Part shown: one piece after another, positions 1 to 64,000 of the stretch
How the letters are laid out: every line of letters begins with the position of its first letter
Position numbering within the stretch: position 1 is the stretch's first letter
Origin: Stentor roeselii
Taxonomy: Eukaryota > Ciliophora > Heterotrichea > Heterotrichida > Stentoridae
Length of the DNA: 64,000 nucleotides
NCBI GenBank assembly: GCA_006503475.1
Contig: RSEH01000186.1
Coordinates: forward strand, 30,517 to 94,516
Direction: 5' to 3'
Translations under genes and position numbers: made by a program
Notes under the pieces: model-generated
The model's database searches: none
What the model saw: only the letters and a program-made list of their open reading frames with translations
Told to the model about the DNA's origin: nothing

Positions 1-1476
1 TTCAAAGTGCAAGTTTAACTCTTTTTCACGGAAGAAGGTCAGAAGTGACTTGTCTTTTATTGATAAAAGGTTCAGAGGAAGAGGAATTGTGAGAAGATGA
101 TGGAGCTTTGAAGTGCAGGGCAAGATGAAGACTGAAGAAACTGGAAGGATTTGGCTTAGGTCGAATAAAAGAGATGATATTGAAGAGTCTTTTATTGAAG
201 ATTCTTGGCAAAGGATGAAATCGCTGAAATCGGAAAGACTTTCGGGAATGCGGGTTAAAATGAAGCCTTTTGTTAGGTAGAGAACTGGAGATGTTCCGCA
301 GTATTTCAACTTGAATAAACGGTAGAGAAGAGACTCGTGTGAAGTCAAGGATGAAAAAATCACGGAGTCTATTGATGAGGATGATAATGCTATTGCGGAT
401 TTTGGACTCTCGAGAATTTCTAGTTGGTATTTTAAGAGAAGCTCTTTTGCTTGCTTTAAGGCTGGGGGACTGTACTCTTTTCCTAGTGCTAGAGTTATTT
501 TTATTATGTCGTCTCCGCTGCTTACTTCGAATGAGGGGAGAACTGAGGAAGTGAGTGAGTTTTCAAGGTCGCTTAATGGCATCCAAGATCGATGCCAGTC
601 ACTTTTGACAACATTTTGCACTTCAATAAACCCCAACCTACACAAAAGACTAAGTGCATCCTTAACAACTTCAACCCTAAGTTTAGACCCTCTAAGCACA
701 GACTCAAAATCCGAGTAATCCTGACAAAGTCTCAAAACATCTCCAATCTGTTTTCCAAATCCAGTCTTATCAGGTACAAAATTTTTGATATCCCTGACCA
801 GTTCAAACCCGAATCCTTCAACTTCAATATCAAACTCAACAACAGTAGCTTTAAAAAGTCCTTCAAGGGCTTCTCGATCATATCTTCCAGCAGAGTTATG
901 AGCTTTACTCATGAAATCTTTACAAATTTCACTTAAACATTCAACTTCATTTTTGTTAGCAGTTTTTCTTGGTCTTTTGTGAAGCAGAGGAAAGACAAGC
1001 CACCATCCATCGACAGGAATAGTTAAAGGATATTTTGGAAGCATGCTTCGGATCGCTCTGGAGATTTTTGAAATCCAGCCTTTTTCTTTGCATTTTTGAA
1101 GAAGGTCTGTGTAAGAGTTCCTGTGAATACCTACGATTCGAAGAATGTCTGCCGCGGTAAATGTTGGAAGAGTGTCGTAAGTCTTTTGGACTCTTAACAA
1201 ATCGCATAACATGTCGATGTAGTAGTCGAAAGGACTTGTAAAGTTCAGGAATCGGCATAAGTGATAAGGAAATACTTCGAGTTTCAAACGTTGTGAACGG
1301 ATTAGGTCTCGGTAAAAACTCATTTTTTCGTAGTTTTTGAAACGGAGACGGTTTTCGCTGTGGTAGGTTATTTGGAGGTCTTGCCAGGTGTTTTCTGAGT
1401 TTGGTCCTGTCATTTTCGTTTTGATGTAACCGGGAAGTTCTTCGAATGAAATTAGATCTTCTAAGTATTCCTCCAT
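1..1476 (-). CDS. FAM91-family protein, N-terminal part (runs off left edge)
   Basis: The frame is open from the ATG at 1476 to the window edge (492 codons, no stop, no intron seen), so the 3' part of the gene lies outside. Residues about 95-115 read QKTYDTLPTFTAADILRIVGI followed by HRNSYTDLLQKC, which closely matches the conserved N-terminal block of FAM91A1 (YD-IP-F-AAD-LR--GI-RN-(Y/F)-DL---C). FAM91A1 forms a complex with WDR11 and acts in capture of endosome-derived vesicles at the trans-Golgi; that role is known for animals and inferred here. The start codon follows TTAATAA directly. Coding-strand composition flips at about 958 and 575 with no break in the reading frame. Family call fairly sure; function by analogy. 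Confidence 0.8.
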   Translation of the reverse strand, partial: MEEYLEDLISFEELPGYIKTKMTGPNSENTWQDLQITYHSENRLRFKNYEKMSFYRDLIRSQRLKLEVFPYHLCRFLNFTSPFDYYIDMLCDLLRVQKTYDTLPTFTAADILRIVGIHRNSYTDLLQKCKEKGWISKISRAIRSMLPKYPLTIPVDGWWLVFPLLHKRPRKTANKNEVECLSEICKDFMSKAHNSAGRYDREALEGLFKATVVEFDIEVEGFGFELVRDIKNFVPDKTGFGKQIGDVLRLCQDYSDFESVLRGSKLRVEVVKDALSLLCRLGFIEVQNVVKSDWHRSWMPLSDLENSLTSSVLPSFEVSSGDDIIKITLALGKEYSPPALKQAKELLLKYQLEILESPKSAIALSSSSIDSVIFSSLTSHESLLYRLFKLKYCGTSPVLYLTKGFILTRIPESLSDFSDFILCQESSIKDSSISSLLFDLSQILPVSSVFILPCTSKLHHLLTIPLPLNLLSIKDKSLLTFFREKELNLHFE

Positions 1477-1483
1477 TTATTAA

Positions 1484-2755
1484 CTAGCCGATCGCATTTG
1501 TCAAGTTCCAAGGCAAGATAACTATTTCACCATAAGGATTTGTTTCTTCAATAGGAAGAAGCAACTTATAATCATTCTTAAACTCTCCAAGTGTGCCTTT
1601 GAGCGCTTCTCTAGCAGTGACCGACAAATTTTTATTATCATCCAAATGTCCAAAAGAAGCCAGAGCAGTGACTCCAATTAACTCCATCAAAGCATCAGCT
1701 CCAACCGAAGTGAAAGGATTTCCAGCCATGTTGATTTCATACAAAGTTTGATTTTTGCTGATTTCAACATTTAAAAACCTGCAAAAGTCATCATGTAGGT
1801 CATTATGTCCAAGATTCAAGATAGTAAGACTGACATTAATCCTCAAAGCCTTAGCCAGATACCGTCCAATATTCGAACTAATCGCATTATAACTCAAGTC
1901 AAGCTTAGTCAAAACACGGTTATGTTTAAGAGTCTCTGAAATAACAACAATACTTCTACTATCCAAATAACACTGCGACAGGTTTAGACTAGTAAGATGT
2001 TCAAAGTTATTCAAAACACTTGCTGGTACTTTTGACTGAGGAATTCCGAAATTAATCACATTTTTCACCTGAAGAAGACCTTTCCAAAAAGTCTCAGCTC
2101 CAGTTCCTTGCACACTAATGGCTAAAAAGTGTAATCTAGTCAACCTCTTCAAACTCGTTAAAAGTCCATTGATCAATGCAGTCTCATTCGAAAACAAATT
2201 CCCAGACAAGCTAGATAAACCTTACTCCAAATACTCCAGATGAGTTCCTCCACTTTTAATAATATCTGTAAACTTCAGCAAAAATGCCTTTCCCAGTTCA
2301 TTATTACTCAAGTTAACTCTCGTGATTTTCGTGATTTTAAAGATTTCCTCCAATTCTGGAATAAAAGTGTCGTTTAAGTTATTTCTTGACAGGTCTAAAG
2401 TCGTGATTCGAGTCAATCGCTTAAGTCCTCCAATCAGTGAAATCATCGCGTCTTTTGTCACCCCGCGGCCTGAAAAGTGAGTCAAAGAAATTTTTTCGTA
2501 ATCAGGGTTCACAGGTGGCAGGACTTCTCCTTTTTTAGGCTCTGGAGCTGGGGCTGGAAGGTCCAAGTCTTTCACGGCCTGGGAAAAGGTCTTTGAATCG
2601 TCTTGGGCGAGAAGAAACTTGGGGGCGATCGAGGGTCCTGTGTATTTTTCCCATTTGTAAGGAACTTCTACGTCTTGACCAGTCGCTTTGATGAGCTGCT
2701 CACGAAGGAACTGAATCAGTTCATCTCGTTCTTGAATTTCAGTCTTGAGGTCCAT
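1484..2755 (-). CDS. Leucine-rich-repeat protein, two exons
   Basis: Exon 1 (2226..2755) and exon 2 (1484..2210) join across a 15-nt intron to give 418 aa. The splice restores a perfect repeat, LEYLDLSGN, where the unspliced frame stops at TAA. Residues 1-90 start with a short charged helix (MDLKTEIQERDELIQFLREQ) and a Pro/Lys-rich linker. From about residue 105 to the C-terminus there are ribonuclease-inhibitor-type repeats (TTLDLSRNNL, TRVNLSNNEL, LTSLNLSQC, TKLDLSYNAI, LTILNLGHNDL, YEINMAGNPF). Such proteins are protein-binding scaffolds; no specific partner can be named. Stop is TAG at 1484-1486, only 7 bases from the neighbouring FAM91-like start. Confidence 0.85.
2211..2225 (-). other. 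15-nt intron GTAAGGTTTATCTAG
   Basis: Phase 2 intron in the LRR gene. Removing it changes LE-stop into LDLSGN. It carries GT and AG ends and an A at position 10. Confidence 0.92.
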
Positions 2756-3159
2756 TATTAATGTTTAAGAATGGAGTGTTTGAGAATTTTATTGATTAAG
2801 GTTGATTTGAAGGATTGGACTTTCAGATTGTTTGAATGCTTTAAGTTCAGAAAGCTTGTAGTGGGATTTTTTTTATTCCTTGTGGAATTCCTTGAATGCA
2901 GGCTGTGAAGTTGATTGTTGCGGGAGAATATCTTGAGTTTAAAGCTTTTTTGAGGTATGGCTTGGATGTTTTGGTACTGGACTCAACAGAAGCGAGTTTC
3001 GGGAACACTTGGACATCAAAGGTCGTTTTATAGAAGATTTTTTAATCACTTGGTGCCTTTCTTGGTGTTTTATGGTTCAGGAATGAAGAGTAGTCATGAA
3101 AGTGATGGGAAAAGATTAGTTTGTTTGGAGGAATTATCAGGAAGTTTATTAAAGATATT
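2756..3159. other. Spacer without a supported gene
   Basis: About 400 bases, G+T-rich on the top strand. A short top-strand frame from an ATG at 2897 could be joined to 2957-3163 only by a 16-nt GT...AG segment that lacks the adenine at position 10 seen in the other introns, so I do not call it. The starts of the minus-strand LRR gene and the end of the small coiled-coil gene bound the gap. Confidence 0.5.
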
Positions 3160-3447
3160 CTAATTAACCTTTTTATCAATTTCTTTATCTAAAGCTTGAA
3201 TTTTGTGAAGATTTTTGTGGTAGGCTTGAATTAATTTGATTTCTAAGGATTGCAACTTGCTGTTCTCGTCGATTACTTCTGATAGGGCTGATTCTATTAT
3301 GAAAATCAATTCGGCTAGACCTTGACAATCGTCGCAATTTATTGGGTTTGAGTTTTTTTTTAGTTCAGTGGGTTTTGTGGGTTCTCTTTTTTGGTTTGTG
3401 ACGTCTTGGAGTGACATTGTGGGGGGTCGATTGTGTAATATTATCAT
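3160..3447 (-). CDS. Small coiled-coil protein, unknown function
   Basis: 95 aa from the ATG at 3447, or 85 aa from a second ATG at 3417 (MSLQDVTNQ), which looks like the better start because the first ten residues look like AT-rich leader. The second half (from about residue 45) is helical with heptad-like spacing (LIFIIESALSEVIDENSKLQ, then LHKIQALDKEIDKKVN). A Cys pair (NCDDC) precedes it. No family recognised. Ends with TAG. Being so short, it could be spurious, but the frame is clean and the helix is regular. Confidence 0.5.
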   Translation of the reverse strand: MIILHNRPPTMSLQDVTNQKREPTKPTELKKNSNPINCDDCQGLAELIFIIESALSEVIDENSKLQSLEIKLIQAYHKNLHKIQALDKEIDKKVN

Positions 3448-3551
3448 GTCTGTTTGTTAAGGGATGATTAATAATTAATGATTTATCTTTTGATAAAATA
3501 TGGAATATTAAATCTTATCCTCTATTAATTAAACCATCCCACTAACTTTAC

Positions 3552-5534
3552 CTAAAAACAAGACCTCCAGCCTGATTTCTTCTTCGCTCCTTCAGTGATA
3601 AGTTTTTTCATCGAGGCCTTTTTTTCCTTTTCTCCAATTTTTTTCATAAAATCATCAAACTGTATATTAAAATCAGTGATATCAACTTCTTTAAAAACCT
3701 TCTTAATCGCTTTAATTTTCATACCATCTAAATTTTCTTCATCAATCTTAACTTCAGGTTTGCTACTTTTCAGTAACTTCGAGCAGATGGTTTGCTTGAG
3801 AGTATTAACTTCTAAAGCAGTTTTAATAATCTCATCAATCACAACCCAGACCTTTCTAGTGTTTCCAACATATGCAAATCCACTAACTTTAAACTTTTCT
3901 TTGACATGAAGTCTTAAAATTTCAAGCATTTGATTTGAAATGCTGATAATTTCTTCTGGATGTGAAAGTCTTCCGATTTCTTTCGTTAAAAACTCAAAAC
4001 TTGAATTTTCTATCACATCGAAGTATTTTTTTATTTCTTGGATTTCTTGATAAGTCCTTGAACTGAACTTCAGGATGTTTTTTTCAGAGATTTGTTTTTT
4101 TTTAATAGAAGCCATTTGTTCATATGTCTTGATATTTAGATCTTTTGATTTTGTGATTGATGTGATTTTTTTTTTTGCATTCTTGATGTCGATGTCGACT
4201 TTTTCGATTTCTTCTTTAAGTGATTTTTTTTCTAGTTCTTTATTCATGAGTTGAGCCTGCTGTTCTTTTCTAGCTTCAGCTTTAGTTAAAATTTCTCCAT
4301 CAATATCTCCTATTTGTTTTTCATTTGTTTCTCTTTTCGTGCTAACCGATTCTTTTTTGAACTTTTTCATTTCTCGTTCAATTTTTGTGATAGATTCCCA
4401 AAGTTCTGATAATTCACCGTCTTTTGTTTCGATTTTCTTCATAATATCTTTTTTTTTCTCATTTAATTTCTCGATATCATCTTCAATTACCTTGACCTGC
4501 TCATCAATATCCTCATTTAACTTCTCACAGTTTGACTTAAGTTTAATCAAGTCTTTAAGATCAGGGTCAGAGTCCCAAAGTTTTTTCATTTTTTTATTAT
4601 TGACATTAACATTCTCATCTTCCAGAAAGTCAACTTTTTTCGATAAAAGTAAAATTCGATTATGCAAGTCCATATTTTCAACTTTCATTGCTCGAATATT
4701 ACTTAAACAAGCTCCAGCGATTTCAACTTCTCTAATTTTTTCAGACTTAAAATAACTTTTTTTACTTTTTTTAGTTTCTTTGACCCAAGGACAAGAATGC
4801 AATTCAGTCGCTTTTTTTACATTATTTTCCTGTTCAATTCCCAAGCTAAAATTATAATTTTTTCCCCAAGCATATACAATTCCATTCATATGTACAGCAA
4901 AAGAGCTAAAAGGTCCAGCAGAGATTCTAACAATATTGTTAATTTCTTCAATTCTTTTCGGATTCATGTAGAAATTTTCTTCATCTTTCGATCTTTCTTT
5001 ACCCACTCGCGACCTTCGGCTGGCGAAAGGAAATTTCGAGTTTTCTTCTTTGACCTTTTCTTCAAAGTCTCGACTTAACTGGAAGTAGTCGTTGTTTCCC
5101 CAGGACCAGACGTACATCCCCATTTCCAAGGCCAGGACGTGGGAGTCTCCACAGGCCAATGCAACGATTTGAATGCCGACCAACTCTTTCACTGGCGACG
5201 GCTGGTTGAACATTGAAGGGTCTTCTGAACTGTCACTCATTCCCCAGCAGATCGTCTGGCCTTTCTTGTTTAGCATGAAGGACAAGTGCCGGGTTGACTC
5301 TATTGTCACTATTTTCAAATTCTCTTCAAGAGTCGGAATTGTTTGAACTAGTTCGAAGGTGTAAAGGTCAGTCACGTAGTTCGCTTTTTCGTTTTTCCAG
5401 TAAAAATCTCGCTCTTTTGGACCTTCAATTACGAAAAGATCCACCCAGTTCATACACTCATTGTAAAGTTTTTTACATTTTTCGCAGTCTTTTTTGTTTT
5501 TTGAAGGAACAAAATAGTGTCTTTCTTCTGTCAT
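3552..5534 (-). CDS. RCC1-repeat protein with long coiled coil
   Basis: 660 aa, no intron seen. Residues about 70-260 contain divergent RCC1 blades: LSFMLNKKGQTICWGMSD, ALACGDSHVLALEMGMYVWSWGNND and ISAGPFSSFAVHMNGIVYAWGKN, each with the GxxHxxAL and WG signatures. Residues about 290-480 form a highly charged coiled coil rich in Lys and Glu; the rest is helical. RCC1 blades usually make a propeller that binds partner proteins, sometimes GTPases. With only about three clear blades the propeller may be incomplete. RCC1-plus-coiled-coil proteins occur in many protists; the role here is unknown. A CxxC (CEKCKKLYNEC) sits near the N-terminus. Confidence 0.75.
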   Translation of the reverse strand: MTEERHYFVPSKNKKDCEKCKKLYNECMNWVDLFVIEGPKERDFYWKNEKANYVTDLYTFELVQTIPTLEENLKIVTIESTRHLSFMLNKKGQTICWGMSDSSEDPSMFNQPSPVKELVGIQIVALACGDSHVLALEMGMYVWSWGNNDYFQLSRDFEEKVKEENSKFPFASRRSRVGKERSKDEENFYMNPKRIEEINNIVRISAGPFSSFAVHMNGIVYAWGKNYNFSLGIEQENNVKKATELHSCPWVKETKKSKKSYFKSEKIREVEIAGACLSNIRAMKVENMDLHNRILLLSKKVDFLEDENVNVNNKKMKKLWDSDPDLKDLIKLKSNCEKLNEDIDEQVKVIEDDIEKLNEKKKDIMKKIETKDGELSELWESITKIEREMKKFKKESVSTKRETNEKQIGDIDGEILTKAEARKEQQAQLMNKELEKKSLKEEIEKVDIDIKNAKKKITSITKSKDLNIKTYEQMASIKKKQISEKNILKFSSRTYQEIQEIKKYFDVIENSSFEFLTKEIGRLSHPEEIISISNQMLEILRLHVKEKFKVSGFAYVGNTRKVWVVIDEIIKTALEVNTLKQTICSKLLKSSKPEVKIDEENLDGMKIKAIKKVFKEVDITDFNIQFDDFMKKIGEKEKKASMKKLITEGAKKKSGWRSCF

Positions 5535-5752
5535 TTATTTAATTAAGTGAAATTACCTTCCTTTGACTTTTAGAAGATTATTAACAATGATAAATTAAAT
5601 CCTAGCCCATCTAAATATCTTCATCAAAAAGTTATTAAATCTTTTTCTAATCCTCCATCGAAAACTCTTCCTAACCTTCATCAGGCTCTTTCCTTTAACA
5701 CCCTGGCCAAAACCTAATTGTTGCAAATAATAACTGATAAAAAAGCTAAACC

Positions 5753-7198
5753 ATGGAACAATCATCCAAACAACAGTCAATCGGCAACTACGAAATCGGC
5801 AAAACCATCGGTCGAGGGACTTTTGGGAAGGTAAAACTCGGGACACACAAGCTAACAACTGAGAAAGTCGCCGTGAAAATCCTAGAAAAAGATCGGATTA
5901 AAGATGTTTCAGATGTTGAAAGAGTTGCAAGAGAAATTCACATCTTAAAGCTGATAAGACATCCTAACATAATCCAGCTCTACGAAGTAATTTAAAAGTA
6001 GATCATCGAGACTCCTAAAAGACTTTTTCTTATCATGGAATATGCGAGCGGAGGCGAGCTTTTTGACTACATCGTCGCGAAAACAAAGCTAAGCGAGTTG
6101 GAATCCTGCAAGTTTTACCATCAAATCATCTCTGGAGTCGAGTACATCCACAAACTTGGAGTCGTTCATCGTGACCTGAAACCTGAAAACTTGTTACTTG
6201 ACGACAAAAACAACATCAAAATCGTTGACTTTGGTCTTTCAAATACTTATAAAACTGGTGAATTACTTCAAACTGCCTGCGGCAGTCCTTGCTATGCAGC
6301 TCCTGAAATGATCGCAGGAAATAAGTACATTGGGTCTAGAGTTGACTTGTGGAGCACTGGAGTTATTTTATTCGCCATGCTCAGCGGGTATCTGCCTTTT
6401 GAAGACCCGAATACTGCAGATCTTTACAAGAAAATACTTAACTGTGAGTATGAGACTCCTGAATGGATTAATGACTTGACTCGTGATTTTCTGTCTAAAG
6501 TGCTGAATACTGACCCGGATAAAAGATTTACAATTGCAGAAATTCGTAGTCATCCGTGGTTTTGTCAGGTAAATGAGTCGAATTCTGAAGGGATTATTGT
6601 GGGATACTCTGCTATGCCTGTTAATACTGAGATACTTGAACAGCTTGTTTCATTTAATATTGATCCTGAACATTGCCAGAAGTGTATCGAGGCCAATAAG
6701 CATAATGATGTCACTACTACTTATTATTTGATGATGAAAAAACTTCAGGCCTCGTTGGGTGTTGCGCAGACTCCTTCTGGAAAAATTCCTCAACCACCTA
6801 TCATGCCTTTCGCACCTTTACTCAATAATGAATTTAGACCTATTTTAAGACATCGCAAATATTTGGATAAGAAAAGTAGGGATAAAAGTAATAAGAGGGA
6901 AAAAAGAAGCAGTGCTGATGAGAAGAGAATTGTTAGGGATCAGAGCTTTGGGATTAGGAATGTGAAAAGTAGGGGATATGTCAGTGCGGGAAAGTATTTG
7001 AGGAATGTTGGGTGGAAAATCTCTGAAATCTACTCAACCGTAAAAAAACCTCAAATGAAAACTCAAAAAATTCGCAGTATCCACAACAGAGAAGACCTAA
7101 ACCAAAGCTACGAAGGCCGTAGAAGTCTTTTAAACAATTCCTTGAAACAGAGTCCAAAGTTAAGAAGAAGTCATTTTTTGGCTGATAAGTCGAAATAA
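5753..7198 (+). CDS. SNF1/AMPK-type Ser/Thr protein kinase catalytic subunit
   Basis: Two exons (5753..5986, 6002..7198) give 476 aa. The kinase domain spans about residues 12-265: GRGTFGKVKLG glycine loop, VAVKIL lysine, HRDLKPENLL catalytic loop, VDFGLSN, and the activation loop LLQTACGSPCYAAPE with Thr near residue 169 where the upstream kinase acts. A UBA-like/autoinhibitory segment follows (about 285-340: LEQLVSFNIDPEHCQKCIEANKHNDVTTTYYLM), as in SNF1-related kinases. The C-terminal 120 residues are basic and low-complexity, without a recognisable beta-subunit-binding domain. AMPK-type kinases sense energy state; the family call is firm, orthology to AMPK rather than another SNF1-related kinase is inferred. 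A CaMKK-like kinase lies at 38656 in the same window. Confidence 0.92.
5987..6001 (+). other. 15-nt intron GTAATTTAAAAGTAG
   Basis: Phase 0 intron in the SNF1-type kinase. It carries two in-frame stops. Removal restores LYEIIETPKRLFLIMEY, the standard hinge region. A at position 10. Confidence 0.96.
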
Positions 7199-7223
7199 CT
7201 AGTGTAAATTTGTATTTTTTACC

Positions 7224-7886
7224 TTAATCTCCTCTAAGTTTTTTTCTAAGAATTTCAAGTCTTTCGAAGCTTTTACCCTGCAAATCTTGTTGAAAACTTT
7301 CAAAACTTTCATTTTTTTCACATTCCTGAAGTTCTAGTCTTCTAACTTTAAAGAAATAAGGAGGTTTCGCGACAGCTCGATCCTGATTAAGTCTTACAGT
7401 CGCCATTTCATTTTTGAATAGAACTATCGCTGAATTCGCTTCAATTTTCGTTTGAACAACTTCTCCGTATTTCTGAAAGGCCTTGACGATTATTGTTTCA
7501 GTAAAAACTTTATTTTTTTCCCATTCGGCCTTGATTCCACTTTTCTGCACTTTTATTATTTCTTCTCGCTCTGGACGAGTGAATCTCTTTTGAGGAATTT
7601 TTACAATTTTAGCATTTTCTCTTTCGATCAGGTCGTTTCTGAGCTTTTTTATGTTTTCTGAAAAGGCCTGGTCTTTTTTTAGCTTTTCTGATAATGATGC
7701 CCGGGTTTCTGAATTTTTAAGGGCGTGATATGCTTCGCTGATTTTTTGAAATGTTTCTGAAGAGGACTGGGATTTATCTGGATGATGTTTAAGAGCTAGT
7801 TTTCTAGATATGTTTTACTTGTAGGCTTTTTTTACTTCAAGTTCAGTGGCGTCTAGGGATATTTCAAGGACTTGGAAGTAGTTCAT
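7224..7886 (-). CDS. DNAJC17-like J-domain/RRM protein
   Basis: Exons 7819..7886 and 7224..7803 give 215 aa. The J domain occupies residues 1-65 with KAYKKLALKHHPDKS after splicing, so the HPD triad that stimulates HSP70 ATPase is intact. A helical linker follows, then a C-terminal RRM-like fold (about 130-190: FTETIIVKAFQKYGEVVQTKIEANSAIVLFKNEMAT). J domain plus RRM is the architecture of DNAJC17/Cwf23, which associates with the spliceosome. The protein is shorter than human DNAJC17 (about 300 aa). In a genome with 15-nt introns a spliceosomal chaperone is notable, but its role is inferred. Confidence 0.8.
7804..7818 (-). other. 15-nt intron GTAAAACATATCTAG
   Basis: Phase 2 intron inside the J domain. 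Removal restores AYKKLALKHHPDK. A at position 10. Confidence 0.95.
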
Positions 7887-7998
7887 GATAAAAATATAAA
7901 AAATTAATTTTCTATTTTTGGAGGTCTACATAATGACCCACTGAAATTTCAAAGAAATTTTTCCATCACAAGATCTCAGCAGAACATCAATAAATTTA

Positions 7999-8820
7999 TT
8001 ATTTATCTCCCCAAATAATATCAAATCCTCCATTAGACACCACACTTAAACCAGCAGTCAACAGAGGCAACTCTCTATAATCACCAATCATGGAAAAGAT
8101 ACTATCCATGCTAGTCAAAACAGGTTGTTCAGGTAAACTTTCAATATCCTGCACATTTAAAATCGTTGGTTCAAGCCAGGCCGGTTTTTCATAAACACTT
8201 GCAGGTGCGCTTTGCAGAAGAGCATCCACATAAAAGTTATACTCGACTTCCACATGTTTATGAGGAATTTTAGTGAGTCCTTCAAAAGTTTTATTAAGTT
8301 CAGGAATACTGACTGTCAGTCTTATTTCATTTTTTTTCATCCAAACCTCGAAATACTGAAAAAAATTTGGAATTTTTTCATTGATGTGCATCGCAAGAGG
8401 GTCGATTTCTTCGTTAAAGTAACATTTACTAGCGAGGGCTAGGATGTAAAGATTAACTAAAAGCAAATGAGTCCCTTCTTGCCAGAGAAAACGATTCAGG
8501 TAAATAGAAAAAACAGTGATTTCGAGCTCGCTCATGAAAATCTCGTTTGTTACGTCCAATAAAATCTTTTCTATTGGAAAATCTTTGAACTCTCGAGGGA
8601 CTTCAGCGAGGGAAATCGCAAGTTTTAACATGTAGGGACTTCTAGAGCTCATTGAGTATTGAGACTGAAACTTTTTGTACTTTTCGTTGAAGTAAGACGC
8701 TGTTGTTTGAAGATCGGATTGGCTTGGATGGTAACATTTTTTCGCGACTGGCATGTAGATTGGGAATGGAGGGTCGCTTTCTTCACTTATCGCTCGATAA
8801 AGAATTTCTTCTGATTTCAT
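7999..8820 (-). CDS. Unknown protein, mostly helical
   Basis: 273 aa from the ATG at 8820 (an in-frame TTG at 8835 is further upstream and less likely). Not recognised. Residues about 75-150 are hydrophobic helices (LKLAISLAEVPREF, EITVFSIYLNRFLWQEGTHL, NLYILALASKCYF) that look like a packed helical domain rather than membrane spans. The C-terminus ends in a Gly-rich stretch (SNGGFDIIWGDK). Stop TAA. Frame is long and clean, so the gene is probably real; no function can be given. Confidence 0.7.
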   Translation of the reverse strand: MKSEEILYRAISEESDPPFPIYMPVAKKCYHPSQSDLQTTASYFNEKYKKFQSQYSMSSRSPYMLKLAISLAEVPREFKDFPIEKILLDVTNEIFMSELEITVFSIYLNRFLWQEGTHLLLVNLYILALASKCYFNEEIDPLAMHINEKIPNFFQYFEVWMKKNEIRLTVSIPELNKTFEGLTKIPHKHVEVEYNFYVDALLQSAPASVYEKPAWLEPTILNVQDIESLPEQPVLTSMDSIFSMIGDYRELPLLTAGLSVVSNGGFDIIWGDK

Positions 8821-8925
8821 TAGGTTTTTAATCAAGGTTTTAATTATAGATTTTTGTTGAGTTTTATGGAGGGCTTTGGGATTATTGATGATTTATGATA
8901 GGATTGATTATTTTATTAGTTGTGT

Positions 8926-9510
8926 TTAATTCTGATTACAGGCCAGATTGATATTACAAAATTTAACAGGAGACCAGCACAATCTCGAATAATCACATTT
9001 CCCCTTAACAACCTTTCCTCGAAGTCTACTTTTATTCCTTCCATTCTCCAGATCCAAAGGCCTATTACTTCCATCACTTTTCAACCTTAAAACCCAGTTA
9101 ATCCTCCTAATCCTTTTAAACTTCCTCAAAACCGGAGTCTCCGATCTTTTCTTGACATTTTTTGTATGAATTTTCGGTTCCCTCAAGTAAACCAAAGGAA
9201 AATCATCTCCAGAAAGTGGACTCAAAACACTTTTATTATCAAACTCAATCCTTTGATTAACCGGAGAAGGACTTTTGCAATTCCTTCCATTTTGAGTGAT
9301 TTTCCTAACAAGTATCAAATTATCAAAAGTAGAATCCTCATTTCTCGAAGGCGTTAAATTTCTATGAAAGATTTCTCGATTAGTTCCAGTAGTCGGTGTT
9401 CCAAACTCACTATTAACGCCAGTCCTCGTTGCAATTCCAACAGTCCTAGTAGCGATTCCAATAGTCCTAGGTCTACTTTTGCAAGTTGTAGTGAAAACCG
9501 ATTTATCCAT
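8926..9510 (-). CDS. Basic low-complexity protein, unknown function
   Basis: 194 aa, ATG at 9510 preceded by an AT-rich TGCAAT. Rich in Arg, Lys, Ser, Thr and Asn. A short tandem repeat, IGIATRTVGIATRTG, lies near residues 17-31. Ser-Pro and Thr-Pro motifs (LTPSRN, KSPSPV, LSPLSG, SETPVL, WSPVKF) suggest kinase target sites or a disordered DNA/cytoskeleton-binding protein. No family recognised. It lies in an A+C-rich phase on the top strand, which could itself keep frames open, so reality is likely but not certain. Confidence 0.55.
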   Translation of the reverse strand: MDKSVFTTTCKSRPRTIGIATRTVGIATRTGVNSEFGTPTTGTNREIFHRNLTPSRNEDSTFDNLILVRKITQNGRNCKSPSPVNQRIEFDNKSVLSPLSGDDFPLVYLREPKIHTKNVKKRSETPVLRKFKRIRRINWVLRLKSDGSNRPLDLENGRNKSRLRGKVVKGKCDYSRLCWSPVKFCNINLACNQN

Positions 9511-9545
9511 ATTGCACTTATTAGATTGTTTAAATCTTTAATTAT

Positions 9546-9902
9546 TTAGCTAGAAAACTTGGTGACAGCCTTGGTGCCTTCGCTGACAGCATGCTTTGCT
9601 AGTTCTCCTGGAAGAATGAGTCTTACACTGGTTTGTACCTCTCTGCTGGAAAGAGTTCTTTTCTTGCCGTATCTCACGAGTTTGCTTGCTTCGAGGCAGG
9701 ACTTTTCGAAGATGTCGTTGATGAAGGAGTTCATGATGCTCATTGATCGTTTGGAAATCCCGATGTCCGGGTGGACTTGCTTCAGGACTCTGTAAATATA
9801 AAGAGAGAATGTCTCTGATCGCTTCTTTGACTTCTTCTTGTCGGTTGATGCCTTTGCTTGAACAGCGGGTTTCTTTTCTTCTTTCTTTGTAGCTTTGACC
9901 AT
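9546..9902 (-). CDS. Histone H2B
   Basis: 118 aa, intronless. After a Lys-rich tail, residues 29-118 follow H2B closely: [28 protein letters not shown]..., then [30 protein letters not shown] at the C-terminus including the conserved ubiquitylation-site region. Core nucleosomal histone. Start at 9902 follows CACAATATA. The 5' flank (9903-9990) is AT-rich with a TATTTATATCA stretch at about 9930. No other histone gene is adjacent. Confidence 0.97.
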
Positions 9903-10587
9903 TATATTGTGAGTTTTGATGAAGGCGTATTTATATCATGAAATTAGTATGGAGGACGTTTTCTATTGGCTAATTTTTATATCTTCACAGATATGGATAG
10001 ACAAGGGGATTAGTTTTTTGCGAAGATTTTTGATTTTTTGTTTAGGAGATTAATGATTTTGGGTTTTTTGGCTTGGCGTGTTGACAGGGTTGGCTTTTGG
10101 AGTTTTGGATTTAACGAGGATTGATTTTTTTTGGGTTGGACTTTCTGGATTAGGCATTTTTAGAAAGGGTTTGGAGAGATTTGATTTTTTTTGGATTTGA
10201 GGATTAGAGAAGAGTTGTTTGGTTTGTTTTATAGTTTTTATTTTAGATTGATAGTGAAGAGAATGACTTTTGTACTGGGGATATTAAGTTATTGATTTAA
10301 TAGTGATTTTGGTTAATTTTAGAATTATGAAGATTATTAGCAGATCTTAAAGTACTCATTGTTTGATTAAATGTAGAAATAGACTTACGGAATTTTTTTA
10401 TGGTTTTAAGGAATAATCTCTCTCCACTGAACTTAAATCAATCCAAAATAAATAACTAAATCAATTTCCTAATCTCAATCATAAAAAATTATCACCTCAA
10501 ATACCCTAAACCATTCTCCATTCACACTCCACTCCACCCAACTTTCATCCAATCCAAACTCTCATCAAAAATCCCAAATCTCCATAA
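9903..10587. other. Spacer with extreme strand-composition switch, no supported gene
   Basis: About 685 bases between divergent H2B and LRR genes. From about 9990 to 10410 the top strand is strongly G+T-rich (47 of 60 bases in 10021-10080 by hand count). From about 10420 it becomes A+C-rich (17 of 60 G+T in 10441-10500). The only ORF is a 35-residue Lys/Pro-rich frame on the minus strand at 10050..10157, explainable by composition alone. Confidence 0.6.
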
Positions 10588-11638
10588 ATGGGAATGTTAT
10601 TCTCAAAAGACCAATCAAAACCACTAAAAGTCTTCCAAGTCTCATCAAGTTCCTCCCACCTAGACCTAGATTCAATCCAGCCAGTTCTGAAATCGCTTGA
10701 AGACCATACTCAAAGCATAACAAAAGTAAGCATAAAAGGTTTCAGCTACTCAGAAGAAGCCTTATCACTTTTATCCAACACGATCCAAGAATGCCAAAAA
10801 GTAGAAACCGCTGACTTCAGTGAAATTTCACCATCGATGTCTCACTTAGAGACTTTAAACTCGACACTTTTATGCCTTCACAACCTGTACGAGGTGGACC
10901 TTTCAAAGAACTTTTTAACTGAATCCAGTATTGACGTGTTCAGCTTCTTGTTTCATTCGGACTGCCTGAAAGTTCTCCGTCTTGACGACAACCTTCTGGG
11001 TGTTGAAGGCGCCATGAAGCTGGCTGAAGCGCTTCGCAACTCGGAACTCAAGTTGCAAGTCTTTAGTGCTGAAAGAAACGCTCTTGAAGACCAGGGCGTT
11101 TTAGAACTCTCTGAAGCTATCTTCTCGATGGGAAGTCTTAGACAGGTTAGTCTCTCTGGAAATCGACTGGGAAAAGAAGGGATTATTTTACTTTGTAGGA
11201 GCTTGACTGGAAATTGTGAATTGCAGGTTGTTGAAATCGCTGATAGCTATTGTAATGAAGATATTGCTTTTGTTTCTATTAGACAATTGTTGGAAAAAAC
11301 GAACTTTTTGAGCAGGGTTAACTTTAATGATTGCTTTTTGGGAAATGCTGGGAGTAGGGAAGTTCTTACTGCTTTGTTGAACTCGAATCAGAACTTGGCT
11401 GAACTTTTGTTGGCTTATAATGAGATTGATGATGATGATGTTGCTGATTTGTTGTGTGAAGTTATTAAATGCAAACGGTTACTTGAGGTACATTGTAAGT
11501 AGGCGTATTGACCTAACCGGAAACGATTTTTCTCTTGAAGCCCGACTAAAACTAAGACAAGCATCTGAGTTCTTCATAAAAGAAGAAGAATCTTTGGTGA
11601 TCTCTGACCTCTCTGAGTCCAGTTCTGAAGATTACTAA
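10588..11638 (+). CDS. Leucine-rich-repeat protein, two exons with an odd splice
   Basis: Exon 1 (10588..11487) encodes 300 codons and exon 2 (about 11504..11638) 44 plus stop, total about 344 aa. RI-type repeats cover about residues 80-320 (YEVDLSKNFL, KVLRLDDNLLG, VFSAERNALED, RQVSLSGNRLG, LLLAYNEID). The downstream frame resumes with DLTGNDFS, the next expected repeat, giving LLERIDLTGN. The 15-mer GTACATTGTAAGTAG looks like a standard intron but leaves the frame off by one G; a 16-nt excision restores it. Starts with MGML, so N-terminal lipid modification is possible. Protein-binding scaffold; partner unknown. Confidence 0.8.
11488..11503 (+). other. Intron of anomalous length (16 nt, or 15 nt plus a 1-base indel)
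   Basis: GTACATTGTAAGTAG has the canonical form with A at position 10, but excision of 15 nt gives an immediate stop. Excising 16 nt (ending AGG) restores the LRR. Confidence 0.6.
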
Positions 11639-11645
11639 GAGTTAG

Positions 11646-14065
11646 TTATAAGTCAGTCTTCTTCTGCTTTGTTTTGCTCAAAACTTGCATTTTATATGTG
11701 ATGCGGTTGATTTTCCCTTGAACTTTCGCTGAATTAAACTGAAGATTCGACATCTCCTGAGAAATTTTCTGTTTTTCATAGAGGCCCATCAGCCAAGTCT
11801 TGGTCTCAATGATTTCTTTCGACAAGTTTTCGACTTCTTCTGAAGGCAGCCAGGGTTTTGACTGGACCAAATCTTTTAACTCTGTTAAAAGTGAGTCAAA
11901 TGAACTACTTGTGTAAATTTTCAATGATTCTAAAGAAGAAAGGTCAGATTTTCGCTGTTTTGTGGAGGAGACTAAAAATAAGAGTTGTTGTTGAAGAGAC
12001 CTTAAAGAAGAAAATGAAGAGGCTTGGTTTACTAATGAAGGGAATGAGGATAACCATGACTCGTCTTCTGAAGAAAGAAGAGACTGAAGGTCTGAAGAGG
12101 ACAAAAGTAACGACTCGGATGAATACAGTGAAAGTAAGGAGGACTTGAATGATTGTAAGTCTGAGAGAAGAGACTCGGATGATGAGAGCTTTGAAAGTCG
12201 GGAAATTTGTGAAGTTGACAATTCACCAAGTTCAAGTTTTTCAGTTACCACTTGGTTTATACTGAGAGGGATTTTTATTGTTTTCTTTTTCAGAACTTTT
12301 TCATATTTAGGTGTTGAATCTTCTTCAGAAGTCTTATCTTGAGTGTCATTTTTTTCAATATTTTCCTGAGTTTGGTTTAAGTTTTCTTGAGTTTCATTTA
12401 AATCAATATCTTGAATCTCTTGATTTTCATTAACTTTCTCTTGTTCCTCTTCACTTTGAGTGTCATTAACATCTCGTTCCTTATCTTCCCCTTGATTTAA
12501 ATTAGTACTATTTTCACTTACCTCCTCTTTTTCCTTTTCTATCACTTCTCTTTCAAATTCCAATTCCACCTCAACTTTGACTTCAGCGCCAGAAAGTTCA
12601 AAAATTCCGAAATCATCTAAAGCGAACTCAAGTACAACAAAAGCATTTTGTTGATATTTTCCAGCAAAATCTTTAACTTCATTCAAGTGATACTCAGAAG
12701 TCTTAACAAATCCTTGTCCATAGTCGACTTGAAGTTCAAGGTGCAGGTCTTCGATGCTTGAAAAGCCGAATTTTTTACTAGTCCCAAAAAGACTGTCCTG
12801 GTCGAAAAGCGGTTTAGTCCTTACCTTGCCACTCTCCTTGCTTGTTATGATCACTTGTGAGTTGAACTGAAAGGCCTGACCCACCCACAAAGGCCGGACA
12901 TGGACTTCTGAAGAGTAATTCGTTGCCAACAACGATGCACCCACTGCTGCGGCATGGTTCGAGGTGCAGTTTCGAGTTTTAATCACAGATGACAACAGCT
13001 TCTCGAAGTACTGCTCGGACTGATGAGAGAAGATTAAAGAACTGATCGGCAGGTCCTGGTTAAGTAGTTTTTGAACAGGTTTTAAAATTTCTTCTTGGTT
13101 GAGTTGAAGGAAGTCTTCGATGACAGCCCTGCTGATTTCTATTGTTTCTTTACACCCTTCAGCCAAGTCATCGAATTTCAAGATGAGTTCAGGTACTGTT
13201 TGAAGTTTTTCAATTAACTTCCTGATTTTTTCTTTTACCTTCACAAGACTGACATTTCCTGAAAGCCCTTGAAAGCATTTCAATTGAACTTGTTGAACTA
13301 ATACTCGAGCCAAATGGTCTTCAACTGAATTCCAACCAAATTCAAAGCTGAACTCAGACCTGACCAATTTCAAACTTTCTATTTTTTTCTCAGTCACTTT
13401 ACCTTTATTGACTGTAACAGAAAAGAACTTCAAGAGCGAAACAGAGACATGGTCAGTCTTCACAGTGAACCCTAAAGCAAATTTTTCTTTATCATCAAGT
13501 CGGTCCAAAGCAAGAACTACTGAAACCAACAGGTCCTGGTTCACGAAGGCCAAAGGCCTGAGTTTTGAATGATTTGCCAGATTTTTCAAGTGAATTCTTT
13601 GAGCTTGGGTGAAAAAACCTGGAACCGCGAAAACCGAGCCTTGAAAGTTGGTCTTAGGGCGAAGGGTGTTTTTAAGATTTTCTAAAATCATTACCTGGAC
13701 CTCTGTCATTGTGAATGACTGGTTTTTATGGAAAGATTGCCTTGAGCAGGTCAGGTTTGAAAGTAAAAAATTTTTAGAACATTCTCGCTTTGGATTCTGG
13801 TTTATCAATGAAAAAGACCCGAAAACTGATGATTCTGGATTCAGTGAAAGGACCTCTTGTGCTTCAAATGAAAAGAAACGACGCTCGGCGAAGGCAACAA
13901 GGTCTAAAAACTCGGTTTTTATCAGGGATGACTCGTTAAGACCTAGTTTTCGAGAAGGCTTCAAAGCTGCGACCTACTTATTTTTACTCTTATCACATCA
14001 TCTAGTTCTATACCTAAGAAGTAACCTTGTGAAACGATGACCTGCAATAAGAAAAGGAAACTCAT
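11646..14065 (-). CDS. Divergent GRP170/HYOU1-like HSP70, ER lumenal
   Basis: Exon 1 (13988..14065) and exon 2 (11646..13973) give about 801 aa if a 14-nt segment is removed. The N-terminus MSFLFLLQVIVSQG is a likely signal peptide. GYFLGIELDDVIRVAALKP aligns with the first strands of HYOU1. Later HSP70 landmarks are visible: VFAVPGFFTQAQRIHLKNLA (VPAYF-QR), CTSNHAAAVGASLLA (the N-DEAVA-GAA helix). The phosphate-1 GTT and phosphate-2 DLGGGT motifs are missing, so ATP binding is doubtful. A beta-rich domain and an acidic Glu/Gln/Asn linker precede a Ser-rich helical tail. It ends KTDL, resembling an ER-retrieval signal. Probably an ER chaperone or nucleotide-exchange-like HSP110 relative. Confidence 0.72.
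13974..13987 (-). other. Intron of anomalous length, GTAAAAATAAGTAG (14 nt)
   Basis: Needed to join the signal-peptide exon to the HSP70 frame (IRV-AALKP). It has GTA and TAG ends, but one base fewer than all others; one extra A in the A-run would make a standard 15-mer with A at position 10. Confidence 0.6.
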
Positions 14066-14085
14066 ACGTGTTTTATTATAATTCA
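14066..14085. promoter_or_regulatory. 20-bp divergent start-to-start interval
   Basis: The ATG codons of the HSP70-like gene (minus) and the unknown gene at 14086 (plus) are separated by only 20 bases, ACGTGTTTTATTATAATTCA. Both core promoters must lie in this interval or inside coding sequence. Confidence 0.5.
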
Positions 14086-14976
14086 ATGACTAGACCTTTG
14101 CAGAATATTCTCGATTTCTGCAGATATGCTGATATGGATTTGGAGGAAGTTGAAAAAGGGACTTTTAAGTACTCTGAAGAGGAAATTTCTGGAATTCCTT
14201 TAGTTCTTTACTTGAAACAACAGGAAAACCTTGAACTTTGGATTGAGATCAAAGGACTTGGAATGTTGAGTCTGAGAAAGAAATGCTTTTCTGGATATCA
14301 GATTAAGGTTGTTGTGGTGAAACCAAGAAATATTATCATCACTCTTGAAGAAGCTGAGACTTCAGAGCTACTTTTAGAAATTTCTAAAAAAGTGAATCAA
14401 GTCTTTGAAATTTTGGTTAATTACAGGGATAACCAGTCTAAAGTCACTGGTATTCAAAGTGATGATGAAGTTGTAATGGACCAGCTGCTGTTCAGGTCTT
14501 TTACTCCTGAGAATGACACGATTCTTATCAACGAGGATCTTTATTCAAAAATTTTTCAACCACCTGATTTGTGGCTGTGTGATTTTTTCTTGCAGATAGA
14601 AAAAAGACCAGTGGTTAACAAAATGAATGTAAAACTTTACGTTGAAAACACGGAACAAAAAGAGATTATTCTCTTCAAATCACTTACAAATATCGATATC
14701 AGTTTCGATTTGAAGACAATTTTTCAACATTTAGACCTGAATTTTAATGGAAAAATAATCATAACACCAGAATTCTTCAAATGTCTCTATCAAGACGAAG
14801 GAAATTTATTTGAAATTACCTTAGAAAAGACTGAGAAATCCGGAAATCCTTCAACATTTAAAATTTTCTCTGATTATGGAAATATTTCAATAGATTATGA
14901 AGATAAATCAACTTTCTTATCGAAGATTCACCAGAAGATAATGAGATCGATTTCATTAAATGTTGAACCTGATTAA
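14086..14976 (+). CDS. Unknown protein
   Basis: 296 aa from the ATG at 14086 (MTRPLQNILDFCRYADMD); an in-frame GTG at 14068 would overlap the promoter gap. Not recognised. It looks like a mixed alpha/beta globular protein with several beta-strand stretches (YQIKVVVVKPRNIIITLEE, MNVKLYVENTEQKEIILF, FNGKIIITPEFF). One segment, HLDLNFNGKIIITPEF, resembles an EF-hand loop but lacks the final acidic residue. Divergent from the HSP70-like gene with a 20-bp gap and convergent with 14990..15313 (13 nt between stops). Confidence 0.7.
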   Translation: MTRPLQNILDFCRYADMDLEEVEKGTFKYSEEEISGIPLVLYLKQQENLELWIEIKGLGMLSLRKKCFSGYQIKVVVVKPRNIIITLEEAETSELLLEISKKVNQVFEILVNYRDNQSKVTGIQSDDEVVMDQLLFRSFTPENDTILINEDLYSKIFQPPDLWLCDFFLQIEKRPVVNKMNVKLYVENTEQKEIILFKSLTNIDISFDLKTIFQHLDLNFNGKIIITPEFFKCLYQDEGNLFEITLEKTEKSGNPSTFKIFSDYGNISIDYEDKSTFLSKIHQKIMRSISLNVEPD

Positions 14977-14989
14977 TTAGATGTAATGA

Positions 14990-15313
14990 TTAAGAGTTAT
15001 TACTAGGAGGAGGAGGATGGTAGTAAGGCTGGGCGTAAACAGGTTGGGCATAGCCAGGCTGATTGTATTGGCCTCCGTAGTTGGGATTAGAGTTACTAGG
15101 CTGTTGGTAGTAACCTCCTTGGAACTGGTTGTATCCGTATGACGGCTGAGATGGTTGAACTATTATTATATCTGCATCAGAATCTCCTCTGTATTGACGG
15201 TTGATGTACCGGGCTCTCATTTGGTTCATTCTTCTTCTACGCTGAATCGCCCCTAGAAGTGAGATTACGAAGAAGATTGTGAATAGAATAAGAAATAGAG
15301 TCAGAAAATCCAT
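14990..15313 (-). CDS. Small single-pass membrane protein with Pro/Tyr/Gln-rich tail
   Basis: 107 aa. Residues 3-22 (LTLFLILFTIFFVISLLGAI) are a transmembrane segment or uncleaved signal anchor. A basic stop-transfer (QRRRRMNQMRARYINRQYRG) follows, so the tail is probably cytosolic. Residues 55-107 are low-complexity Y/P/Q/G/N repeats (YAQPVYAQPYYHPPPP). Proteins of this layout often bind WW domains or self-associate; here that is only inference. Start follows AAGATATAAA. Confidence 0.65.
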   Translation of the reverse strand: MDFLTLFLILFTIFFVISLLGAIQRRRRMNQMRARYINRQYRGDSDADIIIVQPSQPSYGYNQFQGGYYQQPSNSNPNYGGQYNQPGYAQPVYAQPYYHPPPPSNNS

Positions 15314-15564
15314 TTTATATCTTAATTTTGTGATTCTTTTTCAAGAATGGTTTTGGTTGGTATCAGGAAAGAGCTCGGGAATCAAAGATTAGGAGTAGAT
15401 GAAAGTTAATTAATATGGTTTATGCAAAACAACTTTCTGAAATCAAGTCAATTAAAACTCATATATTTTATTCATCCTGTACTAAATGACCGGTTAACTT
15501 CCCATGAATAGAGACCTGAGTCTTATCTCTTAAATTTTCCTGGAACTAGGCTCTTCTAAAACTA

Positions 15565-16044
15565 TTAATTCGACTTCCAATTATTAAAATCTTCTTTGAA
15601 CTTCTGCTCGAGACTGGGGTCATTAGGTATTTGGCGAAGCAAGTCATTAGCTTCAGTCGGATAACAAAGGTGTACATTGCTAACTCTTTTGCTATGATAC
15701 TCTTCAGCAAACCTTCCACATTTGCATCGATACAAAGTAGCAAGTCGCAGATAAAAATAAGCTTGTTTAGTGTCTTGAGGGACGTATTTTCCTTTTAAGT
15801 ACATCTTTCCAAGCCTAAGACAAGCCTCAGCAGAGCGTCTTGAAGCGTTTCTCAGATACTGAAGAGCTAAATTCACATTAGCTCGGCCAGTCCCTACTCC
15901 CCTCAACAGCATCTTAATAAAAATTACCTGTGAATAAGTGATCTGCGCCTCAATGCTACCCTTGCCCGCTTCTTGTTTGAATTCTTCGTACCACGTCTCT
16001 TCAAAAGTCCTCATGCAATCAGTTAAACTCATGGTTTCTTCCAT
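15565..16044 (-). CDS. Sel1-repeat protein, two exons
   Basis: Exons 15928..16044 and 15565..15912 give 154 aa. Sel1-like helical pairs run from about residue 25 to 105. After splicing, AQITYSQMLLRGVG and the next repeat SAEACLRLGKMYLKG keep the A---LG-MY--G signature. The 15-nt intron has no in-frame stop, so the unspliced frame would simply add five residues; the repeat spacing shows it is an intron. The C-terminal part has two Cys (YRCKCGR). Sel1 repeats mediate protein interactions, for example in ER quality control; no signal peptide is seen, so this one is probably cytosolic. Confidence 0.75.
   Translation of the reverse strand: MEETMSLTDCMRTFEETWYEEFKQEAGKGSIEAQITYSQVIFIKMLLRGVGTGRANVNLALQYLRNASRRSAEACLRLGKMYLKGKYVPQDTKQAYFYLRLATLYRCKCGRFAEEYHSKRVSNVHLCYPTEANDLLRQIPNDPSLEQKFKEDFNNWKSN
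15913..15927 (-). other. 15-nt intron GTAATTTTTATTAAG without in-frame stop
   Basis: Phase 0. If retained it adds VIFIK in the middle of a Sel1 repeat. A at position 10. Confidence 0.85.
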
Positions 16045-16317
16045 TTATTATAACTTTCTTCAAGAATTTCTGATATTTTTAGTCTTCTTTTGTATTTTTC
16101 TTTGGCTTTTCGATGTTTTTTTATATTTTCACCTTTTAAAGATTTTAGTTTTTTTGAAAATTTAAATTTTTTTTGGCTCTTCTGGGAATTGAAATAAAGT
16201 TTTTCTATTAAGTTTTGTGAAAAGGATTAAAAATCATCTAATCTGGCCTTGCCAATTTATTAGTGCCCCCATCGTTCAATCCGTAATAAAAAAATCCGTC
16301 GAGTGCTTAGATAATAA

Positions 16318-18150
<1,833 letters not shown>

Positions 18151-18453
18151 ATAATATAATCACAGACATTTAAATAGATTTATGGGATCTTTGGAACATA
18201 TTGATACAGGTTTGGAACTCTCTTTATCATAGACACTTCAGAAAGATAAACCTTATGATTAGAAAGTGAATTTTAGACCCTATCCAGAATAACTATCAAT
18301 AAAATACTGAAAACCCTTAAAATTCCCTTAATTCCTAGCCACTAACTAAAAATTTCTAAAATCAACTAATCCCCACAAAAATTCACTAATCCCCACAAAA
18401 ATTCAACTAATCCCTACAAAAATTCCACTCATTCTCTATCTAAACTAATCTAA
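18151..18453. other. AT-rich convergent spacer, no gene seen
   Basis: About 300 bases between the helicase stop and the aldo-keto reductase stop. It holds the three-copy tandem repeat at 18366-18426; nothing else is recognisable. Confidence 0.6.
18366..18426. repeat. Tandem repeat, 3 copies of about 20 bp
   Basis: CTAATCCCCACAAAAATTCA occurs at 18366, 18386 (with one extra A) and 18407 (one C-to-T change). Lies in the 3' spacer between two convergent genes. Confidence 0.9.
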
Positions 18454-19479
18454 TTATCTTCTCGGTTCCCTCGGAGTGAAAAATCTGAAATTCATGGGAG
18501 GATCAGGTCTATTATTGAGTAAAGTTTCGATCCTAGCCTGTACTTCAGGTGTCAACTTCTCAATAAACTGAAGAGCTCCAACATTACTATCAATCTGTTC
18601 AACTCGAGTAGATCCAAACAAGACGGTGGTGACATCTTTATTAGCCAAGCACCAAGCAAGAGCAAGTTGTGATTGACTACATCCGATATCATCAGCGACT
18701 TTTCCGAGTTCTTTCAAAAATTCAGTACTTTTATCCAGTTCCCATCCATGCTGTCCAAATCGTGAGTCTTTCGGGATTCCGTCATTGTACTTGCCACTGA
18801 GCATGCCTCCATATAAAGGAGACCAAGTCATAGTCCCGTAGCCGTACTCTTCATAAAGAGGCCAATAATCGACTTCTACTCTTTTTCTGGTCAGCATGTT
18901 GTATTCGCATTGATCTACTATGGGCTTGGCGAAACCGTATTTTTCACAGATCAAGAAAATCTCTGAAATTATTTCAGATGCGAATTCGGATGTCCCCCAG
19001 TAATAAGTCTTGTCGTCTTCGACTAACTCGTTGATTGCTCTTACTTGTTCCTTCAAAGGAACGTGTGGGTCGGGCCTGTGCAAAAAGGCGACATCGACGT
19101 TGTCGAGCTGAAGTCGCTTTAATGCTTGGTCTGCCCCTGCTCGGATTCGCTTTAATGAATTGCCTTGGATGCCTCCGGCCCTTGGGTGGAATTTTGTGGT
19201 CAATATCAACTCATCGCGATTCCAGCCACCTTTGCGAATGTTGTTGCCAAGGTAGACTTCAGAAAGTCCGCCTCCATAAATCTCGGCTGTATCGAAGAAG
19301 TTGATTCCTTTGCTGATGCACCTCTCCATTAATTCATAATGATGGTTCTCGACTGCCACGTCGTATTCGTCCTTCTTTCCGCTGAACATTCCCATTCCTG
19401 AGGTCATGTTCCCGAAGGTTAGTGCTGAGACCTTCAGACCTGAGCGGCCCAAGTATCTGTACTTCATCGAGTCTGCCAT
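18454..19479 (-). CDS. Aldo-keto reductase, Kv-beta-like subfamily
   Basis: 341 aa from the ATG at 19479 (MADSMKYRYLG); an in-frame TTG lies 9 nt upstream. A full TIM-barrel AKR: YRYLGRSGLKVSALTFG, catalytic Asp/Tyr in FFDTAEIYGGG, Lys in LILTTKF, His in VAFLHRPDPH, and the NADP-binding C-terminal loop VLFGSTRVEQIDSNVGAL. The GxSEVYLG and YGTMTWSPLYGGMLSGKY segments match the bacterial YghZ/Kv-channel-beta group. Reduces aldehydes or ketones with NADPH; whether it also regulates a potassium channel cannot be told. Intronless. Confidence 0.93.
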   Translation of the reverse strand: MADSMKYRYLGRSGLKVSALTFGNMTSGMGMFSGKKDEYDVAVENHHYELMERCISKGINFFDTAEIYGGGLSEVYLGNNIRKGGWNRDELILTTKFHPRAGGIQGNSLKRIRAGADQALKRLQLDNVDVAFLHRPDPHVPLKEQVRAINELVEDDKTYYWGTSEFASEIISEIFLICEKYGFAKPIVDQCEYNMLTRKRVEVDYWPLYEEYGYGTMTWSPLYGGMLSGKYNDGIPKDSRFGQHGWELDKSTEFLKELGKVADDIGCSQSQLALAWCLANKDVTTVLFGSTRVEQIDSNVGALQFIEKLTPEVQARIETLLNNRPDPPMNFRFFTPREPRR

Positions 19480-19802
19480 TTTATTCAACAGAGGATTTGT
19501 GATAGTGAAGGCTGTAAAGAGCTTGACTTGAATTAGGAAAAATCGTAGAAAAGGATTTGATGAATAGTTGATTAGATAAAAAATGCTTAGTAAAAAAGAA
19601 GGTTTTAAAGTTTTTCAGAATGTTTTAAATTAGAATGCAAAAATATTGATGGAATGAGTGATAATTAAAGAGAAGAATCTTATTAAAATTTAAACAATTT
19701 ATCAATTGTTTTTGATGATAAGATATTAAATCTTTTGAATTTTTATAATTTTTCAAGTTTTTATTACCTCAATCTATAGATTAAGATGTTTAATGAAATA
19801 TA
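19480..19802. other. AT-rich divergent spacer, no gene seen
   Basis: About 320 bases between the divergent reductase and B-box genes. No ORF, repeat or RNA fold recognised; presumably contains both promoters. Confidence 0.6.
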
Positions 19803-20495
19803 ATGTCTGTGTCTTTAGAGTCTAATCTCTGCGAATCATGCAAAACTCAGCAATTTCAATACTCAGAAGGTTGTCTCTTTATCCACAATGTGCCACTCTG
19901 CTATAAATGCTTTTACCAAAATTCTTCAATGATCCAAGAAAACCCAATGAACGAAGACCTGCCTTCACCGACACAGACATGTCGAAGTCACAAGCTGAAT
20001 CTAGACATTTATTGCCAGACCTGTCACATGCAGATCTGCTACAAGTGTTTATTGATCCACAGGTCACACGAGACAGAAGACCTGCAAAAAGTCCAGTTGA
20101 AAAACATGCAAAAAGTGAAAAATTTCCTAATGAAATGTGAAATCCTTGAAAAAACCCTTGATTCACTTGAAAAATTCATAGAAAAACACGAAAAACATTC
20201 AACACCCAATCAAAGTTTGAGTTCTAACCTAGAAAACCTAATGTCTTCCTTTTTCCAACCCATTTCCGAAAATATAAAACAAGAAGAGTCTTCAGAGCTA
20301 AAAAAAATTTTCCAAAACTCAATCCTCAAACTAATCGAAGAACAGTCTTCAGAAGTAAATCAATCAAACGACGAAAAGATCCAGGTTTTCAATGAACTTC
20401 CAGAAATCATGAATTCCCAAATATACAATCTCTTCATCATGTCAATAAAAGAAAAGCTAGGCATGTCTTTTATATACTTAAATCTTCATTTTTAA
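19803..20495 (+). CDS. B-box zinc-finger coiled-coil protein
   Basis: 230 aa. Residues 10-37 contain a possible treble of Cys pairs (CESC...CLFIH...CYKC). Residues about 60-94 form a B-box type zinc finger: CRSHKLNLDIYCQTCHMQIC followed by YKCLLIHRSHETEDL, with the expected C-H-C-C-C-C-H-H ligands. The rest is helical with Glu/Lys heptads. No RING is seen, so ubiquitin ligase activity is not supported; TRIM-like partner binding is possible. Large B-box families are common in ciliates. Stop is only 3 nt from the stop of the convergent receptor gene. Confidence 0.82.
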   Translation: MSVSLESNLCESCKTQQFQYSEGCLFIHNVPLCYKCFYQNSSMIQENPMNEDLPSPTQTCRSHKLNLDIYCQTCHMQICYKCLLIHRSHETEDLQKVQLKNMQKVKNFLMKCEILEKTLDSLEKFIEKHEKHSTPNQSLSSNLENLMSSFFQPISENIKQEESSELKKIFQNSILKLIEEQSSEVNQSNDEKIQVFNELPEIMNSQIYNLFIMSIKEKLGMSFIYLNLHF

Positions 20496-20498
20496 TTT

Positions 20499-21365
20499 TT
20501 ACAAGTTATTAGTTGAAAAAGTTTCTGAAAACTTCTGTGTATATAAAGTAAAAACACTTTGAGCACGAGTTCCTTTAAACATCAAGGCCTTGATTTCACT
20601 TCTGACAGGACCAGACAGTCCATATACGATAGAATTGATGAAGCCGGTAAAAGAAATGCCGAAAGCCGAAACACAAGTGAGCCAAAAAGGAATATTAACA
20701 CCTTCATCGATCTCCGCAGTTCTTTTGATAGTGATCGGCAGGTAACAGATGATGAGTATAAGCGGGTAAAGACTTAATCTTTTAATCACAGCATTGTTAG
20801 TCTCTTGAAACTCGACGAAGTCTCCGTAGTCTTGCTTCAATTTATAAATAACCCGAATGTAAACTGCAAGATTAAATGGAATCACTGTCCAGACAATCAA
20901 ATAAAAGCAAAAAATTCGAAGGCAAAGATTTGTGACGAAACTTTTTTGTATCCAGCACCAGCCTCCTGTATTGTTGTAAGCTTCAAGAAAAAAGGGAATC
21001 GTTGCTAGAATAAAAGGAACGACGTAGCCGAGGATTAGGAAAAGGGATTGAAATCGGACTGGATTTGTTTCTTCGAGGATTGCTGTTCTGTATAATGCGA
21101 ATGCAATGTTAAAGGTCCAGAATACGCTGCTTATTGCAGTGAATTGAAGTAAAAAACCTTGAACTTGGCAACTTGTACCTGTTGGAGGGAGTAAAAGGCT
21201 TATTGAATGTAATATGTCGGAAAGGGACATAAAGAATACTAATCTGAATGCAAAGGAACGGATTGATTTCAATAATAGGAATGCGACTACGATAAAGATT
21301 GAACCTATTAGGCTGAAGGAGTTGGTTATCAGGAGAATTAACTTTAAGGTCAAGTCTTCTGACAT
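20499..21365 (-). CDS. Seven-transmembrane receptor, cAMP-receptor (class E)-like
   Basis: 288 aa with seven hydrophobic helices. TM1-TM2 contain SLIGSIFIVVAFLLLKSIRSFAFRLVF and MSLSDILHS; the extracellular Cys pair (TSCQVQG and GGWCWIQ) could form the usual disulfide; TM7 ends GFINSIVYGL. The IRSFAFRLVFFMSLSDI block resembles the slime-mould cAMP receptors and related class E receptors. Short cytosolic tail with Ser/Thr. A surface receptor coupling to G proteins is inferred; ligand unknown. Start follows GTGAATAA. Confidence 0.8.
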   Translation of the reverse strand: MSEDLTLKLILLITNSFSLIGSIFIVVAFLLLKSIRSFAFRLVFFMSLSDILHSISLLLPPTGTSCQVQGFLLQFTAISSVFWTFNIAFALYRTAILEETNPVRFQSLFLILGYVVPFILATIPFFLEAYNNTGGWCWIQKSFVTNLCLRIFCFYLIVWTVIPFNLAVYIRVIYKLKQDYGDFVEFQETNNAVIKRLSLYPLILIICYLPITIKRTAEIDEGVNIPFWLTCVSAFGISFTGFINSIVYGLSGPVRSEIKALMFKGTRAQSVFTLYTQKFSETFSTNNL

Positions 21366-21570
21366 TTATTCACACGTTTTATTAAAAAATATACGAATAC
21401 TGAACTAGTATTAAGATAATGTATCGAAAATAACTATTTATTTTTATTTTATTCGTTTTGGCTTTTAGTATGCTTTGTTCGTTCATTGTTAAGTTGAGAA
21501 AAGATGGAAAGTTTAAGGAATGGTCCAAGTATGATAAATAAACTTAGTCGCTGCACATGAGTCTCAGTCT

Positions 21571-22299
21571 ATGAACCAGAAAAAAATTTTATTACTTGTA
21601 GATAAATATATGGACGGAGAACTCGAAAAAGAACTGCAAGAAAATCGTAACTATAACGATCGCCTTGGCTTCATCAGAAAGGTTTATTCAATTTTAGCGA
21701 TTCAACTTTCGATGACTGTCTTTATAACAGGCCTAGCAGTAGGAGTAATATCATTCCAAGAATGGCTTCAATCAAGTATAGCATTTCTGATAGTATGCCT
21801 CTGCATAAACATAGTGGTCCTAATCACATTATTATGTTTCAAAAATGTAAGTCGAAGACACCCAACAAACATAATTCTTTTAACAATCTTTACCCTAAGC
21901 GAGAGTTTTTTAGTGGCAAACATAGCTTCATATTCAGACCCAGTGACAGTCCTAATAGCAGCAGGGATGACTCTAGGAGTGACAGTATCCGTAACAGCCT
22001 ACGCTTGCCTTACCAAGACCGACTTCACCACCTCCCGAGGGATTCTCTGCGGATTAGTAATCGGCATGTTATTATTCGGTATTTTCACAGGAGTCTACTA
22101 CGAAAGTCGTTTATTAGGTATGGTCTTTTGCTTGATTTTCATCATCATCTACACGATCTTCATCGTGATCGACACCCAAATGATTGCAGGAGGCAAGAGA
22201 GGACAGTTTAGCTACGACGATTACATAGTCGCTTCATTGATTCTTTACATTGATATTATTCGACTATTTCTTTATATGCTGAGATTTTTAAAGAAGTAA
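21571..22299 (+). CDS. BAX inhibitor-1/Lifeguard (TMBIM) family membrane protein
   Basis: 242 aa, seven hydrophobic segments. The N-terminal [24 protein letters not shown] is the conserved start of the Lifeguard group, and the C-terminal [23 protein letters not shown] with the preceding [13 protein letters not shown] is the signature with the conserved Asp pair that gates the calcium leak. Family members leak Ca2+ from ER or Golgi and protect from cell death. Length is typical. The core lies in a strongly A+C-rich phase. Stop is 13 nt before the CTU1 start. Confidence 0.93.
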
Positions 22300-22312
22300 T
22301 AATCTAATAGAA

Positions 22313-23224
22313 ATGAGTCGAATTTGTGAAATTTGCCGAAATTCTAAGCCAGCTATAAAAAGACCGAAAACTGGAGAAGCCATTTGCAAGCCTTGCTTTT
22401 TTTCACTAATCGAAGAAGAAGTACATGCAACAATTCTAGAAACAAACCTATTTAAACGAGGAGAAACGATTGCAGTGGGTGCATCAGGAGGAAAAGACTC
22501 AACAGTTCTAATTCACCTTCTTCATCATCTAAACCAGAAATACGATTACGGAATAACCTTGCACATGTTGGCTGTTGATGAAGGGATCAAAGGCTACCGT
22601 GACGATTCTTTAGAAGCTGTGAAAAGAAATCAAATAAAGTACGGCCTGCCCTTGACCATCGTGAGTTACGCTGACTTGTACGGGTGGACGATGGACACCA
22701 TTGTGCAGAAAATCGGCTTGTCCAACAACTGCACTTATTGCGGGGTCTTTCGCAGACAAGCCCTTGACAAAGGTGCAAAAATGATAAACGCTGAAAAGGT
22801 CGTCACCGGTCACAATGCAGATGACATCGCTGAGACAGTTTTAATGAACTTTTTAAGAGGAGACCACTTCCGACTGGGCAAATGCACTGAAATCGTGACT
22901 GGAGAAGAAGGAAACTTGCCACGTTGTAAGCCTTTGAAGTACTTATATGAAAAAGAAATAGTACTTTATGCACATTTTCAGAAACTTGACTATTTTTCCA
23001 CTGAATGTCTTTACTCGCCTAATGCTTATCGAGGATTTGCTAGGGAGTTTTTAAAGGAATTGGAAAGGGTCAGGCCTCGGGCTATACTTGATATTATTCA
23101 TTCTGGAGAAATGCTTTTAGTAAGCTCGAAGCCTCCTGATAGACTTGTTTGTGAACGATGCGGGTCGGTTAGCAGTAATAAACTTTGCAAGGCGTGCATG
23201 TTGTTGGACACTCTTAATAAGTAA
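22313..23224 (+). CDS. Cytoplasmic tRNA 2-thiolation protein 1 (CTU1/NCS6)
   Basis: 303 aa. N-terminal zinc knuckle (CEICRN, CKPC), PP-loop [17 protein letters not shown] at about residues 55-71, the [12 protein letters not shown] motif, [33 protein letters not shown], and the C-terminal CERCGS...[11 protein letters not shown] zinc site. With CTU2 and URM1 it adds sulfur to U34 of Lys, Glu and Gln tRNAs, helping decoding of A- and G-ending codons. Slightly shorter than the yeast protein because the tail after LLDTLNK is missing. The next same-strand gene starts only 2 nt after the stop. Confidence 0.95.
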
Positions 23225-23226
23225 AA

Positions 23227-23928
23227 ATGGGGGGAGTTGCTTTGGCTTGCTTTTTTATCTTCAGTTTGGTTTTGAAGGTATTTTGGATAACTTGTCATGA
23301 ATTAACTGATGGAAAAAAATGCCCGGGCTTACCTGGTGTTATTGGAAAAGAGGACTGGAAAGTTTATCGGGAAAATTTTTTTATTTATGAGTTTTTTAAA
23401 TCTTTGAAAATTTCTGAGGATTTTTTGGTTTTTTTTGCGAATTTTGCAGTTTTTTTTACTTTGGTTGAACTCTTGTGGGTTGCTTGGATTTGCTTTGGAA
23501 AGGTTTCGAAAAGGTTTTTGTTTCAGGTTGGATTTTTGAGTTTTGCTGTTGTTTCTTTAGTCGTTTATAGGTTTTGTGAGGTTTTGGTTATTTCACGGAA
23601 CTGTCCTAAGGACTTGATTGAAGACTTTTTGCCTGGAGATTCGAAGAATCCTGGTTTTATTTTAGAAATTCAGAGAAACATTAAACTTTCAGTTGAAGTT
23701 TTAGAGTTTTTGGCTTTTTCTGGATTTATTTTAACTGTTTCTGTGATGGTTTTGGTTGTAAAGCAAACTTTGTTGAATCTGATAGGGAATCTTTTTAGCT
23801 TATGGGGACTTTTTACTGCATTGGGGGTGATTTTGTATGTTTTTTCAGTTTTGAATGTTAAGGACTTGCCGAAACGAGAAGATATCGAGACTTTGATAGG
23901 GACTTTAAGGTTGTTTAACCCATTCTAG
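23227..23928 (+). CDS. Unknown multi-pass membrane protein
   Basis: 233 aa, four likely transmembrane helices: residues 3-22 (GVALACFFIFSLVLKVFWIT), about 67-90, about 97-118 and about 160-215 (two spans). Loops contain Cys residues (CHELTDGKKCPG, RNCPKDL) that could form disulfides outside the cell or in the ER. No family recognised. The whole gene is very G+T-rich on the coding strand, the end of a long composition tooth; this inflates Phe, Val, Leu and Gly content, so I cannot exclude that hydrophobicity is partly compositional. Start is 2 nt after the CTU1 stop, in another frame. Confidence 0.6.
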   Translation: MGGVALACFFIFSLVLKVFWITCHELTDGKKCPGLPGVIGKEDWKVYRENFFIYEFFKSLKISEDFLVFFANFAVFFTLVELLWVAWICFGKVSKRFLFQVGFLSFAVVSLVVYRFCEVLVISRNCPKDLIEDFLPGDSKNPGFILEIQRNIKLSVEVLEFLAFSGFILTVSVMVLVVKQTLLNLIGNLFSLWGLFTALGVILYVFSVLNVKDLPKREDIETLIGTLRLFNPF

Positions 23929-23942
23929 CATAATTAGTTACT

Positions 23943-24386
23943 TTAAAGCTGCGAGTTGTCTGTATCCAAAGCAATCATTTCCTCCAAATGAACTTCAATC
24001 CATGACGTGCAACACTTTTGAACCAGTTTAAATTTAATTCCCTTGGCAACAAGTTCTTTGTTAATACTTAAAATTTCAGCTTCGACTTTCTTTTTAGCCT
24101 CCGAAACACGTAGACCTGGAAGGCACAACGAGAGTCCTAATGTGCAGATAGAAAAACAGTACCCGAAACTTATACACATGAAGCAAGGCCAGTAGAAAAA
24201 CAAAGACTCGTTTATTCTCGACATACACCCAGACCACTCTTCAGTACTTAACCGCGTCTTGATCAATGTCGGATAACTTTCATCATAAGAAGCTGCAAGT
24301 CCAGTGATGAAAGTTTTGGAATTCGGCCTAACAACAACAACCTTCTCATCCCCTTCAGGTATCAACTTATTAAACACGCAATCCAT
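23943..24386 (-). CDS. Golgin A7/Erf4 (CHIC)-like protein
   Basis: 147 aa. Layout matches the Golgin-A7/ERF4 domain: an N-terminal strand and turn (ITGLAASYDESYPTLIKTRLSTEEW, compare the FP-(E)L---I-- EEF pattern), a Cys-rich hydrophobic patch (CMSRIN then FYWPCFMCISFGYCFSICTLGL, probable palmitoylation sites), and a C-terminal helix-strand (EAKKKVEAEILSINKELVAKGIKFKL then SWIEVHLE). Erf4/Golgin A7 proteins partner with DHHC palmitoyltransferases; CHIC proteins are palmitoylated vesicle proteins. Assignment rests on this pattern and not on strong identity. Confidence 0.55.
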   Translation of the reverse strand: MDCVFNKLIPEGDEKVVVVRPNSKTFITGLAASYDESYPTLIKTRLSTEEWSGCMSRINESLFFYWPCFMCISFGYCFSICTLGLSLCLPGLRVSEAKKKVEAEILSINKELVAKGIKFKLVQKCCTSWIEVHLEEMIALDTDNSQL

Positions 24387-24416
24387 TCTTATAAACCAAC
24401 TGAAACCCGAGCCATC

Positions 24417-25019
24417 TTAAAGTGATGATAAAATTACGTTAAGCGCTGCAGCTTCATCCATGGCACAATCCTGTAAAGCTTTTCTCACTTTTGCTTCATC
24501 AAATCCCATTTCGCAAATTCTTTTTACCTTCTCTTCATAAACGACCTGAGGGTCTTTAGCATGTTCTTGTGTCCATTGTCTAGCAGTGCTATTGAACTGT
24601 TCACGATGAGTCTTATACTGAGATGCGACGACCGCGTCTTGAGGGTCATCAGGTTCAGGGTTGCACAGCAAGGCTTGTAAAGAAAGAAGAGCTGTGCGAA
24701 TAGTGAGGGCTGGTGACCATTCATCTTTAAGGATATCTAAGCAAATAGCTCCAGTTTGGGACGAGATGTTTGGATGCCAGATCTTGGTGTCAAATTTCAT
24801 TTTAGGAGGCTTGTACGGGTAGTCTGGAGGGATTATGATGTCGATTATGAAGGTACCTCCCTGGTACACCGTGTCTGACTACTTATAGCTTACCGGCCCT
24901 TGGATTATCCCTTTCCAGTGAGTCATGTCTGATCCGATGTTCCGAGCTTGAACTCCTGAGTTGCTGTTGCTCAGCTTGGTCAGCTCCTCGTATTCTTTTT
25001 GCAGTCTTCTGCTTTCCAT
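24417..25019 (-). CDS. Ubiquitin-conjugating enzyme E2, UBE2K/Ubc1 type with UBA
   Basis: Exons 24894..25019 and 24417..24878 give 195 aa. The N-terminal exon ([20 protein letters not shown]) supplies helix 1. The UBC fold follows with [32 protein letters not shown] (catalytic Cys about residue 88) and [18 protein letters not shown]. Residues about 155-195 are a UBA domain ([20 protein letters not shown]...[10 protein letters not shown]). E2 with a C-terminal UBA is diagnostic of UBE2K, which builds K48-linked ubiquitin chains. Start follows GAATAATAA. Confidence 0.96.
24879..24893 (-). other. 15-nt intron GTAAGCTATAAGTAG
   Basis: Phase 0. Removal joins IIQGP to [10 protein letters not shown]. 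Contains in-frame TAG at its end. A at position 10. Confidence 0.96.
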
Positions 25020-25103
25020 TTATTATTCACGAATTCTAGACTATTCCATATGAGTGGAAGGGAATCCATGAATGAAAGTATGTGTTATGTGAAACCCTAG
25101 TTA

Positions 25104-25463
25104 ATGGAAAAAAAGTGTTTGATCTGTAATGCAGAGCTAAGTGAACTCGAAGAACTAGACCGTCTGACCCACATAAATAACTGCCTTGACCAAGAAATAG
25201 ACAAAGCCTTAGAAACCGTAGACAATTGCCACCCATCACCTCGTATTCCTCCAGAAATAACCCAAAGCCAAGAAACCCGAGATTTCGACACGACAGGCAT
25301 GCCCGACTACGACGGAATGACAACAGCAGACCTAAAAAAAGCTCTAGACGACTACGGAATGAAAAAAACCCTAGAAGTTAAATTCGCAAGAGTCCTGCTA
25401 AAACAAACCTGGCTCTACAGTCGATATGGAGTCTTTCCAGAGTGTTTATCGAAATACGTGTAA
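25104..25463 (+). CDS. Tiny Slx4-like protein: zinc finger plus Slx1-binding-type domain
   Basis: 119 aa. Residues 5-28 form a UBZ4-like zinc finger (CLICNAELSELEELDRLTHI then NNC: C-C-H-C ligands). Residues about 66-110 (MPDYDGMTTADLKKALDDYGMKK...VLLKQTWLYSRYG) match the Slx4 C-terminal conserved domain pattern (MP-Y--M-T--LK-EL--(F/Y)G---L-KR-----LK-I--YTH). Slx4 scaffolds the Slx1 nuclease and other repair nucleases and normally exceeds 700 residues. Here only the two end modules are present. ATG and stop are clean. The convergent neighbour ends 3 nt away. Moderately sure of the domain, less of orthology. Confidence 0.5.
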   Translation: MEKKCLICNAELSELEELDRLTHINNCLDQEIDKALETVDNCHPSPRIPPEITQSQETRDFDTTGMPDYDGMTTADLKKALDDYGMKKTLEVKFARVLLKQTWLYSRYGVFPECLSKYV

Positions 25464-25466
25464 CTA

Positions 25467-27962
25467 TTAGTAAAGATCAGGAATCGCCAAATGGTTCAAG
25501 TAATGCCGATGTTCTTCTTTCGGCTTCAAAGAATTCAAATGTCTCTGAATCTCGTCTGTAAACTCATTCGACTTCAGCTCATACCACTTTTCCTGGGGGG
25601 GTCTATTTTTTTCATATATTTCTGTCCGTTTTTCATTCAAAATCGCCCTTTCTCGTGCCCTAAGCTCATCTAAAATACTTTCATAAGTGTGAAGCACAAG
25701 TCCTTCCTTTTCCCGTGTGTTGAGATTTTGACAAACAGGTGTAACAGCTTTTGCCAAATGTCCAGAAAACCCTGAAGACTCGAAGTTTGACGCATAAACC
25801 TCTCTTTTTCGACTGTTTAACTCACATTTAAGGTCTTCTAAAGTCTTTTCAAGATGATCAATTGCCTGATCACGAAGATCTCGGCCTTGGATTTTTGTTT
25901 CTTCTTTTAAACCCACTTGCATCTGGGCCTTGTAGTAGTTTGGGTTGTCATTGACAGAAAGAGGGTGATTTGTGAAAGAGCGTAAATGATGAGACCTGAT
26001 GAACCAGTCACGTGATGGGTCAGGTGACAGGTTCCCGATAGACTCTAGGAAGTAAGGGTCCAGTGGGTCTACTTTTGATGATTTTATGTTCGGAAAACGC
26101 TCTTGGGGGTCGAAGTACTCCCCGCCTGGGTCCATGTAAGGACTGAAGGGTTTTATCCCAGACTTTATAAATTCTGAACGGGTTTCTGGAGGCTTTTTAG
26201 GAAAACGAATGTTTTCTAGGTCGGAAATGCTTCGAAAAACGTAGTCGGGTTGGGGCTTTTCAACACTTTTCATCAATGGCGCGTCGATGCTGGTGAATAT
26301 CTCTCGGGACTCTGAAACCCTCTGGGGCTTGAAATTGAAAAGGGCTTCAGAAGAGTCCATCTCACTTTTTCTATTGTTTTTTTCAGATTTTCCAAGATTT
26401 AACAGCCCTCCAAGTCCTCCTAGTCCTCCCTGAATGTTTTTATTCTGTGAAGGGTTCAAGTCAGATATAATATCATCTAAGTCCTCGTCGATTGAAGACT
26501 TTTTCTTTCCTTTTGTAGATGTTTCAGGCCTTCTGTTCTTTTTCTCTTCGGGGATCGCGGATAAGTGGCTTGGTTTGAACTTCTGAGCAGATCTTCCAAC
26601 ATTTGACTTTTTTAAACCTTCTCGAGGAGGAGATTTTTTTTTAGAAGGAGGACTTTTTGAGGGAGATTTTTGTCTTTCAATGCTGGAATCTTTTGAGTTT
26701 TTTAAGAGTTTTTCTGGAGTTTTTTCTTGAAGTGAGGATTTTTTGTCGAATTTCACGAATTTTAGAAGGACTTGGCTCCAAGGTAATGATGGAGGTTTTC
26801 CGTTGATGATGATGCTTTTGAGGTACTCAAGTCGTTTTATTTTACTTTCGATGGAGATGTGAAGTCTTTGCAGGTACATATTGACGAACTCAGCAACTAC
26901 TTTCAGTTCAGTCTCTCTTTTATTTTTCACTTTAGAGGCAATAACGACTTCCTTAGTCAAGTTGAACTCATCACAAAACAAAGCCATGATATCATTTAAA
27001 AATCCTTCCAAAACTTCTTTTTCCTTTTCCCACTTCAAGTAAATCGAAGTGATAACTTTTTCAATACATCCAAAAGGTAAGAACTGGTCAGTGTCCTTAT
27101 CCATTTGGTCTTTTCTCAGCTGAAACTTGACCATTTCCAAGAACTCGATTAAAATCTCTCTATTTTCCTGTCCTCCTTTTGAGAACTCTTCAAGTGCCTT
27201 GCTGACACTCTCAACAGCGACATAAGCGATGAGTGACCGGGCCTTGTTCACAGTTTCTTCTTTAAGCCTAAGGACGAAATGTTGCAAAAGAATCAATTGT
27301 TTCTCTTTCCTCAGTTGAATTTCAGCGAACATCCTGTTCAGCTCTTGAAGATCAAGGTTATCTTCCTTTAAAGCTAAAAAATTGATGATGATTTTTTGCT
27401 TGCTTAGCTGAAAATCGTATTCTTTTGATAGTTTTTCTACTTCTTCCTTTACTTCTGAGTATTCAGCATCTGACATCTTCGCAGTTCGGAATTTTTCAGT
27501 TAAAAGTTGATCGATTTTCTCGGCTTCTTGATGATATTGGAACTTTTGGGATTTTTTCTGAGAAACTTCGAATTTTTTATTGGAAAGTCGAGATTTGAAG
27601 TCGGAAATTGAATTTTTCAAGTCTTTTCCTGCGATCATTGAAGTACGGATGAAGTTTTTCCGCTCGGGCTTTGCCTTTGGAATTGAGTTTAAAGCTTCTT
27701 GGACTATGTCGGTTCCTGGCTTTGCTGACTTTGGACGTCTTGAATGGTTTATTTCGCGTTTTTTGGGAATTGAGGCTTTCGGGACCCAGGAACTTTTGAA
27801 GCTTAATTGGGCCGGCTTTGCGGTGATCACGAGGTCTGAGAAAGAGTCGTCGTTGTCTGTTTTTTGAACTGTTGTGTGCTCGGGGTGGATCACGCCGAGA
27901 ATACATTTTCGCCATTTGAAGTTCGATAACTGCTCTTGGTCAACTTTCACGATTTTTGACAT
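25467..27962 (-). CDS. Unknown coiled-coil and disordered protein
   Basis: 831 aa, no intron seen. Residues about 110-430 are helical and coiled-coil (EEVEKLSKEYDFQLSKQKII, ELNRMFAEIQLRKEKQLILL). Residues about 430-560 are disordered and rich in Lys, Ser and Pro (SPSKSPPSKKKSPPREG), with a Gly/Leu stretch GGLGGLGGLLNLG. The C-terminal 250 residues carry helical motifs with Pro/Asp/Tyr-rich turns. No known domain recognised. Composition and length fit a cytoskeletal or ciliary structural protein, which is only a guess. Confidence 0.75.
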   Translation of the reverse strand: MSKIVKVDQEQLSNFKWRKCILGVIHPEHTTVQKTDNDDSFSDLVITAKPAQLSFKSSWVPKASIPKKREINHSRRPKSAKPGTDIVQEALNSIPKAKPERKNFIRTSMIAGKDLKNSISDFKSRLSNKKFEVSQKKSQKFQYHQEAEKIDQLLTEKFRTAKMSDAEYSEVKEEVEKLSKEYDFQLSKQKIIINFLALKEDNLDLQELNRMFAEIQLRKEKQLILLQHFVLRLKEETVNKARSLIAYVAVESVSKALEEFSKGGQENREILIEFLEMVKFQLRKDQMDKDTDQFLPFGCIEKVITSIYLKWEKEKEVLEGFLNDIMALFCDEFNLTKEVVIASKVKNKRETELKVVAEFVNMYLQRLHISIESKIKRLEYLKSIIINGKPPSLPWSQVLLKFVKFDKKSSLQEKTPEKLLKNSKDSSIERQKSPSKSPPSKKKSPPREGLKKSNVGRSAQKFKPSHLSAIPEEKKNRRPETSTKGKKKSSIDEDLDDIISDLNPSQNKNIQGGLGGLGGLLNLGKSEKNNRKSEMDSSEALFNFKPQRVSESREIFTSIDAPLMKSVEKPQPDYVFRSISDLENIRFPKKPPETRSEFIKSGIKPFSPYMDPGGEYFDPQERFPNIKSSKVDPLDPYFLESIGNLSPDPSRDWFIRSHHLRSFTNHPLSVNDNPNYYKAQMQVGLKEETKIQGRDLRDQAIDHLEKTLEDLKCELNSRKREVYASNFESSGFSGHLAKAVTPVCQNLNTREKEGLVLHTYESILDELRARERAILNEKRTEIYEKNRPPQEKWYELKSNEFTDEIQRHLNSLKPKEEHRHYLNHLAIPDLY

Positions 27963-28165
27963 GCAGGTTTATTTTAAGTTTTAGGGAAAGAGTTTTTAGT
28001 TTAGAGAAGAAGGATTTTTATTAATGGGCTTGGAGTTTAGGATCTGATTAGGGATTGGTTATTATCAAACTCATAATATTCAAATAATTCTAAATTCCCA
28101 AGACACCTGTTCTAATCCAATCCACAAAATCCACGCCAAAACCGCACGTCTAAAATAATTTAAAA

Positions 28166-31100
28166 ATGTTATCACGTCGAATAACCTCAAACCCAACCGA
28201 AGTGCACTTCGAAGACATTCAATCAAACACCCGTTACTCACAAGCGATTCTTCTAACAAACAACACGTCACAAGAACTAGACATTTCCTTAAAGCCCTGC
28301 CCAACAATAGACCGTGACTACGAAATTTACCCAAACGAGTTCCGCCTGGCGGGGCGGGAGACAAGATCAATAAAACTTTCACTCGATTGTTTAAAAGCTT
28401 CGAACAGTCGCGACGTGATCCACATCTTAACCCCTTCATTCAGTGAAAAGCTTTTCGTCAATCTTCAAATCCGAGACCCGTCGCATTTTCAAGAAATCGT
28501 GAAAGATAAAGACGAGCAGCTTCAATCTTCTCAAAGTCGAATTGAAAGACTTGAAGAAGAAGTTGAAGATTTAAACGAAAAACTAAGAATCGCCAATCAA
28601 GTCCTTTTAGAAAAAGCAAGAGTCGAACAGGAACTTGCCACTGTTCAACAAGAGAATTCAGAACTGCGAAATTTGATTGAAGAGCTGAAAAAAGCTGAAA
28701 TTTATCATCAGCAGTTGAAAGAAATGATGAATCAAAAGGTGCCGAGTCTTGAAAATTTGATGAGTCTTACTTTGAGGCAGGAACAGGAAAAAAATGAGAG
28801 AAAAAATCAGAAAATTTTAGAAATTTTACAGATTAAAGATTCACTTATTGAGGACTTGGAAGATCGATGTGAAGAACTTAATAATGCACTTACTTTGATG
28901 CAGCATAAGATGAATGATAGTAAAGTTCTTCTTAGCAATACTGAGAAATCCTTGCAAAATACTCAGAAACTTGTAGAGGACTTGAAAACTTCTAATTTTG
29001 AGAAGGATCAGACGATTGTTTCTTTAAAAAATAAAAACTTTGGAAATTTAGTTCAAGAGGATTCTTCATTGTTGAAAAGTGAGTTGTTAAAAAATTTTGA
29101 ACATGTAAAAATCTTGTCAGAAACGATTCAGTGTTTGGAACAAGAGAACCAGAAGTTGAAAGAAAGAGAAGAGTATGTCTTGGAGCTTAGTAACAGACAA
29201 ATAAGGCTGAGAGACGACCATGAACGAGAAGTCAAAGAAAAGGACCTGGTCATCACTGACCTTAGGGGAAAAGTTCATATGCAAAGTGAGCATATTGAAA
29301 CATTGGTTTCTAAACTTTCTCAGATGAATTATTCTGAAATTCTTTCTAAACTTTCATCGTTGGAAGAAGAAAATAAAGCTCTTTCGAAAAGACTTGCTGA
29401 GAGTAATAACTCGTCTTTGACTTTTAAAAAGGAAGATTTGGATGATGGTGCGAAGGCTGCTGAACTTGAGATTGAAAATGAAAAACTTTTGCAGAGCTTG
29501 AAGGAATACACTGATCGAAGCCTTAAACTTGAAGAGCAGGTTTCACTGCGCAACAGAGAAATAATCAATCTTCAAAACGAAATAATAGATCATAAAAGAT
29601 TCAAAAGCGAGATGATCCTAAAGGCAGCCCCTTCACCACAAGAAGACCTGACTCGACTAGCATCCTCACTGAGACAAGAGCAATCAAAAATTCAAGTCCT
29701 CGAAGAAGAAAACAATCGTCTTCGAGAAAAAATCGTTAAAATCGAGACAAACAACGATAACCTAAGCCTAGAAATAACCTCACTCTACGAAAACCTCGAA
29801 TCAGGAAACTTCGACTTAGCCAGTCAAAACAAGTTAATAAAAAAAATCAACTCTAAACTACGAACTTTAAAAGAAAAAGAAGAAGAAGCCTTAAAAGCCG
29901 CATCATTGGCTGAAGAAGGTTTGAAAGTCCTTCAATCCGAACTTGCTCAAAACAACCCAAACGACGTGATTCGAGAATTAAAAAAAATCCAAACCGATCT
30001 TCTTCAAGCAAAGTCAAAAAACGATCTTCTCACTTCAGCCAACCTGAAATTGAAAGAAGAACTTGAAGAAAACAAAAAGATTTTCAATTCTGTTCAGTTC
30101 TTCACCTCAAAGGAAGACAAAAACAACAGCAAAAAACTTAGAAAACGTGTAAGGGCGCCTCCGAAACTTGTAAAAGCTTTAATCGCCGCGAAACTTGCAG
30201 AGACTGAAGCAGTTAAAAAGTTAAAACTCGCAGGAAAGTTCGAAATCGACCTGAAACGTCAGCTTGAAGCGAAAGAAGAGACTATCAGAAGCTTGAAAAG
30301 CGAAACTGCCAGAGCTTTTGATCGAGTTGGGTCCTTGGAGTCTTCTGAAGGCTTTAATGAGGACCAGGGCTTGCTAAGAAAGGTGATCGCTTTGGAACAT
30401 GAGTTAAACGAGTTGAAAGAACAAGAAATTAGGTCTTGGCAGAACTTTTCACCTTTTTCGATGAAAATTGAGGAAAATTCTGGAAAAGTCTTGGATGATA
30501 CTGAGTTACTGGTTGAAGGACTTTTACATCTTGTGGAATTACTTGCGATTAGTGATGAAAAAAATGAAGGAAATGAGATCAGGGATCAGTCTTCTGTTGA
30601 AAAAAGTCAGAGAGTTATTATTAGGGCTTTGTTTAAATCGATACAAAATGATGACGAAAAACAACAAAAAGTTTTGAGTTTTGTACCATCGAGGGAAGAG
30701 GACAGAAAAGTTTGGTATTTGGAATTATTGGAGAATCAGTTCGCGAATTTTAATGGATTAGTACAGAAACTAGAAATAGTTACTGATAAAATTGGAAGTG
30801 ACTCTGGCCAGTCGGTTAGTACATCTGCTCAGATGAAAGGGCTTTACCTTGAACTATCCAAATCCTCCAAAGCCCTTCTCGAAGAAATCAACCTAATTTT
30901 CCTCCTCAGTAAACTAATTCGTTCCGACTGCGAAAGTCTTTCCACCAAATCAAAACTAGACGGCGTTAAAATCCAATCCCTTCTCCAAGAAGAAATCGAA
31001 AAATCAACAACCGAAAAAACAGCTCAAATCCTAAAATACTCCAAAGAAAACCAATACCTTCAAAACGAGCTTCAAACTTTATCATCAAAGCTCGAAAAAT

Positions 31101-33751
31101 CCTTCACAGAAATAAAATCTCTTCAACAATTACTTCATCAACAGAAATCAAAAACTCGAAAATGCGAATCAGAAAAGGAAGAACTTCAAAGAGCAGTTGA
31201 GTCTTTATGCAAAGAGCTGAAAGAAGAATCTCAGTTAAAAGATCAAGCCTTGCTAAGAGTCGACAAGGCTCACAACGAGTTAAAAGACTGGCAAAGGTCT
31301 CAGGTTGAGTTATTAACAGACCGTGAAAGAGCAATAATAGACTTGCAGAGCCAGTTAAAGTCAATGCGCGAACAACATCTCGGAGCCATTCAAGAAAACA
31401 TCGACCTTCACAAGCAGAACTCAGAAGTTCCTCAAGAGCTTTTGATGCAGGAACTCACAAGTCTTCAAGCGGAAAACGACAGTCTTCAAAGGAAAATCTT
31501 CGAAATCAGTCAGGTCTTCACAGATGAAAAACAAGTCCTCCTTGCAAAAATCTCTGAACTTGAAGAAGACCTCGCTTATGAAAAAAATAATAAAAGTGAC
31601 TCACCCACAACAGCCACTATAAAAAAAGACCCAAGCATTCAACTGGCTTCTCTTCAAGTCTTGCTCAAGGAAAAAATCACAGCTCTTGATGAAGAAACTC
31701 GGAAACGAATTGAAGCTGAAGGAAAACTTAGAAATATCCTCACTACTGAATCACTTGCTGAGAAAAAAATGGAAAAAATGGAAGAAGAACTTTTCGGGCA
31801 AATTCAAAAATTACAAAATGAAGTTGAAAGGTTGGAAAGAAGTGAAAATGAACTTATTCAGCAAAAAGATACAACGATGAATAAATTCGCACAGCTCACT
31901 GATGCTCTTAAGGCCAGTACTGAAAGTCTTAGAAAAGCTGAACAAGAGATTATTTTACTTCAGCAGGAACAAAAGTCACAAGTCACTCGACTCAGTAGCA
32001 AAATAAAAAATAATGACTCGAGCAATGCTGAACTAAAAGCCAAGGTTAAGGAATTAGCTGGTGAGATTGAAAGTCTTCAAAAGGAAAATGAAGCTCTTCA
32101 CTTTCATCTTAAGGCACTCGAGAAGGAGTTCGAAGTTACTTCTATTAAATTGGAAGATAGTGAAAAAATCAATCAGAACTTGAAGATGAAACTTAAAGAT
32201 TATGAAAAAAAAGTCGAGGACTTAGAAGAAATGAGACTTATGGAAAGTAATGGAAATTCTAGTAGATATGAACAACTTAGACTTGAATTAAAACTCACTT
32301 ATGAAGAGTTTGAAAAAATCGCTGAAGGGTATGAAGGGATGATCGCCAGTCTCAAAGAACAAATTTTCAATGATCTTAAAAAAAAATCAGTAAAACGACC
32401 TGTTGAAGTCGCCGACCTTCTAATCCAACTCTCTAAAAAAGACTCATTAATCCGTTCACTACGAAACGATTTAAAATCAAAGCCAAAAAAACCTGAAAAA
32501 AAGTTAAAAAAATACGAAAACCCTTCATCAGAAGAAGAAATTCTTTCATTACAAAACCAAAACTACAAACTTCGAGCCCAACTAAAAAGCCAAGAAACTC
32601 TTCTTCAAACAACTCGAGAAGAGCTGGAAAGAGTTCTTCAACAAGAATCAAAACCAGTTGAAATCCACCCAAAAAAAGACATTCAAGAAATTGAAAGACG
32701 TCATCGTCAAGACCTTCAAAAACTAGCAGAAGAAGTTGCTCGATTACGAGAAAAATGGCATTCCCCTGAAGAGTGGAGCACACTTCAAACAACTTCTCGA
32801 GAACTCGAGTTAAACGTGCGAAAACTCACAGAAGAACTGATCCGGAAGAAAGAAATCGTTGAAAACTTAAAAGCGATGAAGGACCAGCAAGACTCGGAAA
32901 ACTGCCAGATACAAGAAGAACTTGAAATGGTGAAAGACGCTTCGGACAGGGTGAAAAAGCTTAGAGTTGAACTGAACCGTAAAGAAAAAATCGTATTTGA
33001 CTTGAAGTCTTCATTGGAGACTTCAAAAGAAAATGAAAAAAGACTTTTAGATGAAAATTATCAACTTAGTGAAAAGATAAAAAGTTTGAAAAATGATGTC
33101 AATAGAAAAGAAAATCTTCTCAAAGAACTTAGAACTCGACTTGAAAATGTAAGTCAAGAGTCAATTAAACAGTCTTCAGATGATCTTGAATCACTTAAGG
33201 AAAAAGTAAAGAAACTCAAGGCGGATTGTGAAAGAAAAGACTCTTCTATTAAAACTTTGAAGTCAAAACTTGAAACTGCTGAACTTGAATTAGAAACTTT
33301 ACAGGCTGAGAAACAAAACTTGTCAACTGACGCTTTTGCGAATTTAGAGAAGGAACTTAGAAAGAATGAGAGAATTCTTGCACAACTTAGAAAAAGTGAA
33401 GCACAGTTTCAAGCTTTATGTGGCGTCACCCGGAAGATTTTCAAGGAACTCTCAGAATCAGTTGAAGGTTTGAAGGGGAAGGAAAAGGCCTTTGGCCATG
33501 AATACTACACGGATTGCATGGATATTCTCAATATGGACATGAAGGACTTAAGTGAATTTGTTGGACAACGGTCGGTTGGCACTACTTTGTGTAAAATTGA
33601 AAGACTTCTTGAACAAGGGGAAGACACTGGAGAAATTTTAAGTATTTTCAATAGTTTGTTGGAAGAAAGGATTGATTTGGAAAAAAGTACTGGAAATAGG
33701 GGTAATAAAAGAATTGAAAAGTCACGATCTGGAAGGGTTAAAGGAAATTAA
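28166..33751 (+). CDS. Giant coiled-coil protein with N-terminal ASH/MSP-like domain
   Basis: 1861 aa, one uninterrupted frame of 5.6 kb. Residues about 8-110 look like an immunoglobulin-like ASH/MSP domain (PTEVHFEDIQSNTRYSQAIL, LTNNTSQELDISLKP, IYPNEFRLAGRETRSIKLSL). From residue 115 to about 1750 it is almost continuous coiled coil. The C-terminus is globular (TRKIFKELSESVEGLKG; MDILNMDMKDLSEFVG). ASH plus coiled coil is common in centrosome, basal body and ciliary proteins, so a basal-body or cortical role is plausible; no orthologue recognised. Strand composition resets inside the gene near 29550, 30840 and 32395 without touching the frame. Confidence 0.82.
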   Translation: MLSRRITSNPTEVHFEDIQSNTRYSQAILLTNNTSQELDISLKPCPTIDRDYEIYPNEFRLAGRETRSIKLSLDCLKASNSRDVIHILTPSFSEKLFVNLQIRDPSHFQEIVKDKDEQLQSSQSRIERLEEEVEDLNEKLRIANQVLLEKARVEQELATVQQENSELRNLIEELKKAEIYHQQLKEMMNQKVPSLENLMSLTLRQEQEKNERKNQKILEILQIKDSLIEDLEDRCEELNNALTLMQHKMNDSKVLLSNTEKSLQNTQKLVEDLKTSNFEKDQTIVSLKNKNFGNLVQEDSSLLKSELLKNFEHVKILSETIQCLEQENQKLKEREEYVLELSNRQIRLRDDHEREVKEKDLVITDLRGKVHMQSEHIETLVSKLSQMNYSEILSKLSSLEEENKALSKRLAESNNSSLTFKKEDLDDGAKAAELEIENEKLLQSLKEYTDRSLKLEEQVSLRNREIINLQNEIIDHKRFKSEMILKAAPSPQEDLTRLASSLRQEQSKIQVLEEENNRLREKIVKIETNNDNLSLEITSLYENLESGNFDLASQNKLIKKINSKLRTLKEKEEEALKAASLAEEGLKVLQSELAQNNPNDVIRELKKIQTDLLQAKSKNDLLTSANLKLKEELEENKKIFNSVQFFTSKEDKNNSKKLRKRVRAPPKLVKALIAAKLAETEAVKKLKLAGKFEIDLKRQLEAKEETIRSLKSETARAFDRVGSLESSEGFNEDQGLLRKVIALEHELNELKEQEIRSWQNFSPFSMKIEENSGKVLDDTELLVEGLLHLVELLAISDEKNEGNEIRDQSSVEKSQRVIIRALFKSIQNDDEKQQKVLSFVPSREEDRKVWYLELLENQFANFNGLVQKLEIVTDKIGSDSGQSVSTSAQMKGLYLELSKSSKALLEEINLIFLLSKLIRSDCESLSTKSKLDGVKIQSLLQEEIEKSTTEKTAQILKYSKENQYLQNELQTLSSKLEKSFTEIKSLQQLLHQQKSKTRKCESEKEELQRAVESLCKELKEESQLKDQALLRVDKAHNELKDWQRSQVELLTDRERAIIDLQSQLKSMREQHLGAIQENIDLHKQNSEVPQELLMQELTSLQAENDSLQRKIFEISQVFTDEKQVLLAKISELEEDLAYEKNNKSDSPTTATIKKDPSIQLASLQVLLKEKITALDEETRKRIEAEGKLRNILTTESLAEKKMEKMEEELFGQIQKLQNEVERLERSENELIQQKDTTMNKFAQLTDALKASTESLRKAEQEIILLQQEQKSQVTRLSSKIKNNDSSNAELKAKVKELAGEIESLQKENEALHFHLKALEKEFEVTSIKLEDSEKINQNLKMKLKDYEKKVEDLEEMRLMESNGNSSRYEQLRLELKLTYEEFEKIAEGYEGMIASLKEQIFNDLKKKSVKRPVEVADLLIQLSKKDSLIRSLRNDLKSKPKKPEKKLKKYENPSSEEEILSLQNQNYKLRAQLKSQETLLQTTREELERVLQQESKPVEIHPKKDIQEIERRHRQDLQKLAEEVARLREKWHSPEEWSTLQTTSRELELNVRKLTEELIRKKEIVENLKAMKDQQDSENCQIQEELEMVKDASDRVKKLRVELNRKEKIVFDLKSSLETSKENEKRLLDENYQLSEKIKSLKNDVNRKENLLKELRTRLENVSQESIKQSSDDLESLKEKVKKLKADCERKDSSIKTLKSKLETAELELETLQAEKQNLSTDAFANLEKELRKNERILAQLRKSEAQFQALCGVTRKIFKELSESVEGLKGKEKAFGHEYYTDCMDILNMDMKDLSEFVGQRSVGTTLCKIERLLEQGEDTGEILSIFNSLLEERIDLEKSTGNRGNKRIEKSRSGRVKGN

Positions 33752-33796
33752 GTTTGGTTTGGATAATTAAATTGGATTGCTTTATAAGAAATGTAA

Positions 33797-34486
33797 ATGA
33801 ATGAAAAAATCATTCATATGAAAAGGGTCAAATGCTCGCGTGAATCTTCTTCAGCTTCTAGTTTTTCGACTCTGAATAAACAGGATTCGATTCTTAGAAG
33901 AACTTCTCATAAAAAACAATTGTCTGTCAGGTTTTTGGATCAAGCTCCTGTCAAATCTTTAAAGACTCTTTCTCAGGACTTGGATAGAATCAGCTCTGCT
34001 ATTGACAAGGTGTTTCTTTTTAAGGAACATGAAGTGAAGAAAATTCCGCTTTCAAGTCAGGTTCTAAAAGATGTTTGGGAGATTAAAAACGCTCGTTGTG
34101 AAGGTATTAATGATACAGGAACTGTTAGTGTGCCCCAGTTTTCAGGTCGATCAAAACAACAAAATATTTCCTGGATAAAACAAAATAGCAGCCACTCTGT
34201 AAAAACCTTTGAAAATTCTAACCCAAGTTCATTCTTCCAAAAAATCCAGAAAGATCCAAAATATTCCAGTTTTCAAATGAACCCAGAAGACCACAAACTC
34301 GACTTAAAAGTAGTAAAAAAGAAGATAACCCCTTCAAACCCCTGCAATTACCCATCATTCCAAATGGGTATCGGCCACTCAAGAAAGCCGATAACAAAAC
34401 AAACCACTTCTCAAGGTCTTTCTCCAAAAGTGGTAAAAAGTTCAGGTTACCTAAAAAAGCATTCAATTTTAAAGTCAAGAAAATAA
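33797..34486 (+). CDS. Basic disordered protein, unknown function
   Basis: 229 aa starting MNEKIIHMKRVKCSRESSSAS, 45 nt after the stop of the giant coiled-coil gene. Rich in Lys and Ser, with several Ser/Thr clusters. A short helix (LSQDLDRISSAIDKVFLF) lies near residues 58-75. C-terminus YLKKHSILKSRK. No family recognised. The frame crosses a composition reset near 34195 without a break, which supports real coding. Confidence 0.6.
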   Translation: MNEKIIHMKRVKCSRESSSASSFSTLNKQDSILRRTSHKKQLSVRFLDQAPVKSLKTLSQDLDRISSAIDKVFLFKEHEVKKIPLSSQVLKDVWEIKNARCEGINDTGTVSVPQFSGRSKQQNISWIKQNSSHSVKTFENSNPSSFFQKIQKDPKYSSFQMNPEDHKLDLKVVKKKITPSNPCNYPSFQMGIGHSRKPITKQTTSQGLSPKVVKSSGYLKKHSILKSRK

Positions 34487-34666
34487 TCCCAACAATCCTC
34501 TTCTTCCCAATAACCCCGGGTATCCTAAATAAATTTAAAATAACACCCTGTAAAAATCCTTATCTTAACTATTCCTTATCTAAACCTTATCTAAACCCAA
34601 AAAGAATAAACAAATCTCCATAATTAGTGAATCAAACCCAATAAATCAGTGAAAACCTTATAATAA

Positions 34667-36988
34667 ATGAATATCATCCATCATAATGTCCGAATCGCTG
34701 GATCCCGTCCTTTCCGGCCTCCTTCCCAGAAGCCTCGAGCGCCTCGAGAGGAATCCTGGGACAACCGTTTCCACCTTGGCAAGATCCCAGATTACAACGC
34801 TCTTCAAGACCCCAACTTGAAGCGTTCAAGCGTATTCAAAACACGTAAAAAAATAGTGATTCTTCCAGAAAAGCATCCTTCTCGAGTGAAAAAAACGCCG
34901 ATACCGTCAGAACTCTCAAAATGCGTTTCTGTCAAAGGTCTTAAAAAACAGCCAGTGATGCAAACCGCGATCTTGACAAACCTTTTCAAAGACCTGGAAA
35001 GTGCCTGGGATGATAAATCGATTCCTCAGAACCTTCGAGAAATCTTCATGAATTGTATTGAAAAGTACCCCGCCAAGGAAAAATCTGCATTTATTGTTAA
35101 AGAAACTCAAGCAACAAAGCAAGATAAAAGCGAAATTTTAATACTTGTTCGTGCCGTTCAAAAAAGAGAGAATTTGTTGAAGTACCTTCTTGATTTCGCT
35201 GAAAAAATCGCTCCGAACCCTTCAAATGCTGTGAAAAATACCTGTGTGGAAAATTTGATTACTTTGAGAACTAGCAGCTTGGGTGTTGTTGAAGCGGTTT
35301 TTAACTGGAAAAGGAAAATCGTGGAACTTGATAAAAATTTTGAAGGGACTGAGTTCTTGTGGGAAGATGAGAATTATTTGAAGAAAATGACTGCGGATTT
35401 TAAGGTTTTGGATAAAACGCAAATGCAGAGGTTTATTGACCTTTGGGAAAATGACCCGTTTTTTATGCATTGCAAGGGAGAGAGAGGAAAGGTTGAGATT
35501 CCTGTTGAGGTGGGTGTTATTAAGAAGGTTAGGGAAGCTGAAGTTTTGATGAAACAGGAAGGAATGGGGGAAGTTCGTAAAATTATGCTTGTTCCTCAAA
35601 CTCCTTCTAAGTTAACGGAAAGTCGCAGTCGGTTAATCCTCCAAGAAGAATCAAAAGAAATGATCCTAAGTCCAATAATCGGTGACATCGAGGAGCACTT
35701 AGCCCAATTTTCTCTTCTAGTTCCCGATTCAATCCAAGAAAGTATGGGAAAAGTCGAAAACGTGTATTCAATGTCCACAAGTCTCCGATACCCAGCCTTC
35801 CTATGGGCGAAGATCGGTGAAGAAAAGGTAGGACTCGTGACTTTAAACCTAGAAAACCAGAAATCAATGCACAAGCGTCTTTTCATTTCTCATTTTTCAG
35901 TAATCCAACACGATTTAATCGAGCGTCTTCTCGATCTGACCCTTGACCACATCTGGCGCAATTACGACTGTATCGAAATCCGAGTAGGAATAATATCAAA
36001 AGTGACAGACCAAGGCAAATACGAAGCAGACAAGTCAATAAAACAGTTTTTTGACAGTAAAGGTTTTCGTTGGAAGCAAATGATCTACTCAGTCAATCAA
36101 GTGCCCGTCCAATTATTAGGACTTCGCCGTCCTGAAGCGATTCCAGCCCCAGACTCTGCAAATTCAATTTTTAATGACAACCTGGAACTAGCCTACGCTT
36201 GTGCAGTTCAAGTTTCGCCACATTTAAGTCCTTCTGAAGTTCCCCCTCTTCATTTTTCTAGTCTTGTTGGAGTTTCATGTGCAGTCAAGGCTTTTGGAGA
36301 GAAGCCAGCAGGTGAAATTGGAGAAACTATTGAAAAACTTAAAGGAGTCCCCCCTGCCTTTAGGTTTCGAAAAGACCTGAAACTTGAAATCGCTTTAAAG
36401 GACCTGCAGAGTCTAGACCTGGCAGATGAAGGCGTGAAAGGATTAGAAGATGATTCAGAAACTTCAGTCTCTTGCTCGGCCTTGGCCTTGTCTTGGGTCA
36501 AGTATTTACCTTCTGTGCTCAATGGCAGGAACTTCACTGTAATCAACTCGGGAGTCATGAGGATCAAGACAGGAGGCTCTGAGGCTTATTTGATTTCTAC
36601 TGAAGATCCTCAGTTCAGTGTTTTTGTTGTTCCTGGAAGATTCTCTGGAAGACTTTTCGAGTTTGCTAAGGAATGCTTGAAAGGAATCAGCACTGATGGA
36701 GAAGTTCAGGAAATTTGGCTGCCCAGGTTTAAGGTTTATCAGAATTTAGAGGTTTGTCTTGAGGGCATGAAGATTAGTGATGAGAAAGTCGTTTCGCATT
36801 GTAGGGAAATTACTAGGTTTACTGTTAGTACTGGAGTTCATCCGCTTGGAGGATTTCAGATTAGTCCTGCACTTGGAGCTGTTGTTATTCAGCAAGAATT
36901 CGTTTTTGCTATGATTCATCATAAAGTTGAGGAAGAACTTGAAGTGCCTTTGTTTGTTGTCCATGTCTCAGAGGAAAGTTTTTTATAA
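34667..36988 (+). CDS. Unknown 773-residue protein with a GNAT-like segment
   Basis: Intronless frame starting MNIIHHNVRIAGSRPFRPP. Residues 1-90 are basic and disordered; 90-330 helical. Residues about 375-490 resemble an acetyltransferase fold: AFLWAKIGEEKVGLVTLNLE strand, RLFISHFSVIQHDLIERLLDLTLDHIW (beta4-alpha3), CIEIRVGII strand, FFDSKGFRWKQMIY (the GF strand after alpha4). The typical acetyl-CoA loop Q/RxxGxG/A is not apparent, so the domain may be inactive. The C-terminal third is a beta-rich globular domain ending FVFAMIHHKV then VPLFVVHVSEESF. No family named with confidence. Confidence 0.65.
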   Translation: MNIIHHNVRIAGSRPFRPPSQKPRAPREESWDNRFHLGKIPDYNALQDPNLKRSSVFKTRKKIVILPEKHPSRVKKTPIPSELSKCVSVKGLKKQPVMQTAILTNLFKDLESAWDDKSIPQNLREIFMNCIEKYPAKEKSAFIVKETQATKQDKSEILILVRAVQKRENLLKYLLDFAEKIAPNPSNAVKNTCVENLITLRTSSLGVVEAVFNWKRKIVELDKNFEGTEFLWEDENYLKKMTADFKVLDKTQMQRFIDLWENDPFFMHCKGERGKVEIPVEVGVIKKVREAEVLMKQEGMGEVRKIMLVPQTPSKLTESRSRLILQEESKEMILSPIIGDIEEHLAQFSLLVPDSIQESMGKVENVYSMSTSLRYPAFLWAKIGEEKVGLVTLNLENQKSMHKRLFISHFSVIQHDLIERLLDLTLDHIWRNYDCIEIRVGIISKVTDQGKYEADKSIKQFFDSKGFRWKQMIYSVNQVPVQLLGLRRPEAIPAPDSANSIFNDNLELAYACAVQVSPHLSPSEVPPLHFSSLVGVSCAVKAFGEKPAGEIGETIEKLKGVPPAFRFRKDLKLEIALKDLQSLDLADEGVKGLEDDSETSVSCSALALSWVKYLPSVLNGRNFTVINSGVMRIKTGGSEAYLISTEDPQFSVFVVPGRFSGRLFEFAKECLKGISTDGEVQEIWLPRFKVYQNLEVCLEGMKISDEKVVSHCREITRFTVSTGVHPLGGFQISPALGAVVIQQEFVFAMIHHKVEEELEVPLFVVHVSEESFL

Positions 36989-37051
36989 CAACTTCTAAAG
37001 TTAATAAAAAAATTGGAAATTTTCACGATCTCTTAAAATAACTTAAACTAT

Positions 37052-37633
37052 CTAATCTTTCATCTCTTCCGCAGCTTTTCTGACCTGATCCGAAACAATA
37101 GTTCCATCCAAGACATCAATCTGTCCGCACCTTTTAACAACCAGAGGTTTGACATCTTCCTTATTGCTATACTGATCATAAATGGGGTTGCCAACAAGTA
37201 GCAAGTTCTTCAAACTACTGAGTTGACTGAGCCTATTGACTTCTTCCCAGTTCTTTATTTTATTGTTCGAAATAAACAAAGTGTGAAGTCGAACACAGCC
37301 TTGAATTCCGTCTAACTTCTCGATTTGGTTGTAAGAAATCCACAGTTGTTCAAGAGTCGCGCCTACTTCGTCAAGGCCTGTTATCTTTCTTATCAAATTT
37401 CTTCCAAGAGAAAGAATTTTCAGGTTCTTTAGGTTTGACAAGTTCATTATTTTGTCGATCATGTTTGTTGATAGGGATAATTTCTGGCAGTTCACTAACT
37501 GGTTCAGTCCTTGGTCCATCTTCGTTATTGCTGGGTTCATTCCGCAGAGTTTTATCTCTATTGCTTCTGCGGCTTTTAAACCTTTTTTTGCCTCCCATTC
37601 TTGAATCGCTTTCGCACAACCCATTGCTGCCAT
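37052..37633 (-). CDS. Axonemal dynein light chain 1 (LC1/DNAL1)
   Basis: 193 aa from the ATG at 37633 (MAAMGCAKAIQEWEAKKG); an in-frame TTG further upstream is unlikely. Signature of DNAL1: ATKAI-EWE start, IEIKLCGMNPAITKMD, CQKLSLSTNMIDKI, LKILSLGRNLIRKI, LEQLWISYNQIEKLDGI, LLLVGNPIYDQ and QIDVLDGTIV. The six-repeat LRR cylinder binds the motor or microtubule side of an outer-arm dynein heavy chain. Length equals the usual 190 or so. A dynein heavy chain gene lies 6 kb to the right. Confidence 0.96.
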   Translation of the reverse strand: MAAMGCAKAIQEWEAKKGLKAAEAIEIKLCGMNPAITKMDQGLNQLVNCQKLSLSTNMIDKIMNLSNLKNLKILSLGRNLIRKITGLDEVGATLEQLWISYNQIEKLDGIQGCVRLHTLFISNNKIKNWEEVNRLSQLSSLKNLLLVGNPIYDQYSNKEDVKPLVVKRCGQIDVLDGTIVSDQVRKAAEEMKD

Positions 37634-37705
37634 TTCCTTTATAACTAACCGCCAATTAAACAATCAACATCAAAACCTATGATAAACAAATATTACTTTA
37701 AATAC

Positions 37706-38488
37706 TCATTTGTTAGCCTTCTGCCTTGCAGGCTGATTGAGCGGTTCAAGTTTAATATAAGTTTTCGGAGGGTTAATTTGGACAGGTTCACAGCTTTTCA
37801 AAAACCTAGTTTTTGTCTGTCCTTTAACCAGCAAGTCCTCAGAAGGTTTGTGTTCCTCAATAAAAACGACTTCAGACCTCTGTGTATCAATAAAAGGCGA
37901 CCCTTGCTTATCACGAGACAAAAACATGATAGGGTCCTCTCCTAAGCTTTTAGTCCTAAGCTGAATTCCCGTTTTTTCCCTTGTAGATTTCCGGCTTTTC
38001 TCAGAAGGAGCGATACTTCTAAACCTAGCTTTCGAGATAGTTTTTTTGTATTTAACAGTATTTTTCCATTCCTGGTCAAACTTCTTAAAACTCAACCCGT
38101 GAGTCGTTTTTAACAGTCTTCGAGCAAGTGCCTCGTTATCATTGTTTATCTTTAACACCTGCTGTTGTCTCGCTATGAAGTTCAAACTTTTCTTCTTTGG
38201 AAGGGTCAACGCTGAGTCCAGGATCAGTCCTGTACTTGTCGATCGTCGACCTCGGGAAATGTCGACCAAGACGTTTAAAAGTTTGTCGTTGTTTGACTGG
38301 ATTTTACTTTTTCTTTCTTTTTCTAAGAACTTTGAACGTGACGTTGATAATCGTGAGATTCTTGGAGGAGAGTTGTTGATGCGAGTTGAAATCTTACTTT
38401 TTATTTCTTTGATACGGTTTGAATGACGTTGTTGAGATTTTTCCCAAAACCACCGAGAAGTTATTTTTTCGTCCATAAAAGATTTCAT
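37706..38488 (-). CDS. CFAP97/Hemingway-domain ciliary protein
   Basis: 260 aa. Residues about 68-150 match the CFAP97 (Hemingway, KIAA1430) domain: NDKLLNVLVDISRGRRST, LNFIARQQQVLKINNDNEAL then ARRLLKTT and the trailing FKKFDQEWKNTVKY helix. N- and C-terminal flanks are basic and disordered. CFAP97-family proteins are required for motile cilia and sperm flagella in animals. Uses a TGA stop, showing that TGA is not a sense codon here. A second in-frame ATG at 38476 (MDEKITSRWFW) is an equally good start. Confidence 0.8.
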   Translation of the reverse strand: MKSFMDEKITSRWFWEKSQQRHSNRIKEIKSKISTRINNSPPRISRLSTSRSKFLEKERKSKIQSNNDKLLNVLVDISRGRRSTSTGLILDSALTLPKKKSLNFIARQQQVLKINNDNEALARRLLKTTHGLSFKKFDQEWKNTVKYKKTISKARFRSIAPSEKSRKSTREKTGIQLRTKSLGEDPIMFLSRDKQGSPFIDTQRSEVVFIEEHKPSEDLLVKGQTKTRFLKSCEPVQINPPKTYIKLEPLNQPARQKANK

Positions 38489-38655
38489 TATTTATGTCTT
38501 TTGGAATTTGAATGGAAGTAGCTTGAATTAGGAGAAGAGGGTTTTTTTAGGATTTTTAAGGAAAGAAGTTTTTAAGTGGTTGGAGGGAGAGAGGGTTGTT
38601 TTTAGTAAATAGGTTTTAATTTAATGGGTTTTTTTAGAGTTTGTTTAGTTATAAT

Positions 38656-39591
38656 ATGGAAAAATCAAGTGCTCAAGTAAAAGTCACTACAAAAGCAAGC
38701 AAGTCTCGAAGAAAATCTGGAGAAGTTCAAATTAATAGTTATGTTATTAAACAGCTTTTAGGAAAAGGCTCTTATGGAAAGGTAAAATTGTGCACTGACC
38801 TTTCTTCGAATATTGATTATGCTATCAAGATTTTCTCGAAGCCTTTACTTTCTAGAAAAAAAGATTATATTAAAAGCTCGGAGGGACGACTTGTGGCCTC
38901 GACAGCACTTCAAGCTGTTTTAAGAGAGTTGGAGATCATGAAAAGATTGAATCATAAGAATGTCATTAGAACTATTGAGATTATTGATGACCCCGAAAGT
39001 GAAAAGTTGTATATGATTATGGAATATTGTTCACTTGGTCCGATTATGGATTGGAGACCTGCAACTCGTGAGTTTTACTCTCCATGGCTAAAAGGAAATT
39101 TAGAAAAACACATCCTCCGAAAATTTATTCAGGAATTAGTTGAAGGTCTTATGTATTTACACAGCATTAACATTGTTCATCGTGACATTAAACCACAAAA
39201 CATTCTCCTATCTCAAAATTTTGAAATCAAACTCGCAGATTTCGGACAAGCCCAAGACATCAGTACCGGTGACCAATTAACTTCAACAGTAGGAACTTAC
39301 TACTTCTTCGCTCCAGAATGTTGTAGTTCAGATTCCGAAGCCTTTTCAGGTAAACGAGTAGATATCTGGGCTCTAGGCATAACAATATACGCTTTAGTTT
39401 ACAAGACTCTTCCCTTTTGGGCTGACTCATTATTAGGAATATTCGAGGTGATCCGATCAAGCGAGATCATATTCGAAGAGTCCATCATAGCCGATAGGTC
39501 TCTAATCGATTTACTGCGAAGACTATTAGAAAAAAACCCAAATTCAAGAATAACTCTTCCCGAGATCCTAGTCCACCCTTGGATGAATTAG
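38656..39591 (+). CDS. Ser/Thr protein kinase, CaMKK/SNF1-activating-kinase-like
   Basis: 311 aa from the ATG at 38656 (MEKSSAQVKVTTK). Kinase domain about residues 28-311: LLGKGSYGKVKLC, YAIKIF, an insert between the Lys and helix C, LRELEIMKRLNHKNVIRTIEIIDDPESEKLYMIMEYCSLGPIM, IVHRDIKPQNILL, ADFGQAQ, TVGTYYFFAPE, VDIWALGITIYALVYKTLPFW. The DDP---LYM-ME-----GP-M block is typical of CaMKK and the yeast SNF1-activating kinases, which phosphorylate the AMPK activation loop. It lacks a calmodulin-binding tail, ending right after the domain. The pairing with the SNF1-type kinase at 5753 is an inference from family. Confidence 0.88.
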   Translation: MEKSSAQVKVTTKASKSRRKSGEVQINSYVIKQLLGKGSYGKVKLCTDLSSNIDYAIKIFSKPLLSRKKDYIKSSEGRLVASTALQAVLRELEIMKRLNHKNVIRTIEIIDDPESEKLYMIMEYCSLGPIMDWRPATREFYSPWLKGNLEKHILRKFIQELVEGLMYLHSINIVHRDIKPQNILLSQNFEIKLADFGQAQDISTGDQLTSTVGTYYFFAPECCSSDSEAFSGKRVDIWALGITIYALVYKTLPFWADSLLGIFEVIRSSEIIFEESIIADRSLIDLLRRLLEKNPNSRITLPEILVHPWMN

Positions 39592-39619
39592 TTAAATATC
39601 ATCTGAGTAGTCCTAACTA

Positions 39620-40069
39620 TTAAATATTTCTGGGGTCATCCGAATCACTACTTTCAGAACTATCTCCTTGATTGACTTCAACCCTTTGAAAGACGATTTC
39701 TCCATGAGTGTCTTCTTCAGCTTCATTCACCCTAATGGAGTCAGGGATTTCTTGATACTCTTTCAGCGACCTTACCTCATCAGGACTGTACTTCATGATC
39801 ACGTCGGCCTTGTCGTCTTGGTAGTCTCGAAGACCGATTAAAATAATGTCGTCGTTGTTGATCCAGACTCTTCTCTTGAGCTGGCCTCGGATGTGACATT
39901 GTCGCTTTACCCCGTCAAAGCAGTAAGCTTCCAACCGAGCATTTCCAAGCATTCTAGTAACTTGAGCGTATTCTTGCCCATCTTCCTTGAACACAAGTTC
40001 TCGCTTGTTGTCAGAGTCGACGTTTTTGCCTCGACGCTTGTTCTTACCACCTTTTCCCTTTTTAGGCAT
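39620..40069 (-). CDS. Translation initiation factor eIF1A
   Basis: 149 aa. N-terminal [16 protein letters not shown] tail, OB fold from about residue 23 ([60 protein letters not shown]), and an acidic C-terminal tail ([15 protein letters not shown]). Binds the ribosomal A site during scanning and start-codon selection. Full length, intronless. With 5' leaders that must be very short in this genome, its scanning role may be modest, but that is speculation. Confidence 0.97.
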
Positions 40070-40127
40070 TTTTATATGATCAGAAAATCGAGTTTTTCAT
40101 AATTTCTAGGTAATTAATTTAACATTT

Positions 40128-41189
40128 CTAACCTATGCATCTTTGCATTAGTTCTCGCATTCGAGGCAGGATTATTTTCTTTTGGTCTGTCATGATTTCC
40201 TTTGACTGGTCTTGAAATTTAATGAAAAAACGTGTTTCTTTAGTAGAATGATCTGAAATGTCGTCGATGTCTTTTATCAGAATCGATTCGACTTTAGTTC
40301 CATAGAGAAGTTCTAAAACATATTCATCGTCTTCACTTTTTTTGAAGACTAGTTTACCTGAAATGGGGATCATCAATTTTATCACTTTTACTTGAAACTC
40401 CTGGTAAAAAAACTGAGCGTCTAAAAGTGCCGACTTGGCTTCCATGAGCTGAGATGCGAGAAAGGCCTCGTTGGATTCATGAGACTTGACACTTGAAAAC
40501 AGCTGTTTTGCGAAAACTTTTTTTACTGATATGAAATTGTGAAGGTTTTGCAGGTCTTGTGATAACCTAGATGATTTTCTTTGTTGTTTTTCAAGTTCTT
40601 CTAGAATTTCAGAGTTTTTTTCTAGGATTTTTATCTTTGATTGAATAGTTTCTTGTGTCTGGTCTCGGAGATTCTGAGTGGTTCTAAAGGATTCTTCTTG
40701 GATTATCGAGCAAGATTCGTTAATTTCATGAATTTCCTGAATTTTTCCCTGAAATTCTTTGAAAAACTGAGAATATTCCCTGATTTTTTTTTACTCTTTC
40801 AGCTTGTTGATATGGTTCTCATCCATTCGATGTTCACTTTTAAGTATTGAATATTCTTCCATTAACTTCTCATTTTGGGCTTGCAAGGCGAGAATGCTTT
40901 TATTTGACCCGAAGGATTTTTTCAAAGGATTCGCTCGAGCTTTGGCGATTTTAAGAGAGTCTTGAAACTTTAGAAGTTCTTCTTCAGTCTCAGATTTTTC
41001 TTTGGACTTTCTTTGAAGGACGAGGTCCTGAATGGTTTTTACGACAGCTGATGAGTTCTGCTCAAGTTCTTGAATCTTTGACTTTGTTGAGTCGATTTCT
41101 TTTTTTTTCTCGTTTCTTGATTCTTTTTCCATCAGAAGGGCTTGCTTTAGGACTTTTAGACGATTGTTTAATTGCTCGACACTTTCCAT
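40128..41189 (-). CDS. Coiled-coil protein with C-terminal beta-rich domain
   Basis: Exons 40795..41189 and 40128..40779 give 348 aa. Residues 1-240 are coiled coil (ELEQNSSAVVKTIQDLVLQ; ILEKNSEILEELEKQQRKSS). The last 95 residues (VIKLMIPISGKLVFKKSEDD; EYVLELLYGTKVESILIKDI; TRFFIKFQDQSKEIM) have a strand-turn pattern ending in a helix, resembling a PH-like fold. No family named. The divergent NAF1 gene starts 23 bp away. Confidence 0.75.
40780..40794 (-). other. 15-nt intron with nine consecutive A after GT
   Basis: GTAAAAAAAAATCAG, phase 2. The unspliced frame ends at the TAA-free GTA... boundary with a stop (E then TAA); removal continues the coiled coil as KLKEEYSQFFK. A at position 10. 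Confidence 0.85.
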
Positions 41190-41212
41190 TGATTTAATTA
41201 AAGGAGATTGAG
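41190..41212. promoter_or_regulatory. 23-bp divergent start-to-start interval
   Basis: Separates the ATG codons of the coiled-coil gene (41189, minus) and NAF1 (41213, plus). AT-rich then AAAGGAGATTGAG. Confidence 0.5.
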
Positions 41213-41767
41213 ATGGAAGATTTAGAATCAGTGGTCCTGGATGTTATGCAGAAAATCATCAAAAAGTTGGAATATATCAAAGAGAGTGAAAATGTCAAGT
41301 CGAAAAATGAGTTATTGGCTGAGTTTTCCAAACTTAGCTTAAGAGCTGAAAATGAGTTTTTAGATTGTGAGATGTTGGAACTAGGAACAGTCGTGAATTA
41401 CACTGAAGGATTTCTAGTTATCAGCTCCAGTCCAAAAGCTCCTTTGATGGAACTCGATACGAAAGTATGCACAGATGACTTCCTTGTGATAGGTAAAATT
41501 GATGACATCATCGGGAGTGTTGAAAAGCCGCACTATTCAGTAATAGCTTTTAAGTACGTACGACCAGGAACCGAAGTTTACTACCCAGCAGGGTCACCGA
41601 TTCTATCTTCTCTAAACAAATCAAAAGGAACCGACGCTTCAAACAACAACGACGAAGAAACCTCAGAAGAGAGTTCAGACGATGGTCAAGTAAAGCCGAA
41701 AAAAGTCAACAAAAGACAAAGAAAGAAAAATTTTCTGATATTCCAAGAGCCAGCTCCATATGAATAA
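41213..41767 (+). CDS. H/ACA RNP assembly factor NAF1
   Basis: 184 aa. The Gar1/Naf1 beta-barrel occupies about residues 55-135: ELGTVVNYTEGFLVISSSPK, APLMELDTKVCTDDFLVIGK, IDDIIGSVEKPHYSVIAFKY, VYYPAGSPIL. A helical N-terminus (SKNELLAEFSKLSLRAENEF) and a Lys-rich tail with acidic run (NNNDEETSEESSDDG) follow the Naf1 rather than the RGG-rich Gar1 pattern. Naf1 holds nascent H/ACA RNPs before Gar1 replaces it, for pseudouridylation guides and telomerase RNA in some lineages. Short compared with the yeast protein (about 490). Confidence 0.82.
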   Translation: MEDLESVVLDVMQKIIKKLEYIKESENVKSKNELLAEFSKLSLRAENEFLDCEMLELGTVVNYTEGFLVISSSPKAPLMELDTKVCTDDFLVIGKIDDIIGSVEKPHYSVIAFKYVRPGTEVYYPAGSPILSSLNKSKGTDASNNNDEETSEESSDDGQVKPKKVNKRQRKKNFLIFQEPAPYE

Positions 41768-41779
41768 CTAGTTAAAATT

Positions 41780-42688
41780 TCATTCTCTTTCTCCATTCAT
41801 CTCTTCAAAAAATACCTTCGTGATATTTAAAGGCTTTGCAGTTTTATTTATCACTAAAAAAGCGAGAACCCAAGCAAGACTAAGGACAGTGCAAACAAAC
41901 ATAGTCCATCCAAGTACCTGATTTTTCCCTCCCATGTTATTCGCAGTAGAAAGCAAAACACAAGGTTTTCCTTTAGTCTTTAAATAATTGACCCCCTTGA
42001 CCAAATCCAGTTCATAATGTCCTTTCAAGTCATGTTCAATTTTTCCATATAACTTCAAAAAGTCCTTAGTAGCGGCAGTTCTAACCCAAACAGCAAAATG
42101 TTTATTTTCTTTATCAAGGTACTGTTTTTCCCCGTGATTTTTAAACTTATTAGACTCATATGTTTCCCATTCGATATCTTTTGTGTGAATATGGACCTTG
42201 CCGTCTGAATCTGATATTTTTATCGTGTAGTTAATGAAACTTGCAGAGACTAAACCACAAGGGTTCGCACGAGTTGAATCTTTTAAAAGGTGAGTGTTTT
42301 GGTAGTTGAAAATCTCGCCTTCGTAGGGCAAATCGTCTAGATGCTTGACTGGGTTGCAGTAAAAGTCCTTGTATTTCTCGTATTCCCCGCGAAGCTCTGA
42401 CATTGATATCGATTTTGAGTATTGACGGTAGTTTTGGTAGTATTTCGTGTATCTTAAGTAGATGTATACTGGAGATTTCATTTTTTCGCTTATGTGAAGT
42501 TTCTTTGGGAATGAACATATTTCGTGTTGATGGATTTCTGATGAGTAGCTTAGTAAGACGATTGTGAAGGATAAACTCATCAGGAAGAGAATGAAAAAAC
42601 CGATGTATCCACATTTTGCTGAGGGAAGACACACGAAATATCTGAAGTTTTGCTGTCTCCAGTTGTTTGCAGGTTTTCTGGAACTCAT
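41780..42688 (-). CDS. CDC50/LEM3-family P4-ATPase (flippase) subunit
   Basis: 302 aa. TM1 about residues 26-48 (YIGFFILFLMSLSFTIVLLS), exoplasmic domain with SPVYIYLRYTKYYQNYRQYSKS, RANPCGLVSASFINYTI (Cys and N-glycosylation site), FAVWVRTAATKDFLKLYGKI, and TM2 about 258-280 (VLGWTMFVCTVLSLAWVLAFL). These are the hallmarks of CDC50/TMEM30, the obligate partner for P4-ATPase lipid flippases leaving the ER. Uses a TGA stop. Intronless. Shares a 27-bp divergent interval with the Cys-rich secreted gene. Confidence 0.95.
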   Translation of the reverse strand: MSSRKPANNWRQQNFRYFVCLPSAKCGYIGFFILFLMSLSFTIVLLSYSSEIHQHEICSFPKKLHISEKMKSPVYIYLRYTKYYQNYRQYSKSISMSELRGEYEKYKDFYCNPVKHLDDLPYEGEIFNYQNTHLLKDSTRANPCGLVSASFINYTIKISDSDGKVHIHTKDIEWETYESNKFKNHGEKQYLDKENKHFAVWVRTAATKDFLKLYGKIEHDLKGHYELDLVKGVNYLKTKGKPCVLLSTANNMGGKNQVLGWTMFVCTVLSLAWVLAFLVINKTAKPLNITKVFFEEMNGERE

Positions 42689-42715
42689 TGAGAAATAAGT
42701 TAATAGTCAATAAAA
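42689..42715. promoter_or_regulatory. 27-bp divergent start-to-start interval
   Basis: Separates the ATG codons of CDC50 (42688, minus) and the secreted Cys-rich gene (42716, plus); sequence is AT-rich and ends CAATAAAA before the plus-strand ATG. Confidence 0.5.
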
Positions 42716-43774
42716 ATGTTGTTGATTCTCCTCTCTCTAATTGAGGTCAAAGGCAACTTCTGTCCAGGTTACGGTTGTTCCTCAAACCCATACGCCTCAT
42801 CATTAGGTCACTGCATCTTCCAACAAGGTACAAAGTACTCCCTTTCAATCTGTGAAGATGATTACTATTCATACTGCGAGCCAAGCACAGAAGATCAATT
42901 CTGTTCACTTCCCCCTTCACACAGCGATTTAAACATATCATACGTAGGAGAGCCCTGCACCTACGACCGAAACTGCGTGAACAGCATCTGCAAGGATAAC
43001 TTCTGCACAGTGGAGAATCCATCAGGAGCTTGCGAAGACAACAGCATGTGCAGTCCTGGGTACTTTTGCAATGCAACCCAAGGGTTCTGTTCAAAACTAA
43101 TCAAACTGTCACAAGCTCAAAGCTTCAGCTGCTCTCGCGACAGTGATTGCGACTACGGATGTGGATGTCATCAAGGAATGTGCTCTAAGTACTTCTCCAT
43201 TGATGCAGGAAAACAAGTTGAAATATGTCCAAATGGCATAAATTTTTTATGTACTTCTGGAGCTTGTATTATTGATAGATATCAGGGTATCACGATTTGT
43301 ATGAATAAAACTAAGACTCAAGGAAGTCTTCCGAAAGCTTGCACTGGAGATGCGGATTGTGTGATTGAATCTTCTGGAAGTCGGTATACTACTGGGTGTA
43401 ATTGTGGAATCAACCCTTATTCTCAGGCTTATTGTAATTTAGCACCTGGGGATTCTGATTTCGTGAATTTAAACATGTTTTTTAAGGAGTGGCTATTGTC
43501 GAAAAATGTGGCTAATTGTAATACTGATAGAAGGGTTAGTCAGAAATGCATTCAAACTTATGCTAGTAAGCAAAATTATGCGAGGTATAATTATTATAGC
43601 CAGAAGGTTAATAATTATACTTTGATACAGAATAATGATGAATGTATTAAAAGGATTTTTACTAGTGAGTACTGGCAGGCTTATGAGACTTTTAAGAGCT
43701 ATCAGACTAAGGAAAAAGATGAGAGTTTTGGGAGAAGCTTGGTGGTTTTGATGGGGATTTGGCTATTAGGTTAA
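42716..43774 (+). CDS. Cys-rich secreted or GPI-anchored surface protein
   Basis: 352 aa. The N-terminus MLLILLSLIEVKG is a short signal peptide. The mature region has about 30 cysteines in repeated spacing (CTYDRNCVNSICKDNFC, CEDNSMCSPGYFCNATQGFC, CSRDSDCDYGCGCHQGMC), typical of ciliate surface or cyst-wall-like proteins. The end, SFGRSLVVLMGIWLLG, is a hydrophobic tail preceded by a polar stretch, fitting GPI attachment. No named family. Frame crosses from A+C-rich to G+T-rich composition without a break. Divergent from CDC50. Confidence 0.8.
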   Translation: MLLILLSLIEVKGNFCPGYGCSSNPYASSLGHCIFQQGTKYSLSICEDDYYSYCEPSTEDQFCSLPPSHSDLNISYVGEPCTYDRNCVNSICKDNFCTVENPSGACEDNSMCSPGYFCNATQGFCSKLIKLSQAQSFSCSRDSDCDYGCGCHQGMCSKYFSIDAGKQVEICPNGINFLCTSGACIIDRYQGITICMNKTKTQGSLPKACTGDADCVIESSGSRYTTGCNCGINPYSQAYCNLAPGDSDFVNLNMFFKEWLLSKNVANCNTDRRVSQKCIQTYASKQNYARYNYYSQKVNNYTLIQNNDECIKRIFTSEYWQAYETFKSYQTKEKDESFGRSLVVLMGIWLLG

Positions 43775-43908
43775 TATTTATGAGAGGGTTAGATATTTTC
43801 TTGGATATTTGAATAGAGAAAACACTCTTCATCTCAAGTAACTGTATTAAATCTACCATTCACCCATCATAACTTGCTACAAGCAATCAAATTCAAACTT
43901 CAATATAA

Positions 43909-46900
43909 ATGGACGATCGAGAAACCTTTGTTTCAATCGAGAAACTGTTCTCATTATGTGCAAAAAAATCAGTAGAGTCAAACCAAAGCCTGATCACATC
44001 ACTTTTAAGCCAAGTGACTTTAAGCCAATGCTGGGAAAGTCTAACATCATGGTTAAAAAACCAAATCCAGCAAGGCAGGTCAGTGAATCTCCCTTCATTC
44101 GGTCTATTCGGGACAATATCAGGTCAAGACTCTAAAAGCATCGGGTTCATTCCGCACGAGGTGTTCCTAACCAACTACTCCTTATCCTTCCGCTCGACAT
44201 TCCAGTCAATCGAGACAGAACCGAATGTTAAAGTCAATTACGGGTCCCTCGCGAAATTAACTAATCTGGATAAACCTCTTTGTACTCTTGCTATCACTTC
44301 TATCATCAGTCAAATAGGAGAAACTCTTTCTAATATCAGGGCTGAAGTCGACTTGGGAACTCTTGGAAGACTAAAGTCAACTAATAGAGAAGTCACTTTT
44401 ATGCCGTACTTAAAGGAAAAACTTGGGATGAAAACTGGAAAGTCTTCTGTGAAACGACTTATGGAAATGGGGAAAAGTTATGATAGATTACCTCCTATTG
44501 AAAAAATTAGAATTGACACAAATAAGATTGAAAGGGTTGAAAAGGAAAAGTTCTCGAAGACTACTAGTCGTGTAAAGCTTCTCGAGCATAAAGAACTAAG
44601 CCGAGAAATGCTAGCAGCTGGACTAAACCCTCAAGCAAGAGTCAACAACTACTCATCTCTAGCCAGTGACCCTGCAGCTCTTCTCGCAACTCGCTTCAAG
44701 AAACCAAAACTAGCCGACACAAAGTTCCCTCCAGTTCTAGACGTATACAGCCGAACACTAGCCTCTCCAATGACATTTAACAAGCAATACATTCCAGTTT
44801 CAGCAAGAATCGCATCATTTTACAGTCCATTCGCGAAAAGGTTGGTGATTGACAAAGAGTCCCGTTCAATAAAATTCATTCCAGAAGAGCTGATCATTAC
44901 TTTACCTGCCAATCTGAACCCTTTGATCCCAATGTTGCCAACAACTGAAGGAAGTTTAAAGATCTGGGCCACAGGGACTGACTCTGAATCACTGCGAAAG
45001 GACTACAATGAAAAAAGATACAAACATTACATTGAAAATGAAATCAGCACTGAAATGATTGCACCGATGAACCAACTCTGGATCACTGAGATCTTGAAAC
45101 AAGTACCTGCGGAATGGATGGGCGTCCAAGCGTATGTCGTTGAGGAGATGTTGGAGCAGATGACTAACGAAATCAATAAGGACTATTATGTCGCTAGTCG
45201 AAAAAGCATTTTAGATTATGTTTTGAAGGACTTTGAACAGAAAAAAAGACTGGGAATTGAATATAATCCTTGTCCTCCTGTTGAATATGGAGAAGAAATT
45301 TTTGAAGGGATTAATATTGATGAATGGCAAAATAGTGTCATGGAGGCGAAGATTAGAATTGCTGATAATCTTTGTACTTGCTTTCCGGCTTCTGTGTCTT
45401 TGATGACGCTTTGGACAAGATTTGATGAGGTTTTGCTGGTTTCTATTCCGAGTAAGTATGATATTATGATTATTGAAGAGTTTTGTGAGAGGCAGGAAAA
45501 TATATTGATTAATGTCCATAGCAATCATATTAATACTTGGCTTGTTGACTCGGAAAAAGCTATCATTGAAGAAGTTACCAGAAGTGTCATGGATAGTGAA
45601 AAGGCTTCTATGTTTTATGAAGCTGCTTGCACTATGATGTCGATTCAGCTCAGGCAACTCGTAACAGACTCAATCCAAGCCTACCTTGACTTTTTCCTAA
45701 CCTTTGACCTTCCAAAGAGCCATCTACCAGATCCATCCACAATGATACAAAACATTCCTTCAACCTGGCCAAACGCCTTCTTAAAGTTAAGAATGATCTC
45801 GAAAGACACAGTAATCGATTTTTCCGACTCTTCTGAAAAAATCATTGAAGAATTAGTAAAAGTGATTTACAAGATAATCGAAAAATTTACAAATACTCCA
45901 AGACCAGAAAAAACTTTGACGAAAAACTCAGGAAAGATGACTTTATGGAACGTCGAAAGAGACGATGAAATTGTTATTAAAGCTGAAGAAAAAATACGAA
46001 AAATCGCGAAAAGAAGTTTAAAAATTAGTTGGAAGGCGTTGGATCTTTACTCGAAGTACTCATCTCTTTTGACTGATTCTAGAAAAATTGACCTTTTCTT
46101 GCATACTAATCCTCATCTGCACACCCGAGGGGAGTTCACTGAAATGATCTCGAGATATGAGTCGCTTGAAAAAGAAATTCGTTCAACTTGCCCTCTTCGA
46201 ATCCGTCTAAACATGATCGAAGTAGACTGCACCGAGATAAACAAAAGCCTAACCAAAGAATGCGACGAAATCATAAAAAAGTTAAACAACCACATAATGA
46301 GTCGAAGTCAAGAACGTGCTCAGAAGTTAAGCCGAGACTTCGACGAAATGACAAACAAGTTAAAAACACGAGCAGACACCGAACAAAAGCTCGTCGATAG
46401 CGAGAACTACAAAGAAAAATGCAGAATCGAAGAAATCCCTCGTCTATTCCGTGAATACGAAGACATAATCGCTTGGTTCAAACTTCTCTACCAAACACCA
46501 TTTCAAGTAAGTGAAGAAAATCTAGCCCCTTTAAAAAACAGCAACACCTGGGTGAAAGAAATCTTAACAACCTTATTCAACGCTGAGCAACGCCTTCAAA
46601 GTGAAAAAGACGACCTCAGTTCAAAGCTGATAGAAACTCGAAAAACATTTTGGAATGAATTAAGTGATATCGAAATGGAAATCGCCCGTCATCGAAACGA
46701 CAGTGAAGAGACTTTATATAGAGACTACTCCGGGCAAATCGCGAATTTAAAGCTGAAACTTGAGAAGGACCGACGACAAATGGAAGATATTCATGATAAA
46801 GAAATTAAACTTGGATGGTCACCAACTGAATTCACCAAACTTGAAGAAGCAAGACTTACAATTGAACCTTATGAAGAACTTTGGACACTTGTTGGAAACT

Positions 46901-49900
46901 TTCAAGATAGGAACCAAGCCTGGATCTCTACAAACGTGAAAGACCTGGACCCTGATGAAATCGAACGAGAAGTCAAACAAATGCAAGGCAAAGCGAAAAG
47001 TTTAGTCATTCGACTTAAAGAAAAAGCCCCAAGACTTTCAGATGTGGCTTCTTTCACCTCTTTAAAAATTGACAGGTTCATGAAAAATATCCCGACAATG
47101 AAAATCGTTTCAACCAAAGGTCTAACCGACCGACACTTCGAAAAAATCACGAAAATCCTCGAACTTCCGCCAGGGTCTTTTAAAGTCGACTCGACGACTA
47201 CTTTTAAAATGATTCAAAACCTTGACTTCAGCAGTCATCTCGAAGAAATTCAAGAAATTTCCTTAGGTGCTTCAAGAGAATACAGCAATTTCAAACAACT
47301 AGAAAAAATGGAAAAGGACTGGGAAAATGTTAAATTTGAACTGAAAGAAAAACCTGAACAACAAACTTTTATCTTGACAGGAGCTGCGATAGAACTGATT
47401 GAAACTCAACTTGAAGACCAGATCCTCAACGTCCAGTCCATGAAAGGCTCGCCTTTCGCAGCGGTTTACATTGACAGGATCATGAGATGGGACAATTGGC
47501 TTCAAAGAGCTCAAGAAATCATCCATGTTTGGCTTGAAGTCCAAAAATACTGGATTTCTTTAGAGCCTGTCTTCGGAAGTGCAGATATTCAAAAAGCTCT
47601 TAGCCAAGCTTATGGTTTCTTTAAACTTGCTGAAGATGAATGGAAAAGAATCATGTCTCTTACTTTTAAAGACCCTACTGTTCGAGTTGTAACTGAATTT
47701 AAAGATTTATATGAAAAACTTTCAGCTTGTTTAGAAAAATTCGTAAGTGTTCAAAAGAGTATTAATAATTTCTTGGAAAGCAAAAGAATCTTCTTTCCAA
47801 GATTTTTTTTCTTGTCGAATGAAGAACTTTTATCGATTTTAAAAGAAACTCGTGATCCTACCCAGGTCCAGCCACATCTGAAGAAATGTTTTGAAGGGAT
47901 TAAAAGTTTAAGATTTGACGGCGAAAAACGTATTTCAGCGATGATCTCTCCTGAAGGTGAAGTAGTTGAATTAGAAATTATTGATCCTTCTGTTTATGAA
48001 GGCGCTGTCGAGAAGTGGCTGTTAAAGGTAGAGGAAGAAATGATTGCGAGTACGAGGAAAATGATTGGTAATTCGATTAAGACTTATTCTGAAAGTAGAA
48101 GGTCGAATTGGGTTGCAGAACATATCGGACAGGCTGTTTTGTGCTGTTCCATGTATCAGTGGACGATTAACACGGAGTCTAGAATTGAGAAGAATACTTT
48201 GGACTCGTATTTGACTGTTTATAACAACTTGTTAACGGAGATAGTGAATTTGGTCAGGGGTGAAATCGATCATTTGCTCAGATGCACGTTGAAAGCGCTT
48301 ATTGTTCTTGATGTTCATTGCAGGGATGTTGTTGAGGAACTTGTATTTAGAGGAATATCGAATAAAGATGATTTTACATGGCAGTGCCAGATGAGGTATT
48401 ATAATGATGCTGATGATAAGGTCACTGTTAGGATTATTAATGCTGTGCTTGATTATACTTATGAGTACCTTGGAAACTCGGAAAGATTAGTCATTACTCC
48501 TTTGACTGATCGATGCTATCGCACTCTTTGTGGAGCTATTAGTTTGTTGTATGGAGGGGCTCCAGAAGGCCCAGCAGGAACAGGAAAAACAGAGACAGTA
48601 AAAGACCTAGCAAAAGCCCTAGCCCGTATGTGTGTAGTCTTCAACTGTTCAGACGGTTTAGACTACAAAGCAATGGGAAAGTTTTTCAGAGGCCTTGCAA
48701 GCACAGGTGGCTGGTGTTGTTTAGACGAGTTCAACAGAATCGACCCAGAAGTACTGAGTGTTGTAGCCCAACAACTTCTTCAAATTCAAAACGCAGTTCG
48801 AGAAAATCTTCAAGAATTTAACTTCGAAGGAAACGTGACTCGTCTGTTAAAGACCTGCAATGCCTTCATTACTATGAATCCAGGATATGCTGGTCGTTCT
48901 GAACTACCGGATAACTTAAAAGCTCTCTTTAGGACTGTTGCTATGATGGTTCCTGACTATTCCTTGATCGCGGAAAATGTTCTTTATTCGTATGGGTTTC
49001 ATAATGCAAGAATTTTAGCTCAAAAAATTGTAGCGACATATAAATTGTGCTCAGAGCAGCTGAGTAGTCAGAAACATTATGATTATGGAATGAGAGCTGT
49101 GAAGTCGGTGCTCACTGCCGCTGGAGCTTTGAAGCGAAGATACCCTGAAGAAAACGAGGTGGTATTAATGTTAAGATCAATAAACGACGTCAATCTAGCC
49201 AAATTCTTATCCCACGATCTACCCCTATTCGAAGGAATCATATCCGACCTATTCCCAGGAGTTGAACTTCCCGAGCCTGACTACAACCATCTAAAAATTT
49301 CCTTATCTCGTCAATGTCTCGCTCTAAACCTCCAAGAAAAAGACTATTTTTTCGTTAAAATAATTCAATTATACGAAATGATTCAGGTAAGACATGGACT
49401 CATGATAGTCGGCCTTCCATTCTCAGGAAAGTCTTCAGCTTTAAAAGTCCTTGCAAAAGCTTTATCAGACCTGTCATCACGAAACCTAATGGGCGAAAGT
49501 GAAGTCATCACTTTTCTCTTAAACCCCAAGTCAATCAGTTTAAAGCAACTTTACGGAGATTACGACCCAGTCGGAAATGACTGGAAAGACGGGGTCCTTT
49601 CAACAGGTTTTAAAAATTTCGCTAGAAATGAAACAAAACAAAGAAAATGGCTTCAATTTGATGGACCCGTTGACGCTCTTTGGATAGAAAACATGAACAC
49701 TGTTCTTGACGATAACAAAAAACTTTGTCTTCCAAGTGGAGAAATCGTTGCAATGTCAAATAATATGAACTTGATCTTTGAAGTCATGGACTTGGCTGTC
49801 GCGTCACCTGCCACTGTCAGTCGATGTGGCATGATTTACATGGAACCTGCAAAAATGGGCTGGGAACCAATTTATCAATCTTGGAAAACTTTCGGAATGC

Positions 49901-52900
49901 CTAAAACTTTTCTAGAAAATGAAGAAATTGAAGTTAATTTGTTAGTTGACTGGCTTGTTGAACCTACTTTAAGACAGGTTGAAACGAAAATGAAAATGAT
50001 TGCCCCGATGATGAGACAAAATCTTTTAGTTTCTTTGCTTAGGTTTTTTTCGACTACTCTTGAATGTCTGTCGGATAGTGCGACTTTTGAGAAGATTGAG
50101 GAAAAGGATAGAATTAAGATGATTGACTGTTTATTTGTTTTTTCACTTGTGTGGTCTGTAGGTGCTTGTATCATTGATCGAAGAAATTTCAACATCTGGC
50201 TAAGACGGATCTTGAACGGTGATGTCCCTGAAGTGAAAAATAAAGGAAAAAAAATCCTTCCAGCAATTCCAGAAAATGGAAACCATTATGACTATGTTTT
50301 CCTCGCTGACCAGAAGATCTGGAAACACTGGGCAGAAACAGGTTTTTCCAACATAAACGACCAGATCTCCTCGAAACTTCAGCCAAACGAGGTGATAGTT
50401 CCAACAACTGATACGGTACGTTATACTTATTTACTTGAAAATATGGTTCGAGGGAATATTCCTCATGTTTTTTGTGGAAAGACAGGAACAGGGAAAACGG
50501 TTTATGTGAAAGATGTTATTAATAATAAACTTGAAACAAAAGCTGAAAGTAAAGAAGGAGATGTTAAAGTTAAACAGTTCATTAATGTCATGATCGGCTT
50601 CAGTGCACAAACTGGAGCTAATCAGGTTCAAGATACTATTGACGGAAAACTTGATATTAAAAGGGGAAAAGGAATCTTCGGTCCTAGACCTGATGAAATT
50701 TGTGTTATTTTCATTGATGATATGAATATGCCGGAAAGTGAAGAGTATGGAGCTCAGCCTCCTATTGAAATTTTAAGACAGATGCTCGACCAGGGCGGGT
50801 GGTATGATCGAAAAGATAACTCTTTTAAGAAACTTATTGATTTTCGGTTTATTTCTGCTATGGGAACTCCTGGAGGTGGAAGAACTTTTTTAACACCTAG
50901 GTTTATGAGGCATCTTTCACTTATTTCTTTAACGGATTTTGAAGATGATACTTTGTTGAGAATCTTTAGCAGTATTTTACATTCGGTGTTTGTTAATAAT
51001 AAGTTTTCGGAAAATGTTGTAAAGTTGGAAAATAAAATTGTGCAGGCTAGTCGTGATATTTATAAGACTGCTATGGAGAAGTTGCTGCCAACTCCACTCA
51101 AAAGTCACTACACTTTCAACTTACGAGACTTTTCCAAGGTGATTCTCGGAATTTGTATGGCAGATCCAGTAGTTCTAACAGAAGGGGACCAAGTAGTTCG
51201 TTTATGGGTACACGAAATATTCCGAGTTTTCGGAGACCGTTTAGTTGATGACACAGACCAACTGTGGCTGCTCGGACATGTTCGAGATATTACCAAGCGC
51301 ATCTTTGGAATGAACTTTGATACTGTTTTCAATCATCTTGACTTTGATAAGAACGGCAAAGTTGAAACCATGGATGAAATTCGAAGACTGACTTTTGGAT
51401 ACCTTCTCAATCCTCTTGGATCTACAAAAAAATATATTGAAATGACAAACTTCACGAAAATGCAGAAAAGCTGTGAAAGTTCTCTTGAACTCTTTAATCT
51501 TTCATCTAAGAAGCCAATGGATTTGGTCTTGTTTGGATTCGCTATTGAGCATTTGGCAAGGATTTCTAGAATCATAAACCAATCAGGCGGCCATGCATTA
51601 CTCGTAGGAGTAGGAGGATCAGGACGTCAAAGTCTAACCCGTCTAGCAGTATACATGTCCGAGTTCAGCCTATTCGAGATCGAGCTAAAAAAAGGTTACA
51701 GTAAATCCGACTGGAACACCGACCTTCAAACCCTTTTAAAAAAAGCAGGAGGTTCAGGTGAGCCAACAATATTTTTACTAACAGACTCTCACATAAAAGA
51801 CAAGAGTTTCCTCGAAGACATCAACACTCTTTTAAACACAGGAGAAGTGCCCAACCTATTCGCCCACGAAGAAAAAGTCGAAGTAATCGAAATGGTAAGA
51901 CCAGCAGCGAAGTCAGAATCAAACATCAACGACAATTCCTTAACTCAACTCTTCGGGTTCTTTGTAAGTCGTTGCAAGAAGAACCTTCACATTGTTTTAT
52001 GCTTCTCACCAATCGGCGAGGCTTTCAGGACTCGCCTTCGAATGTTCCCGTCACTTGTGAACTGTTGCACAATTGACTGGTTCACTGCCTGGCCTGCGAA
52101 CGCCCTGGTCTCAGTGGCTTCGACTTACTTTAAAGACCTGGACATTGACAATTCGATAAAGCAAGCTTGTGTTGAAATGTGTCAAGAGTTTCATTCAGAT
52201 ACAATAAATTGGTCAGCGAAAATGTTGAGTGAGTTGAAAAGGAATTATTATGTCACTCCTACTTCTTATCTTGAACTTATCAAGGCTTATAAGAACCTGC
52301 TTACTGAGAAGAGAAAAGAAATCAGCACAGAAAAAGTCAAGTTTGAAGTCGGGTATCAGAAACTTATTCATACTGAAGGCTCAGTCGGCGCCATGCAAAT
52401 GAAACTCACAAAACTTCAACCGGATTTAGAACTTGCTAAAAAGAAAGCAGAGGAACAACTGGTTATTGTTGAAGCTAATACAAAAGATGCTGAAGTCATG
52501 GAAGAGTCTGTGAAAGAACAAGAACTTATCGCTAGACAAGCTGCTGATGAAGCTGAAGCAATTAAAAGAGAATGTGATCAAGGACTTGCCAAATGCATGC
52601 CACTTTTAGAAGAAGCGAATCAAGCTTTAAAAGTTATTCAAAAAGACGACATCAGTGCAATTAAGAAGATGTCGAATCCTCCAAGTCTTATTAAAGATAT
52701 CATGGAAGCTGTCTGCATTTTATTCGACTTGAAGCCAGGTAAGAAGCAAAATCCTCTTACAATGAAAATGGAACCTCAATGGTGGGAGTGCTCTTTAAGG
52801 GTACTCAGTCAGTTGGACTTCTTAAACAACCTGATGGACTTCCACAAAGATGACATCACAGAAAACCAGATAAAACAACTGCAGCGCTTTGTGAATGACC

Positions 52901-55900
52901 CGCTTTTTAACAAGGAACATGTCAGGAACAACGTCTCTGAAGCCGCAGCTGGTCTTTGCTCCTGGGTCTTGGCACTTGAAAAGTATTATCATGTCAACCA
53001 AGACATTCTTCCAAAGCGCAAAAGGCAACAGGCAGCTGAAGAAGACTACAACACCTTGATGAAAGCCTTGGAACTCAAAGAAAGCGATTTAAGAAAAGTT
53101 CAAAATGAAGTGGCAAGGCTTCAAAATGACTTAAATTTAACTGTCAGTGAAAAGGAAAGACTTGAAAGGGAAGTTGAAAATTGCCGCAAACAACTGGAAA
53201 GGGCTCAGAAATTAATTGAAAGCATGGGAGGTGAAAAAATCGCTTGGACTGAAAAAGCTCAAAAGTTAGCTGAGGTGTTAATTACTATCACTGGAGATAT
53301 TCTTATTGCTGCTGGAACTATCGCTTATTTGGGACCTTTTACTTCTGGGTATCGTTCGCAGATCATTGAGAAGTGGATCGCTTCGGTTAAAACTAAGGCT
53401 ATACCTAGTAGTGAAATGTTTTCTTTGCAGCTTTGTGTTGGAAACCCTGTTACTATTAGGTCTTGGAATATTGATGGACTTCCTAGAGATGCTTTTTCTA
53501 TTGATAATGCAGTCATTATGTCCAAGTCAAGTAGATGGCCCTTGCTTATTGACCCTGAGTCTCAGGCAAATAAATGGATAAGAAAGATGGAGAATAAGGA
53601 AGATCAACTCTTGATCATTAAACTTGCTGATAAAGACTTTTTAAAGAAACTGGAAAGGAAAATCACTTATGGACAACCTGTCTTGCTCGAAAATGTTGGA
53701 GAGGACTTGGACCCAAGTCTTGAACCTCTTTTGTTGAAACAAGTTGTTAAAAATGTACTCAAACTCGGGGATTCTGAAATTGAATATAGCCGGGACTTCA
53801 AGTTTTACATCACGACTAGACTTCGAAATCCTCATTATTTGCCTGAACTCTCCACAAAAGTAGCTCTAATAAACTTCATGATAACCCAAGAAGGTCTAGC
53901 CGACCAGCTTCTAGTAACAGTAGTAGCAGAAGAGCAGCCAGAGCTCGCAAAAAAGCGAGAACAGTTGATCCTTCAATTCGCAGAAAACCAAAAGAAGCTA
54001 AAAAACATCCAAGAAAAGATCCTATTAATAATGAGTACAAGTTCCGGAAACATCCTAGACGACGACGAGGCAATAAACGTCTTATCCCAGTCAAAAATCG
54101 TATCAAACCAAATCGAGCTCGAACAAGAAAGTGCAAAAATCACAGAATCCAAGATAGAAGAAACTCGAATCCAATACAGTGGATTCACCGACTGTATCGC
54201 GCGTTTATTCTTCTGCATCACTGACTTATCAAACATCGACCCAATGTACCAATACTCTTTAGACCTCTTCAACAACATGTACCTAAAAGCCATTCGCGAC
54301 ACTGAAAAATCAGAAGAACTTGAAATCCGTCTTAATGTCTTAGAAAAGACTTTCACAAAACTTCTTTATACCAACATCTCCAGATCACTCTTTGAAAAAG
54401 ACCGCCTCTTGTTTTCTTTCAACCTTTGCTTGAAATTCATGGACTTTCGAAAGGAACTTGATGCTGAAGAGCTTCGGTTTTTGATAACTGGAGGAGCGGC
54501 TTTGGATGAAAAGTATCCAAATGTCCCTGATACCACCTGGCTTACTGAAAAGTCTTGGAATGAGATTTGTAGATTGAGTAAATTACCGACTTTTCAAGGA
54601 TTTTCTAGTGATTTTAAAGAAAGAATTGATGAATGGAAAATGATTTTTGATGCAGGTAGTCCTGCACAATGTAAATTTCCTGGATATTGGAATTCAAAAG
54701 TATCGGAATTTCAGAAACTTCTTATTTTGAGGTGTCTTAGATTGGACTGTCTCATCGGAGCTATTACTGACTTTGTTGCTTCGAGGATGGGGAAGGAGTT
54801 TGTGACTAGCAGTCCTTTGAAATTGAAAGAAATTTATCTGGATTCGAATCGATGCTCGCCACTTATTTTTATACTTTCTCCTGGGTCTGACCCTTTCAGA
54901 GCTTTGAAAAAACTGGCTGAGTCTACTAATAAAGTTCTTCATACTCAGTCTCTTGGACAGGGACAAGGAGCTGCTGCTGAGATGACTATTTCTTCTGCTC
55001 TTGAAAATGGAAGTTGGGTGTTGTTGATGAATTGTCATTTAGCTGAAAGCTGGATGGGTACTTTGGAACAGATTGTTCAGAATATTCAACCGGAAAGTAA
55101 ATCTGCTGGGAAAGAGTTTAGACTTTGGCTTACTTCTTATCCGTCGACTAAGTTTCCGGTCACTTTGCTGCAGAATGGAATTAAAATGACCAATGAGCCT
55201 CCAAAAGGACTTAAGTCCAATTTGGCCGGATCTTTTACCAAGGATTTTATCACAGATCCGAAAGTTTTTAATGGGTGCAAAAGAGAAAAGGAATGGAAAA
55301 AACTCTTATATGGACTTTGTTTTTTTAATGCTGTGATACAAGAACGTAGACTTTATGGATCTCTTGGCTGGAACATTCCTTATGAGTTCTCAGAAAGTGA
55401 CTTAAGGATATCTGTTCAGCAACTTAGAGATTATTTGGACTTGTCGCCTAAAAAGATTCCTTTTGATGCACTTAAGTACTTGGCTGGTGAATGCAATTTC
55501 GGAGGACGAGTAACAGACGACAAAGACCGTCGTTTAATTCTAACCTTACTAGAAGACTACTACACAGAAGACCTTTTCAAAGAAACCTACCGCTTCGCTA
55601 ACCTAGAAGACTTCATTTCTCCACCAACAGGTGACCACAACAGTTTCATGTCCCACATCGAGTCTCTTCCAAGTTTAATCCCAACCGAAATCTACGGATT
55701 TCACCCAAACGCCGAAATAACCAAAAACCTAAACGAGGCAGTTTCCCTATTCAACTCGATGTTACTGACGCAAAGTAGCCAAACCTCTTCAAAATCTCAT
55801 TCATCGCCAGAGCAAATCGCAATGTTAATCGCCGAGAACATCTTAAACGAGCCTCCCGAAGTCCTCGACGAGGACTTCGCAAACAAAAATTTTCCTCCAA

Positions 55901-56634
55901 GATACGCTGAAAGTATGAACACAGTCCTTACCCAAGAAGTGATTCGTTTCAACAACTTGACCCGCTGCATTAGAAACACTTTAGCTGATCTTATCAAAGC
56001 CGTTGGAGGACAAATTTCAATGTCCGGCCAAATCGAGGCTACTTTAAAGACTCTCTTCGACGGCAGGGTGCCTAAGGTCTGGAAAGACGTGAGTTATCCT
56101 TCATTGAAGCCTCTTGGTGGGTATATGTCGGATTTAAAGCAAAGAATTGAATTTTTTAAGTCCTGGCTTTTGAAGGGTCAACCAGAAGTGTTTGAAATTT
56201 CAAGATTTTTCTTTACTCAGAGTTTTTTGACTGGGTCGTTGCAGAATTATTCTAGGAAAATGAAGGTTCCTATTGATTTGATTAAGTTTAACTTTGAAGT
56301 TACTGAATCAAGTAAGAGACCTGAGGATGGAGTTATTGTTAAAGGGTTGTTTTTAGAAGGAGCTAGGTGGGATTATGAGAATGGGTCACTTGCTGAGAGT
56401 TTTCCTAAAGTGCTTTTTAGTAATTGTCCTGCGGTTTGGTTGAAACCTGCGCAGGAGGTCGAAGAGTTCCCGCATTATAATTGCCCGGTTTATAAAACTA
56501 GTGAGAGGAGGGGAGAACTTAGTACTACTGGACATTCGACTAACTTTGTGATGTTTATCAGACTTAATAGCAATCTACCTCAACAGCATTGGGTTAAAAG
56601 AGGAGTTGCCTTGTTGACCCAACTTAATGATTAA
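43909..56634 (+). CDS. Axonemal dynein heavy chain with N-terminal CCDC81-type HU module
   Basis: 4241 aa in one uninterrupted 12.7-kb frame. Residues about 30-175 contain two HU-like CCDC81 domains (SLTSWLKNQIQQGRSVNLPSFGLFG; ITSIISQIGETLSNIRAEVD then LGTLGRLKS). Then the dynein tail, linker and AAA ring: P1 GPAGTGKTET (residue 1554), P2 GLPFSGKS (1835), P3 GKTGTGKT (2190), P4 GVGGSGRQS (2567), an EF-hand-like loop DFDKNGKVETMD near 2478, the stalk coiled coils and microtubule-binding domain (about 2800-3120), and the C-terminal domain ending HWVKRGVALLTQL. Length and features fit a single-headed inner-arm type (DNAH1/3/6/7/12 group); the exact class is unsure. Drives microtubule sliding in cilia. 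Confidence 0.96.
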   Translation: MDDRETFVSIEKLFSLCAKKSVESNQSLITSLLSQVTLSQCWESLTSWLKNQIQQGRSVNLPSFGLFGTISGQDSKSIGFIPHEVFLTNYSLSFRSTFQSIETEPNVKVNYGSLAKLTNLDKPLCTLAITSIISQIGETLSNIRAEVDLGTLGRLKSTNREVTFMPYLKEKLGMKTGKSSVKRLMEMGKSYDRLPPIEKIRIDTNKIERVEKEKFSKTTSRVKLLEHKELSREMLAAGLNPQARVNNYSSLASDPAALLATRFKKPKLADTKFPPVLDVYSRTLASPMTFNKQYIPVSARIASFYSPFAKRLVIDKESRSIKFIPEELIITLPANLNPLIPMLPTTEGSLKIWATGTDSESLRKDYNEKRYKHYIENEISTEMIAPMNQLWITEILKQVPAEWMGVQAYVVEEMLEQMTNEINKDYYVASRKSILDYVLKDFEQKKRLGIEYNPCPPVEYGEEIFEGINIDEWQNSVMEAKIRIADNLCTCFPASVSLMTLWTRFDEVLLVSIPSKYDIMIIEEFCERQENILINVHSNHINTWLVDSEKAIIEEVTRSVMDSEKASMFYEAACTMMSIQLRQLVTDSIQAYLDFFLTFDLPKSHLPDPSTMIQNIPSTWPNAFLKLRMISKDTVIDFSDSSEKIIEELVKVIYKIIEKFTNTPRPEKTLTKNSGKMTLWNVERDDEIVIKAEEKIRKIAKRSLKISWKALDLYSKYSSLLTDSRKIDLFLHTNPHLHTRGEFTEMISRYESLEKEIRSTCPLRIRLNMIEVDCTEINKSLTKECDEIIKKLNNHIMSRSQERAQKLSRDFDEMTNKLKTRADTEQKLVDSENYKEKCRIEEIPRLFREYEDIIAWFKLLYQTPFQVSEENLAPLKNSNTWVKEILTTLFNAEQRLQSEKDDLSSKLIETRKTFWNELSDIEMEIARHRNDSEETLYRDYSGQIANLKLKLEKDRRQMEDIHDKEIKLGWSPTEFTKLEEARLTIEPYEELWTLVGNFQDRNQAWISTNVKDLDPDEIEREVKQMQGKAKSLVIRLKEKAPRLSDVASFTSLKIDRFMKNIPTMKIVSTKGLTDRHFEKITKILELPPGSFKVDSTTTFKMIQNLDFSSHLEEIQEISLGASREYSNFKQLEKMEKDWENVKFELKEKPEQQTFILTGAAIELIETQLEDQILNVQSMKGSPFAAVYIDRIMRWDNWLQRAQEIIHVWLEVQKYWISLEPVFGSADIQKALSQAYGFFKLAEDEWKRIMSLTFKDPTVRVVTEFKDLYEKLSACLEKFVSVQKSINNFLESKRIFFPRFFFLSNEELLSILKETRDPTQVQPHLKKCFEGIKSLRFDGEKRISAMISPEGEVVELEIIDPSVYEGAVEKWLLKVEEEMIASTRKMIGNSIKTYSESRRSNWVAEHIGQAVLCCSMYQWTINTESRIEKNTLDSYLTVYNNLLTEIVNLVRGEIDHLLRCTLKALIVLDVHCRDVVEELVFRGISNKDDFTWQCQMRYYNDADDKVTVRIINAVLDYTYEYLGNSERLVITPLTDRCYRTLCGAISLLYGGAPEGPAGTGKTETVKDLAKALARMCVVFNCSDGLDYKAMGKFFRGLASTGGWCCLDEFNRIDPEVLSVVAQQLLQIQNAVRENLQEFNFEGNVTRLLKTCNAFITMNPGYAGRSELPDNLKALFRTVAMMVPDYSLIAENVLYSYGFHNARILAQKIVATYKLCSEQLSSQKHYDYGMRAVKSVLTAAGALKRRYPEENEVVLMLRSINDVNLAKFLSHDLPLFEGIISDLFPGVELPEPDYNHLKISLSRQCLALNLQEKDYFFVKIIQLYEMIQVRHGLMIVGLPFSGKSSALKVLAKALSDLSSRNLMGESEVITFLLNPKSISLKQLYGDYDPVGNDWKDGVLSTGFKNFARNETKQRKWLQFDGPVDALWIENMNTVLDDNKKLCLPSGEIVAMSNNMNLIFEVMDLAVASPATVSRCGMIYMEPAKMGWEPIYQSWKTFGMPKTFLENEEIEVNLLVDWLVEPTLRQVETKMKMIAPMMRQNLLVSLLRFFSTTLECLSDSATFEKIEEKDRIKMIDCLFVFSLVWSVGACIIDRRNFNIWLRRILNGDVPEVKNKGKKILPAIPENGNHYDYVFLADQKIWKHWAETGFSNINDQISSKLQPNEVIVPTTDTVRYTYLLENMVRGNIPHVFCGKTGTGKTVYVKDVINNKLETKAESKEGDVKVKQFINVMIGFSAQTGANQVQDTIDGKLDIKRGKGIFGPRPDEICVIFIDDMNMPESEEYGAQPPIEILRQMLDQGGWYDRKDNSFKKLIDFRFISAMGTPGGGRTFLTPRFMRHLSLISLTDFEDDTLLRIFSSILHSVFVNNKFSENVVKLENKIVQASRDIYKTAMEKLLPTPLKSHYTFNLRDFSKVILGICMADPVVLTEGDQVVRLWVHEIFRVFGDRLVDDTDQLWLLGHVRDITKRIFGMNFDTVFNHLDFDKNGKVETMDEIRRLTFGYLLNPLGSTKKYIEMTNFTKMQKSCESSLELFNLSSKKPMDLVLFGFAIEHLARISRIINQSGGHALLVGVGGSGRQSLTRLAVYMSEFSLFEIELKKGYSKSDWNTDLQTLLKKAGGSGEPTIFLLTDSHIKDKSFLEDINTLLNTGEVPNLFAHEEKVEVIEMVRPAAKSESNINDNSLTQLFGFFVSRCKKNLHIVLCFSPIGEAFRTRLRMFPSLVNCCTIDWFTAWPANALVSVASTYFKDLDIDNSIKQACVEMCQEFHSDTINWSAKMLSELKRNYYVTPTSYLELIKAYKNLLTEKRKEISTEKVKFEVGYQKLIHTEGSVGAMQMKLTKLQPDLELAKKKAEEQLVIVEANTKDAEVMEESVKEQELIARQAADEAEAIKRECDQGLAKCMPLLEEANQALKVIQKDDISAIKKMSNPPSLIKDIMEAVCILFDLKPGKKQNPLTMKMEPQWWECSLRVLSQLDFLNNLMDFHKDDITENQIKQLQRFVNDPLFNKEHVRNNVSEAAAGLCSWVLALEKYYHVNQDILPKRKRQQAAEEDYNTLMKALELKESDLRKVQNEVARLQNDLNLTVSEKERLEREVENCRKQLERAQKLIESMGGEKIAWTEKAQKLAEVLITITGDILIAAGTIAYLGPFTSGYRSQIIEKWIASVKTKAIPSSEMFSLQLCVGNPVTIRSWNIDGLPRDAFSIDNAVIMSKSSRWPLLIDPESQANKWIRKMENKEDQLLIIKLADKDFLKKLERKITYGQPVLLENVGEDLDPSLEPLLLKQVVKNVLKLGDSEIEYSRDFKFYITTRLRNPHYLPELSTKVALINFMITQEGLADQLLVTVVAEEQPELAKKREQLILQFAENQKKLKNIQEKILLIMSTSSGNILDDDEAINVLSQSKIVSNQIELEQESAKITESKIEETRIQYSGFTDCIARLFFCITDLSNIDPMYQYSLDLFNNMYLKAIRDTEKSEELEIRLNVLEKTFTKLLYTNISRSLFEKDRLLFSFNLCLKFMDFRKELDAEELRFLITGGAALDEKYPNVPDTTWLTEKSWNEICRLSKLPTFQGFSSDFKERIDEWKMIFDAGSPAQCKFPGYWNSKVSEFQKLLILRCLRLDCLIGAITDFVASRMGKEFVTSSPLKLKEIYLDSNRCSPLIFILSPGSDPFRALKKLAESTNKVLHTQSLGQGQGAAAEMTISSALENGSWVLLMNCHLAESWMGTLEQIVQNIQPESKSAGKEFRLWLTSYPSTKFPVTLLQNGIKMTNEPPKGLKSNLAGSFTKDFITDPKVFNGCKREKEWKKLLYGLCFFNAVIQERRLYGSLGWNIPYEFSESDLRISVQQLRDYLDLSPKKIPFDALKYLAGECNFGGRVTDDKDRRLILTLLEDYYTEDLFKETYRFANLEDFISPPTGDHNSFMSHIESLPSLIPTEIYGFHPNAEITKNLNEAVSLFNSMLLTQSSQTSSKSHSSPEQIAMLIAENILNEPPEVLDEDFANKNFPPRYAESMNTVLTQEVIRFNNLTRCIRNTLADLIKAVGGQISMSGQIEATLKTLFDGRVPKVWKDVSYPSLKPLGGYMSDLKQRIEFFKSWLLKGQPEVFEISRFFFTQSFLTGSLQNYSRKMKVPIDLIKFNFEVTESSKRPEDGVIVKGLFLEGARWDYENGSLAESFPKVLFSNCPAVWLKPAQEVEEFPHYNCPVYKTSERRGELSTTGHSTNFVMFIRLNSNLPQQHWVKRGVALLTQLND

Positions 56635-56650
56635 TGTGGTGAATAATAAT

Positions 56651-57187
56651 ATGGGAGTCTTAACTTTTACCGAGAGTCTTGAGTCGATATATACTGAATA
56701 CGGTAAATACCATCGAAATCGTATGTAGGATTTATTTAGCAACCAAATGATCCACATCTTCGGGGTTCCGGTGATAGTTACAACATTATTTAGTCTCGGG
56801 ATGTATCTTCCTTTCGGCCAAGTGACAGGTTGCTATTGCCAAGCTCACATTGGTATGATTTTACTATTAATGAGCCTTGGTCTTTACCTGAAACTTGATT
56901 TCGTCGCAGGAGTCGTCAGTTGTTTTGTCTATACAGCAGCCTACTTTATCGGGAATCAACTTTTTCTAATGAATGGAGAGAGTCATCTTAAGTTTGTACT
57001 CATCTGTCAAGTCCTCGCCTGGGGAGGACAGTTCATTGGACATGCGATTGAAGGTAGAAAACCTGCTTTACTTGATAATCTTTTGCTCACATTAGCAGCT
57101 CCTTTCTTTGTCGTGTTAGAAGTGATGATGATGTTCGGGTACAAGGCTCACCTGCATAAGTTACTTGAGAATATCAAAGAAGATTAG
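56651..57187 (+). CDS. Mpo1-like (DUF962) membrane protein
   Basis: Exons 56651..56724 and 56740..57187 give 173 aa. The start EYGKYHRNRINQMIHIFGVPVIV carries the conserved YG-YH-N--NQ-IH--G-P motif; the His residues are the likely iron ligands. Four hydrophobic helices follow, with GQFIGHAIEGRKPALLDNLLLTLAAPFFV matching the second conserved block (Q-IGH---E-R-PAL--). Yeast Mpo1 is an ER dioxygenase in alpha-oxidation of 2-hydroxy fatty acids from phytosphingosine; the same reaction is inferred. The ATG is only 16 nt after the dynein stop. Confidence 0.9.
56725..56739 (+). other. 15-nt intron GTAGGATTTATTTAG
   Basis: Phase 2. Removal restores YHRNRINQMIH. Contains an in-frame TAG. A at position 10. 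Confidence 0.94.
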
Positions 57188-57353
57188 ATAGAAAATAATT
57201 ATGAATCTTTGAAAGATGATTTTTAGTCAGATTTTTTTTTAATTGAATAAAAGACCATAATAAAAAAGTATAAATAACTTCCCTTACCAAACTTCCTCAG
57301 AAAATCCAAAATCTTAAAAAACTAAAACATTTTAAACTTCCATCAAAAACCAC

Positions 57354-58298
57354 TCAGAAAAACTTATCTAAAATTAATTTGATCTGTTCAACAATAGTAA
57401 AGGTGATAGCAACATCTAAAACAACTCTCAACATCCTAGTTTCCGCTCCCTTATAAAATCCTCTAACCCCTTCATTTTTCCAAATACTAACCAAACAATC
57501 CAAAGACCCATTAAACTTTTTTGCATCAAGTCCCTGCATCTGAGTTTTAACAACATCAATAGGGTTATTTCCGATGACACTTGCAGCTCCAGCAATAGCT
57601 CCAGCCAAAGCAGTTCTAAAAGTTAAAGGTGAGTTAGGTGCAAGATCATCTAAATACCCTTTGGTCTTATCATACACTAAAAAGCGAATAGCCTGATTTG
57701 AGCTTTGTCTTAAAATAGTAGGAACCACTCCACGATAAACCCCGTTAAACCCTTCATTTGCATAGATAGAGCTAACGCCATTGAAGAAGCCAGAGTACTT
57801 CGGGTTGGGCTTTACTCGATCATGAATCAGTTTCACCTTCAAGGTCTCCTGAGGGGTCACCACGAAAATGGCTTCAGTGGTCCCGGCCATGGCTCCTGAC
57901 AAGAAATTGTTAAGACTTGACTTTTTATTACCGAAGACGTGCTCGTCGTAAAAAGACTTCGACCCGAAGCGGACTCCAGTCTTGGGAATTGCGAAGAACA
58001 ACAAGCAGCCAAGGCCTCTGTAGAGACCAGTGATTCCGTTAGTTTTAACTGTCTCTGAACCTAGTTTAAATGGACCTACTCGCTTCTCAGGGTAAAGCTG
58101 CTGCATTGTTTTTATGAACTCAGCGGGGTAGGTTATGCAGGCTTCTATTGCTCCTGTTATACCTCCGCTTATTGTCATTTTCACGAAACCAGCGTTGGGG
58201 TCTGATGCACCGTGACCTCCGCATTCAACTGGTGATGGAGTCAGGGTCTTTCTGGAAAGCTCTATCATGCGATTAAACATTTTATTGTCAGACGTCAT
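57354..58298 (-). CDS. Mitochondrial carrier, tricarboxylate (SLC25A1)-like
   Basis: 314 aa with three carrier repeats. Each has its PxDExxK-type motif: YPAEFIKTMQQ, TPQETLKVKLI, NPIDVVKTQMQG, each followed by a GxxGxYRG or EGxxGxYxG segment (GLYRGLGCLLFFAIPKTGVRFGSKSFYDE is close to citrate carriers). An N-terminal extension of about 35 residues contains SPVECGGHGASDPN. Exchanges citrate for malate or similar across the inner membrane; substrate inferred from the citrate-carrier-like second helix block. TGA stop. Intronless. Confidence 0.92.
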   Translation of the reverse strand: MTSDNKMFNRMIELSRKTLTPSPVECGGHGASDPNAGFVKMTISGGITGAIEACITYPAEFIKTMQQLYPEKRVGPFKLGSETVKTNGITGLYRGLGCLLFFAIPKTGVRFGSKSFYDEHVFGNKKSSLNNFLSGAMAGTTEAIFVVTPQETLKVKLIHDRVKPNPKYSGFFNGVSSIYANEGFNGVYRGVVPTILRQSSNQAIRFLVYDKTKGYLDDLAPNSPLTFRTALAGAIAGAASVIGNNPIDVVKTQMQGLDAKKFNGSLDCLVSIWKNEGVRGFYKGAETRMLRVVLDVAITFTIVEQIKLILDKFF

Positions 58299-58589
58299 AT
58301 TGGGAAATGTGTGGAGAGGGTATAGTTGAAGTTTTTCAGAGAGATGAAAAAATTTAGAATTTTTTTTTGGTTGGTTTGATTTTATTGAGGAATAGGATTT
58401 AGGATGGTTGAAGGTTTTTTTTTTGGGAGAGTTTTAAGATTGATTTGGATGAAATGATTGAGGGAGATGAGGATTTATTATTTGAGTATTTTTAAAAGTT
58501 TACCTTCAGGAAAAGATTACTGAATAGGGTGTTAAAAATTTAGAACTTTAAAACAAATTCAGTCATTTTTATTTAGGCTAAGTTCTATA

Positions 58590-61500
58590 TTAATTGTTTA
58601 TCCCTGAAGAAATAAAACTATCTTGTCTGCCATGTCTTCTCGCTCTTTCCTTGTCAATTTCTCTCTTAACAAGTAAATTTCTCCCACTTGATTTTCCTTT
58701 GAAAAGATTATAAAACAATTCATAAAACCACAAACAGAACCCGAACATGACAATAGTACCAGGAAAGTCAGTCATAAACTTAAGCATATAATCCATAAAC
58801 TCAACTTGTGGAGACTTGTAAGTAGTAATTCCAACTTCAATTCTCATCAAGTTAATATTAATCCCTAGTCCAGAATATATCCCGATTTCTCTAGGATCAA
58901 CTTCAGTTCCTTTTGCGGGTTGATTTGAGATACTGAGGACATACCCAAGTCGTGAAAACTCTCCAAAAGTATCAATTTCTTTATAATAAGAAGGTAAAAA
59001 CGAGAAGTAAAAATTTGTATCTTCACTTCCTCTAAAGACTAAATCCTTCGTAGCTTCAACATGCTGAGTCACGATGCTATTAGTCCCTGGTATCGACGAG
59101 TGTGTCTTTAACCTGACGTTGATATCAGAGGTATAAGCCAAGGAGTCATTAAAGTAAAACCGTATAAAGTCTCCAGTTTCGATGATATCAGTAGTTTTCA
59201 TATGATAGTAAAACTCACATAAAGGACTTTTGGACTCAATGTGTCTTGATTCAACTTTCACGTTATCACTGTGAGTAAGCTTCATATGTGTAAAAGAGCA
59301 GTCGCCTCGATATGATGAAAACATCATGTAAACCTTTAAAGAGTTATCGTCAAAGTCTTCCTTATCAATCAAAGTGTCAATAGGGACCAGTACTATCTGC
59401 TCTTGTACGTTGGTCATTATATAGTTGTAAAGAGAATCAATAGAAATAGCGATGAGAATAAGTGATGTTATAAAACTGAAATAACCTCCTGGAACAGAAG
59501 GCTCGATCACGAGGGACTTGGGGACTAGTTCTCCATTTTCATCACAGACCTTTTCGACGTGGTTGTTCTTGTAGATGTCGTAGTAGCTCATGAAGATCCT
59601 GACGCGCCAGTCAAGAAAGAAGATGAGAGTGAAAAGAAAAATTATGCCGAAGACTATCACCCAGAGAATCGATTTGAACATTATTGTATTTGGAGGCTCG
59701 TAAAGCTCAGGTTGGTCTTTGTGATGTCTGTAGTGGTGCACTTCGTCCATGTCGCTTTCGCTCAGCCAGTTCTTGCTATTCGCTCCGACATAGCACGTCT
59801 TGTCTTCTGGACAAGGGAGGCATTCTGAACTTTTTTCTTTAGAGTATGTGCCTTCAGGGCAAGGTATACACTGATAAATGCTAGTCGCTCCAATAACAGT
59901 ATTAATATACCCAGCAGGACATGACACACAAATTAAAGAACTATAGTTGCTATAAGTACCATATGGGCAAAACTCACAAGTATCACCAATTTTTTGCATT
60001 CCAAAGCCACAAGAAAGCAGAAGATTAGGAAGTTTCAGATCACTCAATCCAATTTGAACAACAAAATCACTGCTTGGAAAGTTAACTGAAAGTCCATTAA
60101 TATTATACCCCGAATAAATATAAATGGTATTGTTGAAAAATGAAAATGCCGACAAATAAGCAGAATCATTCATATCTGCAATATGATAAACATCTAAAGT
60201 ATTTCTGTTAATCATCCAGATATCATTAAAGAACTCTTGTTTATATCTTTCTCCACCGACAATAAGTACGTAATTTTTATCAATCACATCATAGGCATTA
60301 TGGCATCTGCATGGAAATTTGCTGTTAACAAAACTGATACTTTTCGGAGTCATATCTTTCGACTCTGAAAGATTATATCGAGTGATGTAGCAATGAGGAA
60401 TGTCGATAAGTGAAGAAGACCCGAAGTAAACAGTAACAATTTTATTTCCTTTAATTTCTTCAATACCACAGCCATGTCCAAAGAATCCAGTATCGATTCC
60501 TTTTTTATAATCGTAAAGTTTAACAAAGGTTTCAGTCGAGATATCGAATTCCCAGAGACTGTTAGTGATATGGCTGTCTTCTGCCCCACCTACTGAGTAG
60601 ATCTTCGGAAATTGAATGGCAATGCAGTTGGAGTAAACAGGAGGCGGGCGGATTGTTGACTTCGGGACAATCAACGTCCAAGTCATCGTTTCAGTCTCAA
60701 GTAAAAAGTAATCTTTCTGCAAGACTCCATTGCTGATCCCCCCTGCAATAACCATGTACTTCCCTTCACTTGCAGAGGCATGGAAACACCTTGGAGAAGG
60801 AATACTTCCATAAGACACCACTTCTGACCATGTTAAAGTATCCAAGTCCAAAGTGTATAAATCACCTAAATAAACTCCTTTGTCCTTCCCTCCGAACAAG
60901 TAAAATTTCCCTGCAACATAAACCATTGAAGCGCCAACTCTTCGACTTGGAGAATTGCTTTTTGATAAGAAATTAACTGAGCAGTTCACATTTGTCTCAG
61001 AGTTGTCCAGGTCCAGACGGAATATCGAGTTAACCAACAAGTCATTTGAGAAGCCACCGTTGATATAGACAGAGCCTTCAGAATAAGAGTACCCGAAGCC
61101 ATTTCGTGCAAGTTCATTTCCAAGTTCTTCACATCCAGAAATCGTTAAAGTTTTCCAACCGACTTCGACATTGCTCAAGTCCAGCCTTGCGACTGACTTC
61201 AAGTCTTGAGGAAAGCCTTTTTCATCCAGGTTGAATCCGAAAAAGCTGTAAAAAAAACCTTCATGAACACAGCTTCCACCACGACTGGTGTTGTATAAAG
61301 GGACTCTGAGTTCTAAAGCTTGCCAAGTGGAAAGTGCTAGATTAGGTTGAATGGTATATTTACAGATCTCTGACATAAAAGTAATGTTTTCACGGTTCAC
61401 GTTCTTCCCGGCAAATAAATATAAAGACCCGTCGTAGAACTCCATTTGTCCTCCAGAAAGTCCGAGTTCGAAGCAAGTTGAGTAGTTGGACTGAGTGATC

Positions 61501-62045
61501 CAAGTCACCTTCTCAACATCCATTCTGTTTAGTTCTTACATGTAAAAGTCAAGTAAATTGTCGGCATATGTTTCTGATTTTCCACCTGCCACTGCGAAGT
61601 AAAAGGTGTTGTTGAATGTAAAGGTTGTGTAGGAAAAGCTGTATCTTCTTGAGATTGGATTTGGAGAGAAAAGCTTTACCCATAAGTCCCAAATGATGTC
61701 GTAGTACCAAATGTCTCGGAATATGGCTGTCTCGCCGATTCCTCCAAAGATGTAGTATCGGTCTTTATATAAGAAACTTGAGTAAAAGGCTCTTGTGTCT
61801 GGGTAGAAAATGTTTTGGGATGGTCGATAACGCCAGGTTTCTGAAACTTCGTCGTCGTATATTCGCTGAATGCCTTCTAGAAATGTTGACTCACTTTGTA
61901 AACCTGAATGAAAGTAAAATGTGCTTTGATTCTTCATGTATGTGCTTGAGATACCTCCGTGAGGAGGTGGAGGGATAAAGCTTTGATGCTGGACTTGGCC
62001 TGATACTAGTATCAGGTATATAAGTAGTTGTTGAAATAAATTCAT
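58590..62045 (-). CDS. Kelch-repeat/GCC2-type Cys-rich membrane protein
   Basis: Exons 61540..62045 and 58590..61524 give 1146 aa. Signal peptide MNLFQQLLIYLILVSGQVQ. Kelch blades run from about residue 75 to 640 (YYIFGGIGETAIFRDIWYYD, KFYLFGGKDKGVYLGDLYTL, YMVIAGGISNGVLQKDYFLL, YVLIVGGERYKQEFFNDIWM). Two GCC2/GCC3-type Cys modules follow (CPYGTYSNYSSLICVSC; CPEGTYSKEKSSECLPC), then TM segments (ILWVIVFGIIFLFTLIFFLDW; FITSLILIAISIDSLYNYI; near the end GTIVMFGFCLWFYELFYNLF) and a basic cytosolic tail. Such kelch/GCC2 proteins are large families in ciliates; ligand unknown. The splice adds YIMDVEKV in frame. Confidence 0.88.
61525..61539 (-). other. 15-nt intron GTAAGAACTAAACAG
   Basis: Phase 2. 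Unspliced frame stops at once (M-TAA); removal gives FYIMDVEKV. A at position 10. Confidence 0.95.
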
Positions 62046-62773
62046 TTTTACTTTATTTTGTATTTGGTAGATTGAATAAATGACTGTGAGAGGGTTTTTT
62101 GATTTAAATCAGAGGGTTAAGAGGTTTGTTAGTATATGATGAAGGTTGTATGATTTTGGAATTGATAACATTGAGTTATCATTTGGGGTATGCTTATTTG
62201 TTGTAATAGACTGGAGATTTGGTTGTGATTTAGTAAATCGATGTTTATTTATTAATTATCGCTTCGGAAAGTTATTTAAAGTATTTTCTTCAGTAATTTT
62301 GAAAAATTGAATATTTCGATATAATTGTATCGATTTTCAAAAGTCAAGTTGTATGCAAGTCAAATTGAAATAATTCTAGTAATTACTTTGATTTGAGATT
62401 AAGGTTTATTAATTAGTACACCATAAATTAAGAGAATTTAAGAAGCTATCTTATAACATTAATTTGAAATATTTACATTTCTAAGAGATTATTGTGAACT
62501 GTTTCAATTAAAAATAACTCACTGAGAGTTTATATGTCTGATTTATATAAACAATAAATTCTTCACATGAAATGTTGATATCTTATTACCAAATAAATGT
62601 ATACAAACACAAAAATTTAAGATAATATTCAAAGTACTGAAGTTCATCGACAAACATCATTATTTAATGAAAAAAACCCTAGTGGCTTAATAAATTTGAA
62701 AAATAACAATTGATGAACTAATAAAATAAGAATTAGTTAAAGTATCTACAATCAAAAAATAGACTAATATAAA
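62046..62773. other. AT-rich spacer, no gene seen
   Basis: About 730 bases, the longest gene-free stretch. The first 200 bases continue the G+T-rich phase; from about 62280 both strands become simply AT-rich. No repeat, tRNA or ORF supported. Confidence 0.6.
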
Positions 62774-63241
62774 ATGGAAATTCAGTGTCAGTCCGGATAT
62801 ATTATTCCAACCTCCAAGTTTTCAAATCCAAAAGGTACTGAGATTCCTCAAAAGAATTATTTTAATGATTCTCAAAGAAATACACTACATTATATCAATC
62901 CAAAATCATCAAATTCGATTCATCCTGAAATAAATATTTCAACATCCGAAATTTCTGTGCGTTTAGAGAATGTTCTTAGTGTTAAACAAAACGATACTCA
63001 AAAAATCTATTCAATTCTTAGAGAAAGAAATGAAATTCTTCCTTTTGGTAAAATTTTTGTAAATTTATCTAAAAATACGATTTCGATAAATGCTTATATA
63101 AACATAAAACCAAGAATTTTCGATAAAACTAAAATTTCAAATGCAAAAGATGCATACAAAAGAAAGAAAATTGATGATTTGATTGATACACTAACAGAAT
63201 ATTTACAAAAAACAGTTATTGCTTTGAATTTGGAACTTTGA
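62774..63241 (+). CDS. Unknown AT-rich ORF
   Basis: 155 aa (MEIQCQSGYIIPTSKFSNPKG to VIALNLEL, stop TGA). Asn-, Ile- and Lys-rich, as expected from high AT content. A possible strand-helix pattern (FGKIFVNLSKNTISINAYIN; KIDDLIDTLTEYLQKTVIAL). No family recognised. It lies inside the AT-rich right-hand tail and uses more A/T-ending codons than any confident gene here. Start preceded by CTAATATAA, like other genes. Could be a real lineage-specific gene or a decayed one. Confidence 0.4.
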   Translation: MEIQCQSGYIIPTSKFSNPKGTEIPQKNYFNDSQRNTLHYINPKSSNSIHPEINISTSEISVRLENVLSVKQNDTQKIYSILRERNEILPFGKIFVNLSKNTISINAYINIKPRIFDKTKISNAKDAYKRKKIDDLIDTLTEYLQKTVIALNLEL

Positions 63242-63755
63242 AATCTAATTTAAATTTAGTTTATAAGTAGATAATGTTAAAATTTGAAGAATCATAGATA
63301 AAGTGTATTAATGAAAAAGTTCTATAATTCTTAAGCAATTTAATTTTTTTCAGTATTTTGGAAGATTGTTACTAGAACACAAAGGTTCAATTCCTTTAAT
63401 AATAAGCACAGAAATATTTCTAGACTTCTATCAGTAGCTCTATCATATAATTTTAATTTTCATCAAGTATTGTTCAATTAGTCTATATAAATAGGTATCG
63501 TATTAGAAAAATTTTTAAAGATAAATTATATAAATTAAGGATATGTATAACAATATTCTAAATTCTTTCCTCCTTATTATTCTTTATCCTCATTAGTTTT
63601 AAATTTTTTTCTTGTTTAAGTACTAAGACAACTTTGATCTATCCTATAATCTCAATCTGATTACATCAGATTTGAGCATCATTAATTCTCTGAATTTTGA
63701 CTGCTTTTGATATAAAAATTTATATTCTTATTTAACTACTAAATAATTCTATAAA
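63242..63755. other. AT-rich spacer, no gene seen
   Basis: About 510 bases of AT-rich sequence. A tRNA-like T-arm (AAAGG TTCAATT CCTTT at 63381-63397) is present but no matching acceptor or anticodon stem is found, so no tRNA is called. Confidence 0.6.
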
Positions 63756-63995
63756 CTAATCTTCGTGAATACAAGCTTCATAAAGGTCTCTTAGTGTCTC
63801 ACAATTAAATCTTTCATATGTTGAATCTTGAGGATCTAAGAAAGTATTAAGATTTGTATTGTTTTTTTCATTTTTTACTCCTTTCCTGACGATTGGCTCT
63901 TCATAAAAATCTTCATTAAAGTTATCTCCTTTTTTGAATAAATACTTCAGAAATTTCACCTTTTCCAATAAAAACTCACCGATTGATTTGGCCAT
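63756..63995 (-). CDS. Unknown small AT-rich ORF
   Basis: 79 aa, MAKSIGEFLLEKVKFLKYLFKKGDNF to LYEACIHED, TAG stop. Acidic and basic clusters, Asn-rich centre. No family recognised. The ATG is 5 bases from the window edge, so an upstream exon or a further upstream start cannot be checked. Same AT-rich tail as the previous ORF. Confidence 0.35.
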   Translation of the reverse strand: MAKSIGEFLLEKVKFLKYLFKKGDNFNEDFYEEPIVRKGVKNEKNNTNLNTFLDPQDSTYERFNCETLRDLYEACIHED

Positions 63996-64000
63996 GTAAG

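Follow-up and report, generated by a model that had tools for sequence, protein, structure and literature searches.

The window analysed here is a 64-kb stretch of the 44-Mb Stentor roeselii genome. Along its ORFs and the gaps between them, G+T on the top strand falls abruptly and recovers slowly, a pattern that is both real and strong (Table 1). The sample comprised 294 kb in six stretches from five contigs. Keto skew (top-strand G+T versus A+C) was measured at synonymous and intergenic sites beside the raw sequence, and three shuffles of synonymous sites and 100 kb of Escherichia coli DNA served as controls for the reset counts.

Table 1. Resets and related features in the window. Reset intervals extend 50 bp to either side of drops found blind; some positions were refined.
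Feature	t	Near (refined)	Interval	Context
Reset	6.6	608 (607)	558..658	in ORF
Reset	5.7	1468	1418..1518	in ORF 1-1476 (-), 8 bp from ORF edge
Reset	5.6	3506	3456..3556	intergenic
Reset	4.7	7925	7875..7975	intergenic
Reset	6.3	8927 (8950)	8877..8977	between ORFs
Strongest reset	9.0	10407-10419	10357..10469	between ORF 8929-9537 (-) and ORF 10588-11499 (+)
Entire tooth			10420..11460	A/C-ending to G/T-ending codons, gradual, along ORF 10588-11502 (+)
Reset	4.8	11510	11460..11560	classed intergenic
Reset	5.4	25144	25094..25194	intergenic
Reset	4.5	26888	26838..26938	in ORF
Reset	7.5	28063	28013..28113	divergent intergenic
Reset	5.9	29553	29503..29603	in 1861-aa ORF
Reset	5.4	30832	30782..30882	in 1861-aa ORF
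Reset	5.4	34132	34082..34182	in ORF
Reset	6.2	35617 (35623)	35567..35667	in ORF; quoted earlier
Reset	5.5	36958	36908..37008	27 bp ahead of end of ORF 34667-36985
Reset	4.6	39076	39026..39126	in ORF
Reset	6.1	42727	42677..42777	divergent ORF border
Reset	7.5	43811 (43818)	43761..43861	intergenic, ahead of 12.7-kb ORF
12.7-kb ORF (+), 4241 aa			43909..56634	used for paralogue test; paralogue L036 = C321:6001-16000
Reset	5.2	44589	44539..44639	in 12.7-kb ORF
Reset	6.0	45656	45606..45706	in 12.7-kb ORF; quoted earlier
Reset	6.0	48552 (48561)	48502..48602	in 12.7-kb ORF
Reset	5.3	49135	49085..49185	in 12.7-kb ORF; quoted earlier
Reset	5.2	51087	51037..51137	in 12.7-kb ORF
Reset	5.8	55490	55440..55540	in 12.7-kb ORF; quoted earlier
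Reset	4.7	59867	59817..59917	in ORF

The sequence-only reading of the window had described a slow rise and a sharp drop, and this shape was borne out. Over the 294 kb, 99 strong drops were counted versus 44 strong rises, and at t>6 drops and rises were far from equally steep (30 versus 2). The signal also exceeded that of shuffled synonymous codons: coding sites held 70 strong drops and 38 strong rises, whereas the shuffles gave 1 to 2 drops and 0 to 1 rises, and no strong drop was scored in the 100 kb of E. coli. Weak steps of the raw skew were symmetric (289 drops versus 300 rises at a step of 0.25; 216 versus 212 at 0.30), whereas larger ones were not (104 versus 60 at 0.40; 40 versus 9 at 0.50). 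The distribution of keto-skew increments was negatively skewed in all six stretches (-0.24 to -0.68 at a half-width of 200 bp; -0.68±0.20 in the window); the corresponding values for purine skew (-0.06 to +0.13) and GC content (-0.23 to +0.06) lay mostly within about 1 standard error of 0. At a half-width of 150 bp, increment skewness over the 294 kb was -0.48±0.07 for synonymous plus intergenic sites and -0.38±0.08 for coding synonymous sites only, fading at 400 bp to -0.07±0.05 and 0.00±0.07, respectively. Among four shapes fitted by segmentation, the ascending linear tooth performed best (2721; 600-bp curvature, 2711); a descending sawtooth also gained likelihood (best, 2230), but was beaten by the ascending one in six of six stretches. 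About 200 sites were fitted in the 294 kb, a density of roughly 1 per 1.2 to 1.4 kb, and the median interval between resets was 1,165 bp at t>3 (207 intervals) and 1,388 bp at t>3.5 (160 intervals). All 10 G+T counts per 60 bp quoted earlier were exact (41/24, 35/23, 34/23, 35/23, and 41/27), and four of the five pairs straddled or touched strong drops found blind (45656, 49135, 55490, and 35617); the pair at 23.8 to 23.9 kb stayed under t>4.5.

A gradual drift filling each interval, as first described, was not observed. Skew amplitude stayed flat for about 300 bp from the reset; it was approximately 0 past 600 bp where intervals measured 1.8 to 2.6 kb, and past 500 bp where they were longer. 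Across 46 intervals of 1.8 to 6 kb (t>3), the skew was near 0 by 30 to 45% of the interval, and the ratio was 0.05 (95% range, -0.11 to 0.19) versus the 0.29 predicted for a linear ramp, a test that weak sites missed within long intervals might blur. This ratio was -0.04 (-0.17 to 0.11) for 49 intervals at t>3.5 and 0.03 (-0.29 to 0.43) for the 15 intervals of >2.6 kb at t>3 alone. The skew is a local footprint of about 0.5 to 0.6 kb on each side, with a reach independent of spacing, and not a replicon-like linear ramp. In cross-validated profiles, the flip was spread over about 100 bp (about ±50 bp), the nearest simulation having a half-width of 50 bp, and no motif stood out at the resets.

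Contrary to the claim that the pattern ignores gene boundaries, the synonymous keto step averaged -0.253±0.029 over 152 ORF boundaries, compared to 0.000 at 1,582 overlapping control points within ORFs. A drop of t>2 occurred in 35 of 67 intergenic gaps and a rise of t<-2 in one, versus 18% and 26%, respectively, of 2,350 in-ORF points. In gaps of >200 bp, the mean step was -0.33 to -0.41 for ++, --, +-, and -+ gene pairs, convergent gaps dropping about as strongly as divergent ones; per-strand codon-type means were subtracted first in this test, so that a uniform sense-strand offset would stay invisible. The scarcity of rises in gaps and the drops in all orientations are as expected for accessible DNA and not for promoters alone. 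Most strong drops lay inside ORFs, with 29 of 99 outside (expected, 22%). Sense skew was about -0.13 in the first 200 bp of start-aligned ORFs (n = 135) and +0.14 to +0.19 in the last 300 bp of stop-aligned ORFs (n = 138); the average ORF starts A+C-rich and ends G+T-rich on its sense strand.

The proposed independence of coding strand agreed with the correlation of T at NNY with G at NNR in 300-bp bins (+0.32 on plus-strand and +0.25 on minus-strand genes): C-to-T and A-to-G shifts (T3/G3) covary at synonymous sites of both coding strands. Relative to positions more than 800 bp away from all drops of t>3.5, the log odds were -0.60±0.02 for C>T and -0.69±0.02 for A>G, both toward G+T on the proposed exposed side. 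C and A are depleted on the putative 3'-overhang side, in mirror image across the reset. The process acts at synonymous and intergenic positions, intergenic DNA sharing one skew field with coding DNA, and it is strand-symmetric and involves mainly transitions. Its absorption by synonymous positions held for the most part, though the first and second codon positions also track the field to a small degree (slope, 0.15 for either). GC skew jumped at strong resets from about +0.33 to -0.31 (about 0.6, somewhat inflated because the sites were placed on the same data), and G+C did not rise at in-ORF resets (0.37 to 0.40 throughout). These results speak for a mutational process that is directional, is tied to sites lying close together, and recurs in each of the six stretches. 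That part of the original interpretation is supported, whereas its literal analogy to replication N-domains, with fork-direction ramps running between origins, is not supported, the reach being the same at any spacing.

The 12.7-kb ORF and its paralogue L036 are 63% identical at the amino acid level (3,321 codons aligned). In this one pair, skew phase was uncorrelated (r, -0.10; p, 0.49), and in-ORF resets sit elsewhere in the diverged copy. At t>3, L036 contained 7 rises and 5 drops, its largest drop (6.4) exceeding its largest rise (4.5). Candidates in the genome comprised one TP6A_N (Spo11/Topo VI A), two Rad51-family, and four Y-family polymerase matches. No internal stop was present under the standard code in 21 of 23 tubulin matches, and GTAA..TAG units of 15 nt numbered 51, an excess over the typical count of about 24 for units of other lengths (range, 9 to 41). 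Both features are consistent with a Stentor-like heterotrich genome.

The best, though unproven, explanation appears to be recurrent germline double-strand breaks in accessible DNA followed by 5'-to-3' resection, to which we assign, from the sequence evidence, a probability of about 0.4. Many fixed accessible sites, about 1 per 1.2 to 1.4 kb, would exist, approximately half of the tested gaps holding a clear one and others lying in ORFs. Such sites would be broken recurrently in the heritable nucleus, each break would be resected over roughly 0.3 to 0.6 kb, and the remaining 3' strand (the top one to the left of the break and the bottom one to its right) would be single-stranded until filled in. 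With C>T and A>G building up on it at similar strength, the exposed 3' strand would gain G+T, so that in the long term the top strand would become G+T-rich to the left of the site and A+C-rich to the right; overlap of adjacent footprints would give the sawtooth. We infer that the event at the resets is a break. It may be meiotic, as the genome contains a Spo11-type domain and two genes of the Rad51 family, although TP6A_N by itself is no proof of a meiotic Spo11, and the mutator is probably repair synthesis or damage on single-stranded DNA. The footprints are site-centred, strand-symmetric, mainly transitional, gap-preferring in all orientations, and not positioned alike in one paralogue. They display the mirrored C/A depletion, a spacing-independent reach of the order (0.3 to 2 kb) expected of meiotic-break resection, and the core of about 100 bp that it should leave. 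At human hotspots, changes from C and A (C>N, A>N) are reported for the 3'-overhang strand, mirrored over the flanking 2 kb and with no asymmetry in the central ±100 bp; the sign, obtained by our joining two of its statements, is that of the footprints here (PMC7615360). Unlike that asymmetry of rare variants (PMC7615360), the present one would be a lasting composition, with sites every 1.2 to 1.4 kb known from sequence alone.

Several observations count against recurrent breakage. It predicts no sharp rises, and these exceeded chance at coding sites (38 versus 0 to 1 after shuffling); the excess of rises in L036 at t>3 points the same way. C>T and A>G were about equally strong, whereas in single-stranded DNA plain cytosine deamination would be expected to prevail. 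Convergent and divergent gaps were about equally strong, in contrast to the promoter-favouring break hotspots of yeast. The constant G+C at in-ORF resets gives no hint of GC-biased conversion, a frequent mark of recombination hotspots. Resets of such density and amplitude would demand very stable hotspots.

The main rival is a short-range asymmetry at dense replication origins, which we consider unlikely but worth serious attention. Each reset would be an origin in accessible DNA with an A+C-rich leading strand, the asymmetry being limited to the first 0.5 kb or so, where a separate polymerase or unwinding step would operate. The intergenic placement whatever the gene orientation and the lead of the linear tooth in the first segmentation fit are in its favour, and the sign fits: leading strands of Saccharomyces cerevisiae, Kluyveromyces lactis, and Candida albicans are reported to be enriched in A and C, and yeast skews likewise flip abruptly and strand-symmetrically, with an A+C-rich strand leading away from the site (PMC3459929). 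However, the yeast GC-skew jump is given there as 9%, the average being regained over about 20 kb (PMC3459929), far below the somewhat inflated 0.6 lost within about 0.6 kb here. One efficient site every 1.2 to 1.4 kb would also be required, and the fork-direction form fails in long intervals, since the footprint reaches 0.5 to 0.6 kb at any spacing. C. albicans centromeres share an abrupt, very large GC-skew jump (74%) and a short return (about 3 kb), which the author judged unlikely to be replication-linked (PMC3459929); here, by extrapolation, there would be tens of thousands of sites genome-wide if the sample is typical. Human N-domains resemble the teeth in their abrupt jump and their invariance under reverse complement, but their sign is inverted (skew S jumps up at origins), and the teeth are far shorter and lack a linear ramp in long intervals.

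It is rather improbable that the resets are starts of short bidirectional transcripts, at which R-loops or strand-biased damage and repair would render the non-template strand A+C-rich. The enrichment in gaps and the sense skew at ORF starts and stops agree with this, but the usual non-template strand is G+T-rich, the opposite sign. Moreover, convergent gaps, which should be without a flanking-gene promoter, drop about as much as divergent ones, the step sign does not depend on the orientation of flanking genes, and in-ORF resets moved between the two paralogues. Programmed germline rearrangement, in which resets would mark excision junctions (IES/MDS borders) with directional mutation in their germline flanks, suits a heterotrich-ciliate-like organism and site-centred footprints; it is nonetheless still less probable, as excision breaks affect the somatic nucleus, from which they are not passed on, and no motif stands out at the resets. 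The MDS joins and nick sites suggested at the outset fit less well, since precise junctions should flip nucleotide-sharp and the observed change extends over about ±50 bp. Subtelomeres of ciliate nanochromosomes also carry a strand-symmetric bias near the ends of macronuclear DNA, described next to the telomeres as a purine skew covering roughly the first 130 nt in Nyctotherus and a biased stretch of about 50 bp in Oxytricha (PMC2633312, PMC3558436). Unlike these, the present skew is a keto skew over about 0.5 kb at contig-internal sites, and purine skew showed no irreversibility. Selection on codons, mRNA, or protein structure could make genes or domains A+C-rich where they start and G+T-rich where they end, but is hardly credible, as intergenic DNA joins the same field, resets recur within single ORFs, and the phase is uncorrelated in a paralogue at 63% identity. 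Chance is practically negligible: the descending-fit gain and the symmetric weak steps indicate that part of the variation is not tooth-shaped, but 70 strong drops stand against 0 to 2 in the three shuffles and E. coli, and the ascending fit won in every stretch.

Known compositional skews either have the scale of replicons (tens to hundreds of kb) or are confined to individual special loci. The flips resemble an enduring mutational imprint of DNA being broken or copied again and again at fixed places. On the preferred reading of germline breaks with resection, the composition of this genome might, tentatively, be a fossil map of recurrent break sites, one per 1.2 to 1.4 kb at about 50-bp resolution, with the footprint of about 0.5 kb giving the resection length, in-gene sites turning over between paralogues, and gaps acting as standing hotspots. 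A site-centred, strand-symmetric keto skew of such amplitude at the kilobase scale, shared by all stretches of the sample, would let recurrent break or initiation sites be mapped from sequence alone, and the reach of mutagenic repair or synthesis would likewise be readable, in an organism with a germline that is difficult to study. Distance to the reset shapes codon usage, G3/T3 content, and even some amino acid choice, and this affects phylogenetic and codon usage work in this genome.

The core sawtooth observation is real. Keto skew (top-strand G+T against A+C) was analyzed in the window and in a further 230 kb of the same assembly (the first 30 kb of C101, whose positions 30517-94516 are the window, plus 50 kb each of contigs C1, C5, C20, and C60), giving 294 kb on five contigs, or 0.7% of an assembly of 522 contigs and 44.39 Mb. 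Unrefined ORFs of 150 aa or more served as gene models. All ten 60-bp G+T counts quoted in the sequence-only reading were exact on recount, and its proposed direction, a slow rise from A+C-rich to G+T-rich DNA followed by a sharp drop (reset), was confirmed: keto-skew changes were time irreversible, with negative increment skewness in 6 of 6 stretches at a half-width of 200 bp (-0.68 ± 0.20 in the window). Purine skew and GC content gave values close to zero in the same test. Synonymous third positions and intergenic DNA were used as sites largely free of protein constraint; these yielded -0.48 ± 0.07 after removal of codon-type means, and coding synonymous sites alone yielded -0.38 ± 0.08. 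The asymmetry faded at a half-width of 400 bp (-0.07 ± 0.05 and 0.00 ± 0.07, respectively).

The expected difference in steepness was likewise observed. Over the 294 kb, drops outnumbered rises by 99 to 44 at a step strength (t) above 4.5 and by 30 to 2 at t>6, and coding sites alone showed 70 drops and 38 rises (22 and 2 at t>6). When synonymous sites were exchanged at random among positions of the same gene and codon type, three such shuffles left 2/0, 1/0, and 2/1 drops/rises, and 100 kb of Escherichia coli DNA, serving as a control, contained no strong step of either kind (0/0). Weak steps were symmetric: with the raw step set at 0.25, drops numbered 289 and rises 300. In each of the 6 stretches, an ascending sawtooth outperformed its descending counterpart, and it also did so for all 12 parameter pairs tried. 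The descending model still had appreciable support, and sharp rises were more numerous than in the shuffles; therefore, part of the field consists of strong variation that is not tooth shaped.

The claim that the pattern ignores gene boundaries did not hold. The top-strand synonymous skew changed by -0.253 ± 0.029 over 152 ORF boundaries (excluding gaps below -30 or above 1,500 bp, ORFs under 450 bp, and cases with too few synonymous sites), compared to 0.000 at 1,582 overlapping control points within ORFs. For gaps longer than 200 bp, the step amounted to -0.33 to -0.41 and was alike whether the two ORFs were tandem, divergent, or convergent (11 to 19 pairs each). Where under 60 bp separated tandem ORFs, which are likely often one gene divided by an intron or frame, the steps were -0.02 ± 0.08 and -0.12 ± 0.08. 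Among 67 gaps of 120 to 1,000 bp, the only lengths counted, the midpoint showed a drop (t>2) in 35 and a rise (t<-2) in 1, compared to 18% and 26%, respectively, of 2,350 points within ORFs. Since boundary steps and gap-midpoint drops both exceed those at in-ORF points, resets prefer intergenic gaps in any orientation. Seventy of the 99 strong drops lay in ORFs reaching 150 aa (baseline coding fraction, 0.78), although some resets counted as in-ORF sit at an ORF edge and may be intergenic. Sharp rises were almost absent from intergenic DNA, with 1 of 44 strong rises outside such ORFs in the 294 kb. Intergenic resets were A+T-rich, with G+C as low as 0.26, and in-ORF resets occurred without a G+C change. 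None of the 6-mers listed for 98 refined drops was judged a convincing motif; the top-scoring 6-mer was ATTAAT (18 versus 6.2 expected, with both strands counted so that a palindrome counts twice), and the remaining 6-mers on the list had small counts.

Within the giant ORF of the window, the synonymous skew profile was uncorrelated with that of its paralogue (r = -0.10, P = 0.49; 3,321 aligned codons, 63% identical residues). At t>3, the paralogue displayed 5 drops, the largest at 6.4, and 7 rises, the largest at 4.5, and the window copy had 10 drops in the aligned stretch; one pair of drops fell within about 50 bp between the copies. At least between these two copies, resets inside the gene have undergone turnover and are not tied to protein domains. 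The matches of the giant ORF elsewhere in the genome suggest a large family of giant proteins, perhaps dynein heavy chains. Eukaryotic genes in the window included a protein kinase and RCC1 repeats; judged by its DNA matches, the kinase gene appears to be a member of an expanded kinase family. Of 23 tubulin matches read with the standard code, 21 contained no stop, and 15-nt GT..AG units were in excess; these features are compatible with a heterotrich such as Stentor, though no proof of one. TGA was a rare stop: sampled ORFs of at least 300 aa terminated in TAA (46), TAG (38), or TGA (8), and 3 ran off an end.

Coordinates of individual features (window positions unless a contig is named)
Feature	Position	Strand	Observation
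Giant ORF	43909-56634	+	4,241 codons (12.7 kb), uninterrupted
Paralogue of the giant ORF	contig C321, 6001-16000
Region with matches elsewhere	34000-53900		41 matching stretches, mostly within the giant ORF; best series spans 7 kb of C321
Kinase gene	~5770-6880 (kinase ORF, 6035-7198)		23 matches >500 bases elsewhere in genome, 64-75% DNA identity
C-poor stretch	9961-10400	top	440 bp, intergenic, very poor in C; keto skew up to +0.54 per 100 bp
End of C-poor stretch	10407-10419		Abrupt stop
In-ORF resets at an ORF edge (examples)	42727; 36958; 1468

At two-fold codons, the T share of pyrimidine codons covaried with the G share of purine codons (r = 0.23 to 0.30; P = 5e-20 in 150-bp bins) on both coding strands. 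Because a shift in G+C would move these shares in opposite directions, the change consists of C-to-T and A-to-G occurring jointly on one strand. We preferred these within-strand values to the pooled r(Y,R) (-0.16 observed, -0.51 shuffled, -0.26 in E. coli), in which the strands were combined without removing their differing means. Along the tooth, intergenic C fell from 0.22 to 0.06 and G rose from 0.08 to 0.24 at a level purine fraction (0.53 to 0.51), and at four-fold sites the purine fraction fell from 0.52 to 0.37 in plus-strand genes and from 0.61 to 0.49 in minus-strand genes; the phase was assigned on the same data, which inflates all of these amplitudes. The fall at four-fold sites indicates that transversions take some part. 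With DNA remote from all drops as the reference, log odds came to -0.60 (C/T) and -0.69 (A/G), and neighbor effects ranged from -0.28 to -0.87 and from -0.23 to -1.29, respectively.

When profiles were grouped by how far away the next reset lay, the reach was the same: skew stayed flat for about 300 bp and was close to zero past 600 bp where resets were 1.8 to 2.6 kb apart and past 500 bp where they were farther apart. At 30 to 45% of the interval, 0.05 of the near-reset amplitude was left (95% range, -0.11 to 0.19; n = 46; 1.8 to 6 kb), compared to the 0.29 predicted by a linear ramp, with the caveat that long intervals may hold undetected weak resets. A linear tooth, corresponding to a replicon reading, had been favored by the first segmentation fit, which was selected on the same data; it was dropped because of the fixed reach. 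Site-kernel fits were best with smooth kernels reaching 0.4 to 0.9 kb. Resets were spaced at a median of 1,165 bp (207 intervals, t>3), and the sawtooth appearance results from their overlapping footprints. When drops were placed on half of the sites and read on the other half, the flip profile was nearest to a simulation with a half-width of 50 bp (71 drops; this and the other profile counts, including those for weak steps and 6-mers, leave out drops close to stretch ends); an apparent step of under 10 bp was an artifact of placing breakpoints on the same sites, and cross-validation widened it to about ±50 bp. Intergenic flips (23 drops) looked somewhat wider than in-ORF flips (48 drops).

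The footprint is local and mirrored, consists mainly of transitions, and has a limited reach. A tentative best explanation is that double-strand breaks recur in the germline at fixed, accessible positions and undergo 5′-to-3′ resection; this would leave the top strand G+T-rich to the left of each site and A+C-rich to its right, the arrangement observed here. The sign agrees with the mutagenesis described around human meiotic breaks (PMC7615360). Since the mutations must be heritable, such breaks would affect the micronucleus or, in a long-asexual line, the macronucleus. Matches in the genome include one Spo11/Topo VI A domain, two Rad51-family genes, and four Y-family polymerases. There were also four MutS matches and one uracil-glycosylase match, so outright loss of these two repair families is not the cause. 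Dense replication origins are the main alternative: the sign would agree with yeast leading strands, reported to be A+C-rich (PMC3459929), but the GC-skew jump of about 0.6 at strong resets (our own arithmetic) is far above the 9% given there for yeast origins. The version based on fork direction fails the shape test, as the reach is independent of the interval, and a short-range origin effect is the form that may apply. Transcription would produce the opposite sign to that seen and would leave the convergent gaps unexplained.

Among the matches listed in a search of literature titles and abstract openings, which is weak evidence of absence, we found no description of a kilobase keto-skew sawtooth in Stentor or another ciliate. 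Strand skew is an already known kind of feature; as far as this limited search goes, a site-centered keto skew this large, recurring every kilobase or so, would represent a previously undescribed variant of it.
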